From Owenia fusiformis (lineage: Eukaryota; Annelida; Polychaeta; Sabellida; Oweniidae), in contig CAIIXF020000004.1 in NCBI GenBank assembly GCA_903813345.2, positions 25,917,985-25,981,984 on the forward strand: a DNA stretch of 64,000 nt. The letters run 5' to 3'. The position numbers and the translations under genes were made by a program. Below, in pieces: positions 1 to 64,000 of the stretch. The notes under the pieces are model-generated. The model was not told the origin of the DNA, did not search any database, and saw only the letters and a program-made list of their open reading frames with translations. How positions within the stretch are numbered: the stretch's first letter is position 1; each line of letters opens with the position of its first letter.

Positions 1-171
1 CATAGTGTTTTTGCTTTAAAAAGTCGAGAAATGTCAACTTTTTAATAAAGGAATATTGGTTTATCTATTGTGGTAAATCACATTGTTGATGATGTCAACG
101 GACCATGAGATAACACATTCTCCGGGGAAAGATATCAATATCAGTTGTATATCGGATAGAAAAATTAATAT

Positions 172-1573
172 TATAAACAGGATCTTAAGAGGTTCTGGAC
201 AAATCATTTGATTCTGGACTTGTCATATTTTTTTTCAACGAAATCACATCCAAGGGTTGAATTTTTATTAGCTATTTAGAGAGTGAGTCCTGCCTAGTAT
301 TAATTTCAATAAAAAAGTTAAAATAGAACCCTATTTGAGAGTCAATCTAATACTTACATTACATTGATAAATTAAGGCAAATCCTGAAATATTTTTAAAG
401 TGCATTTTTTTATGAAATATTATCCAGCAAGTATTTAGATGAAACGGTCTTATTTAAATACAAATCATAACATGATGATATTTTTCATGAAACATTTTTC
501 AATGAAATTCAATTGAAGGGTCAAGATAAAACGAGCTAATTTAGGTGAAAACCCTTACATGATGATGTGTTTTCATAACTTCTTTCATGAAATTCCATCA
601 AGGGGTGAATATAAAATGATCGAATTTAAGTGATTTAAGGATCACGAGAATATGTTTTCTTTGATATTTTCTATGAAATCCCATCCAATGGTCAAGGTAA
701 AATTTTGATTTTGATTTGGTATTAGGTCACGTGTTCGAAAGATCCATATAAGGCCCATAGAACCATATAGGAACGTCATTTTGAATGTCACGTGATAGAT
801 CCATATAAGGCTTTTAGAACCATTTATGGAAAGATGAGGGGAAGCCCCTGACACCTGTTTCACGATTTTTATGCACTTCATTATTGTACCGAAGTTTGCC
901 GATTCAATACGTCGTATTTCGGAATCCTGGTGACAATTTTATACTCCATTGGAGTATTTTTGTCCTACTTCTTATGACGGAAATTCCCGAACCTTGTTCG
1001 GATTAATCCGGATTTTCTGACCTACTTTATCTACAGAGATTTCACGAGTTAACATTCGTCTCATTCCGGAATCCTGGTGACAATTTTATACTCCATTGGA
1101 GTATTTTTGATCTACTTTTTCTGGATTTTGCCCTACTTATTATATCTTGACAACAAGCAAATCAAAAAGTTCGACATGAACGGGTCTCGATCAACTAACC
1201 TAGACAATGGAAGCCAGGCACGCTAACCATGAGGCCAACGAGCTACCGATATGAAAGAACAAAAGTATTATATATTTATACCGAGCGTCAATTCAAAATG
1301 ATCCTCACTTTTGTCTCCACTTAAATACGACTCGTCAGTTGTATCCAGAATAGTAGAACGCCTATGGCGCTAGTAATAACCAAGTCCCAGGAGAGTGGTT
1401 CGTATCCCTCCCTGATATACTATTTTTGTTTTATTAAATACATGTACGACAGAAAGGAGCAAGGTGTAGGTTGAAAACAAGACGTTAGTTTGTTTCAAAA
1501 CAGTTTGGAAACATTAATCTCTGATAATTTAAGGTTTTCCACTCCTGAAGGGCCTCTAGATCTATGAAATTCA
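172..1573 (+). repeat. Left terminal inverted repeat of copy 1
   Basis: Base-by-base reading against 5985-7372 on the other strand shows near identity, including the motif ACTCCATTGGAGTATTTTTG, which occurs twice in each arm about 150 bases apart. The inner limit is where the match stops after GATCTATGAAATTCA. The same arm recurs in direct orientation at 54339-55674. Confidence 0.85.
1181..1411. repeat. Two divergent tRNA-like modules in the left terminal repeat
   Basis: On the minus strand, about 1250 down to 1181, a tRNA-like stretch has an A-box-like TTGGCCTCATGGTTAGCG and a B-box-like GTTGATCGAGACCC. About 110 bases away on the plus strand, 1358-1411, a second one has TATGGCGCTAGT and a B-box-like TGGTTCGTATCCCTCC. 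Both are spaced as in RNA polymerase III internal promoters. Neither forms a clean cloverleaf by eye, so I read them as tRNA-derived SINE remnants carried in the arm, not functional tRNA genes. Confidence 0.45.
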
Positions 1574-1577
1574 ATAA

Positions 1578-2245
1578 TCCACTCAGTAAAAATACGATTT
1601 CTCTGCAACCTGATGTCCAATCAAGATCATTCAAATATATATGTGTTCCTGACACGTTTGGGCGTCCGGGAATAAAATCGCTTGTGAAAACTATTTACAA
1701 AAGTGTTCCTGAGACCCTTATCTACTTGGCTAAGGTTTTATTTGAAGATACATTGCCTTATTAAGCAGGTAGAGGGGCATACAGAACACGGAAGCAAATG
1801 CTATGTTGAAAATTTTCTATATTTCAATTTGAACCTGTTTTTACATGTCACGTAGGCCAGTGTTTTATATGGGGATTATATGTACTTTACTTGTTTACAT
1901 GACCGTAAATCATTACATGAAATTGCATTCTTCTGGGTTTAATCTGGGTTTGTATTGTCTTATTGGGGCTTTTCGACTTTAAAACAAACCCCACCTAAAT
2001 GGATTGTGTCTCGGGAACGTTTTTGTAAATAGTTATTATAAACAATTCTGAAAGAATATCACATATTTTTGTCTTCCCGATTTCAGTCATGAATTACGTC
2101 AATTTCTCGTGCAAACATTGGGTAGACGTTGTCATAACCGGATGCCCGAACGTGTCAGGAAAATATAGATACTCGAATGATGTTGATTGAACATCAAGGT
2201 GCAGAGAAATCGTAATTTTACTGAGTGGCTTCACGAAAAAATAAG
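1578..2245. repeat. Internal short inverted repeat pair in copy 1
   Basis: The segment from about 1578 to 1715, starting CCACTCAGTAAAAATACG, returns inverted at about 2000 to 2240. Shared strings include TTTCTCTGCA, CCTGACACGTT and TATTTACAAAA. The pair behaves like the ends of an older hairpin element inside the large one. The short ORF across 1564-1764 lies in this repeat and is not believed to be a gene. Confidence 0.5.
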
Positions 2246-3680
2246 CAGCACTTTAGGCCACCTTAAATACAACTCGTCAGTTGTATCCAGTTGGAATCCC
2301 AGCGTAATTTTTTTAATTATATGGTTGTGCTTTTCAGTTGTATTAAAATGTAAAATATGATATATGTCAGCTTATTGCTTTCTGGAGAACAGTCAAGGTT
2401 TAAATTTGGTACAATGAATCGGACACTCATGTAAATCGACATGGTTATAACATTGAACTCAATGCAGTAAATTAGTTATTTCTATGAATCACAGCGGGAT
2501 TTGTTTCATTTTATATGATTGCCAACTCTGGCGGTTTTTTTGTAAATGCTTTTGACCGCTGTAAATGTGAAACTGATACAGTATTATTCAATTGTTTTAT
2601 GTCTTGGTCACATTTGCTCCGATTTTCACTACGGCGCCCGGCCGATTGAGTATTGTGTTCAGAAATGTATTCAATTTTGAACAAAATACTCGCAGCAAAT
2701 GTGATCCAGGCATTACACAGCGGTATTTCGAACATACTATTGTTGCTTAACCACGACCTACTATGGCCCTTGGCGAATTATGATTAGATGAACCGAGGTC
2801 AACATTAATGTTTTCTGTACAAGGTCATCCCAAGGTCAAAGATATATATTTAGGTATTTTACTTTTCAAGACCTTTGGACAAATTCGATTCAACGATGTA
2901 TTAAAGTTAAAATGTATACAGAGATAAAATAGGTTTTCTCCTATCGTTTCCTTGTGTATACGTTTATGTCTCTGCGTAATAACGCAGATGCGAGCAGGTA
3001 GTTACCAATCTCACCACAAGGTGGCTCGTTCGGGTCAGATAGCATGGCGGGTATGGTAGAAAGTTCCCTTTAACTTAAAGTACATCTGTTTTCGTGGTTC
3101 AATTTTCATATCACCCTTAAAATGTATCTAATAGCAATGCAAATTAAAATATGTCCAGTGAACGAAAATGCAATACAAGAATAGATATTTCACTTTTTGT
3201 GATTTTGTAACAATGGGGTTATTTTTGTATATGTAACATAGTCATTTTCACATTTTATATTATTACTGTTCATATTAATCAATCCCTATTCATCTCAATA
3301 TAACAGGTCCCTAAGTAGGTTGTTTGCAGTTTTACTCTTTTAATACCATGTTCACTTTTCACCTTTTATTGAAACCAGTTATTCAACTATGCAAACTGTG
3401 TCAGTTTTATATATCTATTGTTCCCCTATATGGTCTTTCTCACTCACATGTAGCTGAGTTTGCATTGGGTGTTGGCTTGTCAGTAGTTGTTGTAAGAGTT
3501 CATGTTGTACATTACAGAGCATTGTATTTTGAACATTGAAGTTTGAAATATACTATTTTATATATATTTTAATTTGAAGTTCGAGTTATTTTATTGCCAC
3601 CCATGGGCCTTCCACACGCCCATTTACATATAACGCATTGAAACAACTTTAAAAGTGAGCAATGTCAGTGTTGTGATAAT

Positions 3681-4462
3681 AGAGAATTTTCGTTATAAGT
3701 TGTTTCAAAAACTTATACGTATACTTATAAAGGGTCTTGTCGAACTAAAATCAATTCAAATTGATTTTCATAATCTGTACCAAGTGGGACATAACTATTC
3801 CCGATGTAGTCAAGCTCCATCATCAACTAGGGACTGCGAATACAATGTCCTTTGCTAGTGTCAATTATGAACACGATAAACTAAACGCTAGTTGACGGGT
3901 CCTTGTAGTGTACGATAAACAAGACCCTTTAAAGTGAATCACTACACGAACGAGTCGATCATTTCAAAGTTCTCATGAAATTATAAGGTCAATTTTTAAG
4001 TTTTTACGTATAAAAGGGCCTTTATACGCAGATTATAAACTTACAGAGTTGGATCTCCGCATAGTATATGTGTGGACCTACTGACCAGAATGGCTTATTA
4101 AAATTAATTGGCTGAATAGGCATAGTATCCAATCAAACAGCTCGACTCATTCATTAGCCGAACTAATTCTCCCTTCGTTATTTCTACAAGGTGATTCAAA
4201 ACGATCATATATAAAAAATATATTTGAGAGTAGATAAATCTGTAAAACCCGTGTGCTATATCAGCCTATTTGATTCCAGAAAACACATATGACCCAACTA
4301 AACATGCTTTACATCAAGGGGGTACGGATAGTATGTCATTGGCCCTTTTTATTACCGTCCTAGGAGATATTACCCGACGAATTAGGAAATTACGAAACAC
4401 CTTGTTTATTGGGTTTATAAGTATAAGTATACGTATAAGTTTAAAAAAAACGAAAATTCTCT
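3681..4462. mobile_element. Nested TA-flanked element B in copy 1
   Basis: The ends are GAGAATTTTCGTTATAAG and its complement, with TA on both outer sides (3680-3681 and 4462-4463). Subterminal palindromes ACTTATACGTATACTTATA lie just inside both ends. A related but diverged copy, with ends GAGAGATTTCGCAC and TA flanks, lies at 34467-36890. No transposase is visible, so this is a non-autonomous TA-inserting element of mariner-like habit. Confidence 0.6.
4197..4404. mobile_element. Small element A inside element B
   Basis: The ends CAAGGTGATTC and GAAACACCTTG are imperfect inverted repeats 208 bases apart, with TA before the left end. The larger counterpart at 35037-36836 sits at the corresponding point of the other B copy, so this may be a fixed inner part of B rather than a separate insertion. 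Confidence 0.4.
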
Positions 4463-4545
4463 AATTACGCCCCTCATACCTATTTATTACAGGTCGTGTA
4501 GACCATTGTTGCCTGATTTATAGCAAAAACATTGACTTTTGCACG

Positions 4546-4566
4546 TTGATGATGATGATGATGATG
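4546..4566 (+). repeat. GAT microsatellite
   Basis: Seven consecutive GAT-type triplets. The complementary ATC run is conserved in copy 2 near 56425-56443. Confidence 0.9.
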
Positions 4567-5689
4567 CGCCTTTTATAAAAGATCTCATATCTTAGAAGCG
4601 TATCAGTTCAAAAAATACTAGAAGACCTTACATATTTTGCCATGCACTGCGCCTATTCATTTGGCAATTCAGTTGTAAATTTTATCTTGAAAAAAAATAA
4701 ATCTTCCAAATTTGTTGAGTTTTCTTGCAGAAATCGCCTACCCCCCCCTCCATCCATTTTGTATGATCACCGGGCGTGATTTAAGCTGCTGATATTCTTC
4801 TTTAAACGAGTCGGATTTTCAAAATCTATAAGTTGGACTCCCTTTATAGAAGCTTCGAACTGAATTTGCACTGCTTAATGCTGAAATTTTATTGTTTATC
4901 CATACATTTTAAGAAAAAATGTATAAAAAAAGATGTTAAAGGGTGACGCATATCGTTTAGCAAATCGAACGCTCGTTCCTGGTGTTGCTCACCGTTTAGT
5001 ATAAAAGGCCTGATCCCGGAATAATACTCAAGGGTTCACAGGCTCGAGGTCGCTGTGTCAACACCTCTAACTGTTATATAGCATAAATATGTAATAGATC
5101 GTCACACATTTATAAAAGGATGATTTTTATTTTGACAAATCAATTCCACATATATGGGTATAATTTCAGGATCTTCTATTTGTGTATAATAAGGAAAATT
5201 GGCATCTAAATTTCCCCATAACGTAATAGCACACAGCTTGGCATATGAAATATCCTACAAATGAAACAAAGCAGTTCTAATACAAGGATTTATATTGGCT
5301 GTTGTACATGTATTCTTTGAACGCAATTACTCTTTGGATAATGTTTTCAAAATCATTATAAACGGATTACTTTGTCTCAAAGACAATTTCAATAAACTGG
5401 ATTTTACAGAACTCCCCTTATTTTTAAAAAATGGACTGATCCAGTTGATTCGCCTGGCGCCGCCATGTAGTTTTTATACGGGAAGCTTATTGGAACCCTT
5501 TAAAGCCAAATGTTGACCTAAAACTTCAGAAAATGTAAAAAATTTCGAATTTTCTATGTACAGGCCTTGTTGCTCCTTTAAGAAGCTTAATATGTAAATT
5601 ATCTAATCAAACACTTCGTCCACCATTTTGAAACACTAATCAATCCGATCTGTGCTAGCGATTCATAGGGCGAGCCATTGGGATATTTC

Positions 5690-5840
5690 CAGGGTTCGTA
5701 CACACCTGGAAATGTCAGGGAAATTGACTTGATTTTCCAAGTGCTGGAAATGTCAGGTAATTTTAAAAATAGGGCCAAAGATGACCGGGAATTTTGAAAC
5801 GGTAGATATGTCAGGGAAATGTCAGGGAAATTTGTATCAG
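5690..5840. repeat. Short motif repeats ATGTCAGGGAAAT
   Basis: The motif ATGTCAGGGAAAT or close variants appears about five times, beginning after GGGTTCGTACACACCTGG. The same block is present inverted in copy 2 near 55700-55870, so it belongs to the interior of the large element. Confidence 0.6.
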
Positions 5841-5984
5841 TGTTGAAAAAATAATGTTCCAGAAAAAATAATTAGGACTATGACAGGATATCAATGAAAT
5901 CCAAAATGTAATATTTAGTTGATTCCACAGGCTAGTATGAAAACGTATTACGTATATCTAAAAAATTTACACTGTCTTGATAAA

Positions 5985-7372
5985 TGAATTTCATAGATCT
6001 ATAGGCCCTTCAGGAGTGGAAAACCTTAAATTATCAGAGATTAATGTTTCCAAACTGTTTTGAAACAAACTAACGTCTTGTTTTCAACCTTCACCTTGCT
6101 CCTTTCTGTCGTATTTAATAAAACAAAAATAGTATATCACGGAGGGATACGAACCACTCACCCGGGACTTGGTTATTCACTAGCGCCATAGGCGTTCTAC
6201 TATTCTGGATACAACTGACGAGTCGTATTTAAGTGGAGACAAAAGTGAGGATCATTTTGAATTGACGCTCGGTATAAATATATAATACTTTTGTTCTTTC
6301 ATATCGGTAGCTCGTTGGCCTCATGGTTAGCGTGCCTGGCTTCCATTGTCTAGGTTAGTTGATCGAGACCCGTTCATGTCGAACTTTTTGATTTGCTTGT
6401 TGTCAAGATATAATTAGTAGGGCAAAATCCAGAAAAAGTAGATCAAAAATACTCCAATGGAGTATAAAATTGTCACCAGGATTCCGGAATGAGACGAATG
6501 TTAACTCGTGAAATCTCGGTAGATAAAGTAGGTCAGAAAATCCGGATTAATCCGAACAAGGTTCGGGAATTTCCGTCATAAGAAGTAGGTCAAAAATACT
6601 CCAATGGAGTATAAAATTGTCACCAGGATTCCGAAATACGACGAATCGAATCGGCAAACTTCGGTACAATAATGAAGTGCATAAAAATCGTGAAACAGGT
6701 GTCAGGGGCTTCCCCTCATCTTTCCATAAATGGTTCTAAAAGCCTTATATGGATCTATCACGTGACATTCAAAATGACGTTCCTATATGGTTCTATGGGC
6801 CTTATATGGATCTTTCGAACACGTGAATCAAAATCAAAATTTTACCTTGACCATTGGATGGGATTTCATAGAAAATATCAAAGAAAACATATTCTCGTGA
6901 TCCTTAAATCACTTAAATTCGATCATTTTATCTTCACCCCTTGATGGAATTTTATGAAAGAAGTTCTGAAAACACATCATCATGTAAGGGTTTTCACCTA
7001 AATTAGCTCGTTTTATCTTGACCCTTCAATTGAATTTCATTGAAAAATGTTTCATGAAAAATATCATCATGTTATGATTTGTATTTAAATAAGGACGTTT
7101 CATCTAAATACTTGCTGGATAATATTTCATAAAAAATGGACTTTAAATATATGTCAGGATTTGCCTTAATTTATCAATGTAATGTAAGTATTAGATTGAC
7201 ACTCAAATAGGGTTCTATTTTAACTTTTTTTTATTGAAATCAATACTAGGCAGGACTCACTCTCTTAATAGCTAATAAAAATTCAACCCTTGGATGTGAT
7301 TTCGTTGAAAAAAAAATATGACAAGTCCAGAATCAAATGATTTGTCCAGAACCTCTTAAGATCCTGTTTATA
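5985..7372 (-). repeat. Right terminal inverted repeat of copy 1
   Basis: This is the reverse complement of 172-1573. Differences are scattered substitutions and small indels, for example an extra ACATGT near 1440 in the left arm. The high similarity of the two arms suggests recent insertion or gene conversion between them. Confidence 0.85.
6139..6385. repeat. tRNA-like module pair in the right terminal repeat
   Basis: This is the inverted-repeat counterpart of 1181-1411: a B-box-like region at 6139-6195 read on the minus strand, and a module at 6302-6385 read on the plus strand. It keeps the A-box-like and B-box-like strings, including GTTGATCGAGACCC. Confidence 0.45.
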
Positions 7373-7594
7373 GCAGATGCTAATTGTTTGCTCTGAAATA
7401 ATGTGACTAATGACTATTCCAGCGAATCAGGTAGATACATGTATTTCTCCAGTTTTCCCGTAATGAAAGTATTTATTTTTCGTTTCTATTAATTTGACAA
7501 GTAGGGTCGTTGATAAACACATTATCTGTAAAAGTATTTATTGGAAGTACTTGTTTTAACAGTCTTTTCGCTTCTCTTTTTGTCTCTCAAATAG

Positions 7595-7823
7595 CATAGG
7601 CGTAGCCAGGGGGAAGGGTGCGGTGCCCAAGGTGCGGTGCATAACCAATAAAATAGAACCATGAAATAGAAGAAAAGACAGAAGCTTCTAGCTCAATTTT
7701 GAAGGAAGTTGCATCTTTTGGCTTGCTTTTGCCACGATCGCACCCCCCTCCTCCAGACTGAAAACTGATATTGTTTTTTTGCCGATCGCACCCCCCCCAC
7801 ACTGAAAGTTGGCTACGCCCCTG
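7595..7823. mobile_element. Short hAT-like MITE
   Basis: The left end CATAGGCGTAGCCAGGGGG and right end GTTGGCTACGCCCCTG form terminal inverted repeats resembling the CAGGGGCGTAGCCAG termini common in hAT-like non-autonomous elements. Inside are short C-rich runs and no credible gene. No matching 8-bp target duplication was found, so the flanks have probably decayed. Confidence 0.5.
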
Positions 7824-8212
7824 AACATGGATAATATAGGGGCACTATTACGCTGCGTGCAGAGTCTAGTTATAACTACGAGAAGACGAAACTGAAGTGA
7901 AGTCGAACGAATGCAAAGGGTAGGGGACTATAGAAGGGGATTATATAAAAGCACAATCTATTTCACATTGCCTTTAACTTGTTTTCCTCAACTGTTGCCC
8001 TTTGTGCATTTCAAAAATAAAATATCTTAATCTGATTTGTTCCACCTTTCTTTTCGCTCAGTTCGGCAATATTATGTCCACATGTTGTTTAGGCTTATGT
8101 CATTTGCGAAATAGCTGTAAGACATTATGAGAATGAATATGGGCATTTCCATGATAATTTTGTTTACATGATTTTATACACCAGTATTAATTGCTATATA
8201 GTTATCTTTGTT
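7824..8212. other. Non-coding stretch, nothing recognised
   Basis: AT-rich unique-looking sequence without a coding frame, RNA gene or clear repeat. Confidence 0.5.
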
Positions 8213-8310
8213 TTAGTCTTTGTTTTCTTAACTGTGGAAGTGTACCAACGTCACCTAGTTTACATAAGAGATCATCTAACACTCTAAAATTGCTTTTAAT
8301 TGCAAATTCC
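8213..8310 (+). repeat. Direct repeat, first copy (about 95 bp)
   Basis: The segment containing TTAGTCTTTGTTTTC, AGAGATCATCTAACA and AAATTGCTTTTAATT recurs at 8711-8807 in the same orientation. The 498-bp spacing could reflect a local duplication or the two sides of a degraded element. A run of 13 G lies just downstream at about 8342-8354. Confidence 0.65.
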
Positions 8311-8710
8311 GACCAAAAGTTGTATACCTGTAATTTTTTGTGGGGGGGGGGGGGCGATGTTACATCACATAACTACAACGTTCATATGGAAATATACAAT
8401 AAGCATGTCCGTATAAAAGCTAAAATTATAAAATCTCATTTCAAAGTCATTCTGTTCATGGAAGCGTCAAGTTATGAAAAACAATGCTAAACACTAAAAT
8501 AAACAAATCGACTTGATTACTTTTGAAAACTTCTTGAGAGGAAATGGACAAATGTATTTTTCTAACTCATTAGAACGTCTGTCTGATTGAAATACTATTT
8601 TTTAAATACAAACATAAATGAATAAATCTTGGTCAGAAGTCTGAACATTGTCCAACAAAATAATAAGAATCTAACATTTAATGATTACAAAAGGATTAAT
8701 TGCATAGTCT

Positions 8711-8807
8711 TTGTCTTAGTCTTTGTTTTTCTAACGGCGGAAGTGAACCAACATCACCTTGATTACAGAAGAGATCATCTAACAGTCTCAAATTGCTTTT
8801 AATTCCC
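8711..8807 (+). repeat. Direct repeat, second copy (about 95 bp)
   Basis: Partner of 8213-8310, with roughly 85 percent identity by eye. No coding frame is conserved across the two copies. Confidence 0.65.
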
Positions 8808-9767
8808 GGGTTTTAGTTACATTTTATGAAAATAGTTTTTTGCCTCTATTCTCATTTTTAAACTGGTCTCTGTTTGCGTATTTAACAATTGTGATAAATT
8901 ATATATTTCAGTTCGTGTCGAAATCAAAATATTTTTTACATTATAGCCCCTTCCTCTTGCTCTGACTAAATATTAAAATAAGCCAGTCTGATTGCGAATT
9001 TACTAATCCTGTAGCTTCAAACCGCCTTTCAATCAGAGAAAACAATAAGTTAATTCATCTGATTGCGAAAATACGAATCAATCTGATTATCTGATCTCCA
9101 TATTATATGATTCGTGCATTATCTACAAGCCAGTCGGGCAAGGGTGAAATTATTTCATTTGAAAACAGAAATAGATATTAGAACCCCTCTAGCATAACTA
9201 TTCGGGAGAAATTCATACAAAAATAAGGTACACATTTGAATAGGGATCGCACGCGATGCACGCACCCCTTTCCTCCTCCTCCGTGTTTGCCCACACACGA
9301 CCATATTAGACAATTTTTCAAAGGAAAAAGCGTTTCCCCGGGAATATAGGTGTAGCGGTTACCAGAAGTCGCACAGCTTGGGAGTCAGGGTATCCTGATC
9401 CACGCCTCAACGCCTGACGGGTCTGATATTCAGAGGGGGCGAAAAATGATTAGGGGGCGGGGTAAATGTGAAAGTTGCCAAAATATCCATATGCGTAGCC
9501 AAGGGGGGGATGTTATTACAATTTACCAATTCATCGATTTACGTATTTAAAATATTTATTATATCCAGATTACCCAAGACCTCTAAATTCCAATTTCTAC
9601 TGCTTTAAAAGTTTAAGTCTTATATAATTCAAAAAATCTTGACCATTCGCCAACCCTCTGAAAATATCAGAGAGTCTTGCATGGCCACAGAAGGATCAAT
9701 GTCCTTACAAAATTGAGCGGTAGCACAAGGTGATCGGTTTGCTTAATCTTCAACAATTCTGTTTTTA
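8808..9767. other. Non-coding stretch with one orphan element end
   Basis: No gene seen. At 9493 the string TGCGTAGCCAAGGGGGGG resembles one end of the hAT-like elements at 7595 and 13742, but no partner end is visible nearby. A weak tRNA-like stretch at about 9353-9412 was not convincing. Confidence 0.45.
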
Positions 9768-9769
9768 AA

Positions 9770-9938
9770 CCTCGGTTACATTTGATCTGTGGCATCCGTA
9801 CGGCGGCCGTAGCTTCCCAAAATCGAGTGAAATATGCAGCATAAAATAAGGAATAAGAAGTTTGATGTAATTTCTCTATTTCGATTTTGTGAGCCTACGG
9901 CCGACATACTCCCGCCGTAAAGCAATGTGACTAGGGCT
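9770..9938. mobile_element. Small hairpin element (MITE-like)
   Basis: An imperfect inverted repeat. The left arm has TACGGCGGCCGTAGCTTCCC followed by AAAATCGAG. The right arm, complemented, has TACGGCGGGAGTATGTCGG followed by CCGTAGGCTCACAAAATCG. The arms are about 70 bases around an AT-rich loop, with no coding capacity. Confidence 0.5.
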
Positions 9939-10017
9939 TAACAAATAATAGACCATAAAATGATCATATAACATAGGGTTTAACAAATAATAGATCATGA
10001 AATGATCCTATAACATA
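9934..10017 (+). repeat. Two-copy 42-bp tandem repeat
   Basis: The unit beginning GGGCTTAACAAATAATAGA is repeated once at 9976 with five or so differences. Confidence 0.75.
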
Positions 10018-10035
10018 GGGGCGGCTCAATATCAG

Positions 10036-10190
10036 GCCTCCTAGACTTTCAACAACGCGAACATCAGTTCTGATATTGCGAGCTACGTTCCTTGCACTCG
10101 AACCACGATTCTTACATCGCGAACGTAAATCTTTAATCGCGCACCACTATTTCCTTGTTCCCGAACATATTTTTCGACCTGCGCACAGTG
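10036..10190 (+). repeat. Dispersed repeat, inverted partner at 27575-27735
   Basis: Starting AGGCCTCCTAGACTT, this block shares with the complement of 27575-27735 the strings GCGAACATCAGTTCTGA, GCACTCGAACCACGATTC and TTACAT-GCGAACGT, in order. It is an old dispersed element end. The minus-strand ORF that runs through it is incidental. Confidence 0.65.
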
Positions 10191-10630
10191 ATCAGTAACC
10201 ACGAACAGTTTGTACATAATACAGCCGAGTGTTTGGGATTCCAAGTTATATGCCAATATGTAGCTGTGGTTTGTGATAGCTAGCTGTGTCTCGACACACT
10301 TGTATATTCCGACGTCAATTTTTGTGACGGTCAAAGATTAGACAGATAAAGTATTCTTAGCCCTTACCATACTAGTAGTCAATTGATATTTTCATTTTAA
10401 AGTTTTTATCTAAAATTTCTCAGTAGCTGGAGCTACAGATATAGTACGAGTATTCTGGAAAATCAGGAGAATTGTACATAGGGTTATAAAATGTTGATGC
10501 AATCATCAGCTCCAATGGACAAAATTCGAAAAATCTATCACTAATTTTACCATATACCCATAAACGTTTTGTCTTTATAATACAATTGCGCAATCTTAGT
10601 TGTTAAAATAAATCATATCGTAAGTATTGA

Positions 10631-11042
10631 ATACGATTTGGGGAAAGTGTGAACATCATAGATTTACCAATAAAGATTTTACAAATGGGGGGAATGGGGG
10701 AAGGGGGCTTTTGGACCCCTTGTGGGGCCATATATACGATTTGGGGAAAGTGTGACCATCAGAGATTTACCAATAAAGATTTTACAAATGGGGGGAATGG
10801 GGGGAAGGGGGCTTTTGGACCCCTTGTGGGGCCATATATACGATTTGGGGAAAGTGTGACCATCATAGATTTACCAATAAAGATTTTACAAATGGGGGGA
10901 ATGGGGGAAGGGGGCTTTTGGACCCCTTGTGGGGCCATATATACGATTTGGGGAAAGTGTGACCATCATAGATTTACCAATAAAGATTTTACAAATAGGG
11001 GGAATGGGGGGAAGGGGGCTTTTGGACCCCTTGTGGGGCATA
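10631..11042 (+). repeat. Four-copy tandem repeat, 103-104 bp period
   Basis: Unit starts (ATACGATTTGGGGAAAGTGT) fall at 10631, 10734, 10838 and 10941. Successive units alternate between a shorter AATGGGGGAAGG and a longer AATGGGGGGAAGG version, giving a 207-bp higher-order pair. Because 207 is divisible by 3, a 150-codon ORF stays open across the array and spells an apparent repeat peptide. I treat that as a by-product. Confidence 0.9.
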
Positions 11043-11754
11043 TAACTTCGATGTTTTACCCAAGGTTTTGTAGGGTTAATTCAAAACGATTCTTACTGTA
11101 AATAATTACCAATATTTTACAGATTTTCATGGGAGGGAGCAAAACAGATTAACACCTCTAGTGTAAAGATGGAGATCTAGAGGATGGCGCAAATTTCAAA
11201 ATCTATCATGTTAACTTTTGAAACTAACTAACAGAAAGTATGCTATCTTAACTATGACGGATTTTGTTGCAGGGTGGATCTGATAATTTATATTCGTATA
11301 TCTATTATTCATGAATCTGTATTTAATATATACATATGGGGATAACGACACAAGATAATTTTGGAATGCGCCACTAAAATCGTATCCGACGGATACTATT
11401 TTTCATTATATTAGTTTTTGAATTTAGCGCCGAAATTTATTTGACAAATAGCAGCCTTGTCTAATTAAACTTCCAGAATATACGTAGTTCCAAACATTAT
11501 ATGCTCATCAAATGATTTTCATGCAATCACTTTATTCGGTTTAGGACCCGAACACAATGAAAAACTAGAATTGAATTGATTTCTAAACCAAGGTGAAAAA
11601 CTAAATGTGATGGCTATTTTCCCAAAGGATTTGGATAATTACAATTATTCCATAGTTAGCATGATATTCATAGGATAACATGTGAAAATAAAAACGGTAT
11701 TTTTGAAATCAGTGGTAAAATAGTACCCCACACACAATTTTGTCGCCTACTTTA
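11043..11754. other. Non-coding stretch, nothing recognised
   Basis: AT-rich sequence without gene, hairpin or tandem repeat that I can support. Confidence 0.5.
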
Positions 11755-12775
11755 ATGTGTTGTAGAAAAATATCCAATGAGAATTGTCTCATGAAATTTG
11801 GCATACATTAAATTTAAACAATTTGTGACACTCAAACTTTTTTGTTAAGGGTAATATGACTTCACCACAATTTGACATTGGTTTCTAAATTGCTACGTAT
11901 TTACAGATTTGACCTAAATTAAGCTAAATTTGGAAATAATTTGTAACAAATTGAATTACAAAAACAATTTAAACATTCTGGTCAATTCTATCCTATTAAA
12001 CACCATTATAATCCACTGGTAAAAGCAAAACTGAACCAGGAATGACTGTTATAATGTTACAATGTTATGATGTTACCCCCGAAAGGTCACATCCATGTGA
12101 ATCATTTCATGTTGTCCAACAAAAGGTAAGCGATCGGTGGCCACCTGAGTCATTGGACGAATATGGCCTCCCAATCGTAGGCCAACGAAATTTTGAAGAG
12201 TGCAAGCCCACTGTTAATAATGCCTTAAATTACTTAAACAAAATACAAGCATTTTCTTAAGATTTTATGAGATGCGAGCTATTGGAAAAGATTTTTTAAT
12301 CGAGTGAGAAAGTAGGATGGGATAGAAATCCACGCAGGGATGTCTTTAAAGTGCTCTGATAAACCTTTTTAGACTTAAAGCCAATGAATCATATGATACA
12401 TGCACCTACCCATGTATTGAGAGTATAAATAGGGGTCTTCACTCTTAAACAATAATAAAACCACATTTACAATATTCCTATTTAGGAGTTAAAACATCTC
12501 CAACACATAGTAACAATATCTTAAGAGAACAGATAAACCATATGTAATGCAATAAGGTTGTAATCAAAATGATTCAAACTCTCTTTGAAACTGCAAAACT
12601 GGAAATTTTCGTCGAATTTTGTTGAAACATGAATATTTTTAAATTGCTTGTTTTTCGTCAATATTATTTAGATTTCCAAATAAAAAAATTTGAGTGTCAC
12701 AAAATGTTTCAAGTTAAAGTATGCCGAATTTCATAAGCAAACTCTTTTGGGATATTTTTCTACAATACATCAAAT
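11755..12775. mobile_element. Degenerate inverted-repeat element
   Basis: The left arm at about 11762-11850 carries GTAGAAAAATATCC, ATGAAATTTGGCATAC and TTGTGACACTCAAA. The right arm, about 12685-12768, carries the complements in reverse order (GTGTCACAAAATG, GTATGCCGAATTTCAT, GGATATTTTTCTAC). The arms are about 85 bases and 80 percent similar, consistent with an old DNA element of about 1 kb. The short ORF at 12042-12260 lies inside. Confidence 0.55.
12042..12260 (+). CDS. Possible coding fragment of unknown identity (72 codons)
   Basis: The frame reads a compact, low-repeat protein with a plausible composition: Cys-containing start, DRWPPESLDEYGLP in the middle, and NNALNYLNKIQ before the stop. 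It looks more protein-like than the surrounding ORFs, which are rich in Phe, Ile and Tyr. It could be the last exon of a gene carried by the surrounding inverted-repeat element or a remnant of one. I do not recognise a family, and no clear splice acceptor marks its start. Confidence 0.25.
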   Translation: MTVIMLQCYDVTPERSHPCESFHVVQQKVSDRWPPESLDEYGLPIVGQRNFEECKPTVNNALNYLNKIQAFS

Positions 12776-12960
12776 TTTCACTTAACCATAGCATACGATT
12801 TTTTAGCCATGACATACGACGTCGTATGCGATGGTTTATGGATTTTCAGACTCAAAACGAGTCTAAGTGTCAACATCGCCGGATAGTTTGGAAAATTCGA
12901 ATTAAATGACTTAATTTCCGACGATTCTGATGATGACTTTAACTATGGAATAAAAAGAAC

Positions 12961-13093
12961 ATCCTATGATTTACTCGTGATATGATTTTAATCCACTCAT
13001 GGTTATTGATATCTGCACTCTCTCGCTACGCTCGCTCGTGCAGATATCATATCCATTCGTGGATAAAAATCATATCACTCATAAATCATAGGA
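12961..13093. mobile_element. Palindromic MITE 1
   Basis: A nearly full-length hairpin from ATCCTATGATTTACTCG to its imperfect complement CTCATAAATCATAGGAT, centred on a GATATCTGCAC...GTGCAGATATC core that encloses CTCTCTCGCTACGCTCGCTC. A related palindrome follows at 13132-13267. Confidence 0.8.
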
Positions 13094-13131
13094 TATCCTC
13101 TATTTATCTGCAACCATAAGATAAATAAGAT

Positions 13132-13267
13132 ATCCTATGATTTTCTCGGGCTATTATTTTTATCCACTCATTGATATCGCCCACCTCCACTCATTCGCTG
13201 CCCTCACTCGTGGATATGGGCTACATCCACTAATGGATAAAATCATATCCCTCAAAAATCATAGGAT
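13132..13267. mobile_element. Palindromic MITE 2
   Basis: The ends ATCCTATGATTTTCTCGGG and AAAAATCATAGGAT match those of 12961-13093, and the inner arm TATTTTTATCCACTCA is shared. The two hairpins are about 40 bases apart, and the spacer is itself weakly palindromic (TTTATCT...AGATAAA). Confidence 0.75.
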
Positions 13268-13741
13268 TTCCTCTATATATCCAAATTTAATATTTATCAT
13301 CTACTCTACCCTAGATTTGCAGATATTAAAGACAGACATTGGAGAATTTCCACCAATTTAAACATTGGGTGACAATTTACGAGATTAAATGGCTCGAATC
13401 ATTAAAACAATACACTATATTCCAAATCTAATGAAGTGTAATGTAACCATCTTAAATTTATGGTGAAATCTGAGGCACGAATCAGAAAAACAATACCATA
13501 GTTGCGATCAACTCAAAAATTCCTACAATATGTTTTAATAAAGCCATATAACTCGGTCATCTTGTTACCCGTATTTACACCAACCCCAATAACTTTTTAA
13601 CTCGAATAATTCTTATACATATTAATTGCGCATACTGCAACAAGGCTCTTATTGGTAACAATTTGTTATTGTTTAGCCCATTAATTGAGGCAAAAATGGG
13701 TCAGGTTGCAGTTTACATTGACTCAATTTTATACATGTACA
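13268..13741. other. Non-coding stretch, nothing recognised
   Basis: AT-rich sequence. The only feature noted is the context of the element that begins at 13742. Confidence 0.5.
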
Positions 13742-15246
13742 CATGCCCGTAGCCAGCTTTTTGTAAGGGGGGGGGGGGGGGGCTCGAACATCGCCCCCGC
13801 AACCCCCCCCCAAAAAAAAAAATTCCCCATGCTAAACCAAGCCCCTTTGTATTGAATAGGGACAGTGGCGAATCCGGAAGCTAAGAAGGGGGGACCCACA
13901 CTTCAAGTCAGGAAAAAATATCAACCAAAATTTGGACCAACAATTAGGAAATCTATGGCACGTTTTTTGAAAATTTGGCCTAACATTGAAAAAATAAGGC
14001 CCAAAAAGGTCAAGTGATGCCCAAAAAGGACCAGTCAAGAGAAAAAATTTAGGGCCCTAAAACCAAAATTTTGGCCAAAATTCTGAAAATTTATGGCCCG
14101 TTCTTTGATATTTGGCCTAAAATGGAAAAAATAAGGCCCATAAAGGTCAAGTTATGCCAAAAAGGCCCACTTAAGAGGCCCTACAACATTTTTGGGCCAA
14201 CATTTTTTCTGGGCCCATCCTTTGGCCGCACAGAAAACCTTTTAGGGCCCTAGAACCAAAATTTAGAAAATTTATGGCACGTTTTTTGAAAATTTGGCCT
14301 AAACTTGAAGGCCCAAAAATAAAAAGTAAAAATGTCAAGTAAAGGCCTACTAAAGAGGCCCTACAATATTTTTGGCCCAACATTTTTTTCGAGGCCCATC
14401 CTAGGGCCGCGCGTAAAATTTTAAGGGCCCTAAAACCAAAATTCAAGTGAAAATTCTGAAAATTTATGGCCCGTTTTTTGAAAATTTGGCCTTAAATCGA
14501 AAAAAATAAAGCCCCAAAAGGTCAATTAATGCCCAAAGAGGCCCACTAAAAAGGCCCTACAATATTTTTGGGCCAACATTTTCTCTGGGCCCATCCTATG
14601 GCCGCGCGGAACTCCTTTTAGGGCCGTAGAACCAAAATTTTGGACTATATTTTGAAGATTTATGGCCCGTTTTTGAAAATGTAGCCTAAAATTGAAAAAG
14701 AAAGGCCCAAAAAGGTCAAGTAAAGGCCAACTAAAGAGGCCCTACAATATTTTTGGTCCAACATGTTTTCTGGGCCCATCCTAGGGCCGCGCGTAAATTT
14801 TTTAAGGCCCTAATACCAAAATTGGGGCCAAAATTTTGAAAATTAAAAGCCCGTTTTTGAAAATTTGGCCTGAAATTGAAAAAATAAGGCCCAAAAGGTC
14901 AAGTAATGCCCAAAAAGGCCCACTAAAGAGGCCCTACAATATGTTTGGGCCAACATTTCTTTCCGGGCCCATCCTAAGGCTATGTTTAACAGAACACAAA
15001 GGACGAAAGGGGCACAAATATGTCCATGAAAAAAATTGGGCCAACTTTTGAAAAATAATGCCCAAATTCGAAAAACAATGCACAGTAATGCCAGTTTTAA
15101 AATCTTAATTGCCCAGTGAATGTGGGGAAGAGCAAGTTTTTCTTCAATGAAGCAAAAAGGTAGGTCCACATTTTTTTCAAGAGATATCAGGGGGGGGGGG
15201 CTCGTCCGAGCCCCCAGAGCCCCCCCCCCCCCTGGCTACGGGCCTG
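13742..15246. mobile_element. hAT-like non-autonomous element with internal satellite
   Basis: The ends CATGCCCGTAGCCAGC and, complemented from the right, CAGGCCCGTAGCCAG form inverted repeats followed inward by long G runs and CTCG. GTACA flanks both sides (13737-13741 and 15247-15251), a possible short target duplication. hAT elements usually make 8-bp duplications, so the class is uncertain. The interior is a tandem repeat, and its small ORFs on both strands are repeat translations. Confidence 0.6.
13870..14985 (+). repeat. Tandem repeat of about 180-196 bp, GGCCC-rich
   Basis: The marker GGCCCTACAA occurs at 14177, 14357, 14553, 14738 and 14930. Each unit has AAAATTTGGCCT, AATAAGGCCCAAAAAGGTCA, CCCACTAAAGAGGCCCTAC and GGGCCCATCCTAGGGCCGCG. 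At least five units and partial ones are present. The repeated GGCC/GGGCCC sites make frames on both strands open by chance. Confidence 0.8.
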
Positions 15247-15830
15247 GTACACACAATAACGTTCCTTCTTGCAACACTGTGGCTAGTCGATCTATGTGGA
15301 TGCAGTCATTTATTTGCAATGTATCGTGGGTACTCGCGTACATTATAGGGAATGGGATCATTGCAAAAAAATGACAGCAAATCGAAGTGAGTGATCTCAG
15401 AGTTTCTACTTAACATAGTGACTTGAAATCTTGCATACATATTCAATATACATAGTATGACAATGTGTGAAAGTTTCAGCTTCCATATTCCTGTTATAGG
15501 GAAGATATTTGAAAAACATTTCGTAAACGTCAACATATATGTATAAAATGGATGCCACTATGTATCATTTGGATTCAGAACGGTAACAAATGGATGCTAT
15601 ATTAAATTATACTTTAATCATGATGATTTATTTACTGATGGACAACTGGCCAGATTTCTTTGTATCCATTGTTTGAATAAACATTCCCCACTCAGTAAAG
15701 TGATAAGCCACGCCATTACAAGACACCCGCCTCATGAAGAATTGAAAATACTATATATAAACCCATCAACTGGAAAATGCCATTACAGATGAAAAACTAT
15801 GGTTTTATCCCTAATACTTTTATTTGAAAA
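15247..15830. other. Non-coding stretch with a 34-bp shared segment
   Basis: No gene seen. Positions 15275-15308 (CACTGTGGCTAGTCGATCTA and onward) match 25753-25786 perfectly in inverted orientation, while the flanks do not obviously match. Confidence 0.6.
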
Positions 15831-15849
15831 ACAGGTCCATAACATGTAA

Positions 15850-18745
15850 CGATGACAATGAAAATGTTGAAATTAGGTACGCCAATGAAGTGAATTCAGA
15901 GCCAAAGACCCATCAACCCACTGGAATACCCACAAATCAAGTTTACTTGCTATCGCCCTCCAGGAATGAACCAACCTGAGGCTGACCATTTTATTGATCT
16001 TTTATCTGAAAATCTGAATGAAGTAGTGAATCTGAAACCAGATTCTCTTGTCTTACTAGGTGATTTTAATGACTCTTGCACTTCATGGGACTCCCAACAT
16101 AATCAAAGCGAATTAAGCAACAAACTTGTTGATTTACTTTCTCATTTCAATTTTTTATCAAATGATCTAAACACAGACTCGAGGTAACTCTATTCTTGAT
16201 CTTATAATAACAGATTCCCCGGCTTATATTTTGAATTCAGGGGTAGGTGAACCACTCGCAAATCTTGACCACTGCTTCATTTTTGGAACACTCAATTTTA
16301 AGCGTGAAGCAAAATTTACATATAAACGAACAATATTTGATTACAAAAACAAAAACTTTGTGCTTTTAGGCGACCATCTTCTCTCCTTTCCATGGGAGGT
16401 AATTCATTTTCACAACATTAACATAGATGACATTCTTTGAGATTGGTACTTGCTATTTTGGTCCTGTGTGAATTTGTATGTACACAGAAATATCATTACA
16501 GTTTCAAACAGAGACAAACCTTGGATGACTAAACAAATAAAAAGTCTCATTAAACAGAGGAATTCTCTTCATTATAAATTCAAAATATCTAACAATTTAA
16601 ATGATTGTGAGAAATTTTGTAGAAAATGAACCGAAGTTAAACACGCAATCATCCAAGCAAAAAAATGACCATACTAATTCACTCAAAACAAAATTATCCG
16701 ACAATCAAACCTCACCTAAATTATACTTTACTATTTTGAAAAATTTATATGGCTCAAAAATTTCAAGAGGTATACCTCCTCTCATTGAAAATGATGATGT
16801 TATAATTACTGACATTAAAGCCAAGGCAAACGTTTTGAATAACTACTTCGCCGACCAAACTATCTTACCACTTAATCAAAATGATCCGCCTCTTCCAAAC
16901 TTGACATATATTACTAATGCAAGACTTGATCTAATTCAATTTGAAGAGCATGAAGTATTTAAAGTCCTTTCTTCTCTCAATATATCTAAATCAAATGGTC
17001 CAGATAATGTCTCAAATAAACTTTTAAAAGAATGTGCATTAGGACTTGCACCATCCTTATGCGGTATTTTCAACCATTCTCTTTTAACTGGAATATTTCA
17101 TTCAACCTTGAAAGAAGCAAATGTTTCGCCGATTTTCAAAAAAGATGATAGACAAATCAAGGGAAATTACAGGCCAATTTCATTACTTTCTTGCATTTCC
17201 AAAGTTTTTGAGCGTCTTGTTTTTAATGTTATTTATAGATTTTGTTTAATAAACAACATACCGACTCTCAAAAGCTCTGGTTTCAAACCACTTGACTCAG
17301 CTGTGAATCAGTTAGTGAACTAAGTGAACAGAATCTATAATGGTTTAGATGATCAAAAATAAATTATTCTTGTCTTCCTAGATATCTCCAAGGCATTCGA
17401 TAAAGTTTGGCACCGTGGTCTTATTTTCAAATTACAAATGCATGGGATTTCTGGCCAACTCTTGAATGGATAGATAGTTACCTTTCAAATAGAAAACAAC
17501 GGGTAGTTATTGATGGAATCGAATCAGATTGGCGTTTGAAGCTGGTGTTCCTCAAGGGTCTATATTAGGCCCTTTATTATTTCTTTTTTTGTATTAATGA
17601 TATAGTAGCATCAATGGAAACAGATATTAACTTATTTGCAGATGATACATCTCTAATGGAGATTGTATCAGACCCATTAATCAGTACAAATAAGATACAA
17701 CGTGATTTGGCACGCCTGGAAGCATGGTCCAAAACATGGAAAGTTACTTTTAACGCAAATAAGACAAAACTTTTGACCATAACTCTGAAAAAGAACAAAT
17801 TTCTTTACCCTGATTTAACTTTAAACAATACCATTTTGAGGAATGTCGAAGAGATTGTCACCTAGGTCTAACTCTTCAGTCCAAAATGAACTGGAACTCT
17901 CATATAAATAAACTTGCCTCAAAAGCAAATCAGCGCCTATCCCTAATAAAAAGATCAGCTTTTAGATACAATCTTGATAAAAAAAACACTTGGAAACTCT
18001 CTACTTTTCGATGGTAAGATCTGTCTTAGAATATTGTGATGTCATATACAATAACTGTACTGACAACCAAAGAAAAATCTTAGAAAACGTTCAGAGGGAT
18101 GAAGCAATTATATGTACCAGAACTTATAGACACACTAACTACAATAATATTTTGAAAGAGCTCGGCTGGGATACATTAAAGAAAAGAAGAGAAATGCATG
18201 CTCTATTCCTGTTTCATAAAATTTCTAATAAAAATGCACCCCAAGACCTAAGTGACCTGATTCAACCATTCATCCAAAACCCCCAACAGAGATATTGACT
18301 CAGAAACATCCATGATTTTAGGTTACCCCACTGCCGATTAAAAATGACCTCCTCCTCCTTCTTACCTTATATTTTAAATAAATGGAACAATCTAAACAAA
18401 GAACTCAAAAGCATCAGCTACCTTCCTCTTTCAAACACAAATACAAACTATCCCATTGCAACCCCAAAAATCCACTATTTTCCTTAAAGGCAAGCAGAAT
18501 TCGTATGGGTCTTAGTGCTTTGAATGCTCAGCGATTTTCTTATCATCTTATTGACTTTCAAAACTGTCCTTGTGGCTATTTTAAAGAAGATATCTCTCAT
18601 TTTCTCTTTGACTGTCCCCTTTACGCTGCCCCACGTGCCACCCTAGTGAGAGATATTGGAAACACTGGGAACTACCGGAACTTAGCAAAACATTCAAAAA
18701 TCATCGCAGTGATGTCATATCCGTCAACGATAATTTAACTATTTT
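15850..18745 (+). pseudogene. Decayed CR1/Jockey-like LINE (endonuclease and reverse transcriptase)
   Basis: Plus-strand reading frames broken by frameshifts and stops join into one non-LTR retrotransposon protein. The C-terminal part of an apurinic-type endonuclease (YRPPG, then VLLGDFNDS) lies at 15945-16190. Reverse transcriptase motifs follow: NYRPISLLSCISKVFERL near 17165-17220, DISKAFDKVWHRGLIF near 17382-17430, VPQGSILGPLL near 17545-17580, and FADDTS at 17635-17655 with the catalytic Asp pair intact. A zinc-like C-terminus (CPCG, then HFLFDCPLY) lies near 18560-18625. The FADDTS and GxPQGSxLGPLL forms fit the CR1/Jockey group. It is truncated at the 5' end and dead. Confidence 0.85.
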
Positions 18746-18883
18746 CACTCACGTACAGAAGTTCATTCAACACACCCAGAGATTCATCTGACATATTTAT
18801 TTAAGTTTTATTTAAGTTTACATGCTATTTGTAATGTATATATTGTAGAACCCTAGTAGACAAGGTGCATTTTCATCTAGAGG
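18746..18883 (+). other. LINE 3' tail region
   Basis: Downstream of the last LINE frame there is a short duplication TTTATTTAAGTTTTATTTAAG, followed by sequence leading to the next element. It is probably the 3' untranslated end of the decayed LINE. Confidence 0.45.
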
Positions 18884-19283
18884 AAATGTGGTAGGCGTTT
18901 AGTGTTAAAAGTGTTCTGACAAGTGTTTCTTAAGTAACTTTTTATGCTGAATCCAAAAAACCATGTTGGCAAGCTGAAATATGATTATTTAACCCTTAAC
19001 ATACCATGTTAGTCCCCCTACTCCCCAATTCACCCCTATCAGGGGGAAAAAATTCTTCAACCTAAAATAACTTTGATTTAATGGTTTTTGTAAGTGAAAT
19101 ACATGGACATTGTATAAAATAAACATTTAAAGTATGAATGATACGGATTAATTTTAAGAAATTTGAATAAAAGCAAAAAGTATGTACCCCAGGGGGCAAA
19201 TTTATGACCCATTTTTTACTTTTCGTGTCATAACTTTTTTATTAGACAATGATGGATGCTAAAAAAATCCATGTAAAAGGCTT

Positions 19284-20067
19284 CACAACCGGGAATTTCG
19301 CGTCATAATTATTCCTCCGCTAGAGGTGCTGCAAGCGCGCGGCCATTTTGCCGGTCAATTCGGGTCAAATATTGTCCAACTTTACACACGATTTTCTAGT
19401 AGTTGATGATGCCCTTTAACGTATCTAATGATTTGTATATAAAGCTTACATGTATCTGGATTAATATATTTTTATCCTGTGCAGTTTAAACAATTCGTTT
19501 TCTTCCAACTCTATAAGGAATTACATCATATTTTTTTCGAAAATCAGCGGTAAAACTTGACACTTGTTAGCTATTTTTTCTCTAATTGTAATTTGAATTT
19601 TAAAATTCCGCCTCGGACAAGACACAATTTGTATATTTAGCTCAAACGTGTTTCAAATTTGATAAAGATTCATCCATAAATGAAAATATGCCTCCGGCGC
19701 AAAAATGTTGTGTTTTCGTCAAATCTTTGCTGACGATGCGGTTTTTAGTTTACGAAGAAATTGCCACTCCATTGTGAAGCCGTAACTTTACTAATATTGA
19801 ACCTATCAACTTGAAATAAACAGGATTAAAATAAGCAATTCTTTAGAAACACGATGATATGTATCATGCCTATTTAACAATATATATTATGAAAGAAAAT
19901 CATAGTGTAAAACACCTATCTGAATAGAAAATTTCATTGCAAACATGAAAAAATTACGGGTTGTACTTATACGTCCGCGCGATGTTTATACACGTTGCAT
20001 AGGACGTTGCTATGCACAACAGCGCACCAAGCGGAGGAATAATTATGACGCGAAATTCCCGTGTGTG
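19284..20067. mobile_element. Nested 784-bp DNA element in the left arm
   Basis: The terminal repeats CACAACCGGGAATTTCGCGT and CGAAATTCCCGTGTGTG (complement) extend through CATAATTATTCCTCCGC. CTT flanks both sides (19281-19283 and 20068-20070). The opposite arm of the host palindrome lacks the insert and reads straight through (about 24075-24090), so the boundaries are supported by an empty site. No transposase is seen. A 3-bp duplication would fit a PIF/Harbinger-like element. Confidence 0.7.
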
Positions 20068-20548
20068 CTTAATACCTGGTCTACTAATCCTGCAAGAATC
20101 AAAGTAATTCCTTTGATAATTGCCTCGAAAAAAAATTGTGAATTTAAGAAAAAATGACATTTTAGCTGGGACTGATTTTATGTGTGACTATAACTGACCC
20201 CTATTGCTTTAACATTTATCCCTCTGTGTTCATATATTTGGCATTTTAGAATAAATCTAAAATATAAAACTTATTTTAGCTAAGTTTTAGGAAGATTTAA
20301 GCTTTCTAGCATGTTCAAATGTTAAAAATTCATGAAATATGATGTCTAAAATTGATAAGTTATAGGTATACCCTCGGAAGACTCCTATAATTTCTTATTT
20401 ATGAACATATTTGTACCAATATTAGTTTTCTAGCTTAGACAAATAATGTATGATATATCCTGTTATCATTGAAAATTCATTCTTAAATCATAGGTCTGCA
20501 ATCGATTAAATTCAAGTATACCATTAGCCTAGTATCATTCTACTGGTA

Positions 20549-21092
20549 CAGGGTGTCCAAAAACAGGACCGAAGAAAAGTTAATTAACTTTGTCAATCCT
20601 GCATATTCTGCCTCAAAACTTCAGAATTATTCAGTTCATTCAATATGAATTTTGTTGTGAAAGTTTCATGATAATCTGCCTGTGGAGTCAAAAACTACAG
20701 CACTTTACAACATATGTCCAATGTGGCCACTTCTCCTCTACATGCACAATCAAATCTGGCAAAGGAAGTTGTTCAATTGTTCAATTATCCATGGCGTGAC
20801 TAAAATCTATCTAGAGAAGTAAAACTAGTGTCAGACAAATTCTCAGATGTTCTTCAATTTTAAGTGGATAGCTTCATCAGAAGCTTTGCAATTCATGCTG
20901 GTATGTGCAAGAGAGTCATCAACAGCTTCGTTGGCTGGGGTGATGGCCACATGGGGCATGTGTTGTAAAATGCTGTAGTTTTTTACTTTATTAGCAGATT
21001 ATCATTAAATGTTCACAACAAAATTCACATTAAATGAAGTAAATAATTCTGAAATATTAAAGCAAAATATGCAAGATTGACCAAAAAAATCA
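20549..21092 (-). mobile_element. Mariner-like remnant, rearranged to an inverted pair
   Basis: The left end TACAGGGTGTCCAAAAACAG is a typical mariner-type terminus beside TA. The inner left arm (AACATATGTCCAATGTGGCC) and inner right arm (TGGCCACATGGGGCATGTG) are inverted copies, so both halves derive from the 3' end of one element. On the minus strand the arm ends in a frame resembling a mariner transposase C-terminus (GHxxHML, then stop). The right terminal repeat is missing. The other arm of the host palindrome lacks the insertion. Confidence 0.6.
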
Positions 21093-21904
21093 ACTTGAAC
21101 AAGCTATGATTTCATAGATTAGTTTGATGTATGACATATTCCGAGCTGACTCTCTGTTTATTTAAACCATCTAAAAAGAGGCTTAATCATTGAAAATCAT
21201 TACAAATAAAGGTCTAAACAGACAGTATTAAGGTAAACTATTAGAATACCCTTATTATTTCCAGGCTTAGAGTTTATTGGTACCTACTACTGTTTCATAG
21301 CTCGGGGATTTAATATATGATATATCCTGACTAGTTTTTCTGCAGATTTGAACCAATGACAGGTCTAATCATTGATTATACTCCATATACTAGGTCTAAA
21401 ATTGAAGTATTCAATAGAACCCTCTATGAAAATTCAAAAAAGATTCAAAATGACATTAACCTCAACATTAGATCTGAATAAGAATTAAATCCTTCATAGA
21501 GCTGAATATGGTCCAAATCTTGCTATACTTCATCCAAGCCCAAAGAAAGGGAAATTAGGAGCTTCATCTCAATGCATTTCAATGCATGATCCCTTATTTC
21601 ATGACCACCAAAATTATGGAAGGTGTGGCACAGTAAACTTAGAGGAAATGCACTAACTATTAGAATATAGTACCTGCTGCAGTTCAGCGAGGATTCTTGC
21701 ATTGAACTATGTGGTAAAAGGCTCTACAAATTCAATCAACCAATGCCAGTATGCTATTGGTTAGAAGGGTGGCAGAATTGTAGGCATAACACAAAGACAA
21801 TATCTGCATTGAACAGATGGGCACCGGGGTATAATCTTAGATCACACATGGGGAGTCCAAACAAGAATGATGTTTGGACTTGCGTTTTGAGATTCCATAG
21901 AGGG

Positions 21905-22345
21905 GGGGGGGGGTGGTAATTTGCAAATCAAAACAAGAATCTATGGAAGAAGTTAAAATATGTGACATGCTGCTGAAGTTTGGCATGTTTTCAGAAGATC
22001 CATTACTTAATCTCCAAAGTATATGTACAAAAGATGTACTCACAGAAACAATCAACAGGCTCGACAGTTTGGCCAACAACAACTGGATGTCTTTGTGTCT
22101 TAGAGGTTGATACCAACAGGGTCAGATGAAAGACACAACATTTCTTGATCTACTGAGCAAGCACCAACATTTTTTAAACTATATGCCTAATCCCAATATA
22201 AACAAGCAGAAAGTTGTTAAGGCAGACAGGAATGTTTTGCAGAATCTTATCACTACATATGAAGCTAACCACAGACCTTTGGGCATCAATGAAATCATGA
22301 AACATGAGCTGATGTCTTTTCCAATAGCCCTCATTGACGAATGAA
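21905..22345 (+). pseudogene. Coding fragment inside the palindrome centre
   Basis: Two plus-strand frames, about 21913-22110 and 22126-22344, read like parts of one protein: MEEVKICDMLLKFGMFSEDP, WMSLCLRG, DLLSKHQHFLNYM, KVVKADRNVLQNLITTYEA, and IMKHELMSFPIAL. A stop and frame change separate them, and a stop follows the second. The composition is natural and unlike the repeats around it. I cannot name the family; it may be a piece of the transposon's own protein or a captured exon. Confidence 0.45.
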
Positions 22346-24574
22346 ACATTCAAGCCAACTCAAATGTACTCTACTCCTTAACTGTTTAACAAATGGCATT
22401 GGAATGCCAACCGTAATATTTCCAATGTATGATCCTTCTTACAAATTAGCATCAATTGCATCTACACCTTAGGATTTGGCTACAGTCTTCAAGGAAGCAA
22501 AACTTCAGCAGTGAAGTGTACTGTGCCCCATCTTGCATACTTTTGGTGGTCATATCTCATGAAAAAAGGATTCATGCATTGAAATACATTGAGATGAAGC
22601 TCTCAATTTCCCTTTCTTTGGGCTATGGTGAAGCGTATCAAGATTTGGACCATGTCCATGTATTACTACCAGAATGAAAAGTAATCCTTGTCTTCCTTGT
22701 TCAGCTCTATGAAGGATTGTAATTCTGATTTACAAGAGTCATCCGAGATCACATCAATCAGTTGCTTTATTTGATTTCCAGATCCAATGTTGACGTTAAT
22801 GTCATTCTGAATCTTTTTTGAATTTCCCATATATGGTCCTATTGGATTTAAATTGCCAAAAAATTGCTACTCTGCAAAAACTCTCATTAACTGAAACATC
22901 CCACTAATTCAAAATGTTGTCAAAGTGAGTATACGCCATTTGTCAAGAATTTCTGCCTCAACCCCAAGAGTAACACAGAAAGGTTAATGGGGACAGGGGG
23001 GGGGGATTTTTTAATATGACTAAACATTGTACAGGGAAGAAAACTCCATTAAAATGAAGATTTGTATGAATCATTGGTACTTTTGCTCTCACGTCATGCA
23101 ATTGTCAGGCTGCTTAGAATGAAATTAGCCTTGTCTTCCTAGTTCAGCTCTATGAAGAATTGTAATTCTGATTCAGATCCAGTGTTAAGGTTAATGTCAT
23201 TCTGAATCTTTTTTGAATTTATCATAGAGGGTTCTATTGAATACTTCAATTTTAGACCTAGTATATTAAGTATATTCAATGATTAGACCTGTTAGGTGGT
23301 TCAAACCTGTAGAAAACTAGTCAGAATATGTCATATATCAAACCTCCGAGCTATGAGACAGTAGTAGGTACCAATGTACTCTAAGCCTGGAATTAAGGGT
23401 GTTCTAATGGTCTACCTTAATACTGTCCGTTTAGGCCTTTATTTGTAATGGTTTTCAATGATTAAGCCTCTTAGATGATTGAAATCACCAGAAAGTCAGC
23501 TTGGAATATGTCATACATCAAACAACTAATCTATGAAATCATAGCTAGTTCAATTATGCTCATACCAGTAGAATGATACTAATAGTATACATGAATTTAA
23601 TCGATTGCAGACCTATGATTTAAGAATGAATTTTCAATGATAACACTTAAAAGATTGTTCAAACCACCAGAAAGCCAAGCCAGGATATATCATACATCAT
23701 TTGTCTAAGCTAGAAAACTAATATTGGTACAAATATGTTCATAAATAAGAAATTATAAGGGTCTTCCAAGGGTATACGTATAACTTATCAATTTTAGACA
23801 TCATATTTCATGAATTTTTAATAGTTGAACATGATAAAAAGCTTAAATCTTCCTAAAACTTTGCTAAAATAAGTTTTATATTTTAGATTTATTCCAAAAT
23901 GCTAAATATATGAACACAGAGGGATGAATGTTAAAGCAATAGAGGTCAGTTATAGTCACGCATAAAATCAGTCCCAGCTAAAATGTCATTTTTTCTTAAA
24001 TTCACTAATTTTTTTCGAGGCAATTATCAAATGAATTACTTTGATTCTTGCAGGATTAGTAGACCAGGTATTATGCCTTTTACATGGATTTTTTAAGCAT
24101 CCATCATTGTCTAATAAAAAAGTTATAAAACGAAAAGTAAAAAATGGGTCATAAATTTGCCCCCTGGGGTACATACTTTTTGCTTTTATTCAAATTTCTT
24201 AAAGGTAATCCATATCATTCATACTTCAAATGTTTAATTTATACAATGTCCATGTATTTCACTTACAAAAACCATAAAATCAAAGTTATTTTAGGTTGAA
24301 GAATTTTTTCCCCCTGATAGGGGTGAAATTTGGGGGTAGGGGGACTAACATGGTATTTTAAGGGTTAAATAATCATATTTCAGCTTGCCAACATGGTTTT
24401 TCGAATTCAGCATAAAAAGTTACATAAGAAACACTTGTCAGAACACTTTTAACACTAAACGCCTACCACATTTTACAGAGAGACCTTTTGCAGAAAAGCA
24501 CCCGGTCTATAGAGGGTTATAATGGTACTTGTTCACTGTTACCTTCTAGGTTAAATAAAATGATTAAAAAAATC

Positions 24575-25105
24575 AAGTTTCATAGCCTTGCCCAAGTCGG
24601 TCTCTTTTACTTATCTTGATTTCTATTATAACCGCCTTGTACCCAAGAGAAAGCCACATGCTTTACCGACCCAATGTTTTTGTTGGTAAAATTTGACCAA
24701 TCAACGACGGTCCTACATTGCCGGACTAGGTCTTCGTGCATATCCATCGCGAATTCAGTTTTGATTTCGAATCAACATTGAATTGCATGATTTCATTTAT
24801 ACGAGTATTAATGACTGCTTACATTCCAATGTACATTTTATAACATAATATATTGTAACTCTCAAGAAACACTCGATCAGAACAGATAACATTTTGATTG
24901 GTCAATCAGACTGAAGTCACAGGTCGTGTCCATGCGATCTTGTCAATCAATAATGTTTCGCGATATTCTTAGGTAGCGTAGGTATTATGGGAATCTTGGA
25001 ACCGCTGAATAATATCAGCGATGATGCATTGGATTGTACAAGGTGGTAATAATTCAAGATCAAATAAGTAACTAAATACCGACTTGGGCAAGGCTACACG
25101 TTTCA
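24575..25105. mobile_element. MITE with TAGCCTTGCCCAAGTCGGT ends
   Basis: The left end TAGCCTTGCCCAAGTCGGT and its exact complement at the right are followed inward by further similarity (TTACTTAT-TTGAT, ACCGCCTTGTAC against ACCACCTTGTAC). The total is about 510-530 bp with no coding frame. Similar GTTTCA strings occur near both outer ends. Confidence 0.7.
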
Positions 25106-26000
25106 GAGCCATTAACATTCCTTAAAAGTGACAATGAGCAGCCAACAGATAGACCATCCGTATAAATCTTGATGATTTTGTCAGCTCAGCTGAACGAGCC
25201 TACCTTGAAACAAATGACCCAAATTCAAGAATAATATTATCTATGGATTAAATTATTAAAAAAACACACATTTAAAATGATTCAATTAAAACTTAGCCAG
25301 TCTGTTCATTGAATCCATTAAGAACGTCTACTAATCCACATGATGCATCATAATCAAATTGCTTTTTTAAAGCGGATATTTCATACCATAACGCCAAAAA
25401 TTTTATAAAACGCATTGTATTTGTATTTTACTTCACACAGACATATTTGTGTTCGTGAAATAATTATAATATTACTTGAATTTTTTATTCCCCATAAGGT
25501 AAACCTATGGCAACTTATACATACCTTCTCACAGCTATGAGCGAGATGATAAAACTGGTCGAATGAACTCGTTTGAGTTATCTATTCTCCGTAAAAATAT
25601 CAGAGAATGTGTGTTTATAGCGTAGCTTTGGTTTTGTAAATCAATGAAGTATGATATACACGGATGAGTAAATATAGATTATTTAAACAGAAGTGCAAAA
25701 TTCTTCCATTGAAAAGTATAGAGGCGAGTAGTCACGAAACATTACATGTGCCTGACTGCATCCACATAGATCGACTAGCCACAGTGTGCAATATAGTTTC
25801 ATAAGCTCTCCGCCCTCAAAAGCCATGTTTTTGTTTTTGTATAAATGTTGTTATTAACCAGCCCTTTCACTGAAAATGTCAATGCGCGGGATCGCAAGGT
25901 AAATCCAATATTTTGTGTTTTCTAGAGCTTCAAAATGATATTATTTCAATAAGTGGATATTCATTAACATTTTTCGATCAGGTATGTGGTTCGCTGTTAA
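25106..26000. other. Non-coding stretch, only the shared 34-mer noted
   Basis: AT-rich sequence without a gene. 25753-25786 is the inverted partner of 15275-15308. Confidence 0.5.
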
Positions 26001-27569
26001 GCTACGTTCACATCAGCGGCGAATGCCACGCTTTAAATCGGCGAGCAAAGCGCCGTCATTTTTGTCATTTTTGTTCATACCAACGGCGCTTTGATGGCGC
26101 TTTAAAGCGGCTTGTAAAGCGGCACCAAAGCGTCGTAACAAAGCTTGATTAAAGCGTCGGGGTCGTAATAGGTCGTAGAAAAGCTCGGAGTAAAGCGGGA
26201 TATTCGGCAAGAGCGCCAACAAATTTTAAACTGTTCAAAAGTTTTGGGCGCTCTGTTACGAATTGATTAAAGCGCCGAGAGCGTATCAAAGCTTAACAAA
26301 CCATAACAAAGCTCAGAAAAGCTTGATCCAAAGCGTAGGAAAGCTTAACAAAGCTCTGACAGGTTCCTCACGCTTTGATCCCGCTTTGACCAGGCTTTGT
26401 TACGCTTGAAATCACGCTTTGATAAGCATTATTACGCTTTGAGGCGATACTGACGCTTTAAATCAGGCGCTGATACGATTGCCAAGCTCTGTTGTGCATT
26501 GTTACGTTCTGTTAAGCTCTGTCAAGCATTGGGAAATGTCGAGATCGACGATTTCATGCCGCTTTTGATCCAATGACTATATAAAGATGCAGTAGATCCA
26601 TTGCATCTTTGACTCGAGAACACGATGGCAGAACAACAAGATCCAGAAATTCCAGATGGACCAGAGCATGACCTATCTGAAGAAGACATGATGTTTGTCG
26701 CACGGCGTGATATAGCGTATGGAAACTTGTCAAGCGTAACAAAGCCTAGCAAAACGTTTCAATCCTTGATTAAAGCGTCTCAATACGTTGGAAAGCTTGA
26801 GAGTCCTTCATGAAAGTGTAACAAAGATTGACAGATATTGATGAAAGCGTCTGACCTCGTGTCAGATCTCCATGCCAGATCGTAGCAAATCTTGAGACAT
26901 CTTAACGAAGCGTGTCAAGTGGTAATAGACCGTGAAGAGACTGGGGTCCCCGCTTTGAACCAAGCTCTGTTAAGCTTTTCTACGCTTTGGGTCAAGCTTT
27001 GTTGAGCTTTGTTACTGTTTGTTAAGCTTTGATACGCTCTCGGCGCTTTAATCAATTCGTAACAGAGCGCCCAAAATTGTTAAACAGTTTAAAATTTTTT
27101 GGAGCTCTTGCCGATTATCCCACTTTACTCCGAGCTTTTCCACGACCTATTTCGACCCCGACGCTTTAATCAAGCTTTGTTACGCTTTGGTGCCGCTTTA
27201 CAAGTCGCTTTAAAGCGCCATCAAAGCGTCGTTGGTGCGAACGTAGCTTGAACAGTTTAAATTGTTAGTGCTCTTGCCGAATATCCCGCTTAACTCCGAG
27301 CTTTTCTACTACTTATTACGACCCCGACGCTTTAATCAAACTTTGTTACGCTTTGGTGCCGCTTTACAAGCCGCTTTAAAGGCGCCATCAAAGCTTCGTT
27401 GGTGCGAACGTAGCTTGAACATTTTAAATTGTTAGTGCTCTTGCCGAATATCCCGCTTAACTCCGAGCTTTTCTACTACTTATTACGACCCCGACACTTT
27501 AATCAAACTTTGTTACGCTTTACAAGCCGCTTTAAAGCGCCATCAAAGCGGCGTTGTTGTGAACGTAGC
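26001..27569. mobile_element. Foldback element built of AAAGC-rich arms
   Basis: It runs from GCTACGTTCACA to TGTGAACGTAGC. The left arm (26001 to about 26350) is inverted against the right. The right arm carries three tandem versions (about 27100-27250, 27250-27420 and 27420-27569) of a module of 170-190 bp that includes CGACCCCGACGCTTTAATCA and GCCGCTTTACAAG. Dozens of AAAGCTT, AAAGCG and GCTTTGTTA motifs fill both arms and switch orientation near the centre. A short non-repetitive core lies at about 26525-26720. Confidence 0.8.
26540..26815 (+). CDS. Possible captured promoter and first exon in the foldback core
   Basis: In the core a TATA-like GACTATATAAAGATGCAG (about 26574-26591) lies about 35 bases upstream of an ATG at 26625. 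The 62-codon frame that follows opens with an acidic segment (MAEQQDPEIPDGPEHDLSEE) unlike the arm repeats, then drifts into AAAGC-motif translation after about residue 38. It could be a captured gene start or the start of the element's own protein. No family is recognised. Confidence 0.3.
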
Positions 27570-27574
27570 TTTAC

Positions 27575-27735
27575 GGATCTCTATGTGCGGGTCGAGAAAG
27601 CATTTGTCGAGGAAATGGTGGTGCGCGACTAAAATGTTCACGTTCGCAATGTAAGAATCGTGGTTCGAGTGCAGGTGACGTAGTTCGCAATGTCAGAACT
27701 GATGTTCGCGTTATTTGAAGTCTAGGAGGCCTGGA
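27575..27735 (-). repeat. Dispersed repeat, inverted partner of 10036-10190
   Basis: It ends AAGTCTAGGAGGCCT. The match to 10036-10190 breaks off where the foldback element begins, which suggests the foldback inserted into an older copy of this repeat. Confidence 0.6.
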
Positions 27736-27956
27736 TATACCATTTGGTAAAATTTGCAACATTTACAACTGCTTATAAGTATAAATCCCTTCAAAACATG
27801 GAATACTTCAAACGAACGAGTATTAATTTATGTAAAATGCTTGGAATGTATTGATCAAGTTACACCTTTTCGTATTGATTTAATAACCAAACTAGTCTAA
27901 CAATGATTTTAGCCTTTGTGCTCTTCTGGGAATATTTACGAAGAAAATATACTTAC

Positions 27957-28241
27957 GACCCAAACATGTAACTTCAATCGTTGGGTCAGCCGACCATGAA
28001 TTGACTGTATCTACAGGGCTCATTGCAATACTCTCGACGCTTGAGTAAACTGTGGTATCCCCAACATTGTCACCAATAAACCACTTTTTGGAGTTTGCAA
28101 CATAATACATGTATATGTTGCCAGTGTCTTTTTTATAACTCGGTCTCTCATCATTTAGAGCTGGTGGTGGTGGGTCTCTTGACCAAGTCCCTGCGTAAAA
28201 TGCATCAGTTGATGTGACTTGTAGTGACTCGCATTCGGTAC
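27957..28241 (-). CDS. Host gene exon: extracellular repeat module 5
   Basis: The acceptor TTTTCTAG precedes 28241 and the donor GTAAGT follows 27957. The length is 285 nt, phase 1 at both ends. It encodes one repeat module: Cys near the start, DAFYAGTW in place of the usual GxY, NDERPSY, YMYY, then KKWFIGDNVGD and a closing EVTC. It is the most diverged of the five modules. If the donor is used, a further exon must exist at lower coordinates. If not, the frame runs 22 codons into a stop at 27892. No signal peptide or membrane segment is encoded here. Confidence 0.75.
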
Positions 28242-28479
28242 CTAGAAAAGAGAATGATGCCTGTTGAATGTACACTCTACTATACCTTGCATTTGGTGTT
28301 CATGAGCAACCCATTTGACTTATTAGTAATTATTATATATTTGTTTTTATTTGTCTGTTCCTTATTAATGGTTTATCGGTTGAAAGTTAGATGTTAATAA
28401 GGTACTTTCAAAAATATACCAAACAATACAATCGGACAAACAAAGTATCTTATGCATTTCTAGGTGTTAGGTATAGTAG

Positions 28480-28845
28480 TGTGATGTACGTAACATTGAA
28501 TAAAAACTATACGAACTATTATTGTTAAAAAAATTAGTCAATGGTGGATTAATAATACTGACTATTGTTGTTCAAACACTTGCCATGACTGACGAAATTA
28601 TTAAACGAACCATTGATGTTAAAACACAAAACATGGCTAACGGATTACTTAAACTAAATATTTTTGTTAAACACTTGCCATGGCACACGGAATAAAAAGA
28701 AACTATTTTTGTTAAAATACTTGCCATGAATGACGGAACACTAAAACAAATTATTTTTGTACATGTTGAAACGTTTGCAATGATGACGGAATATTAATAC
28801 GAACAAATATTATTGCTGTAAAAATATTAGCTATTGCTAATGCCT
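28480..28845 (+). repeat. Degenerate tandem repeat, period about 60-65 bp
   Basis: The units share GACGGAATATTAAAACGAAC, TATTTTTGTTAAAACACTTG and CCATG. About six units are seen, with a further partial unit at 29288-29330 (ACACTTGCCATAGCTAATGA). The block 28850-29287 therefore looks like an insertion into the array. Confidence 0.65.
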
Positions 28846-28874
28846 TGGTGGTCACATATGCTCCGATCCATCGA

Positions 28875-28925
28875 CCGGCGCCCGGCCGATTGAGTGTTTT
28901 GTTCAATATTGTATTCAATTTGCGT
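28875..28925. repeat. Fragment shared with the large element interior
   Basis: CGGCGCCCGGCCGATTGAGT followed by a TGTTCA and GTATTCAATTT context matches 2633-2682 in copy 1 and the corresponding place in copy 2 (about 58395-58445). Confidence 0.65.
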
Positions 28926-29035
28926 TTGCTTGTGCAGTGCTTAAATAAGCCTCATCATGAAAAATATAAATGGACACCACGGTATGAATTGCATGGTCGC
29001 ATGTTTTAACAAAACCGACTCATCCAAGCGCACAA

Positions 29036-29215
29036 AGACATCAAAGTTTGTTGCAATGGCACTCCTATGGATCACCAGCCAGCGATTGACCTGAACGAGT
29101 CTCCTGACAAAGTTGACGCAGCAGTGCGCTTGGATGAGCTGTTATTGTTGAAAACATGTGAGAATGTAATTTGCATCGACGAGCTTCTTGTTCTTTTTCG
29201 TGATACATGCTGGCA
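29036..29215 (+). repeat. Old dispersed repeat, first copy
   Basis: It shares with 30765-30950 the ordered strings TTGTTGAAAAC, CTTCTTGTT, TTTTTCGTGATAC (TTTTTAGTGATAC) and GTTGCAAT (ATTGCAAT). Identity is perhaps 65 percent. The overlapping ORFs on both strands (29065-29364) are not supported by conservation. Confidence 0.5.
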
Positions 29216-29580
29216 AGGCTCATTAAGTGCTGCGCGAGTGAATTACACACGCGTGCATACGAAAATGCGGTCTGAGCATTTTTGTTGATCGACACACTTG
29301 CCATAGCTAATGAAATTCTAATACGGGCTTTAACCCTAACCATCAGACTATCCTTCAGATTCATGGAATACTGACTGATTATGAGGAAGTTTTGAGTTAT
29401 TCGTATCCTATATTGTTATACAAAGAATTCCACGTGTTGCTATGCTATAAATCAAATATTATTTATTATTCCATGATGGTGAAATTCCCTGCAATCTGAT
29501 TGGTCCATGTGACTTAAATATATCCTGTATTTACACGCACTTTCCACTTAGCATTGAATACAGAGTAAAAATGACGTCAG

Positions 29581-29609
29581 CGTTGGGATACGGTCCAGTA
29601 TCCCAACGC
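29581..29609. repeat. Perfect 11-bp hairpin
   Basis: CGTTGGGATAC, a 6-base loop, then GTATCCCAACG. It lies in otherwise unremarkable intron sequence. Confidence 0.85.
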
Positions 29610-30086
29610 CCCAGATTTCCATCCAGGATATGACCATTACTAAAAAATCAATGGCGATCTATTTACACCAACGCATGCTAATATTTGCATTTTGCTAGAA
29701 ATATCCGATTTGAATATCAGGAAATGATACGGTGATCACCACAATTTATTATTTTAGGATAAAAAACACTCATCTGTAATTATAAAAATATCAGTATGAA
29801 GCATGCACATTGTTTTCATGAACTAGTAAAAATCCAATATTGCAGACGAAAGTCGAAAAAACGTTTCGTTACACTGTTCCAGCTGATGAAATTGAAGAAA
29901 AATGTTGAAGAAAATCAAACGTATCATATAATACAATAAAAGCAAAACAACAAGGCCGAAAAGATTTTGAAGGAATATCGATGTAAAATATTTTTGAGGT
30001 GAGAAGGTTGATCTGTTTCTCCGGTCCCAAGCCAAGGAAATGAACTTGATTTAGGAGTTTTATCTGAGTTATCATGGAATAAAAAC

Positions 30087-30232
30087 GTTATTCAATGATT
30101 TCTTGTGAAATACAGAAAATATTCTTCCCTTGAACGTCTGTATTTCACTCTGCTAGCGCATCGTGAAATACGACCTTCTCGGGAAGATTATTTTCTGTAT
30201 TTCACTCGAATCATTGAATAACTTATAGTATT
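30087..30232. mobile_element. Palindromic MITE 3
   Basis: GTTATTCAATGATTTCTTGT and its near-complement CGAATCATTGAATAAC form the ends. GTGAAATACAGAAAAT and ATTTTCTGTATTTCAC continue the stem inward to GGGAAG-type arms. It is about 146 bp with no coding capacity. Confidence 0.8.
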
Positions 30233-30302
30233 TCATACCTACTGATGTTCTAGGTACATAACGAGCGGGAATATATACTGTATCTAGCCAAGGCCCGGGG
30301 CG

Positions 30303-30475
30303 GGATGGATACACGCTGTATCCATCCTGGTCCCGCTCCTGAAATTTTTTTCACATTTTTTTCCCTTTTGAATTTTTTTCAAAATTTTTTTTACACATTC
30401 TTTTTCCAAATTTTTTTTCACATTTTTTCAAAAAATGTTTTTCACATTTTTTTCAAATTTTGTTTTTCAAAATAT
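30303..30475. repeat. Hairpin plus T-rich simple repeat
   Basis: A 25-bp palindrome (GGATGGATACA, CGC, TGTATCCATCC) is followed by about 130 bases of repeated TTTTTTTCACA and TTTTTCAAA words on the plus strand. This low-complexity block explains the Phe-rich ORF at 30305-30547. Confidence 0.8.
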
Positions 30476-30479
30476 GAGT

Positions 30480-31845
30480 TATATGAGTTTGAAAATCTCA
30501 GAAACTTAAAAAAACACTTTATAACACCAAGAAAATGCGTATCTTAAGTATATTTTTGAATTTTGGAACTTTATAAGGTATATGACGTACCTAGAATATC
30601 AGAAGGTATATCCCTGCGGTCCCTCGGGATATACACATGTTTCCCTTGGGATAAAACCGGTATCCAAAACCTCCCAGTACATAACCCTTATTTATAAACA
30701 TTTATACACTAACTAGTTAAATATCCTGAGATTGAGGCTGCGTTTTGAACTACCCGCGAAAAACATCACAGTTTATTGCAATCGAACCCTGTGGTGCATC
30801 AGCGACAAGCCGGGTGGTTGACACACACGGTGGGTCGAAAAGATTGACACATCATACTCAGCGGGGATGAATTGTTTTTGTTGAAAACGGGTGGCCATTT
30901 TATTTGTACATCAGGTGCTTCTTGTTATTTTTAGTGATACCTAGGCGAAATCGGATAGTTCAAAAACGCGCCTTTAGCTTGTATTCGCGAATGCAACCAA
31001 TGCCCATCGGCTACCGGATTAACCTACTATTTCAAACTCGATAAAACACCTACGAGAAAAGATTTCAACAATGAAAACGATATGATAATTTTAATTCAAT
31101 AATTTAATGATTTTTTTATGAATAATTTGACTTCTAATACAAGCCACGATTCTTTATCACAACCGAACATGGTCGAAGATGTTTCAAAGAATTTGATTAA
31201 GTCTCGAGGCATCTTCAGGATATCACATATTTGGTTGCAGGGCATCGGTGCTCTTTGCCATGATATTGCCTACATGTTTAGAAGAACATGCAACTAGGCA
31301 ACGTTAGCTCTATTTTATATTTTAACTTTTATCGTTTGGAAAGCTAAATTTATAAGATCGGGTATAATATGCACACTAATAGGCATAATCAATAACAGTT
31401 ATAGTCCATATGTCATTTTCTGAACGTAAGAATTTGAAAAACACGATGGTTTATTATGAAATCAACACCAAAAGGGCTTTCTGGAGCGATTTAGTAGGGT
31501 TGCCCAAAAATTTACTTTGGGGAAAATGGAGCACGTAGGGTATCGCAGACAATTTCAAATGATTCTAACTTGAATTATGAATATTTTCTGATTATGAACA
31601 GGGATGTATCTTTTAGATCCATTCACTATCTTCAAGAAAAGTATATATAATGATAATTTAGTTAATTTAGTTAATCAGACCTAAGTGATATTGAAGGGGC
31701 AATGGACCAATCAACATACTTTTTCAAAAATGTTGACCTAATTTTAAACAAAAAAACAACCTTTTATTATAGTGTTGAATGCATAATTAGAATGTGATTT
31801 GAGAGATGTTTGATTTCCTAAAAGGAAAAGTTGATTGCTCCAGGG
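30480..31845. other. Intron sequence, little recognised
   Basis: It contains the second copy of the old dispersed repeat (30765-30950). Otherwise no gene or structured element was seen. Confidence 0.5.
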
Positions 31846-31849
31846 ACTT

Positions 31850-32215
31850 TAAAGATACGAAATTTGGATGACCAAAATGAACTGAAACCAATGGATAGCA
31901 TGAGCTTTTTCAATGGGGAAATAACATGGGGAACCGTTATCTTAAAGCAATTAAGTTTTTCATTCAAGAACTATTTGATACATCAAAATGAAGAATAGTA
32001 ATGCATTAAACATTGTAAAAATGATTGCATTTTTTGGAGAAAATGGGGTCAACATCTTAGAAAAGTGTATTGATGGGTTGATTACTGTTAAATATCTCCG
32101 AGTTTGTTTGACTTTATTATTACTGTATATAATTTTCTTTGAAATAATGAATTGACCTAAAAGATAAACCTGCCTTCATTGTCAGAAATTAGTCATAATC
32201 CAAGATATAACATTC
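31850..32215 (+). repeat. Dispersed repeat, copy 1 (partner at 39868-40262)
   Basis: The two copies share, in the same order, GACTTTAAAGATAC, AGAACTATTTGATACATCAA, AATAGTAATGCATTAAACAT, AAATATCTCCGAGTTTGTTT and ATTGTCAGAAA. Each copy has a private insertion, about 60 bp near 31895 here and about 90 bp near 40047 in the other. Confidence 0.8.
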
Positions 32216-32934
32216 TGAAATTGTTTGCAATAACCTACGTACTCCTTTATATATTTGCAAATGAAGGTGGTCATTATCGAATTAGTGATTATCTTCAATA
32301 TATTTTGAAAACTAAGCACAGAAACATCACAATATTGGTGTATAAACCAGGTTTTCAGGGTCAGGGAATAAAATGAATTCATAAAAATCAAGATTAGAAC
32401 AATAATTTTATTGTTAATGTAAAATGAGGACAGCCATTATCGAAATAGTGATTACCTTCAATATTTTGTAGACTTAATACAATAGCATCACAATATTGGT
32501 GTCTAAACCCAGGTTTGCATGGTCGGGGAATAAGATGAAATTATTAAAATCAAGATTTCAACAATAATTTTGTTGTTTATGCAAAATGAGGGCAGCCATT
32601 TTCGAAATAATGTTTATCTCCAATATTTGTAGACTTAGTACAATAGCATCACAACATTGGTGTCTAAACCTAGGTTTTCAGGGTAAAATAATAAGATGAA
32701 TTTATAAAGAAAAAATAGTAATACAAAAATGATTGTGATTATGCAAATTAGGACAGCCATTATCAAGTCATTGATTATCTTCGATATTTGGAGACTCTTT
32801 CTGGGTCAAAGATAAGATGAAATGATAAAAAATATCAAAACAATAATGATTGTGATCATACAAATAAGGGCAGTCATTATATGAAAGTGTTGATCATCTT
32901 CAATATTTCGGAGATTAGTCAATAAAGTAACATA

Positions 32935-34013
32935 CGAGGGGTGATCCAAAAGTCTTGGACGCCCTGCTCTATTTTTGTTGGTTTTTGATAAAATTACTTT
33001 AAACTTTCCAATAATAAAGACAAACAACCTAACTACTATGTGTATTAATTTCATGGAGAAATGATATATTTTGTATAGTTTTCTAGATAGTTTTTGATAC
33101 AGGGACCCTGCCACCCGGAACGGTATTCGCACATGGCAACTTTCAGCCTTAAATGTTACCACCATTTCACTTGTTTCGCAAGTCTTGACCACTATATTTC
33201 TTTGAATTTTGAATTTTAAACCATGTTAGTTTACTTCCTTTGTTACTAGGCAACCAATTAATTGTGTTTTAATTATAATGTCACATATGACAATGGCCGC
33301 ACATGTCAAATTCTAAGAAAATGCCATCAGACAAGCAACCCTCATTCTCGTATCATTTTTGCTGCAAGATGGCTGCTGAAAGAAATCAAAGTGGAACAAC
33401 GAATACTACAAGATATTGTCACTATTATTGACCTTGAGCAGCTACCATATGCACGATACAGTCTATCTATGGCTCCATGTAATTTTTTTCCTTTTCTCCA
33501 AGTTGAAAGGATGGTTGAAAGAAAATGTTTTTTACTCATCGAATGAGGTTTAGAGTAGCACTCCAGCAGCATTTGTATCACAGAAGCAATGACGGTTTCA
33601 TAAATGTCTTCCATTCATTGGTAAAGTGGTATGAAAAATGTGTTCAAATTCGTGGAAAATATGTTGAAAAGTATGTCTTAATATGTGAAGATGATGATTT
33701 CAGATGACACTCAGATTGAAAATCGAAAATTCTCTCATATCGTGGCTGAAGTTAGGTTGTGCACCTGCACCTAAAGTATTTGCCATAGTATAACAGTTGT
33801 GACGTGATTTGCTATATTCATATACCGTTCCGGGTGGCAGTGACCCGGTATTAAAAGATATGTAGAAAAGTAGCTAAAATATATTATTTTCTGTTGAAAC
33901 TTATACATAAAATTGTTAAGATGTTGATCTTTATTATCTGAAAGTTTCATGTAGTTATTTTTAAAAATAGCAAAGTTAGAGCGGGGCGTCCAAGACTTTT
34001 GGATCACCCCTCG
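32935..34013 (+). mobile_element. Mariner-type element, copy 1
   Basis: It is flanked by TA on both sides and has ends CGAGGGGTGATCCAAAAGTC with TTGGACGCCC, inverted at the right. The inverted similarity extends over 200 bp and includes CGTTCCGGGTGGCAG on both sides. It is 1079 bp, shorter than a full mariner. A near copy in opposite orientation is at 40602-41694. Confidence 0.85.
33330..33707 (+). pseudogene. Mariner transposase remnant (C-terminal part)
   Basis: Plus-strand frames, broken by a frameshift near 33525, give SLSMAPCNFFPFLQVERMVE (the region of the third catalytic Asp, normally APxDFFLFP; here Asn replaces Asp), then FRVALQQHLYHRSNDGFINV, FHSLVKWYEKCVQIRGKYVE. This is the usual C-terminal order of mariner transposases. 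The N-terminal helix-turn-helix and the first two catalytic Asp regions are lost by deletion, so it is inactive. Confidence 0.8.
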
Positions 34014-35106
34014 TAATGCCGGTGCCTAAACCCAAGTTTTCAGGGTCAACGAATACGATAAAATAACAAAGAGGTTAAAACAATAACGATTGTGATTATG
34101 CAAATAAGGGTGTCCATTATCGAATTATCTCCAAAATGTTGCAGACTAAAAATATAATAACATCACAATTGTTATCTCAACTAAACTCAAGTTATTAGGG
34201 TCAGAGAATAAGATAAACTTATATAAAAAGGATTTGAAGAATAATTATTTTGTTCAAGCAAATCAAAGCAGCCATCCATTTATTGATAATGTTCAATATA
34301 TAGTTCGGAGACTAAGCAGAGAAGCATCAAAGTATTGGTGCCTAAACACCGGTCTTCTAGCTCAAATAATAGAACCCAGGATTAGAACAAAAACTATTGT
34401 GGTTATGCGAATAATGCGGCCATTTTTGAAGTACCACTGTCTTCACAGTCACATCATGAGACAATAGAGAGATTTCGCACATAAGTGAAAGTACAACTTA
34501 TACGTATACGTATAGTTTAAAGGGTCATGTCGAACTATTATATTTACTAAAATCAATTTTAAATTGTACTTAATGGAACATAACTTATTCCGTTATAGAA
34601 AAGCTCCATCAACTAGAGACTATGAATGCACTGTCATCTGCACGTGTAGATTATGCACATTATAATTAAATGCTTGCTTCCGTGTCCTTGTAGTTGTAGT
34701 GCATTATAAACACGATCCTTTAAAGGGAGCCATGATTCTTTAAAGTGAGTCATTACATAAACAAATTGATTATTTCAATGTTTTTATGATCAGTATTCAA
34801 TGAACTTACAAAACGGTATATTTACGTAGATGATAACGTATACAGTTAGATCTCCGTATAAAGATTTGCCTACATGTGTGTGGAACAATTGACCGCAAGC
34901 ATTTTTTAGTAATAATTGGCTGAGTGGGAACAGTATCCAATCAAATACTTTAACCATCAATTTGAAACGCCAATCAAACCAGTAGGTTCTAGCAATTACT
35001 AGAAACGACCCATCCAGTAGCTCAACATATGACATACAGGGTGTTTCATAACGAGCATCTCCAAAAAGTCAACTTGAGAAGAGATGGGTCTATAACATAT
35101 GTACTA

Positions 35107-36673
35107 CAGGGTGGGCCAAAAAAACCACCCCCTAGCCATTACTCCTGATAAATATTTATTTTTTAACATGTACACCAACAATGATATATCATTTTAAAGA
35201 TAATTTAATTTGCAACAAAATGATATATAACAGCACCATTTTCAACAACTCCATATAGAAATATAACCAATTATGTGACATGGGGGTCAAAAAACACCTT
35301 TTCAATTTTCATTGATTTTGCGAACAAAAGCCTATTTCTACCAAATTTTACTGTTCAGTTAAAAGTTGCAACATTTTCATGAGTCTTTCATAATTGGATA
35401 TTATATATTGTTTTCATTCAGTTTTTGAACCATGCATGCTCAATAAACATGTGTATGCTTATAGAACAAATTAATTTCTTCATCAGTCTGTCCAAATATG
35501 GCTCAATAGACCCATCCCCCGGACCCATCCTCTGATCAGATTATTCGCTTAAGAAGCGGAAGCCATTGGTTGATGGCATAATTGATGGATGTATGCGGAA
35601 GTACCATTCAACTACTAGTTATTCTTTCTTTTATTTCCTCTACATCCCTGATAGGCTGGGTATCTTTAAATAACAACTGTTCTAGATGCCCCCAGGTGTG
35701 GTAATCAACATTATTGGCATCTGGACTGTCAGTAAGCCATTTGTCCGGGCTAGAGATGGTGTCATTTCGAATCTCCAAAAACTCCAGGGTAGCATTGGAC
35801 CTGTGTGATGAAGCACTTTCCTATCAGAAAATGAAATTTCTTTCACATGTTTTTTATATCCTTGATGAGTCCTTTTTAACACCTCATGTCATTAACATTC
35901 AGAGTATATTTTTGCTCCTGGTTCAACAAAAACAGGGCCTGTACGGTCTTTCCTTTTTGGGAAACTCCAAGTGGACACCACTACCCTTTCAGAAAAATGT
36001 CATCTCGATTTGAGGAGCCTTTTATCGCAAATGTACCTATTCTTGCTTACTGATATATAGAGTCTATCCTGTTGATTACATGTATAGTACTTGGGGCATT
36101 TAGAACAGTTGGTCTATGAAGATCACTAGCCTATCAGGGATGTAGACAAACTGAAAGAATGAATAATTACGAATTCGATGGTACTTCCACAGAGATCCAT
36201 CAATTATACCAATGTCTTTCGCGTCTTTAGCGAATAATCCGATCAGAGGATTGGTCCGGGGGGTGGGTCTATTGAGCCATATTTGGACAGACTTAAGAAG
36301 AAATTAATTTGTTTTATAAGCATACACATGTTTATTGAGCATGAATGGTTCAAAAACTGAATGAAAACAATATATAATATCCATTTATGAAAGACTCATG
36401 ACAATGTTTCAATTTTTAACTAAATTGAGAAATTTGGTAGAAATAGGCTATTGTTCGCAAAATCAATGAAAATTGAAAAGGTGTTTTTTGACCCCCATGT
36501 CACATAAATGGTTATATCTCGAGCCAGGGTTGTTGAAAATTGTTTTATTATATATCATTTTGTTGCAAATTAAATTATCTTTAAAATGATATATCATTGC
36601 TGGTGTACCTGTTAGAAAATAAAAATTTATCAGGAGTAATGGCTAGGGGGGTGGTTTTTTTTGGCCCACCCTG
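35107..36673. mobile_element. Mariner-like element D, palindromic
   Basis: The ends CAGGGTGGGCCAAAAAAACC and its complement lie between TA dinucleotides (35105-35106 and 36674-36675). The arms match inward for more than 500 bp on each side (CATTACTCCTGATAAAT, ATGATATATCATTTTAAAGA, GACCCATCC, CTGATCAGATTATTCGCT), leaving a central region of about 400 bp with transposase traces. The arm length is unusual for a mariner and suggests a rearranged derivative. Confidence 0.75.
35600..35882 (-). pseudogene. Tc1/mariner transposase trace in element D
   Basis: On the minus strand, with frame changes, one reads SPDANNVDYHTWGHLEQLLF (the position of the SPDLNPxDYxLWG block) followed by DTQPIRDVEEIKERI. 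The frame 35682-35882 covers part of this region. It is a short, non-functional C-terminal trace. Confidence 0.6.
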
Positions 36674-36989
36674 TATATATGAGCCTATTTTATTCTAGAC
36701 AAACACATTTGGATCAACTAAACATGCTAAAATTCAAGAAAGTACAAATGGCATCCCTTTGACCTGTATTTATTATAGTCCGAGAAGATCTTTCCTGACG
36801 AAAAGCTCACAATATGAAACACCTTGTACGTTTACCTATAAGTATAAGTATACGTTATAAGTTGTACTTTCACTAGGTGCGAAATCTCTCTAATATCTTA
36901 AAAACAGATCCTTATATATTATGTACAAAGGTTGATCACGAACATCATCAACCTTCCCTCCCACATACTTTACCTTCAGCTTTGCAACT

Positions 36990-37720
36990 ACTTATGATGA
37001 CATCTACCTAATAATTAGGACCCGGGGGTGCAGGATCAGTACCAAGTATTGAGATGTCATCCTTTATTTCCCTCCCATATGCAGCTATGTCAACAATAGG
37101 TGGGTCGATCAACTGCTTGCCACAGCATCACTTAAAAATTATTTTTGGCAACCCATTTAAATCACTATGGAAACACTGAATTAGTCAGTAATTTCAATCG
37201 TATCTTTTAATATTATCTGATTCATTGACTCTTAAAACATAGGACACAACAATTGTGATGCTATCATTCTTACTTTTTATGATATGGATGAAATTCGATA
37301 TATTAATAATGGCCGCCCTAATTTGCATATATGATTTTTATAGTTATTTTTGGCAACCCATTTAAATCACTATGGAAACACTGAATTAGTCAGTAATTTC
37401 AATTGTACTGCAAGTCTGATAAACAAAATATTTTGAATAAGTGCGATATTTTAATTATAAAATATGCTAATTTGCATATATGCACAATGTCTAATGAGTT
37501 ATTCTCGTATCTTTTAATATCATCTGATTCATTGACCCTGAAAACATGGGTTAAGAGTAAGACAGAACAATTATGATGCTATCATTCTTACTTTCAAAGA
37601 TAACGAAAAAATCTATATTTTAATTATGGCCCTTCTAATTAGCCTATATTTTTCCCCAAACTAACTTTTTTGGTAACCCAGTTAAATCACATCAGAAAAC
37701 CCTTTTCATCATCATAAATT
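36990..37720 (-). repeat. 160-bp satellite copies in inverted orientation
   Basis: Complemented, this region gives AATTAGAAGGGCCATAATTA, GATAGCATCATAATTGTTC, CCCATGTTTTCAGGGTCAAT and GAATCAGATGATATTAAAAG, the same order as the array at 32255-34440. The satellite therefore lies on both sides of element B' in opposite orientation. Confidence 0.65.
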
Positions 37721-37887
37721 AACCATAAAACATCGTGTTTTTAACAATTCATGGGTTCACAATAGAATATATAAGTCTGATAAATGGACTATTATGAGCA
37801 GTTTACGAAACGGTTTAAACGTATACAACAGTAACACACGTAACACACTTTTTTTTATCCAGAACCAGTAAGGTAAAATGATCCTAC

Positions 37888-38211
37888 GTGTTAAACAAGT
37901 AACGCCGACTCCCGTCATATCTACAAAACTCGCGCCATTAAAGCCCTCGGGTGTGATAGTAAGATCTTGTGGATATAAGACGGATTGTTTAAATTTAACT
38001 CCAATCGTAAAACTTCCTAAAAAAGGACCGATGATCCATCTCCCATCTTCTAAGTAGTATAGATAATTTGAATTCCCAATGGACGCATAAACTGGACGGT
38101 TGTTTAAATCGTCGTTTTCCTTTTTGTACAGACCAAGTCTTCCACTTTGTGCAACATCACCCGTATCTCCATTTATTGATATGAATATTTCATCGCAGGG
38201 TGGTTGCTCAT
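37888..38211 (-). CDS. Host gene exon: extracellular repeat module 4
   Basis: The acceptor ATATTTCAG precedes 38211 and the donor GTAGGA (weak) follows 37888. It is 324 nt, phase 1 at both ends. It encodes a well-kept module: EQPPCDEIFISINGDTGDV, GRLGLYKKEND, LNNRPVYASIGNSNYLYYLE, DGRWIIGPFLG, and a final VGVTC. The frame is open throughout. The phase-1 symmetry means the exon can be gained or lost without shifting the frame. It joins to the three-module exon at 44594-45484 upstream and to 27957-28241 downstream. Confidence 0.85.
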
Positions 38212-38548
38212 CTGAAATATGTTCACATAGGCAAATATTATTTTGATATTGTTAAATACCATGTGTAATGACTTAATATTGTTAGATATCATGTACGATA
38301 TTCAAAAATATGTATAACATATATTTCATGATAATTTTTAGTAAGTAAAGGTAAGTATTAAATCGAGTATTTTCATTGCAAAACTAGTAAATGCAAACCA
38401 TTACATATGACATCTAACAATTCGAGAATCGATGAAAATATTTACATTAATGAAATTAATGTTGTTAATTTGATGTAATTATTCGGTTAGTTTTACATTT
38501 GATGGTTGTAATCACGTATGATCTGACGTTTATTTTTTATGGTATCAA

Positions 38549-38800
38549 GACGTTTCACCCCCTGGACATTTCACCCCTAGACTGTTCACCCCTTAGACGT
38601 TTCACCCCCTGGACATTTCACCCCCTAGACACTTCACCCCCTAGACGTTTCACCCCCGGACATTTCACCCCCTGGACATTTCACCCCCTAGACATTTCAC
38701 CCCTAGACTTTTCATCCCTTAGACGTTTCACCCCTTAGACATTTCACCCCCTAGACATTTCATCCCCTAGATATTTCACCCCCTAGACATTTCACCCCCA
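38549..38800 (+). repeat. 16-bp minisatellite, forward orientation
   Basis: About 16 units of GACATTTCACCCCCTA with variants (GACGTTTCACCCC, GACTGTTCACCCC). The opposite-strand form occurs at 41934-42323. The ORF at 38499-38738 is a translation of this repeat. Confidence 0.9.
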
Positions 38801-39271
38801 TATACAGTCTGTGTGTTGTACAATGTGATGGGTTGGGTTATTAGTGAATTTTGATTTAATTTACATGAGTACATGTACTGTATACTGATTTCTTTTCCAA
38901 GTAACATTGACTGGAAAGGGTCATAGTTTATAAAAACCACAACAATATTGGTACAAATAAGTTTAAAAAAAGTTTGCACTTTGCACTGATTAAAGATGCT
39001 AGTCTCTAATTGCCTAGATAATCCATTCCCTTGTTATCAATTGCATTATCAATAAAAAGCAACAAACCGATTCATTATTATTTTTTAGATTTAGAAAATT
39101 AATCCAATTGTTTTTGATGTGTGTACAAATGTATTTATAATGATATAAAAGTATTAGTTTCATGGTAAACAATTAGATATGGCATTAATTAGATGTGAGA
39201 TAAATTAGAATTGTATAAGATTTTCGGTTGCAGATTTCCTGATGATCATTTTATCAATTAGCTGTAATTTA

Positions 39272-39540
39272 GAATATTTGTGAGCGAGGATTTGCTCCCT
39301 GAATTAACGGTGGAAGGCATTTGAGTATTTCTATGACATATTTGAGCAAAGATTTACTTTGGTGGGCATTTAAGTAATTCTATACTATATATTTGAGCAA
39401 GTTAGGGATTTACTGTGGCAGGCATTTGAGTAGTTTAATTCCAGGAATTCAATGTCATTTTTGAGTAAAGATTTACTTTGGAAAGCATTTGAGTAATTCT
39501 ATAGTATATTTGAACAAGGATTTACTGTGGCAGGCATTTC
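39272..39540 (+). repeat. Degenerate tandem repeat, about 60-bp period
   Basis: The units share ATTTGAGCAAGGATTTACT, GTGGCAGGCATTTGAGTA and ATTCTATAGTATAT. About four units. Confidence 0.7.
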
Positions 39541-39867
39541 AATTCAATTTAATTTACCATACACTCATTTCATCTGAATGAATGCATAATCAGAACAAGG
39601 CACAGGACGTGAACGAGATCACACCATCAAATAGGTGTAGAACTTGATATCCCCTATCATGTGTGCGAATTTGAAGGAAATCCAATAAGCGTTCTTTTCT
39701 AAAATGGTGATGACAAGATTTATCAAAAAACCACTTCAAAATCTGATGAGCAGTTTTCCTTAAACGGCGATGACAAAAAGCGGGACGATCACGATCACGA
39801 TCACGACCACGACCAGTATGACAACTATATCCCACCGATGGTGTGATAAAAAGGAAAAATGGAGGGA

Positions 39868-40262
39868 CTTTAAAGATACTGAATTTGAATGACCAGAATG
39901 AACTGAAACCAAGTTTTTCTTTCAAGAACTATTTGATACATCAAAATAAAGAATAGTAATGCATTAAACATTGTAAAAAAATGATTGCATTTTTGGTGAA
40001 AATGGGGTCAACATCTTTGAAAAAGTGTGTTGATGGATTAATTACATCGCGATAGCCGCACCCCCTTTGTCTTTATCCTTCCAAAGTGCTCTCTCGTAAA
40101 CGGCAGATAAGAGGGGCTGTGGCATACCAGAATGGGTTGATTACTACTTAAATATCTCCGAGTTTGTTTGACTTCTCTGTATATAATTTTCTTTGAGATA
40201 ATGAATTGATCTAAAAGATAAACATGTCTCCATTGTCAGAAAATAGTCATAATCCAAGATAC
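39868..40262 (+). repeat. Dispersed repeat, copy 2
   Basis: Partner of 31850-32215. An insertion of about 90 bp (GCGATAGCCGCACCCCC onward) sits near 40047-40135 and lies between two forms of the same GATGG-TTAATTAC string, suggesting a small mobile insertion. Confidence 0.75.
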
Positions 40263-40339
40263 ATATGATGTATAACAATTGTTTATCAACTTTGAAAATC
40301 TAGTTTTTTTGAAAATGTGACTTCTAGTTCGGGTTGATT

Positions 40340-40599
40340 CCCCATAGACCCCATGTTACAAAATCACAAAAATGAAATATCTCTTCTTGTATTAGACAGA
40401 TAGCATTTTCTTTTACTGCATATATTTTAAATTACATAACAATTAAATGCATAAGGGTTATATGAAAATTGAACCACTTAAATTTAAATTAAAGGGAACT
40501 TTCTACTAATACCCGCCATGTTATCTGAGCAGAACGAGCCACCTGGTGGTGAAACTGGTAACTACCTACTCGCCTCGTGTTAATTCTAGTGACTTACAG
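40340..40599. repeat. Third fragment of the large element interior
   Basis: It matches 57790-58020 in copy 2 (direct) and about 2980-3220 in copy 1 (inverted). Shared strings include TATATGAAAATTGAACCAC, AAAGGGAACTTTCTAC and CCCGCCATG-TATCTGA. Confidence 0.7.
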
Positions 40600-40601
40600 T
40601 A

Positions 40602-41694
40602 CGAGGGGTGATCCAAAAGTCTTGGACGCCCCGCTCTAACTTTGCTATTTTCTAATATAATTGCACGATCATTGCACGATAATAAAGATCAACATCTTAA
40701 CAACTTTGTGTATAAGTTTCAACAGAAAATAATATATTTTAGCTTTTTGGTAAAGATTTTTTAATACTGGGTCCCTGCCACTCGGAACGGTATTTAAATA
40801 TAGCAAATCACGTCACAACTGTTATAAAATGGCAAATACCTTAGGTGCGGGTGTACAATCTAACACCAGTCATTATATGAGAGAATTTTCGATTTTCAAT
40901 CTGAGTGTCAACTGCCATCATCATCTTCACATATTAGACCTACTTTTCAACATTTTTTTCCACGAATTTGAACCCATCTTTCATACCGCTTTACCAATGA
41001 ATGGAAGACATTTATGAAACCGCCATTCCTTATGTGATACAAATGCTGCTGGAGTGCCACTCTAAACCTCATCCAACGAGTAAAAAATATTTTCTTTCAA
41101 CCCTTCTTTCAACTTTGAGAAAAGGAAGAAAATCACACGGAGCCATATCTAGACTGTATTGTACATATGGTAGCTGCTAAAGGTCAATAATAGTGAAAAT
41201 ATCTTGTAGTATTCTTTGTTCCACTTTGATTTCTTTCATGATCTGCATTTCAGCAGCCATTTTGGAGCAAAAATGATACCAGAATGAGGGTTGCTTGTCT
41301 GATGTCACTTTCTTAGAACTTGACATATATGATCATTGTCATATGTAACATTATAATGAAAACACAATTAATTGGTTGCCTAATAAGAAAGGAAGTAAAC
41401 TAACATGGTTTAACATTCACAATTCAAAGAAAGACAGTGGTCAAGACTTGCGAAACAAGTCAAATGTCACCAACATTTAAGGCTGAACGTTGTCATGTGT
41501 GAATACCGTTCCGGGTGGCAGGGTCCCCATCTTAAAAACTGTCTAGAAAACTACATAAAAGATATCATTTCTCCATGAAATTAATACACAAAGTAGTTAG
41601 GTTGTTGGTCTTTATAATTGGAAAGTTTAAAGTGATTTTATCAAAAACCAACAAAATAAGAGCAGGGCGTCCAAGACTTTTGGATCACCCCTCG
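40602..41694 (-). mobile_element. Mariner-type element, copy 2
   Basis: TA flanks (40600-40601 and 41695-41696) and ends ACGAGGGGTGATCCAAAAGT identical to copy 1. The interior is the reverse complement of 33000-33950 at roughly 90 percent identity. The transposase remnant therefore lies on the minus strand, about 41300 down to 40930, with more stops than copy 1. Confidence 0.85.
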
Positions 41695-41933
41695 TACTTG
41701 TTATTTGATTATGCTATTTGGAACACTTGGTAATTAAATTGTGATTTTAATTAATCAAACCCAAGCTAAACTCTATTACATAAAATCATCTAACTTAAAT
41801 TCAATTAAGTTGCTGAGCAAAATGTGTCAATAGGAAATATGTTCTATAATATATGCCATTTACACTTAGGGTATTCAGTTCTAACAAAGAGAAATACTTG
41901 AATGAAATATGAAGGAGTAAAAAATTGAGGCTA

Positions 41934-42323
41934 AAATGTCTAGGGGGTGAAACGTCTAGGGGGTGAAATGTCTAAGGGGTGAAACGTCTAAGGGATGAAA
42001 TGTCTAGGGGGTGAAATGTCTAAGGGGTGAAACGTCTAGGGGTGAAATGTCTAGGGGGTGAAGTGACCAGGGGGTGAAATGTCTAAGGGATGAAATGTCT
42101 AGGGGTGAAATGTCCAGGGGAAGAAATGTCCAGAGGGTGAAGTGTCTAAGGGGTGAAATGTCCAGGGGGTGAAACGTCTAAGGGGTTAACAGTCTAGGGG
42201 TGAAATGTCAAGGGGGAGAAATGTCCAGGGGGTGAAGTGTCTAAGGGGTGAAATGTCCAGGGGGTGAAACGTCTAAGGGGTTAACAGTCTAGGGGTGAAA
42301 CGTCCAGGGGGTGAAATGTCTAG
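41934..42323 (-). repeat. 16-bp minisatellite, reverse orientation
   Basis: About 24 units of TAGGGGGTGAAATGTC with variants. A block of about 93 bp containing GGGGTTAACAGTCTAGGGG is repeated, a higher-order structure not obvious in the forward array. Confidence 0.9.
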
Positions 42324-43290
42324 AAAGCACTTTTTATACATGTACAATGAAACATATAAAATGAAACATGTACAATGAGAGAACAACTGAACACCTTTCC
42401 TTTATGAAAGTCCGAAAAATTGCTGAAAATGTCTCAAATTGAACAACAACTGCATGTACACTCGTGTTTCAGATGAATGTGTAAATGATCATTTTGTTTG
42501 ATTAGAATCACACACCATAATGCAGATAAAGTTCCAGACTTAAAACATCCGTTGGGACACTTACATGTGACATTTAACAATTTGAATGCTATGATTTATA
42601 ACATGCTAAAACCACTGAATGAATAAAAACACTGATTGAATACACTTATTAGTGTTCATTGTCACAGACTTTATATAAAATTTGTGACAATGAAAACTAG
42701 TAAATGGATTTAATATTACCAGACTATGAACTTATTTAATGTATTCTGATTCAATAGTTTGAGCTAAACTCTCATTAAAATAAAAAATAGTCGACAGGCT
42801 TTTACAATAATACTGCACGACAAAACATATGTTAAAATATAGTGTAAATTGAGGTTTTTCTATATAGCTTTGAAATCTCGTTAAATTCTCGTTTTAATGA
42901 GATCTTCATTTTTGACCACTAAAGACAAACATGTACATTTTCTTCTTTTTGATGGCAAATTCGAATGATGCGTGTTATTTTAAAACAACTTTGATTTGCA
43001 CAGTTATTTACCTTTATTAAAATTTCCAGGATTTTCAAGTTTTCTGTAAGAGACCATGCTAAATTCCCATTGACACAATGTTAGAAGATATTTAAAGTAA
43101 GTTAACTTACTCTTTTAAGTATCACATTTCTTATGTTAAATCACAATCCACTTGTCAACAAGAAAGGGACATATTTGAAAAATCGAGAAATAAAGTGATT
43201 TTCTGTCAGTGCTCTGTATTCTTGTAATGGTATTCTAGCCTTACCACATTCATACTCCCATCTATTAATCCTTCTCTACATATCTATATC
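42324..43290. other. Intron sequence, nothing recognised
   Basis: AT-rich, no hairpin, no tandem repeat and no module exon on the minus strand. Confidence 0.5.
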
Positions 43291-44527
43291 ACACCGGAAT
43301 AGCCTGACTACGGTAAAGTCAGATGCCGTTGTCACAAATGGCGGACACAGGTTCGCATTCGATTTGATTTTCACGAATTATAAGTTCAATAGAGCACGTA
43401 CATGTATATTAAATTCATTTGGCACAAGAATCAATAAAAGTGTCTTGGTACTCACCGTATAGTTGATAATCTTCTTCCATCTAAATAAAACCTTCAATTT
43501 AACCGATCGAGATATGGCCTGGGACAACTGATACTGTGGGTCAAATGTGCTCTAAAATCGAGATGACAACGGTATTATTCGACAACGGTATCTAGAAAGA
43601 CAACGGTAATGCAACGCTAGTAGTACATCTTACATGTATTATATGTATTACCTATTAGTTTTTAAAACCTTGGCCTTAATACAACCAGGGTTAGATAAAA
43701 CCCGTAGTTATCATCGCATGCGCTGTCTAATTTTTTCTCAGTACATTTTAAGCAAGGGGCAAACCCTCCACCCCCCGGCAAAAAATTATTTCAAAATCAT
43801 GCAGTTTTTACTATTCTTGACACTTTTTAAGTGGTTTCTTGGGCCATTTTTGTCAAAAGTTAACCCCCGGGACTGTGAATTCGTAGGATCCAAGAATTTA
43901 TCCGGATAAATTTTATCTTTTTGAATTACTGAGGTAATCATATATGTTTCAAATAATCATATATGTCTCTGCCGGGACAAAACCAAAAATAATCATAACT
44001 ATTATTTTAGACTTCATAAATCTTTTTAATTGTTTCATAGAGTCATACCATAAAAATTCAATGCTTCTAACTGTGGCTGAATGTAGAAAAAATCAAAAAT
44101 CCTGCTTTAGTTGGAATGGGTAGGGGTCCTAAGATTATTTTTTCAAATAGAAGTTGACCAAAATTGTCATTTACACTCAACTCCTCATACGTCTTGTTTC
44201 CGTTGTCATTTCTCCAATGTTCTAATGCAATATATCCCCCATATCCCGTTGTCATAAACTACCATATGCCGTTGTCTTTGGGAATTCTGATTCCGTTGTC
44301 ATAGTCGATATCGAAGACGTTATATTGTGGCGATTCACGATACCATTTGATCGAAATCGGAATTTCATATATTACATTATCACAAGAGCTTAATACATGC
44401 ACAGAATTAGCTACGATAAGATCCGAAGAAACGAGGATCAAGTGATTAAAGAGTTGAATCAACGGTTATGTCCGCCATTTGTGACAACGGCATCTGACTT
44501 TACCGTAGTCAGGCTATTCCGGGGTGT
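43291..44527. mobile_element. TIR element with subterminal CCGTTGTC repeats
   Basis: The terminal repeats of about 55 bp begin ACACCGGAATAGCCTGAC and pass through GGTAAAGTCAGATGCCGTTG to ACAAATGGCGGACA. The motif CCGTTGTC or its complement appears about nine times: near 43327, three times as GACAACGG at 43565-43610, and several times as CCGTTGTC at 44195-44300, plus the right terminus. Such repeats commonly serve as transposase binding sites. No transposase frame is present. Confidence 0.75.
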
Positions 44528-44593
44528 ATATAGAAAATGGTCAATTGTTAACCATATATAATATAATAGTGCATGTCAGCTACATTAAATTAC

Positions 44594-45484
44594 CCGGAGC
44601 TTCTGTACATTGAATTGTCAAGTTTCGTTCTAGCCAGTTAGAATGATCAATTTCTTCCTGGGTGTCAGCTGAGCTGATCTCGTTAGGTACAAGTGCAGAT
44701 GTCGATATGCGAATTCGCCAAGTAAAAATCCTTAGATCCGGTCCAATAACCCAAAACTTCGAAGTGCTATCCACAGACACGCAGTAGAGATAGCGAAAAC
44801 GAAATTCGTGAACGTACAAAGGACAGCCCTGATATAAAGTTCCCTCGAGCGTGAAATATCCCATGTTACCACGGTCGAGGACACTACCGTCCACAAATAC
44901 TCTCTCACAAGGTTCTGGTCCAAAATAACATTCAAATTTTATATTTTCTGTTCCTACTGTCCAAGTATTCGGAATCTGAGTAATATCCATTTCTGTTGAT
45001 CCAAATGCAAAACTATATTCATTATCTGTCGTATTAATTACCCAACCAGCAGCCTCTTTATATATGGTAATTGCTGTGTTTCCTACTTTTGTATACACGC
45101 CATCGTCTCCTCTAGTATACATCCCATTTAGGCCTGCATTCTCTCCCGTGTTGCTAAGGCCACTTGCCCAAATGTTGTTGCACAATTGTGATTCCTCCAA
45201 CGTAAGACTTGGCTCCGTGACCCATTGGTCACCGTCAAAGCACATCAGGTCTCCTGTATTGGTATTTATCTGAATACCAAAGGTTTCTCCGCCGATTTCG
45301 GGTCCTACGACCCAGTTGTTATTTTTGAAATATAAGAATTCAGGCCGGGTCATATGCTTGTAGACCGGATTACCATTGTAGCGGATACTTTCCCGGATAC
45401 AATATATGCCTTCTCTAAATCTCTGATTTGAGCAGATCCCTGTTCCAGTTAGTTCAAGCTTTGGTACATCTCCAGTATCATCAC
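44594..45484 (-). CDS. Host gene exon: three extracellular repeat modules
   Basis: The acceptor CTATTTGCAG precedes 45484 and the donor GTAATT follows 44594. It is 891 nt, phase 1 at both ends. Module 1, residues 1-102, has EGIYC, YNGNPVYKH, FLYFKNNNWVVGPEIGG and ends ESQLC. Module 2, residues 103-186, has LNGMY, a changed GNTAITIYKEAAGWVI core and ends IKFEC. Module 3, residues 187-297, has NMGYF, QGCPLYVHEFRFRYLYC, KFWVIGPD and ends LTIQC. The products are probably extracellular, following CUB. The frame remains open past both splice sites, so a longer ORF (44580-45608) overstates the exon. The family is not recognised. Confidence 0.9.
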
Positions 45485-46130
45485 CTGCAAATAGACAACG
45501 TTCAATGTCAAAAGTTTGAAAAGGGTGCTTCACAAATGAAACAAATCTAATCAACTCTATCAATGATCTATGCTTAACTTTAAGAAGACAAATTATACCG
45601 GCCACCAAATATTTTCAAGATCGAAATTCAATCTTAATAAAGTCATATCATTTAATGCAAATTGGGTCAAACAAATGAGGAAACCCAAACAAATGTTGAT
45701 GACGAAGTCATTCAGCATGGCTTAAGAATCATACTTATCACAATTAAAGCGTGCACATTTTTTTCATTCTACCTAATGTATTTGGTCTATTACCAATGGT
45801 CACGGTTTTATGGCCATTATACAAAACATGCTACGTCCAGCGTCGTGTCTTGATTCACGAGAATAGACTTTTTGTGTTATGACTCTCATTTTCCTTCTTA
45901 TTTCTTGTTTCAATAGTTCAAAGTTTGGTAGCTAGTGATAGATATTAGCCACACATATAAACATCTGGTTTGATTTATGTCTGGTGAATATGGCACGTTT
46001 CAGGCATTTGGAGCATGTTTATATAAATGGTCATAATATTGTGACTATTGGAGTGACCATAAGTGATGCTTATGATGTAGGGTGCTTCCCCTGGCGTTAA
46101 CATCAGCTGCCTCTAGACAGATCGACTGGG
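45485..46130. other. Intron sequence, nothing recognised
   Basis: The intron between the three-module exon and the CUB exon 46477-46619. The first half shows nothing; the second half holds the SINEs. Confidence 0.5.
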
Positions 46131-46295
46131 TTGTCGAGTTGGCCGAGAGGGCTTGAGCGCAAGGCGATTGGGGCCGTAACCACGAGGTTGCGAGTTCGAG
46201 ACGCGTGTGCTCCTTGCGTTTATTCATTTCTCCCTCATCACATATCATAATGACAATAATGTTCGAGTTGTACTTCAAGCTGTGGTTCATTTATT
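46130..46295 (+). repeat. tRNA-derived SINE, first copy
   Basis: It begins near GTCGAGTTGGCCGAGAGGGC (A-box TTGGCCGAGAGG) and has GGTTGCGAGTTCGAGAC (B-box) about 45 bases later. These are class II tRNA (Leu or Ser) features. A non-tRNA tail with TGCTCCTTGCGTTTATTCAT follows. Confidence 0.7.
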
Positions 46296-46328
46296 AATTG
46301 TGAATGGTTTACCTGCAATTAGTTTGTA

Positions 46329-46459
46329 TTTTAGGGATGTCGTGTTGGCCGAGAGGGCTTGAGCGCCTGCACGTTCGAGCTAGGCGAATGGGCGCCATAA
46401 CCACGAGGTTGCGAGTTCGAAACACGTGTGCTCCTTGTGTTTATTCATTTATGATTATA
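46329..46459 (+). repeat. tRNA-derived SINE, second copy, flanked by a 33-bp direct repeat
   Basis: It has the same A-box and B-box strings as the first copy and a short tail. The 33 bases before it (46296-46328) and after it (46460-46492) differ at one position. The repeated segment covers the splice donor of the CUB exon ending at 46477, so a second donor-like site lies at about 46312. Confidence 0.7.
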
Positions 46460-46476
46460 AATTGTGAATGGTTTAC

Positions 46477-46619
46477 CTGCAATTAATTTGTATCCTATCT
46501 TGAAACCTTCCCCGGTAGATGGAGTTTGACCTACAAATCTAGCATTAGCCCGAAATAGGACCATCAACTCTCCGTTTAACGAATCAATCACAGTAGTTGG
46601 TGTATCCGTTCCACAAAAC
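46477..46619 (-). CDS. Host gene exon: CUB domain, third part
   Basis: The acceptor ATAATTTTAG precedes 46619 and the donor GTAAAC follows 46477. It is 143 nt, phase 2 in and phase 1 out. It encodes FCGTDTPTTVIDSLNGELMV, then FRANARFVGQ and GFKIGYKL, the standard last third of a CUB domain: fourth Cys in FCG, then the hydrophobic strands before GFxxxY. A copy of its 3' border is duplicated beside a SINE at 46296-46328. Confidence 0.92.
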
Positions 46620-46788
46620 CTAAAATTATATTGGAAAACTTGGCTAGTGATAAGAAATGGAGTATGCCTTTTAGATCTGAGACTCGATTGAAATGGCCAC
46701 TCTGTGTTGAGACAAGATGCAGAGAAGACAAAATCAAATTAACACACTAATAAGTAAGCTAACGTATCGCAGTATCAAAATGACATAC

Positions 46789-46919
46789 CATGGTCCAACG
46801 TATCCAAGACTTGTAGCGTAACGTATTTCCACCCGGTCATAGTTGCATGTGTTGTCTGATGAGGAGTCAATACCAAATGTATCAACAAAACGTATCTGAA
46901 CTTGATTTCCAGGTGGAGC
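46789..46919 (-). CDS. Host gene exon: CUB domain, middle part
   Basis: The acceptor TTTTTTAAG precedes 46919 and the donor GTATGT follows 46789. It is 131 nt, phase 0 in and phase 2 out. It encodes APPGNQVQIRFVDTFGIDSS, then NTCNYDRVEIR, the CUB segment with the third Cys and the CxYDxV motif found in calcium-binding CUB domains. The phase-2 junction with the next exon makes a Trp codon before FCG. Confidence 0.92.
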
Positions 46920-48222
46920 CTTAAAAAATTTATAAAACCTTTTTATTTTCATTTTTTGGGTTGATGCCAGAGGGGAAGTAAGGGGCGATCCCTTCACTCT
47001 TCAACATCTTACTATATCGATGTGCTGTTTCATGGTGCCTGAGCACTTTTCAAGTGTCTTGAGACAATATCATAAATTCAATGAATTAGGTGTCTGGACA
47101 TGCAATATCATATTTTGCGATTCGTGCTATCACAGGTTGTGGCTGGTCGATGCAATTGATTTGACAACATTCTCATTATACTTTTCACGGTTTGATCCAT
47201 TTGGTTTTGGTGATGAAAAATGCATTTTTGAAACCTCTTCAGCATTATGTGTAAGTCATTCATGGAAAATTAACAACAATGAGAATGGCCAATTGGTATT
47301 CACAATATAAGTATATGATGTAGGTTTTTGTTTTGTTAGGATGTCAGTATTGTACTAAGCTCACAAACAAGGATGTCAACCATAGCCAATCAGAGAAGAG
47401 TACCCCTTCTAAGTGATGAGAATAAACCCTTCCTACAGCTTGGTTTAGCTTTAGATCACTATGATATCATTATTTGGCAGAAATACATCCTGCTTGGATA
47501 TAAATGATCACATGACCTTGGTTCACCATGGTATCAGGAGATGGCATGCCAAAATGTAAAATCTATCAAAAAGTAACATCAATACTATGACCGATTATAA
47601 GCTCGATTTCTATTGTTAATTGTATGACATATACGTGACTAATGTAAATGCTATCAGGGGAAATTCGACCTGCAGGCCTTACTATTTTCTGTTTTGAAAA
47701 ATTCGATATGAGATATATTTCTTAGTTTTTCAAAGAAATCTACAAATATTTCGATGCGGTTTTATCTTCACATCGTAAATTCAATCACCGCCATCACTTT
47801 TCAAACCTTGAAATATCAGAATTTCCTGTTACTTTAATCATTTCAATGTGACTGTCAATCACAATTTATTAAGCAGTAAAAAATGATATGCTACATTGGT
47901 TCCTAGTTTGATGTTGAATGTCGAGTCTTTCATCATACGAAAGTAATTTTAGGTGATCTGTTTGCCTGGGATGCAAGTAGGACCAGTGGGTCACATAAAC
48001 CTTAAACCTCTCTTATTCAAATTCACCGTTAATGTCATGTGACTTAAGCAAGTATTTGATTTTGAACTTTTTATAACTAGAATAAACTAATGAAGATGAT
48101 TACTAAAAAGTAAAACCCCTCTTAACTTATCATCGCCATACAATTTACCAGTAACTTTGATCTTAACAAGAACAGAATTCCAGAGCTCCCTAACACAACA
48201 TTATAAACATTCAATATCTTAC
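46920..48222. other. Host-gene intron, nothing recognised
   Basis: The intron inside the CUB domain. No exon, hairpin or tandem repeat seen. Confidence 0.55.
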
Positions 48223-48335
48223 TTTTAGTAGCCAAGTGCATGCACTGTCTTTACTATAATCAGTTCCAGTTCCATAATCAGGATTTGTTAGAAAACCTTC
48301 GGTTGCAGTCACGGTGATTTCACCTCCACATGTTG
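48223..48335 (-). CDS. Host gene exon: CUB domain, first part
   Basis: The acceptor GCTAATAG precedes 48335 and the donor GTAAGA follows 48223. It is 113 nt, phase 1 in and phase 0 out. It encodes TCGGEITVTATEGFLTNPDY, then ACTWLLK, with the first and second CUB cysteines and the GxxxxPxY turn. With the two following exons it completes a four-cysteine CUB domain of about 125 residues. A short TA microsatellite lies upstream near 48390. Confidence 0.92.
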
Positions 48336-48468
48336 CTATTAGCAAATAATGTTCGTTACTTTCCCTGTATTTACATTCATTATCATGGTATATATATATA
48401 TATATAATAAAATTTAAATAAAAACACAAGATGACTTCATTTCGTTGCAACTAGTTTCTTCAAATCTG

Positions 48469-49108
48469 AGTCAAATCAAACATACACTTTCCAATAACAG
48501 CAACAATAGCAATAAAGGAAATGTAATAGGATTACATTCTTCAAATGTAGGACCTAATTATTTGTTCTGACCCCCTTTAGGGTCAAATCCAACATACACT
48601 TTCCAATAACAGTAACAAAAGCAATAAAGGAAATGTAATAGGATTACATTCTTCAAATGTAGGACCTAATTATTTGTTCTGACCCCCTTTAGGGTCAAAT
48701 CCAACATACACTTTTCAATAACAGTAACAAAAGCAATAAAGGAAATGTAATAGGATTACATTCTTCAAATGTAGGAACTAATTATTTGTTCTGGCCCCCT
48801 TTAGGGTCAAATCCAACATACACTTTTCAATAACAGTAACAAAAGCAATAAAGGAAATGTAATAGGATTACATTCTTCAAATGTAGGACCTAATTATTTG
48901 TTCTGACCCCCTTTAGGGTCAAATCCAACATACACTTTTCAATAACAGTAACAAAAGCAATAAAGGAAATGTAATAGGATTACATTCTTCAAATGTAGGA
49001 CCTAATTATTTGTTCTGACCCCCTTTAGGGTCAAATCCAACATACACTTTTCAATAACAGTAACAAAAGCAATAAAGGAAATGTAATAGGATTACATTAT
49101 TCAAATGA
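48469..49108 (+). repeat. 112-bp intronic satellite, 5.7 copies
   Basis: Units start at 48469, 48581, 48693, 48805, 48917 and 49029, exactly 112 bases apart, each with GTCAAATCCAACATACACTT, AGCAATAAAGGAAATGTAAT and TATTTGTTCTGACCCCC. The copies are nearly identical, with the first most diverged, which indicates recent amplification. Confidence 0.95.
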
Positions 49109-49701
49109 CAAATAAAATGTTACTTTGAGATAAAAATCCTGCCTTTACCAATCATTAGATAATCTATCATGTCAGCAGATTCTTTTAATATGTTCCCCTC
49201 TCTTGTCAATAGAAAAATTGTCTTTTGATGGTCGTTGATGTTTTTGAAATTACTAGGTTTTAAAGTTTTTCAATATGAGATTTTCTGATATACATATCAT
49301 GTGGTATACTGTACAAGTGGTATCTCATCTGAGTAGTTCTTTGTCGAATGGTCAAATTTTATCATTTTCCTAATTTGTTAATATTTCCGACATATACTTT
49401 TCCGAACCTGGCAAAAATTAGACGCCCAGTAAATGAACGAACATAAATCAACACAAGACATCGAGAATATAGCACTTTGAAAAAGTGCGATATCTAAATA
49501 CATGCTAAATATATGCCGAAACTGTGCATTATAGAAAAATATCAAATTATTAAAATAAATAATTTACATTGAACGGATACATAGTATAACATGACAAATT
49601 ATCAAATCAATCATTTTATGACCAATCGAAATCGATATACAGATGACGGATAATTGTAATGAAGTAAATGCACCAACCACCAATCCCTGGTGAGACATCA
49701 C

Positions 49702-49818
49702 CACAGGTATTTCCGGTCCATCCATCCGGGCATCTACAGACCGCGCAATCATTAGGGTCTCTGTAACCACCGTTTAAGCAATCTTTCCAACGTAACGACG
49801 AAAACCCAGGACAGTTAG
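49702..49818 (-). CDS. Host gene exon: EGF-like module
   Basis: The acceptor TTGTTTAG precedes 49818 and the donor GTGATG (weak) follows 49702. It is 117 nt, phase 1 at both ends. It encodes NCPGFSSLRWKDCLNGGYRD, PNDCAVCRCPDGWTGNTC, with six cysteines. The CxNGGYxDPxxCxxCxCPxGxxGxxC form is the type that follows the catalytic domain in astacin proteases, which agrees with the upstream exon. It joins in phase to the CUB exon. Confidence 0.88.
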
Positions 49819-51782
49819 CTAAACAAATGCACGTATATTATTCTGTTTTATTCTATATAATGTATTTACAATCAATATTCTTGTTTATAAGGTACACACG
49901 GTTCAATACAATGAATGAAACTAAAGGTAATTCACCAGACTTTCAATTCATTTTCAAGCGGTTATATTTTTTTTGAGGTAATTTATTAACGTGAAACATT
50001 CAAAAATTAGCGGTAATATATAAAAAAAACGATAAAGCGTATACGTTTTTAGATCCAAATACATGTATACATAATAGTATATCAAGACAATAAATTCAAG
50101 GGAAGTCATTTGATTTTTTCACTCTGGGAAATTCCAAAAATGACCACTGCACAATATGTTTTTTTAAAAAAAAGAACCCTCCAAAAATGAAATAATTTCT
50201 TTAATACAAATGTAATTAGCTTCATTTTTCATATGCAGAACCTAAAATCTATGTATGATAATGTAGGACCAATTTGTTACATAACATTCACTGTTATTCT
50301 TGTTATGGTCCATTAAAAATGTGCCCACTTTTAAAAGAAAAGAAAATATAAGATTTTCGTCAACAAAAAGGTTACATATCATTTGCTTAAATCTATCACA
50401 TTCGTTTAGCTTTTTGTTAAGCTGCAATGTGCATTAAGCTGCATTGATGAGGAAGTGTCCTAGCAACCTTTAAGCAATATTTAGGTATGGCTGCACCTTC
50501 CGAGTGGTATTTTGAAACTGCGTTCAAAGTAATCACACACAATGCTTTTAAGTGTCCTAATATCCATATTCTTGGAAACCTCCCTAAATACAATGTAGGT
50601 GTAAGCTAATAATTTTTCCATTCATTTCTCATTCTCTTCATTTCTCATTCTCTTCATTTCGATTCAATTCTCATTTCTTCCTCTTCAAACTCATTATCAA
50701 ATATTTGACTTTGATATCACATGTCATACCATGCTATTGACTGACCATCTGCTGTCTGTATGATTTCTAGAGAATTCACCAGAATTCACCAAATGGAATT
50801 TTGTACACCATTTGAGATGTCCTTGCTCAGAGGCAAGGGATTTCAGTCACCTGATGTTTTACTGGGTGTTTTACCATTATCTATTCTTCATTTTTTAATT
50901 AAATTATTAAATGAGACTTTAATTTGACGTCTTCTTTGGAATTTCCCTCTGAATTTCTTATAAAATCTCATTTGATTTTGTCTCAATCCTGATTTTCCGA
51001 AAATTGGACATATTCTAAGTGAGGTTGATGGGCTAGATATTTAAGAAATTATTACACTGATAGAGGGTTCTGATTTTTGGTCACCCTGTATATAGTATAT
51101 AATGATATACGATTTTCTATATGTGATATGTAATAATTGTGTTAACAATTTAAGACGATCTTATTTTTAAGATCCAAATTTATTTGTCTATTATTGCACT
51201 TTGTGTAATGTTAAAGCCCTTGTGGTACAAAAACACTACTCAACATTAACAATGCCAAATTTGTCTTGAATGCTTTGGACAGATTTGAAAAACGAAAAAG
51301 ATAAAGATTGATTTAAAGAAATCAGCAACGTTAAAGTACACCATGTAAAATGCATTTCCTATACATTTATAAAAAGTGATCTTAAAACGATCGCTTTACT
51401 TGTTTTTGATCAAATAAAAGCATAATACGCGTCAAGGAGGGTATATGTTTGTATAATAGAGGGTGGTCAAAAAACGGAAACGCTGTCACTATTTTCCTCA
51501 TATCTGTCATTTTAGGAAATTACTTCCTGATATTTGGCACATTTATACATAATTCAAATTCCCACCGGCCAATCATATTCACGACCATCATTATTGATAG
51601 TCATAATGTTACAGCACTTTAAACAACATACTCTAGTGCCAATATTGCACTTTCGGCAAACCTGCACCCATAATTACCTAAAATGACAAAGATATGGGCA
51701 AAATGCATCATGGTTTCCATTTTTGACCACTTTTTGCTAATATTGTTCATTACTAATACGCAAAATAAAATGTAAGGATTAC
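49819..51782. other. Host-gene intron, simple repeat only
   Basis: A short TTCATTTCTCATTCTC repeat lies at about 50620-50690. Otherwise no gene or element was recognised. Confidence 0.55.
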
Positions 51783-51915
51783 CACTGCAGTAATGGATGT
51801 TAAATAACTGTGCGTCTAAGAAGGACAGACCAACATCATTGCCCATGTTTCCATTGTATAAAGGATTAACGGCGTCCATTGTTGGATTGCTCGCCGCAGT
51901 TCCTATTGAAAATGC
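51783..51915 (-). CDS. Host gene exon: end of an astacin metalloprotease domain
   Basis: The acceptor TTTCTTATCAG precedes 51915 and the donor GTAATC follows 51783. It is 133 nt, phase 0 in and phase 1 out. It encodes AFSIGTAASNPTMDAV, then GNDVGLSFLDAQLFNIHYC. This matches the stretch after the Met-turn of astacins: a short AFS strand, NPT, then the GLSxxDxxxxNxxYC helix whose Cys pairs with the N-terminal part. The zinc motif HExxHxxGFxH and the Met-turn must be encoded upstream, and no such exon was seen between 51915 and 64000. The organism may use this protease in the extracellular matrix or embryonic layers, as related astacin-EGF-CUB proteins do; that is inference. Confidence 0.82.
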
Positions 51916-52169
51916 CTGATAAGAAAAAAATGTGAGGTTGATAAAACGTAAAAGTATATGTTCCATTAGGGAGGGTAGGAATGCAGAGCCTCTCCAAGTA
52001 TTTTTTAATTATTAATATTATCATGTTTTATAATTTATTTTTTATATAAACCTCTCCAAATATGGTATTGAAATAACGCGTTTGAAAAGGTATTCCAGCT
52101 ATATAATGTACTAATTTGATAGAAAATAGTAACGTCGGTACTGGGCTCACATGGTGTTGCTTAAAAGTG

Positions 52170-52865
52170 AATGATGGCTAAAATGGCAGAAAATAAAAAA
52201 ACATTGATGTAAATTTTGCCGATTTTTTGAAACAAAATTATTTCATACAACTACTCTTTATAGTGATATGGCTTTTTACAATGCAGGACACCTGGAATTA
52301 TTTATAAATCTAGGAAATGGGCCACAAGTGAAATTATTTGTAAATCTAGGAAATGGGCCACAAGTGAATTTCGCAAGACTAAAATGGCGACCATTTTGGA
52401 ACAGGCGAGCCTTTGAACCAGAAGTCATTTAGGAGTTTTTTTTGAATTGATGTTGAACAAAAATAACTTAAAACTGGAATCCTATCGACAGAGGTTTTAA
52501 GGCAAATGGTTCAAAAGTGGATATCGCGAGACAGATCGACAAATCAATTTAAACTAAAATGGCTGAAAAAACGGATATAACTTTTTGCCGATTTTTTGTA
52601 ACAAAATTATATTTCATACTCATACGTCTTTACAGTGACGTGGGTTTTTACAATGCAGGACACCTGAAATTATTTGTAAAGCTAGAAAATTGGCCAAAAG
52701 TGAATTCCGAGAGACAAAAATGGCGACCATTTTGAAAATAGGCGAGCTTTTGAACCATGAGTCATAGAGGAGTTTTCTACATTGATGTTGAACAAAAATA
52801 ACTTAAAACGGAAATCCTATCGACAGAGGATTTAAGGCAAATGGTCCATAAGTGGATTTTGCGTC
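52170..52865 (+). repeat. Two-copy tandem duplication of about 370 bp
   Basis: GCCGATTTTTTGAAACAAAA at 52218 recurs at 52587, followed by ACAATGCAGGACACCTG, AAATGGCGACCATTTTG, GAACAAAAATAACTTAAAAC and TCCTATCGACAGAGG in both. The first copy contains a 36-bp inner duplication (TCTAGGAAATGGGCCACAAG twice). Confidence 0.85.
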
Positions 52866-54129
52866 ATCAATCCTCTAACTTTTTTAATTGTTGAAATAAA
52901 TTGAGAATAATCAATGTTTTGAAAGATGCAAGTTGGAATAATTTAGAAACCACGTGGCTACTTAAAGTCGTAAAATTGATGTCTCTGAAATATTAACAAA
53001 ACATCAATTATTTTCTTGACATATTCAGCAAAGGACTACTAGTTTAACTTCTGAGTTCAGCATATACTTTTTTCAATGCCTTTTAGAAAGAAAAAAATTA
53101 TAATAATTTGGATAAGTGATTCCTTTTAGATAAAGTGAAAACCATATTTCCCATAAGGAAAACTCATGCGATCCATTGCTTTCAGCTAATTTTAGTCGCC
53201 CATAATGGGTATCTTTAAAACCCCCGAAGGAATCACTTATTTGTTTGAAGGGGTTGACTGTGTGTCAAAACGCAACATATTGATGCAACAAAAATCAAAA
53301 AAGCAGGGGTGGAAGGTTGAAAATAACAACATTTCAGAAAAACACGTGGCAGGGTTGTTTGCATATTCCTCGTCTCAAAGTCGAAATAATCTTGTCACCT
53401 CTAAGAGTGATCAAGGGCGAACGTAATACCCGGATCGTTCGCAAATTGGCGTTCGGTTTTTTACCGCATCCAATTTGAATTAGTAGTGACCCATCCTTTA
53501 AGTTACAATTGTAATATCCTCCAAAATGTAACCCCAAGTTGTTTTCTAGTAAAATAATACAAACCGCAAGCAGATTCGACTATTTTTTCCAGATATATGA
53601 ATGATTAAAGTTACCCATCCCCTTTCTGCAATTAGATGTTTTCCTGGGATATTGACTAAAATTGGAACCTATGGCTAGATGTGTTGGGAGGTGTCTAGTT
53701 TGAGATGGGGAGGTAGTACAGAGCTGAATGAGCTATATCTGGAAAGCACATTTTGTCTAGAATCAATTTTTGTAATTTAAAGAAATAGGCAATTAATATC
53801 TCTTATTTATGCGCATATTTAATAACACGGGGTAGAATTTTGCGAAAAAATGCTTATTCGACACTTTTGGGAAATAGTACAGACCATCGTGACATTAAAC
53901 TTTGTCAATGATAGAACAATTCATGTGTTATCAATTACATAAACTAATTGTAATCATTATTATTGCTTCTGAATGTTTACAGAGAAATATTTAGTATGGA
54001 GGATACAGAAAAATTGGTCATTTTCTCCAGTTGTTGTTCTACCCTGGGGAATATTCATCAAAGAAAACCAAAACAACACACATTTCCAATTATAGGTCTC
54101 CCAATTAATAAATGATCATTCTGAACACT
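52866..54129. other. Non-coding stretch, nothing recognised
   Basis: Searched on the minus strand for the missing astacin exon (HExxH, SxMHY) without success. Small ORFs on both strands look random. Confidence 0.5.
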
Positions 54130-54139
54130 GTATTTGATT

Positions 54140-54338
54140 ACTTAGGGTTAAGTCAAGGTTACGATTAGGGGTTAGGGTTAGGCTTGGGCTTAGGGTTAGG
54201 CTTTAGTTAGGGCTAAGGGTAGTGTTGGGGCTAGGGTTAGGCCCTGGCTTAGGGTAAGGCTATAGTTAGGGTTAGGGGTAGTGTTGGGGTTAGGCTTAGG
54301 CTCTAGCTTATGGTTAGGCTATAGTTAGGGTTAGGGGT
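54140..54338 (+). repeat. Degenerate telomere-like TTAGGG block
   Basis: Repeated GGGTTAGG, GGCTTAGGG, TAGTTAGGG and GGGGTTAGG words fill about 200 bp. The strand is G-rich toward higher coordinates and the block stops exactly where the inverted-repeat element begins (54339). It is an interstitial telomere-type repeat, much diverged. Confidence 0.8.
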
Positions 54339-55344
54339 AAACAGGATCTTAAGAGGTTCTGGACAAATCATTTGATTCTGGACTTGTCATATATTTTTTT
54401 CAACGAAATCACATCCAAGGGTTGAATTTTTATTAGCTATTTAGAGAGTGAGTCCTGCCTAGTATTAATTTCAATAAAAAAGTTAAAATAGAACCCTATT
54501 TGAGAGTCAATCTAATACTTACATTACATTGATAAATTAAGGCAAATCCTGAAATATTTTTAAAGTGCATTTTTTTATGAAATATTATCCAGCAAGTATT
54601 TAAATGAAACGGTCTTATTTAAATACAAATCATAACATGATGATATTTTTCATGAAACATTTTTCAATGAAATTCAATTGAAGGGTCAAGATAAAACGAG
54701 CTAATTTAGGTTAAAACCCTTACATGATGATGTGTTTTCATAACTTCTTTCATAAAATTCCATCAAGGGGTGAAGATAAAATGATCGAATTTAAGTGATT
54801 TAAGGATCACGAGAATATGTTTTCTTTGATATTTTCTATGAAATCCCATCCAATGGTCAAGGTAAAATTTTGATTTTGATTTTGATTTGGTCACGTGTTC
54901 GAAAGATCCATATAAGGCCCATAGAAGCATATAGGAACGTCATTTTGAATGTCATGTGATAGATCCATATAAGGCTTTTAGAATCATTTATGGAAAGATG
55001 AGGGGAAGCCCCTGACACCTGTTTCACGATTTTTATGCACTTCATTATTGTACCGAAGTTTGCCGATTCGATTCGTCGTATTTCGGAATCCTGGTGACAA
55101 TTTTATACTCCATTGGAGTATTTTTGACCTACTTCTTATGACGGAAATTCCCGAACCTTGTTCGGATTAATCCGGATTTTCTGACCTACTTTATCTACCG
55201 AGATTTCACGAGTTAACATTCGTCTCATTCCGGAATCCTGGTGACAATTTTATACTCCATTGGAGTATTTTTGATCTACTTTTTCTGGATTTTGCCCTAC
55301 TTATTATATCTTGACAACAAGCAAATCAAAAAGTTCGACATGAA

Positions 55345-55577
55345 CGGGTCTCGATCAACTAACCTAGACAATGGAAGCCAGGCACGCTAACCATGAGGCC
55401 AACGAGCTACCGATATGAAAGAACAAAAGTATTATATATTTATACCGAGCGTCAATTCAAAATGATCCTCACTTTTGTCTCCACTTAAATACGACTCGTC
55501 AGTTGTATTCAGAATAGTAGAACGCCTATGGCGCTAGTGAATAGCCAAGTCCCAGGTGAGTGGTTCGTATCCCTCCG
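55345..55577. repeat. tRNA-like module pair in the copy 2 terminal repeat
   Basis: The same two divergent modules as at 1181-1411, at 55345-55415 (minus) and 55525-55577 (plus). The plus module here keeps GTGAGTGGTTCGTATCCCTC. Confidence 0.4.
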
Positions 55578-56528
55578 TGATATACTATTTTTGTTTTATT
55601 AAATACGACAGAAAGGAGCAAGGTGTAGGTTGAAAACAAGACGTTAGTTTTTTTCAAAACAGTTTGGAAACATTTTTCTCTGGAACATTATTTTTTCAAC
55701 ACTGATACAAATTTCCCTGACATTTCCCTGACATGTCTACCGTTTCAAAATTCCCGGTCATCTTTGGCCCTTTTGACCTAATTTAAAAATTACCTGACAT
55801 TTCCAGCACTTGGAAAATCAAGTCAATTTCCCTGACATTTCCAGGTGTGTACGAACCCTGGAAATATCCCACTGGCTCGCCCTATGAATCGCTAGCACAG
55901 ATTGGATTGATTAGTGTTTCAAAATGGTGGACGAAGTGTTTGATTAGATAATTTACATATTAAGCTTCTTAAAGGGGCAACAAGGCCTGTACATAGAAAA
56001 TTCGAAATTTTTTACATTTTCTGAATTTTTAGGACAACATTTGGCTTTAACATCTTTTTTTATACATTTTTTCTTAAAATGTATGGATAAACAATAAAAT
56101 TTCAGCATTAAGCAGTGCAAATTCAGTTCAAAGCTTCTATAAAGGGAGTCCAACTTATAGATTTTGAAAATCCGACTCGTTTAAAGAAGAATATCAGCAG
56201 CTTAAATCACGCCTTGTGATCATACAAAATGGATGGAGCGGGGGGGGGGGTAGGCGATTTCTGCAAGAAAATTCAACATATTTGGAAGATTTATTTTTTT
56301 CAAGATAAAATTTACAACTGAATTGCCAAATGAATAGGCGCAGTGCATGGCAAAATATGTAAGGTCTTCTAGTATTTTTTGAACTGATACGCTTCTAAGA
56401 TATGAGATCTATTATAAAAGGCGCATCATCATCATCATCATCAACGTGCAAAAGTCAATGTTTTTGCTATAAATCAGGCAACAATGGTCTACACGACCTG
56501 TAATAAATAGGTATGAGGGGCGTTATTA

Positions 56529-57316
56529 GAGAATTTTCGTTATAAGTTTTTTACTTATACGTATACTTATACTTATAAACCCAATAAACAAGGTGTTTCA
56601 TAATTTCTTAATTCGTCGGGAAATATCTCCTAGGACGGTAATAAAAAGGGCCAATGGCATACCATCCGGACCCCCTTGATGTAAAGCATGTTTAGTTGTG
56701 TCATATGTGTTTTCTAGAATCAAATAGGCTGATATAGCACACGGGTTTTACAGATTTATCTACTCTCAAATATATTTTTTGTAGATGATCGTTTTGAATC
56801 ACCTTGTAGAAATAACGAAGGGAGAATTAGTTCAGCTAATGAATGAGTCGAGCTATTTGATTGGATACTATGCCTATTCAGCCGATTAATTTTAATAAGC
56901 CATTCTGGTCAGTAGGTCCACACATATACTATGCGGAGATCCAACTCTGTAAGTTTATAATCTGCGTATACAGGCCCTTTTATACGTAAAAACTTAAAAA
57001 TTGACCTTATCATTTCATGAGAACTTTGAAATGATCGACTCGTTCGTGTAGTGATTCACTTTAAAGGGTCTTGTTTATCGTACACTACAAGGACCCGTCA
57101 ACTAGCATTTAGTTTATCGTGTTCATAATTGACACTAGCAAAGGACATTGTATTCACAGTCCCTAGTTGATGATGGAGCTTGACTATATCGGGAATAGTT
57201 ATGCCCCACTTGGTACAGATTATGAAAATCAATTTGAATTGATTTTAGTTCGACAAGACCCTTTAAACTATAAGTATACGTATAAGTTTTTGAAACAACT
57301 TATAACGAAAATTCTC
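56529..57316. mobile_element. Element B in copy 2
   Basis: The ends GAGAATTTTCGTTATAAG and its complement. It is the counterpart of 3681-4462 in the opposite orientation, carried along with the flipped interior. Confidence 0.65.
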
Positions 57317-59205
57317 TATTATCACAACACTGACATTGCTCACTTTTTAAAGTTGTTTCAAAGCGTTATATGTAAATGGGCGTGTGGAAGGCCCGTGGGT
57401 GGCAATAAAATAACTCGAACTTCAAATTAAAATATATATAAAATAGTATATTTCAAACTTCAATGTTTAAAATACAATGCTCTGTAATGTACAACATGAA
57501 CTCTTACAACAACTACTGACAAGCCAACACCCAATGCAAACTCAGCTACATGTGAGTGAGAAAGACCATATAGGGGAACAATAGATATATAAAACTGACA
57601 CAGTTTGCATAGTTGAATAACTGGTTTCAATAAAAGGTGAAAAGTGAACATGGTATTAAAAGAGTAAAACTGCAAACAACCTACTTAGGGACCTGTTATA
57701 TTGAGATGAATAGGGATTGATTAATATGAACAGTAATAATATAAAATGTGAAAATGACCATGTTACATATACGAAAAATAACCCCATTGTTACAAAATCA
57801 CAAAAAGTGAAATATCTATTCTTGTATTGCATTTTCGTTCACTGGACATATTTTAATTTGCATTGCTATTAGATACATTTTAAGGGTGATATGAAAATTG
57901 AACCACGAAAACAGATGTACTTTAAGTTAAAGGGAACTTTCTACCATACCCGCCATGCTATCTGACCCGAACGAGCACCTTCTGGTGAGATTGGTAACTA
58001 CCTGCTCGCATCTGCGTTATTACGCAGAGACATAAACGTATACACAAGGAAACGATAGGAGATAACCTATTTTATCTCTGTATACATTTTAACTTTAATA
58101 CATCGTTGAATCGAATTTGTCCAAAGGTCTTGAAACGTAAAATACCTAAATATTTATCTTTGACCTTGGGATGACCTTGTACAAGAAACATTAATGTTGA
58201 CCTCGGTTCATCTAATCATAATTCGCCAAGGGCCATAGTATCATCAAACGCCAAATACCTAGACATTGATCGTTTACTTGGATTTAAATAAGGAGTATGA
58301 TTTTAAAATTGGCTAGGTCGTGGTTAAGCAACAATAGTATGTTCGAAATACCGCTGCGTAATGCCTGGATCACATTTGCTGCGAGTATTTTGTTCAAAAT
58401 TGAATACATTTCTGAACACAATACTCAATCGGCCGGGCGCCGTAGTGAAAATCGGAGCAAATGTGACCAAGACATAAAACAATTGAATAATACTGTATCA
58501 GTTTCACATTTACAGCGGTCAAAAGCATTTACAAAAAAACGCCAGAGTTGGCAATCATATAAAATGAAACCAATCCCGCTGTGATTCATAGAAATAACTA
58601 ATTTACTGCATTGAGTTCAATGTTATAACCATGTCGATTTACATGAGTGTCCGATTCATTGTACCAAATTTAAACCTTGATTGTTCTCCAGAAAGCAATA
58701 AGCTGACATATATATCATATTTTACATTTTAATACAACTGAAAAGATAATAAATGTTTTAATATAAAGTTGACGTAGTTATAAATGTTTTCAGCGTAAAA
58801 TCAAAGCACAACCATATAATTAAAAACATTACGCTGGGATTCCAACTGGATACAACTGACGAGTTGTATTTAGGTGGCCTAAAGTGCTGCTTATTTTTTC
58901 GTGAAGCCACTCAGTAAAATTACGATTTCTCTGCACCCTGATGTTCAATCAACATCATTCGAGTATCTATATGTTCACGTTATATGACACGTTCGCGGGC
59001 ATCAGGTTATGACAACGTCTACCCAATGTTTGCACGAGAAATCGACGTAATTCATGACTGAAATCGGGAAGACAAAAATATGTGATATTCTTTCAGAATT
59101 GTTTATAATAACTATTTACAAAAACGTTCCCGAGACACAATCCATTTAGGTAGGGTTTGTTTTAAAGTCGAAAAGCCCCAATAAGACAATACAAACCCAG
59201 ATTAA

Positions 59206-59609
59206 GGTTCAACTGGAAAGTAACATTTTGGTAAAAAATTGCTATAGCTGCACATGTTATTTTCTGGTACAAAATTAAGTATGAAGGCATATGTGTATTT
59301 CCTTGCTTTTTTCAGGAAAGTATCATTACACTATCTTCTTTTAGAATATGTGGAAACAGGTCAATGGTAGCTCCTGTGTTGTCTGGAAACTTTGAAAGAA
59401 AATTTGGAAAAATAGAAAGTGTGAAATATCAGAATTTCCTGGAGTTCCCATTGAACGCCTACCAGATATTTTAAAAGAAGACAATGTAATGATACTTTCC
59501 TGAAAAAAGCAAGGAAATTGACACGTGGCTTCATACTTTATTTTGTACCAGAAAAGAACATGTGCAGGTATAGCAATTTTTTACCAAAATGTTACTTTCC
59601 AGCTGTACC
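59206..59609. mobile_element. 404-bp MITE with TTAA target duplication
   Basis: The ends GGTTCAACTGGAAAGTAACA and, complemented, GGTACAGCTGGAAAGTAAC extend as inverted repeats of about 140 bp on each side. TTAA flanks both ends (59202-59205 and 59610-59613). Copy 1 has the empty site with a single TTAA at 1939-1942. The TTAA duplication is the signature of piggyBac-type insertion. It has no coding capacity. Confidence 0.92.
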
Positions 59610-59913
59610 TTAAACCCAGAAGAATGCAGATTTCATGTAATGATTTACGTTCATGTAAACAAGGAAAGTACATATAATCCCCATATAAAACACTATCCTA
59701 CGTGACATGTAAACACAGGTTCAAATTGAAATATAGAAAATTTTCAACATAGCATTTGCTTCTGTGTTCTGTATGCCCCTCTACCTGCTTAATAAGGCAA
59801 TGTATCTTCAAATAAAACCTTAGCCAAGTAGATAAGGGTCTCTGGAACACTTTTGTAAATAGTTTTCACAAGCAATTTTATTCCCGGACGCCCAAACGTG
59901 TCAGGAACACATA

Positions 59914-62900
59914 GAATAGAATATTTATTGAGTACATTCACACCCCTGAGGGTCAGGTACAAGAAAGTGCAGTACACAAAAAGAATATATATGATTTAAC
60001 ACTAGACTACTATATACTACATATAATATATGCTTAATACTGTAAAATGTAAATATGTATTACTACAAAATGCTTTTTTGCGCAGCAGGAATTAGCCTTT
60101 CTAAATTAAGTATTGCTTTCTAAAATTCGGAAGGCATCACTAATATATTTTGCAACCTTGATGCAATCTTGATTTATACAAGTTAAGAGGTATATAAATT
60201 GATTAGTTTGTGCTTTTGCCGTATCAGACAATTCAGTTTGAAGTAATAATCTTTCATTTTGATATTTTTTACACTTCATCATAAAATGTTCTTCATCATC
60301 AATAATATTGCAATGGACACACAGTCTTTCTTCAATTGGGGTTTTCTTTGGTTTTGTATATCTCCCTTGCTCAATTTGGAGGTTGTGAGCACTTATTCTC
60401 AAACGTGTAAAGTTTCTTCGCATATCAAGTCTGTCGATTATATTTAAATAATGTTCATATTTAAAATCTTTCTTGAGGGTTCTGTAGGTTCGTAGTTTAT
60501 TGCCGTTATCATTTTTCCTAATGTCAGTGTTTAATTTATTCTTCCAGTACCTGTCAAATTTTAGTTTAAGTAATGATGTACATCTTAAGGTATCAATTGT
60601 AGAATCCACAGATTCAGAGCAATTTTCATTAATAGAGCAAATTATTTTGTTTACGTTTGAAACCCATGAGTTTTCTTGTAGTTCTTTGGAGCAGTCAAAA
60701 GCTGCCTTGATTAGAACATTTTTTGTATCTTTAATGTGATGTAAAAAGTTGAGAATTTGGCCAAATATACCTATAAATAGTGGATATCTTCCAAGTTCCC
60801 CATAAACAGCCATATTAGTGGCCTTTCTACCAACTCCAAGTAGGAATTTGGAAAAGGATATGTTTAATTTTTCTGAGGGGAATTTGTTTTGGTTTAAGTA
60901 TGCTTCTTCTAGGTTTGAACTGGATACTTTGTTAAGACTGAAAGGGGCCCATATTTCAGCCCCATATAGACAAATTGGTTTTATCATTTGATCAAACAGT
61001 TTAAGCCCAAGCTGTGGTTTTATATCACTCTGTTGAAGGCATCTTTTAAGTTTAAAAATTGCCTTACTAGCTTTTTCATGTAGGTGTGTTTGAGCTGATA
61101 TAAAGCTGCCTGATGCTCGAAATATCACACCAAGGTACTTGTATTCTTGTACACATTGAACTTGGAGTCTACCATATGAGAAATAGTCAGTGCAGAGATG
61201 CCCGTTTTTTTGGAATTTAATTATCTTGGTCTTATTTATGTTGATATTAAGTTTCCACCTGTCACAATATTCTTTTAAGGAATCTAAAGATCTTTGTAAT
61301 CCATGTTTAGAAGTCGAGAATAAAACAATATCATCAGCGTACATAAGCATGTTAATAATTTCTTTTCCAATAGATGGACAGTCATTTTTATAGCCAATAG
61401 TATCGGGTAAGTCATTTAGGAATAAATTGAAAAGACAGGGGGACAACGGATCACCTTGTTTTACACCAATATTTGCTACTTTGAATACAGTTCTCTTCCC
61501 GAGGTCATTGTTTTTGATGCAAAATTTATTATTATCATACATGTTTTCAATGATTTTTAATGTTTTACCACGAATTCCTGAGTTTAAAAGCTTGAATATT
61601 AGTCCCCTGTGCCAAATCGAGTCAAACGCTTTTTGAAAATCAATGAAACAAGCATAGAGATGCTCTTTAGAGTTGTTTGATAAGTGTTTATCGATTAATG
61701 TTCGAAACACAAACATGTGATCTGATGTACGCGCTTTTTCCTTGAAGCCAATTTGATACTTACTAGATATATTATTTTTGAGTAGAAATGATTTAATTCT
61801 ATTATTAAGGATAGTGTTAAACACTTTACCTAAGCAATTATTGATGGTTATTCCTCTATAGTTACTCATATCTGAAGGTTTACCAGATTTTAGAATGGAC
61901 GATATGTAACCTTCATTCCATGATTTTGGATATTTTCCGCAATTAAGAATCTTGTTAAAAATGCTATTTAGGAATTTCAAGGATTGATTAATACTGTGTT
62001 TCACCATTTCATTTGATATTCCATCTAATCCACAGGCTTTTTTATTTTTTAAATGTTTGACAGCACCTAAAATTTCATCATCATTTATGGTGTAATCAAG
62101 ATCATTAAAAAAAGGTTCATTTTTTAGATTAGAGATTTTCTGTTCAATGTCATTATCTATTGTGGTTGCTGTGTTGAGCAGTGATTCGTAATAAAGTAAT
62201 TGCTCGGATGAGGAGATATGATTTGTATTTGGTGCCTGACTTGTATTTGTTGACACTGATTTTAGTTGCTCAACTAATTTCCAATATTCTGAAGGGTCAT
62301 TTTCACTCATAATATGTAACTGATTAATAATGTTATTTTTAACTTTTTTCTTTGACTGCTTACACTTCTTTTTAAATATTTTTTTAAGCTTGAAATAATT
62401 CAGCCTCTTTTCATTATTGTTATGATCGCGGGCTAACAAATTTCCTAGTTTATTCACCTCTTTCTTCATTTGACTACATGACTTATCGAACCATGGAGTG
62501 GTTCTTCTAATCAATCGTTTTTTTGACATGATTTTCCGTTTAATGAGACATTCATTTGCCGATAATCTATAAGCGTTAGTCAATAGTTCTGTTGCTTCAT
62601 CGGTTTCTAATTCATTGATACTTTTTGAGTTGAATGCCTGGTTCAGATTATTCAGTAATGAATTTTTAAAGCTCTCTGTATTCTGTTTATACCACTTATA
62701 TGTGCAAGGTAATTCTTTATGTATGACCTCTGTGTCATAATTGCAATGAGTAGTGCACAGAGTATTAAGCGATACTTTGATACTTAGGGATATTAGACAG
62801 TGGTTTGATATAGTCCCCATGAAATCATGAACTCTGAAATATCTAATTTTGTTCACTAAATCCTGCTGCACTAAAGCATAGTCAACTAAGCTACTACCAT

Positions 62901-63180
62901 TCCACTGATGGCAAGTTAATGCCCCAGTAAGGTCGCCAAAAATTCTGCCATTAAGTATCCTGAGTTGGGTGCTTTTGCATAAGTTTAATAATTCTTTCCC
63001 AAAAGTGTTTACATGCTTATCTTGACTCAAACGTCTGATAATATTATCATTGTCGAGAAAATAGTTGTAATGACATGGTACATAGTTATCATCTTCATCC
63101 AAAATAAAATCTAGTTCCTCCCCTGTATGTGAATTTAGATCTCCCAAAATTAGTGTGCGCCAAAACTCCAGAAAATCCCA
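59914..63180 (-). mobile_element. 5'-truncated LINE insertion
   Basis: A minus-strand non-LTR retrotransposon. The 3' end lies at the low-coordinate side with AATAAA followed by an ATTCT-type tail (about 59914-59940), then a 3' untranslated part to 60105 and the main frame. An in-frame stop at 63181-63183 marks the 5' limit of open sequence inside the endonuclease domain, so the element is truncated. The copy 2 sequence does not resume beyond it. Confidence 0.85.
60106..63147 (-). CDS. LINE polyprotein: endonuclease (partial) and reverse transcriptase
   Basis: The frame is uninterrupted for 1013 codons; the listed start is a TTG inside the protein, and sense codons continue to 63180. Residues 1-125 are the C-terminal part of an apurinic-type endonuclease (LILGDLNSHTGEE, SLVDYALVQ, and SNHCLISL with the catalytic His). 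A basic linker follows. Reverse transcriptase spans about 355-700: KACGLDGISNEMV, NYRGITINNCLGKVF, FIDFQKAFDSIWHRGL near 500, GVKQGDPLSPCLFNLF, and MLMYADDIVLFS near 603 with both catalytic Asp. A CCHC-like motif (CVHC, HFMMKC) lies near 942. The clade is uncertain (RTE/Jockey-like); the YADD and GDPLSP forms distinguish it from the older LINE at 15850. It is recent but truncated. Confidence 0.93.
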   Translation of the reverse strand: MGDLNSHTGEELDFILDEDDNYVPCHYNYFLDNDNIIRRLSQDKHVNTFGKELLNLCKSTQLRILNGRIFGDLTGALTCHQWNGSSLVDYALVQQDLVNKIRYFRVHDFMGTISNHCLISLSIKVSLNTLCTTHCNYDTEVIHKELPCTYKWYKQNTESFKNSLLNNLNQAFNSKSINELETDEATELLTNAYRLSANECLIKRKIMSKKRLIRRTTPWFDKSCSQMKKEVNKLGNLLARDHNNNEKRLNYFKLKKIFKKKCKQSKKKVKNNIINQLHIMSENDPSEYWKLVEQLKSVSTNTSQAPNTNHISSSEQLLYYESLLNTATTIDNDIEQKISNLKNEPFFNDLDYTINDDEILGAVKHLKNKKACGLDGISNEMVKHSINQSLKFLNSIFNKILNCGKYPKSWNEGYISSILKSGKPSDMSNYRGITINNCLGKVFNTILNNRIKSFLLKNNISSKYQIGFKEKARTSDHMFVFRTLIDKHLSNNSKEHLYACFIDFQKAFDSIWHRGLIFKLLNSGIRGKTLKIIENMYDNNKFCIKNNDLGKRTVFKVANIGVKQGDPLSPCLFNLFLNDLPDTIGYKNDCPSIGKEIINMLMYADDIVLFSTSKHGLQRSLDSLKEYCDRWKLNININKTKIIKFQKNGHLCTDYFSYGRLQVQCVQEYKYLGVIFRASGSFISAQTHLHEKASKAIFKLKRCLQQSDIKPQLGLKLFDQMIKPICLYGAEIWAPFSLNKVSSSNLEEAYLNQNKFPSEKLNISFSKFLLGVGRKATNMAVYGELGRYPLFIGIFGQILNFLHHIKDTKNVLIKAAFDCSKELQENSWVSNVNKIICSINENCSESVDSTIDTLRCTSLLKLKFDRYWKNKLNTDIRKNDNGNKLRTYRTLKKDFKYEHYLNIIDRLDMRRNFTRLRISAHNLQIEQGRYTKPKKTPIEERLCVHCNIIDDEEHFMMKCKKYQNERLLLQTELSDTAKAQTNQFIYLLTCINQDCIKVAKYISDAFRILESNT

Positions 63181-63183
63181 TTA

Positions 63184-63450
63184 ACTGATGTTGAGGTAGG
63201 TTACTATGATTTGACCCATAGTCATTATAGATTGGTTCATTGACTATTCATTTTTACTTGTCTGCACTTAAAAAAGTGACACGAAAGGGCTAAACGGCTT
63301 GCACCAAGGTGCAACCGTCAAAAAGATGAGTTTGACAAAAATCTTTTTTTTTCAAATAATAGCAGCGAGTATATGAAATAGGAGGCACATTTGATATTGA
63401 TATGTATGATAGTCCATTTGGGGGTGGTCATTTTTATTGAAAACAATAAT
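63184..63450. other. Sequence beyond the LINE 5' end, nothing recognised
   Basis: Not similar to copy 2, the LINE or other repeats in the window. Confidence 0.5.
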
Positions 63451-63990
63451 ATTGAAGAATTATACATTTCTGACCTTAAAATGCCATTTTAATGCGAAAG
63501 TCAGGGTTGCTATTAATTATATTCCTATTTTACCTATTCAATGTTTTCTACATATTACACTTACCATTATATTCATTTTTGGCAAAGTAAATAATAATGG
63601 GGCTCACACAAGGATCCACTTTATTTACAACTTTTTCATATTTAGTGATGTTTTGAAAAATCACTACGTTTAACAGAAAATTATTTGTTATAAAATGTTA
63701 AACAAAATAATGATTATGTGTTTGTTTCATTGTATCAACTGAAAAATCACAATTCATTGCTCTTGATCTTAGAGCGGCAGAGCATATACCAGTATGACCA
63801 ATCTTCAATACAGTTGATCCTTGTGTGATCCCTACTATTATTTACTTTGCCAAAAACTAATATAATGGTTATTCAGATATGTGAAAATCATTTGAAAGTC
63901 AAAATGAGAATAATATAATTAACTTTTGAATAAAAAAGCATTATAAAGTCAGAAGTACCAAATTTGTACCATAATTGTTTTTAAGAGAAT
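63450..63990. mobile_element. Hairpin element at the window end
   Basis: Left TTACCATTATATTCATTTTT followed by GGCAAAGTAAATAATA matches the complement of TATTATTTACTTTGCC followed by AAAAACTAATATAATGGTTA (about 63562-63620 against 63808-63868). Weaker inverted similarity extends outward (TTTCTGACCTTAAAATGCC against ACTTCTGACTTTATAATGC). It is a MITE-like foldback of at least 540 bp whose right edge may run off the window. Confidence 0.7.
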
Positions 63991-64000
63991 AACCATACCC

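Follow-up and report, generated by a model that had tools for sequence, protein, structure and literature searches.

The BMP1/tolloid and SpAN/BP10 proteases carry an astacin domain followed by EGF-like and CUB domains, in the order CUB-CUB-EGF-CUB-EGF-CUB in tolloid and with two CUBs in the sea urchin protein SpAN/BP10. Compared with these systems, a gene in a 64,000-nt window of Owenia fusiformis DNA (the whole stretch analysed: assembly GCA_903813345.2, contig CAIIXF020000004.1, 25,917,985-25,981,984 of the forward strand; all positions below are window-based) shares the astacin domain with EGF-like and CUB parts behind it. However, the tolloid order was not found, and the window gene has one EGF-like domain and a single CUB, after which new modules follow. 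We conclude that the window probably holds the greater part of a gene from a multi-gene astacin family, in which the module array would dock the enzyme in a secreted matrix.

Eight exons on the minus strand (E1-E8, 51915-27957) could be joined at GT-AG borders into a stop-free frame of 719 codons (Table 1), where the earlier note had claimed about 710, and the same phases were recovered as it had proposed. Enumeration of the borders gave four stop-free joins of E1-E8: the E2 donor can be 49681 or 49678, the latter of which adds one codon, and an alternative pair of E3/E4 borders is also open, but it puts E4 in a different frame and loses the E4 stretch conserved in the loci L002 and L003. The joined CUB piece (E3-E5) matched PF00431 with 51.1 bits against a cut-off of 21.4 (E 1.9e-13). 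The EGF-like stretch in E2 scored 17.5 bits with PF07974, below the cut-off of 22.1, and is kept at the equivalent place in other astacin loci. The proposed astacin-EGF-CUB identity is thus borne out by matches to PF01400 (see below) and PF00431, with the EGF part below the Pfam cut-off.

Table 1 Exons and modules of the astacin gene in the window.
Feature	Position	Strand	Phase	Basis and remarks
E1, C-terminal end of the astacin catalytic domain (AFSIGT...NIHYCS)	51783-51915	-	0-1	join, paralogue conservation, PF01400
E2, EGF-like domain (NGGYRDPNDCAVCRCPDGWTG)	49681-49818	-	1-1	alternative donor 49678
E3, CUB part 1	48223-48335	-	1-0	PF00431 on joined piece
E4, CUB part 2	46789-46919	-	0-2	PF00431 on joined piece, paralogue conservation
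E5, CUB part 3	46477-46619	-	2-1	PF00431 on joined piece, paralogue conservation
E6, modules A, B and C in a single exon	44594-45484	-	1-1	
E7, module D	37888-38211	-	1-1	
E8, module E	27957-28241	-	1-1	donor GTAAGT
Module A	45180-45467	-		without end cysteines of its own
Module B	44928-45182	-		diverged; without RPVY and IGP; weakest member
Module C	44607-44909	-		additional cysteine pair, absent from L002 and L006
Module D	37895-38197	-		within E7
Module E	27964-28233	-		within E8

The eight exons had been taken for a single gene. They do join, but they are part of a gene, and its three catalytic exons lie past the window end, upstream of E1 (L001, L007). When these exons and E1 were joined by hand, they matched PF01400 over positions 21-189 of 189 (E 8.1e-45). 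In L001, which lies upstream of the window, the zinc site HEXXHXXGXXHE reads HEIGHSFGYYHE and the Met-turn SxMHY reads SSVMHY (SVMHY). With both motifs, the near full-length Pfam match of the hand-joined exons and a multidomain layout, the gene resembles the astacins (PF01400, M12A), but it differs from them in its module tail. A SIMHY motif is named for astacins in section 2.1 of PMC9848320, and none of the accessory domains named in the legend of its Figure 1 can be equated with the module, judging by the names alone. No signal peptide or propeptide was assignable by eye among the listed upstream frames of L001 and part of L007. At the 3' side, a composition scan found no Thr-rich exon beyond E8 inside the window, and the sole Thr-rich candidate for the last exon is L020, about 44 kb downstream.

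The tail of the window gene carries five modules of about 95 residues; the core signature of the module family is C..L..(S/G)G...G.Y...N.RPVY...YLYY...W.IG...W...C. The five modules were searched with an independent profile made from 25 modules of seven other loci without a detected astacin; the window gene and its close paralogues were excluded from it, which rules out circular detection by a profile containing its own modules. All five copies claimed to follow the CUB were found, with E values of 9e-6 for A, 5e-7 for C, 8e-13 for D, 7e-13 for E and, weakly, 0.018 for B, and 2204 reversed frames gave no hit with the same profile up to E 10. The repeat pattern of the earlier note stands as a homology shared by the five modules, but it is incomplete in modules A and B (Table 1).

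Genome-wide profile searches placed about 123 modules in 101 exon blocks, which form 38 clusters, using rows with E ≤ 0.001 only, dropping weaker rows and taking the number of modules per block as length/300. When 142 astacin places and a reach of 30 kb were used, 13 of the 38 clusters had an astacin upstream on the same strand, compared with 2 downstream, 1 on the opposite strand and a mean of 0.096 (maximum 2) in 2000 random placements, a control without the clusters on C370 and C488 and with C1 assumed to be 60 Mb. The same 13 of 38 had been obtained in an earlier count using about 33 hand-picked places of the 142 and a reach of 45 kb. In the remaining clusters (25 of 38), no astacin was found within 30 kb upstream, and the module is therefore not specifically a part of proteases; for example, C8 has an A-to-E array where no astacin was found. 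Modules without a detected astacin adjoin Thr-rich or Ig frames. Thr-rich frames continue past the last module in three paralogues (L002, L006/L010 and L023) and precede the modules in L004 and L025, an Ig V-set frame lies upstream of the modules in L016, and in another paralogue, L003, the modules are followed by EGF repeats and further modules.

Several other explanations of the window gene and its tail were weighed. All of E1-E8 recur in the paralogue L002, about 220 kb away, and E6-E8 recur in L006 too, with dN/dS of 0.21 against L002 (695 codons; 0.07-0.33 per exon) and 0.31 against L006 (489 codons). The conservation of all eight exons and the low dN/dS rule out a chance joining of exons, and the gene has intact catalytic motifs and a conserved frame and exon structure and is under purifying selection. 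A decaying or chimeric copy might be suspected, as an inverted segment of 7.2 kb about 100 kb away, 98.0-99.6% identical and holding the catalytic exons and E1, is a near-identical partial copy of the 5' half, the introns E6-E7 (6.4 kb) and E7-E8 (9.6 kb) are large and repeat-bearing, and the 3' end was not found inside the window; however, with 719 codons free of stops and frameshifts and the per-exon dN/dS values against L002, we consider such decay highly improbable. In BMP1, the CUB-EGF tail is said to regulate the enzyme or to recognise its substrates, and the module array could likewise be an arm that acts on the protease itself in one of these ways instead of a matrix anchor, which would fit its place directly 3' of the CUB and the conserved positions of B and C between genes. 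This seems unlikely to us, because modules, including the A-to-E array of C8, also occur at places without a detected astacin, next to Thr-rich or Ig frames, and should therefore have a role independent of the protease.

The module may also belong to a family that is already named elsewhere, such as in InterPro members, CDD or structure-based collections, and the gene would then be a new mix of known parts. The modules are diverse and thus probably old, stretches like 'GRPVY ... LYY ... W.IG' presumably occur in other marine eukaryotes, and profile matches to PDB sequences, although non-significant (E 0.09-1.5), included nanobody/Fab chains, the IsdC surface protein, levansucrases and one kinase-like protein. 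On the other side, nothing was matched at E ≤ 0.001 in Pfam (20 and 32 module members searched), in NCBIfam and PHROGs (32 members) or in PDB sequences, in keeping with the earlier note, which knew of no standard name for the repeat, and no Pfam, NCBIfam or PHROGs family was matched by more than one member. The Pfam matches below E 0.02, Img2 (E 0.0028, the best of all, one member of 20), EAGR_box (E 0.011, a single member, below its cut-off) and Saf-Nte_pilin (E 0.015, a single member), were rejected as the identity of the module. In scans for a bacterial or viral origin, which reach only sequences keeping the chosen peptide patterns and leave out phage and plasmid collections, 103 and 28 pattern matches were obtained and none was confirmed as a relative (D-type alignment A2). 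A description of the module was not found in the titles and abstract starts of the papers listed for astacins with annelids, Owenia or unknown domains, and among the papers listed for its motif strings nearly all concerned antimicrobial peptides by title. We regard membership in a named family as somewhat doubtful. Tentatively, the module can be proposed as a new, unnamed extracellular family of more than 120 copies in one animal genome, which might serve as a docking code for proteases, mucin-like proteins and Ig proteins of one matrix.

In the preferred reading of a matrix-docked protease, the layout is a catalytic domain, an EGF-like domain, a CUB and five uncatalogued modules (A-B-C-D-E). 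The enzyme would be secreted and become active once a propeptide has been cut off, and the array of modules, together with a Thr-rich, mucin-like tail, would hold it in a secreted matrix such as mucus, tube or cuticle, where it would cut its substrates. Genes that have modules beside Thr-rich or Ig sequence, and in which no protease was found, may encode structural or binding partners in the same matrix. Since the modules are common to proteases and mucin-like genes, they offer a testable idea for how proteases come to sit in a secreted matrix. Should the module prove as uncatalogued as these searches suggest, more than 100 exons in this genome encode a nameless extracellular domain, and Pfam-based annotation would label such proteases as plain astacin-EGF-CUB. 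By naming the module, its spread among animals could be traced.

Mobile extracellular modules such as EGF, Ig, CUB and sushi follow the rule of phase 1-1 exons. The new module resembles them in its phase 1 bounded exons, in the paired gain or loss of its end cysteines and in its varied partner domains, but differs in having no Pfam match to them at E ≤ 0.001. Among the module exons, 53 of 60 acceptors lie in phase 1, as do 56 of the 58 donors found, with borders picked by a simple score. End cysteines were counted in 73 modules (both present in 58, neither in 11 and one only in 4), and a disulfide probably links the two ends of the module. The shuffling of phase 1-1 exons that had been suggested gains support from these phase counts, the adjacency to astacins and shared clades: a B-type clade of 8 rows (98/97) and a C-type clade of 8 rows (95/87) each mix astacin genes with genes lacking a detected astacin. 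In the C4 genes, module E clustered apart from the fifth modules of the C7, C8 and C11 genes, and the groupings of modules A and D across chromosomes were partial or weak, so the five-module array has not been kept whole in all lines.

The window spans C4:25917985-25981984. When joined at GT-AG sites, its eight minus-strand exons (E1-E8) gave 719 codons without a stop, and the exon phases proposed in the earlier note were reproduced. All eight exons align with those of the paralogue L002 (C4:25.74 Mb; 695 codons, dS 1.09, dN 0.23, dN/dS 0.21), dN/dS to a second paralogue, L006 (C4:26.09 Mb), is 0.31 over 489 codons of E6-E8, and dS to the C11 gene (L003) is saturated. Exon conservation and low dN/dS together are the pattern of a real, selected gene. 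Upstream of the window, the stretch L001 contains the exon with the zinc site (HEIGHSFGYYHEQ...SSVMHY) and one more catalytic exon, and a further stretch, L007, contains a third. Among the upstream frames listed from L001 and part of L007, none could be assigned as a signal peptide or propeptide. When these three exons were joined by hand with E1, PF01400 was covered from position 21 to 189 of 189 (E 8.1e-45), and in the E1-E5 piece Pfam gave a CUB match (E 1.9e-13) and an EGF-like stretch of 17.5 bits against a cut-off of 22.1. On these hand-joined exons, the gene encodes a catalytically complete astacin that runs in frame into an EGF-like stretch, a CUB domain and five repeat modules (A-E); it is a family member under purifying selection, and the protease itself is a new version of a known protease type.

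Close to the gene, L008 (C4:25861009-25868203, +), which was compared with window positions 50585-53483, L001 and L007, is an inverted copy, 98.0-99.6% identical, of its 5' half (catalytic exons and E1). The copy is without the approximately 18 kb present between the zinc exon and E1 of the window gene, and this stretch was therefore inserted in the window gene after duplication or lost from the copy. Genome-wide, the top astacin match is an astacin-EGF stretch on C6 (C6:8720368-8721039, +; a single 707 aa open frame).

In 20 aligned module copies, Gly, Tyr and Trp are invariant and the end cysteines nearly so. The profile of these copies recovered 57 copies, seeds counted, among a first set of loci and zero in reversed frames, and a wider profile recovered 73 modules from 26 loci and the window. 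Using a profile from seven loci without detected astacin, all five window modules were recovered, module B only at E 0.018. Both end cysteines are present in 58 of the 73 modules, neither in 11 and a single one in 4 (Fisher p 1e-9; cysteine positions were allowed to vary by one or two columns, and p takes no account of kinship). Because they are present or absent together (58 + 11 of 73), the sequences fit one end-to-end disulfide per module. In module C, the window gene carries an additional pair of cysteines (in GCPLY and LYCV) that is absent in L002 and L006 and may form an added disulfide linking neighbouring strands. No module member was matched at E 0.001 or better in Pfam, NCBIfam, PHROGs or PDB sequences, which agrees with the earlier remark that no standard name is known for the module, and within these libraries it is uncatalogued. 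Similar motifs presumably occur in other marine eukaryotes, so we do not claim that the module is confined to Owenia fusiformis. Among the many accessory domains of astacins named in the Figure 1 legend of PMC9848320, none can be equated with it by name.

Seven pooled protein searches of the genome (498 Mb, 525 contigs; seven of the large contigs measured 31.9-39.8 Mb) gave at least 101 module exon blocks, at least about 123 modules (number per block estimated from length) and at least 38 clusters, on C1, C3, C4, C7, C8, C9, C11, C12, C370 and C488; these are lower bounds, the searches scoring best candidates only. Thirteen of the 38 clusters are preceded, on their own strand and at no more than 30 kb, by an astacin exon (controls: downstream 2, opposite strand 1, random mean 0.096). 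None of the 142 genome astacin matches is on C8. This contig has six module clusters, and in the two that were read (L004 and L025) a Thr-rich stretch immediately precedes module A. Of the module exon borders, picked by a simple score, 53 of 60 acceptors and 56 of 58 donors are in phase 1.

Five clusters stand in tandem at C8:31406840-31530983, where astacin was not found. For two of them the D-type query gives an identical score (75.5 bits) and E-type queries give near-identical ones, and their duplication may therefore be recent. Single-module exons stand in runs on C7 (L016, C7:9346500-9351000), downstream of an Ig V-set frame (E 4.5e-6), and on C9 (L015, C9:2343500-2353000). A lone module-E-like exon (L009 2114-2608; C4:25819691-25819984, -) lies in an open frame and shares 52% identity with E8, and no other modules were found near it on the same strand.

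In the module tree (73 modules, 102 columns, so few that deeper forks are limited), many copies cluster by array position, not by gene. B-type (8 rows, support 98/97) and C-type (8 rows, 95/87) clades each span C4, C11, C3, C7 and C8 genes. A-type modules of C4 and C11 genes group together (4 rows, 97/88), those of C7 and C8 genes forming a separate group, and the D-type grouping is weak (83/80, 11 rows, including single modules of other loci). Fifth modules depart from this pattern: the C4 ones form a group of their own (4 rows, 100/99) that excludes the C7, C8 and C11 ones. In the single-module runs, five L016 modules (C7) pair with five L015 modules (C9). Because the B and C clades span contigs while fifth modules split, the tree indicates that the B-C pair at least predates these genes and has been duplicated both together with the protease and apart from it, and that the array end changed; it gives no support to a fixed A-E array through E.

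Astacins are generally secreted and kept latent through a propeptide, as described in PMC9848320, and by analogy the window protease would be secreted and latent. The module array would then dock it to secreted matrix, an idea suggested by the modules adjoining Thr-rich sequence at loci without detected protease.

No exon following E8 was found within the window. Thr-rich frames come after the fifth module in L002, L006/L010 and L023, those of L002 and L006/L010 reaching a stop codon, though splicing may go on past them, and L003 runs on into EGF repeats and further modules. In the downstream stretch L020, approximately 44 kb from E8, a short Thr-rich frame, whose splice sites and phase match on visual inspection, is a candidate continuation of the gene. 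The introns also contain tandem arrays.

Positions of module C and of the intron repeats in the window
Feature	Position	Description
Module C	44607-44909	
Tandem array, intron	48470-49107	112-base unit, 5.7 copies, 98% alike
Tandem arrays, introns	41934-42323 and 38548-38799	16-base 'AGACATTTCACCCCCT' unit, opposite orientations
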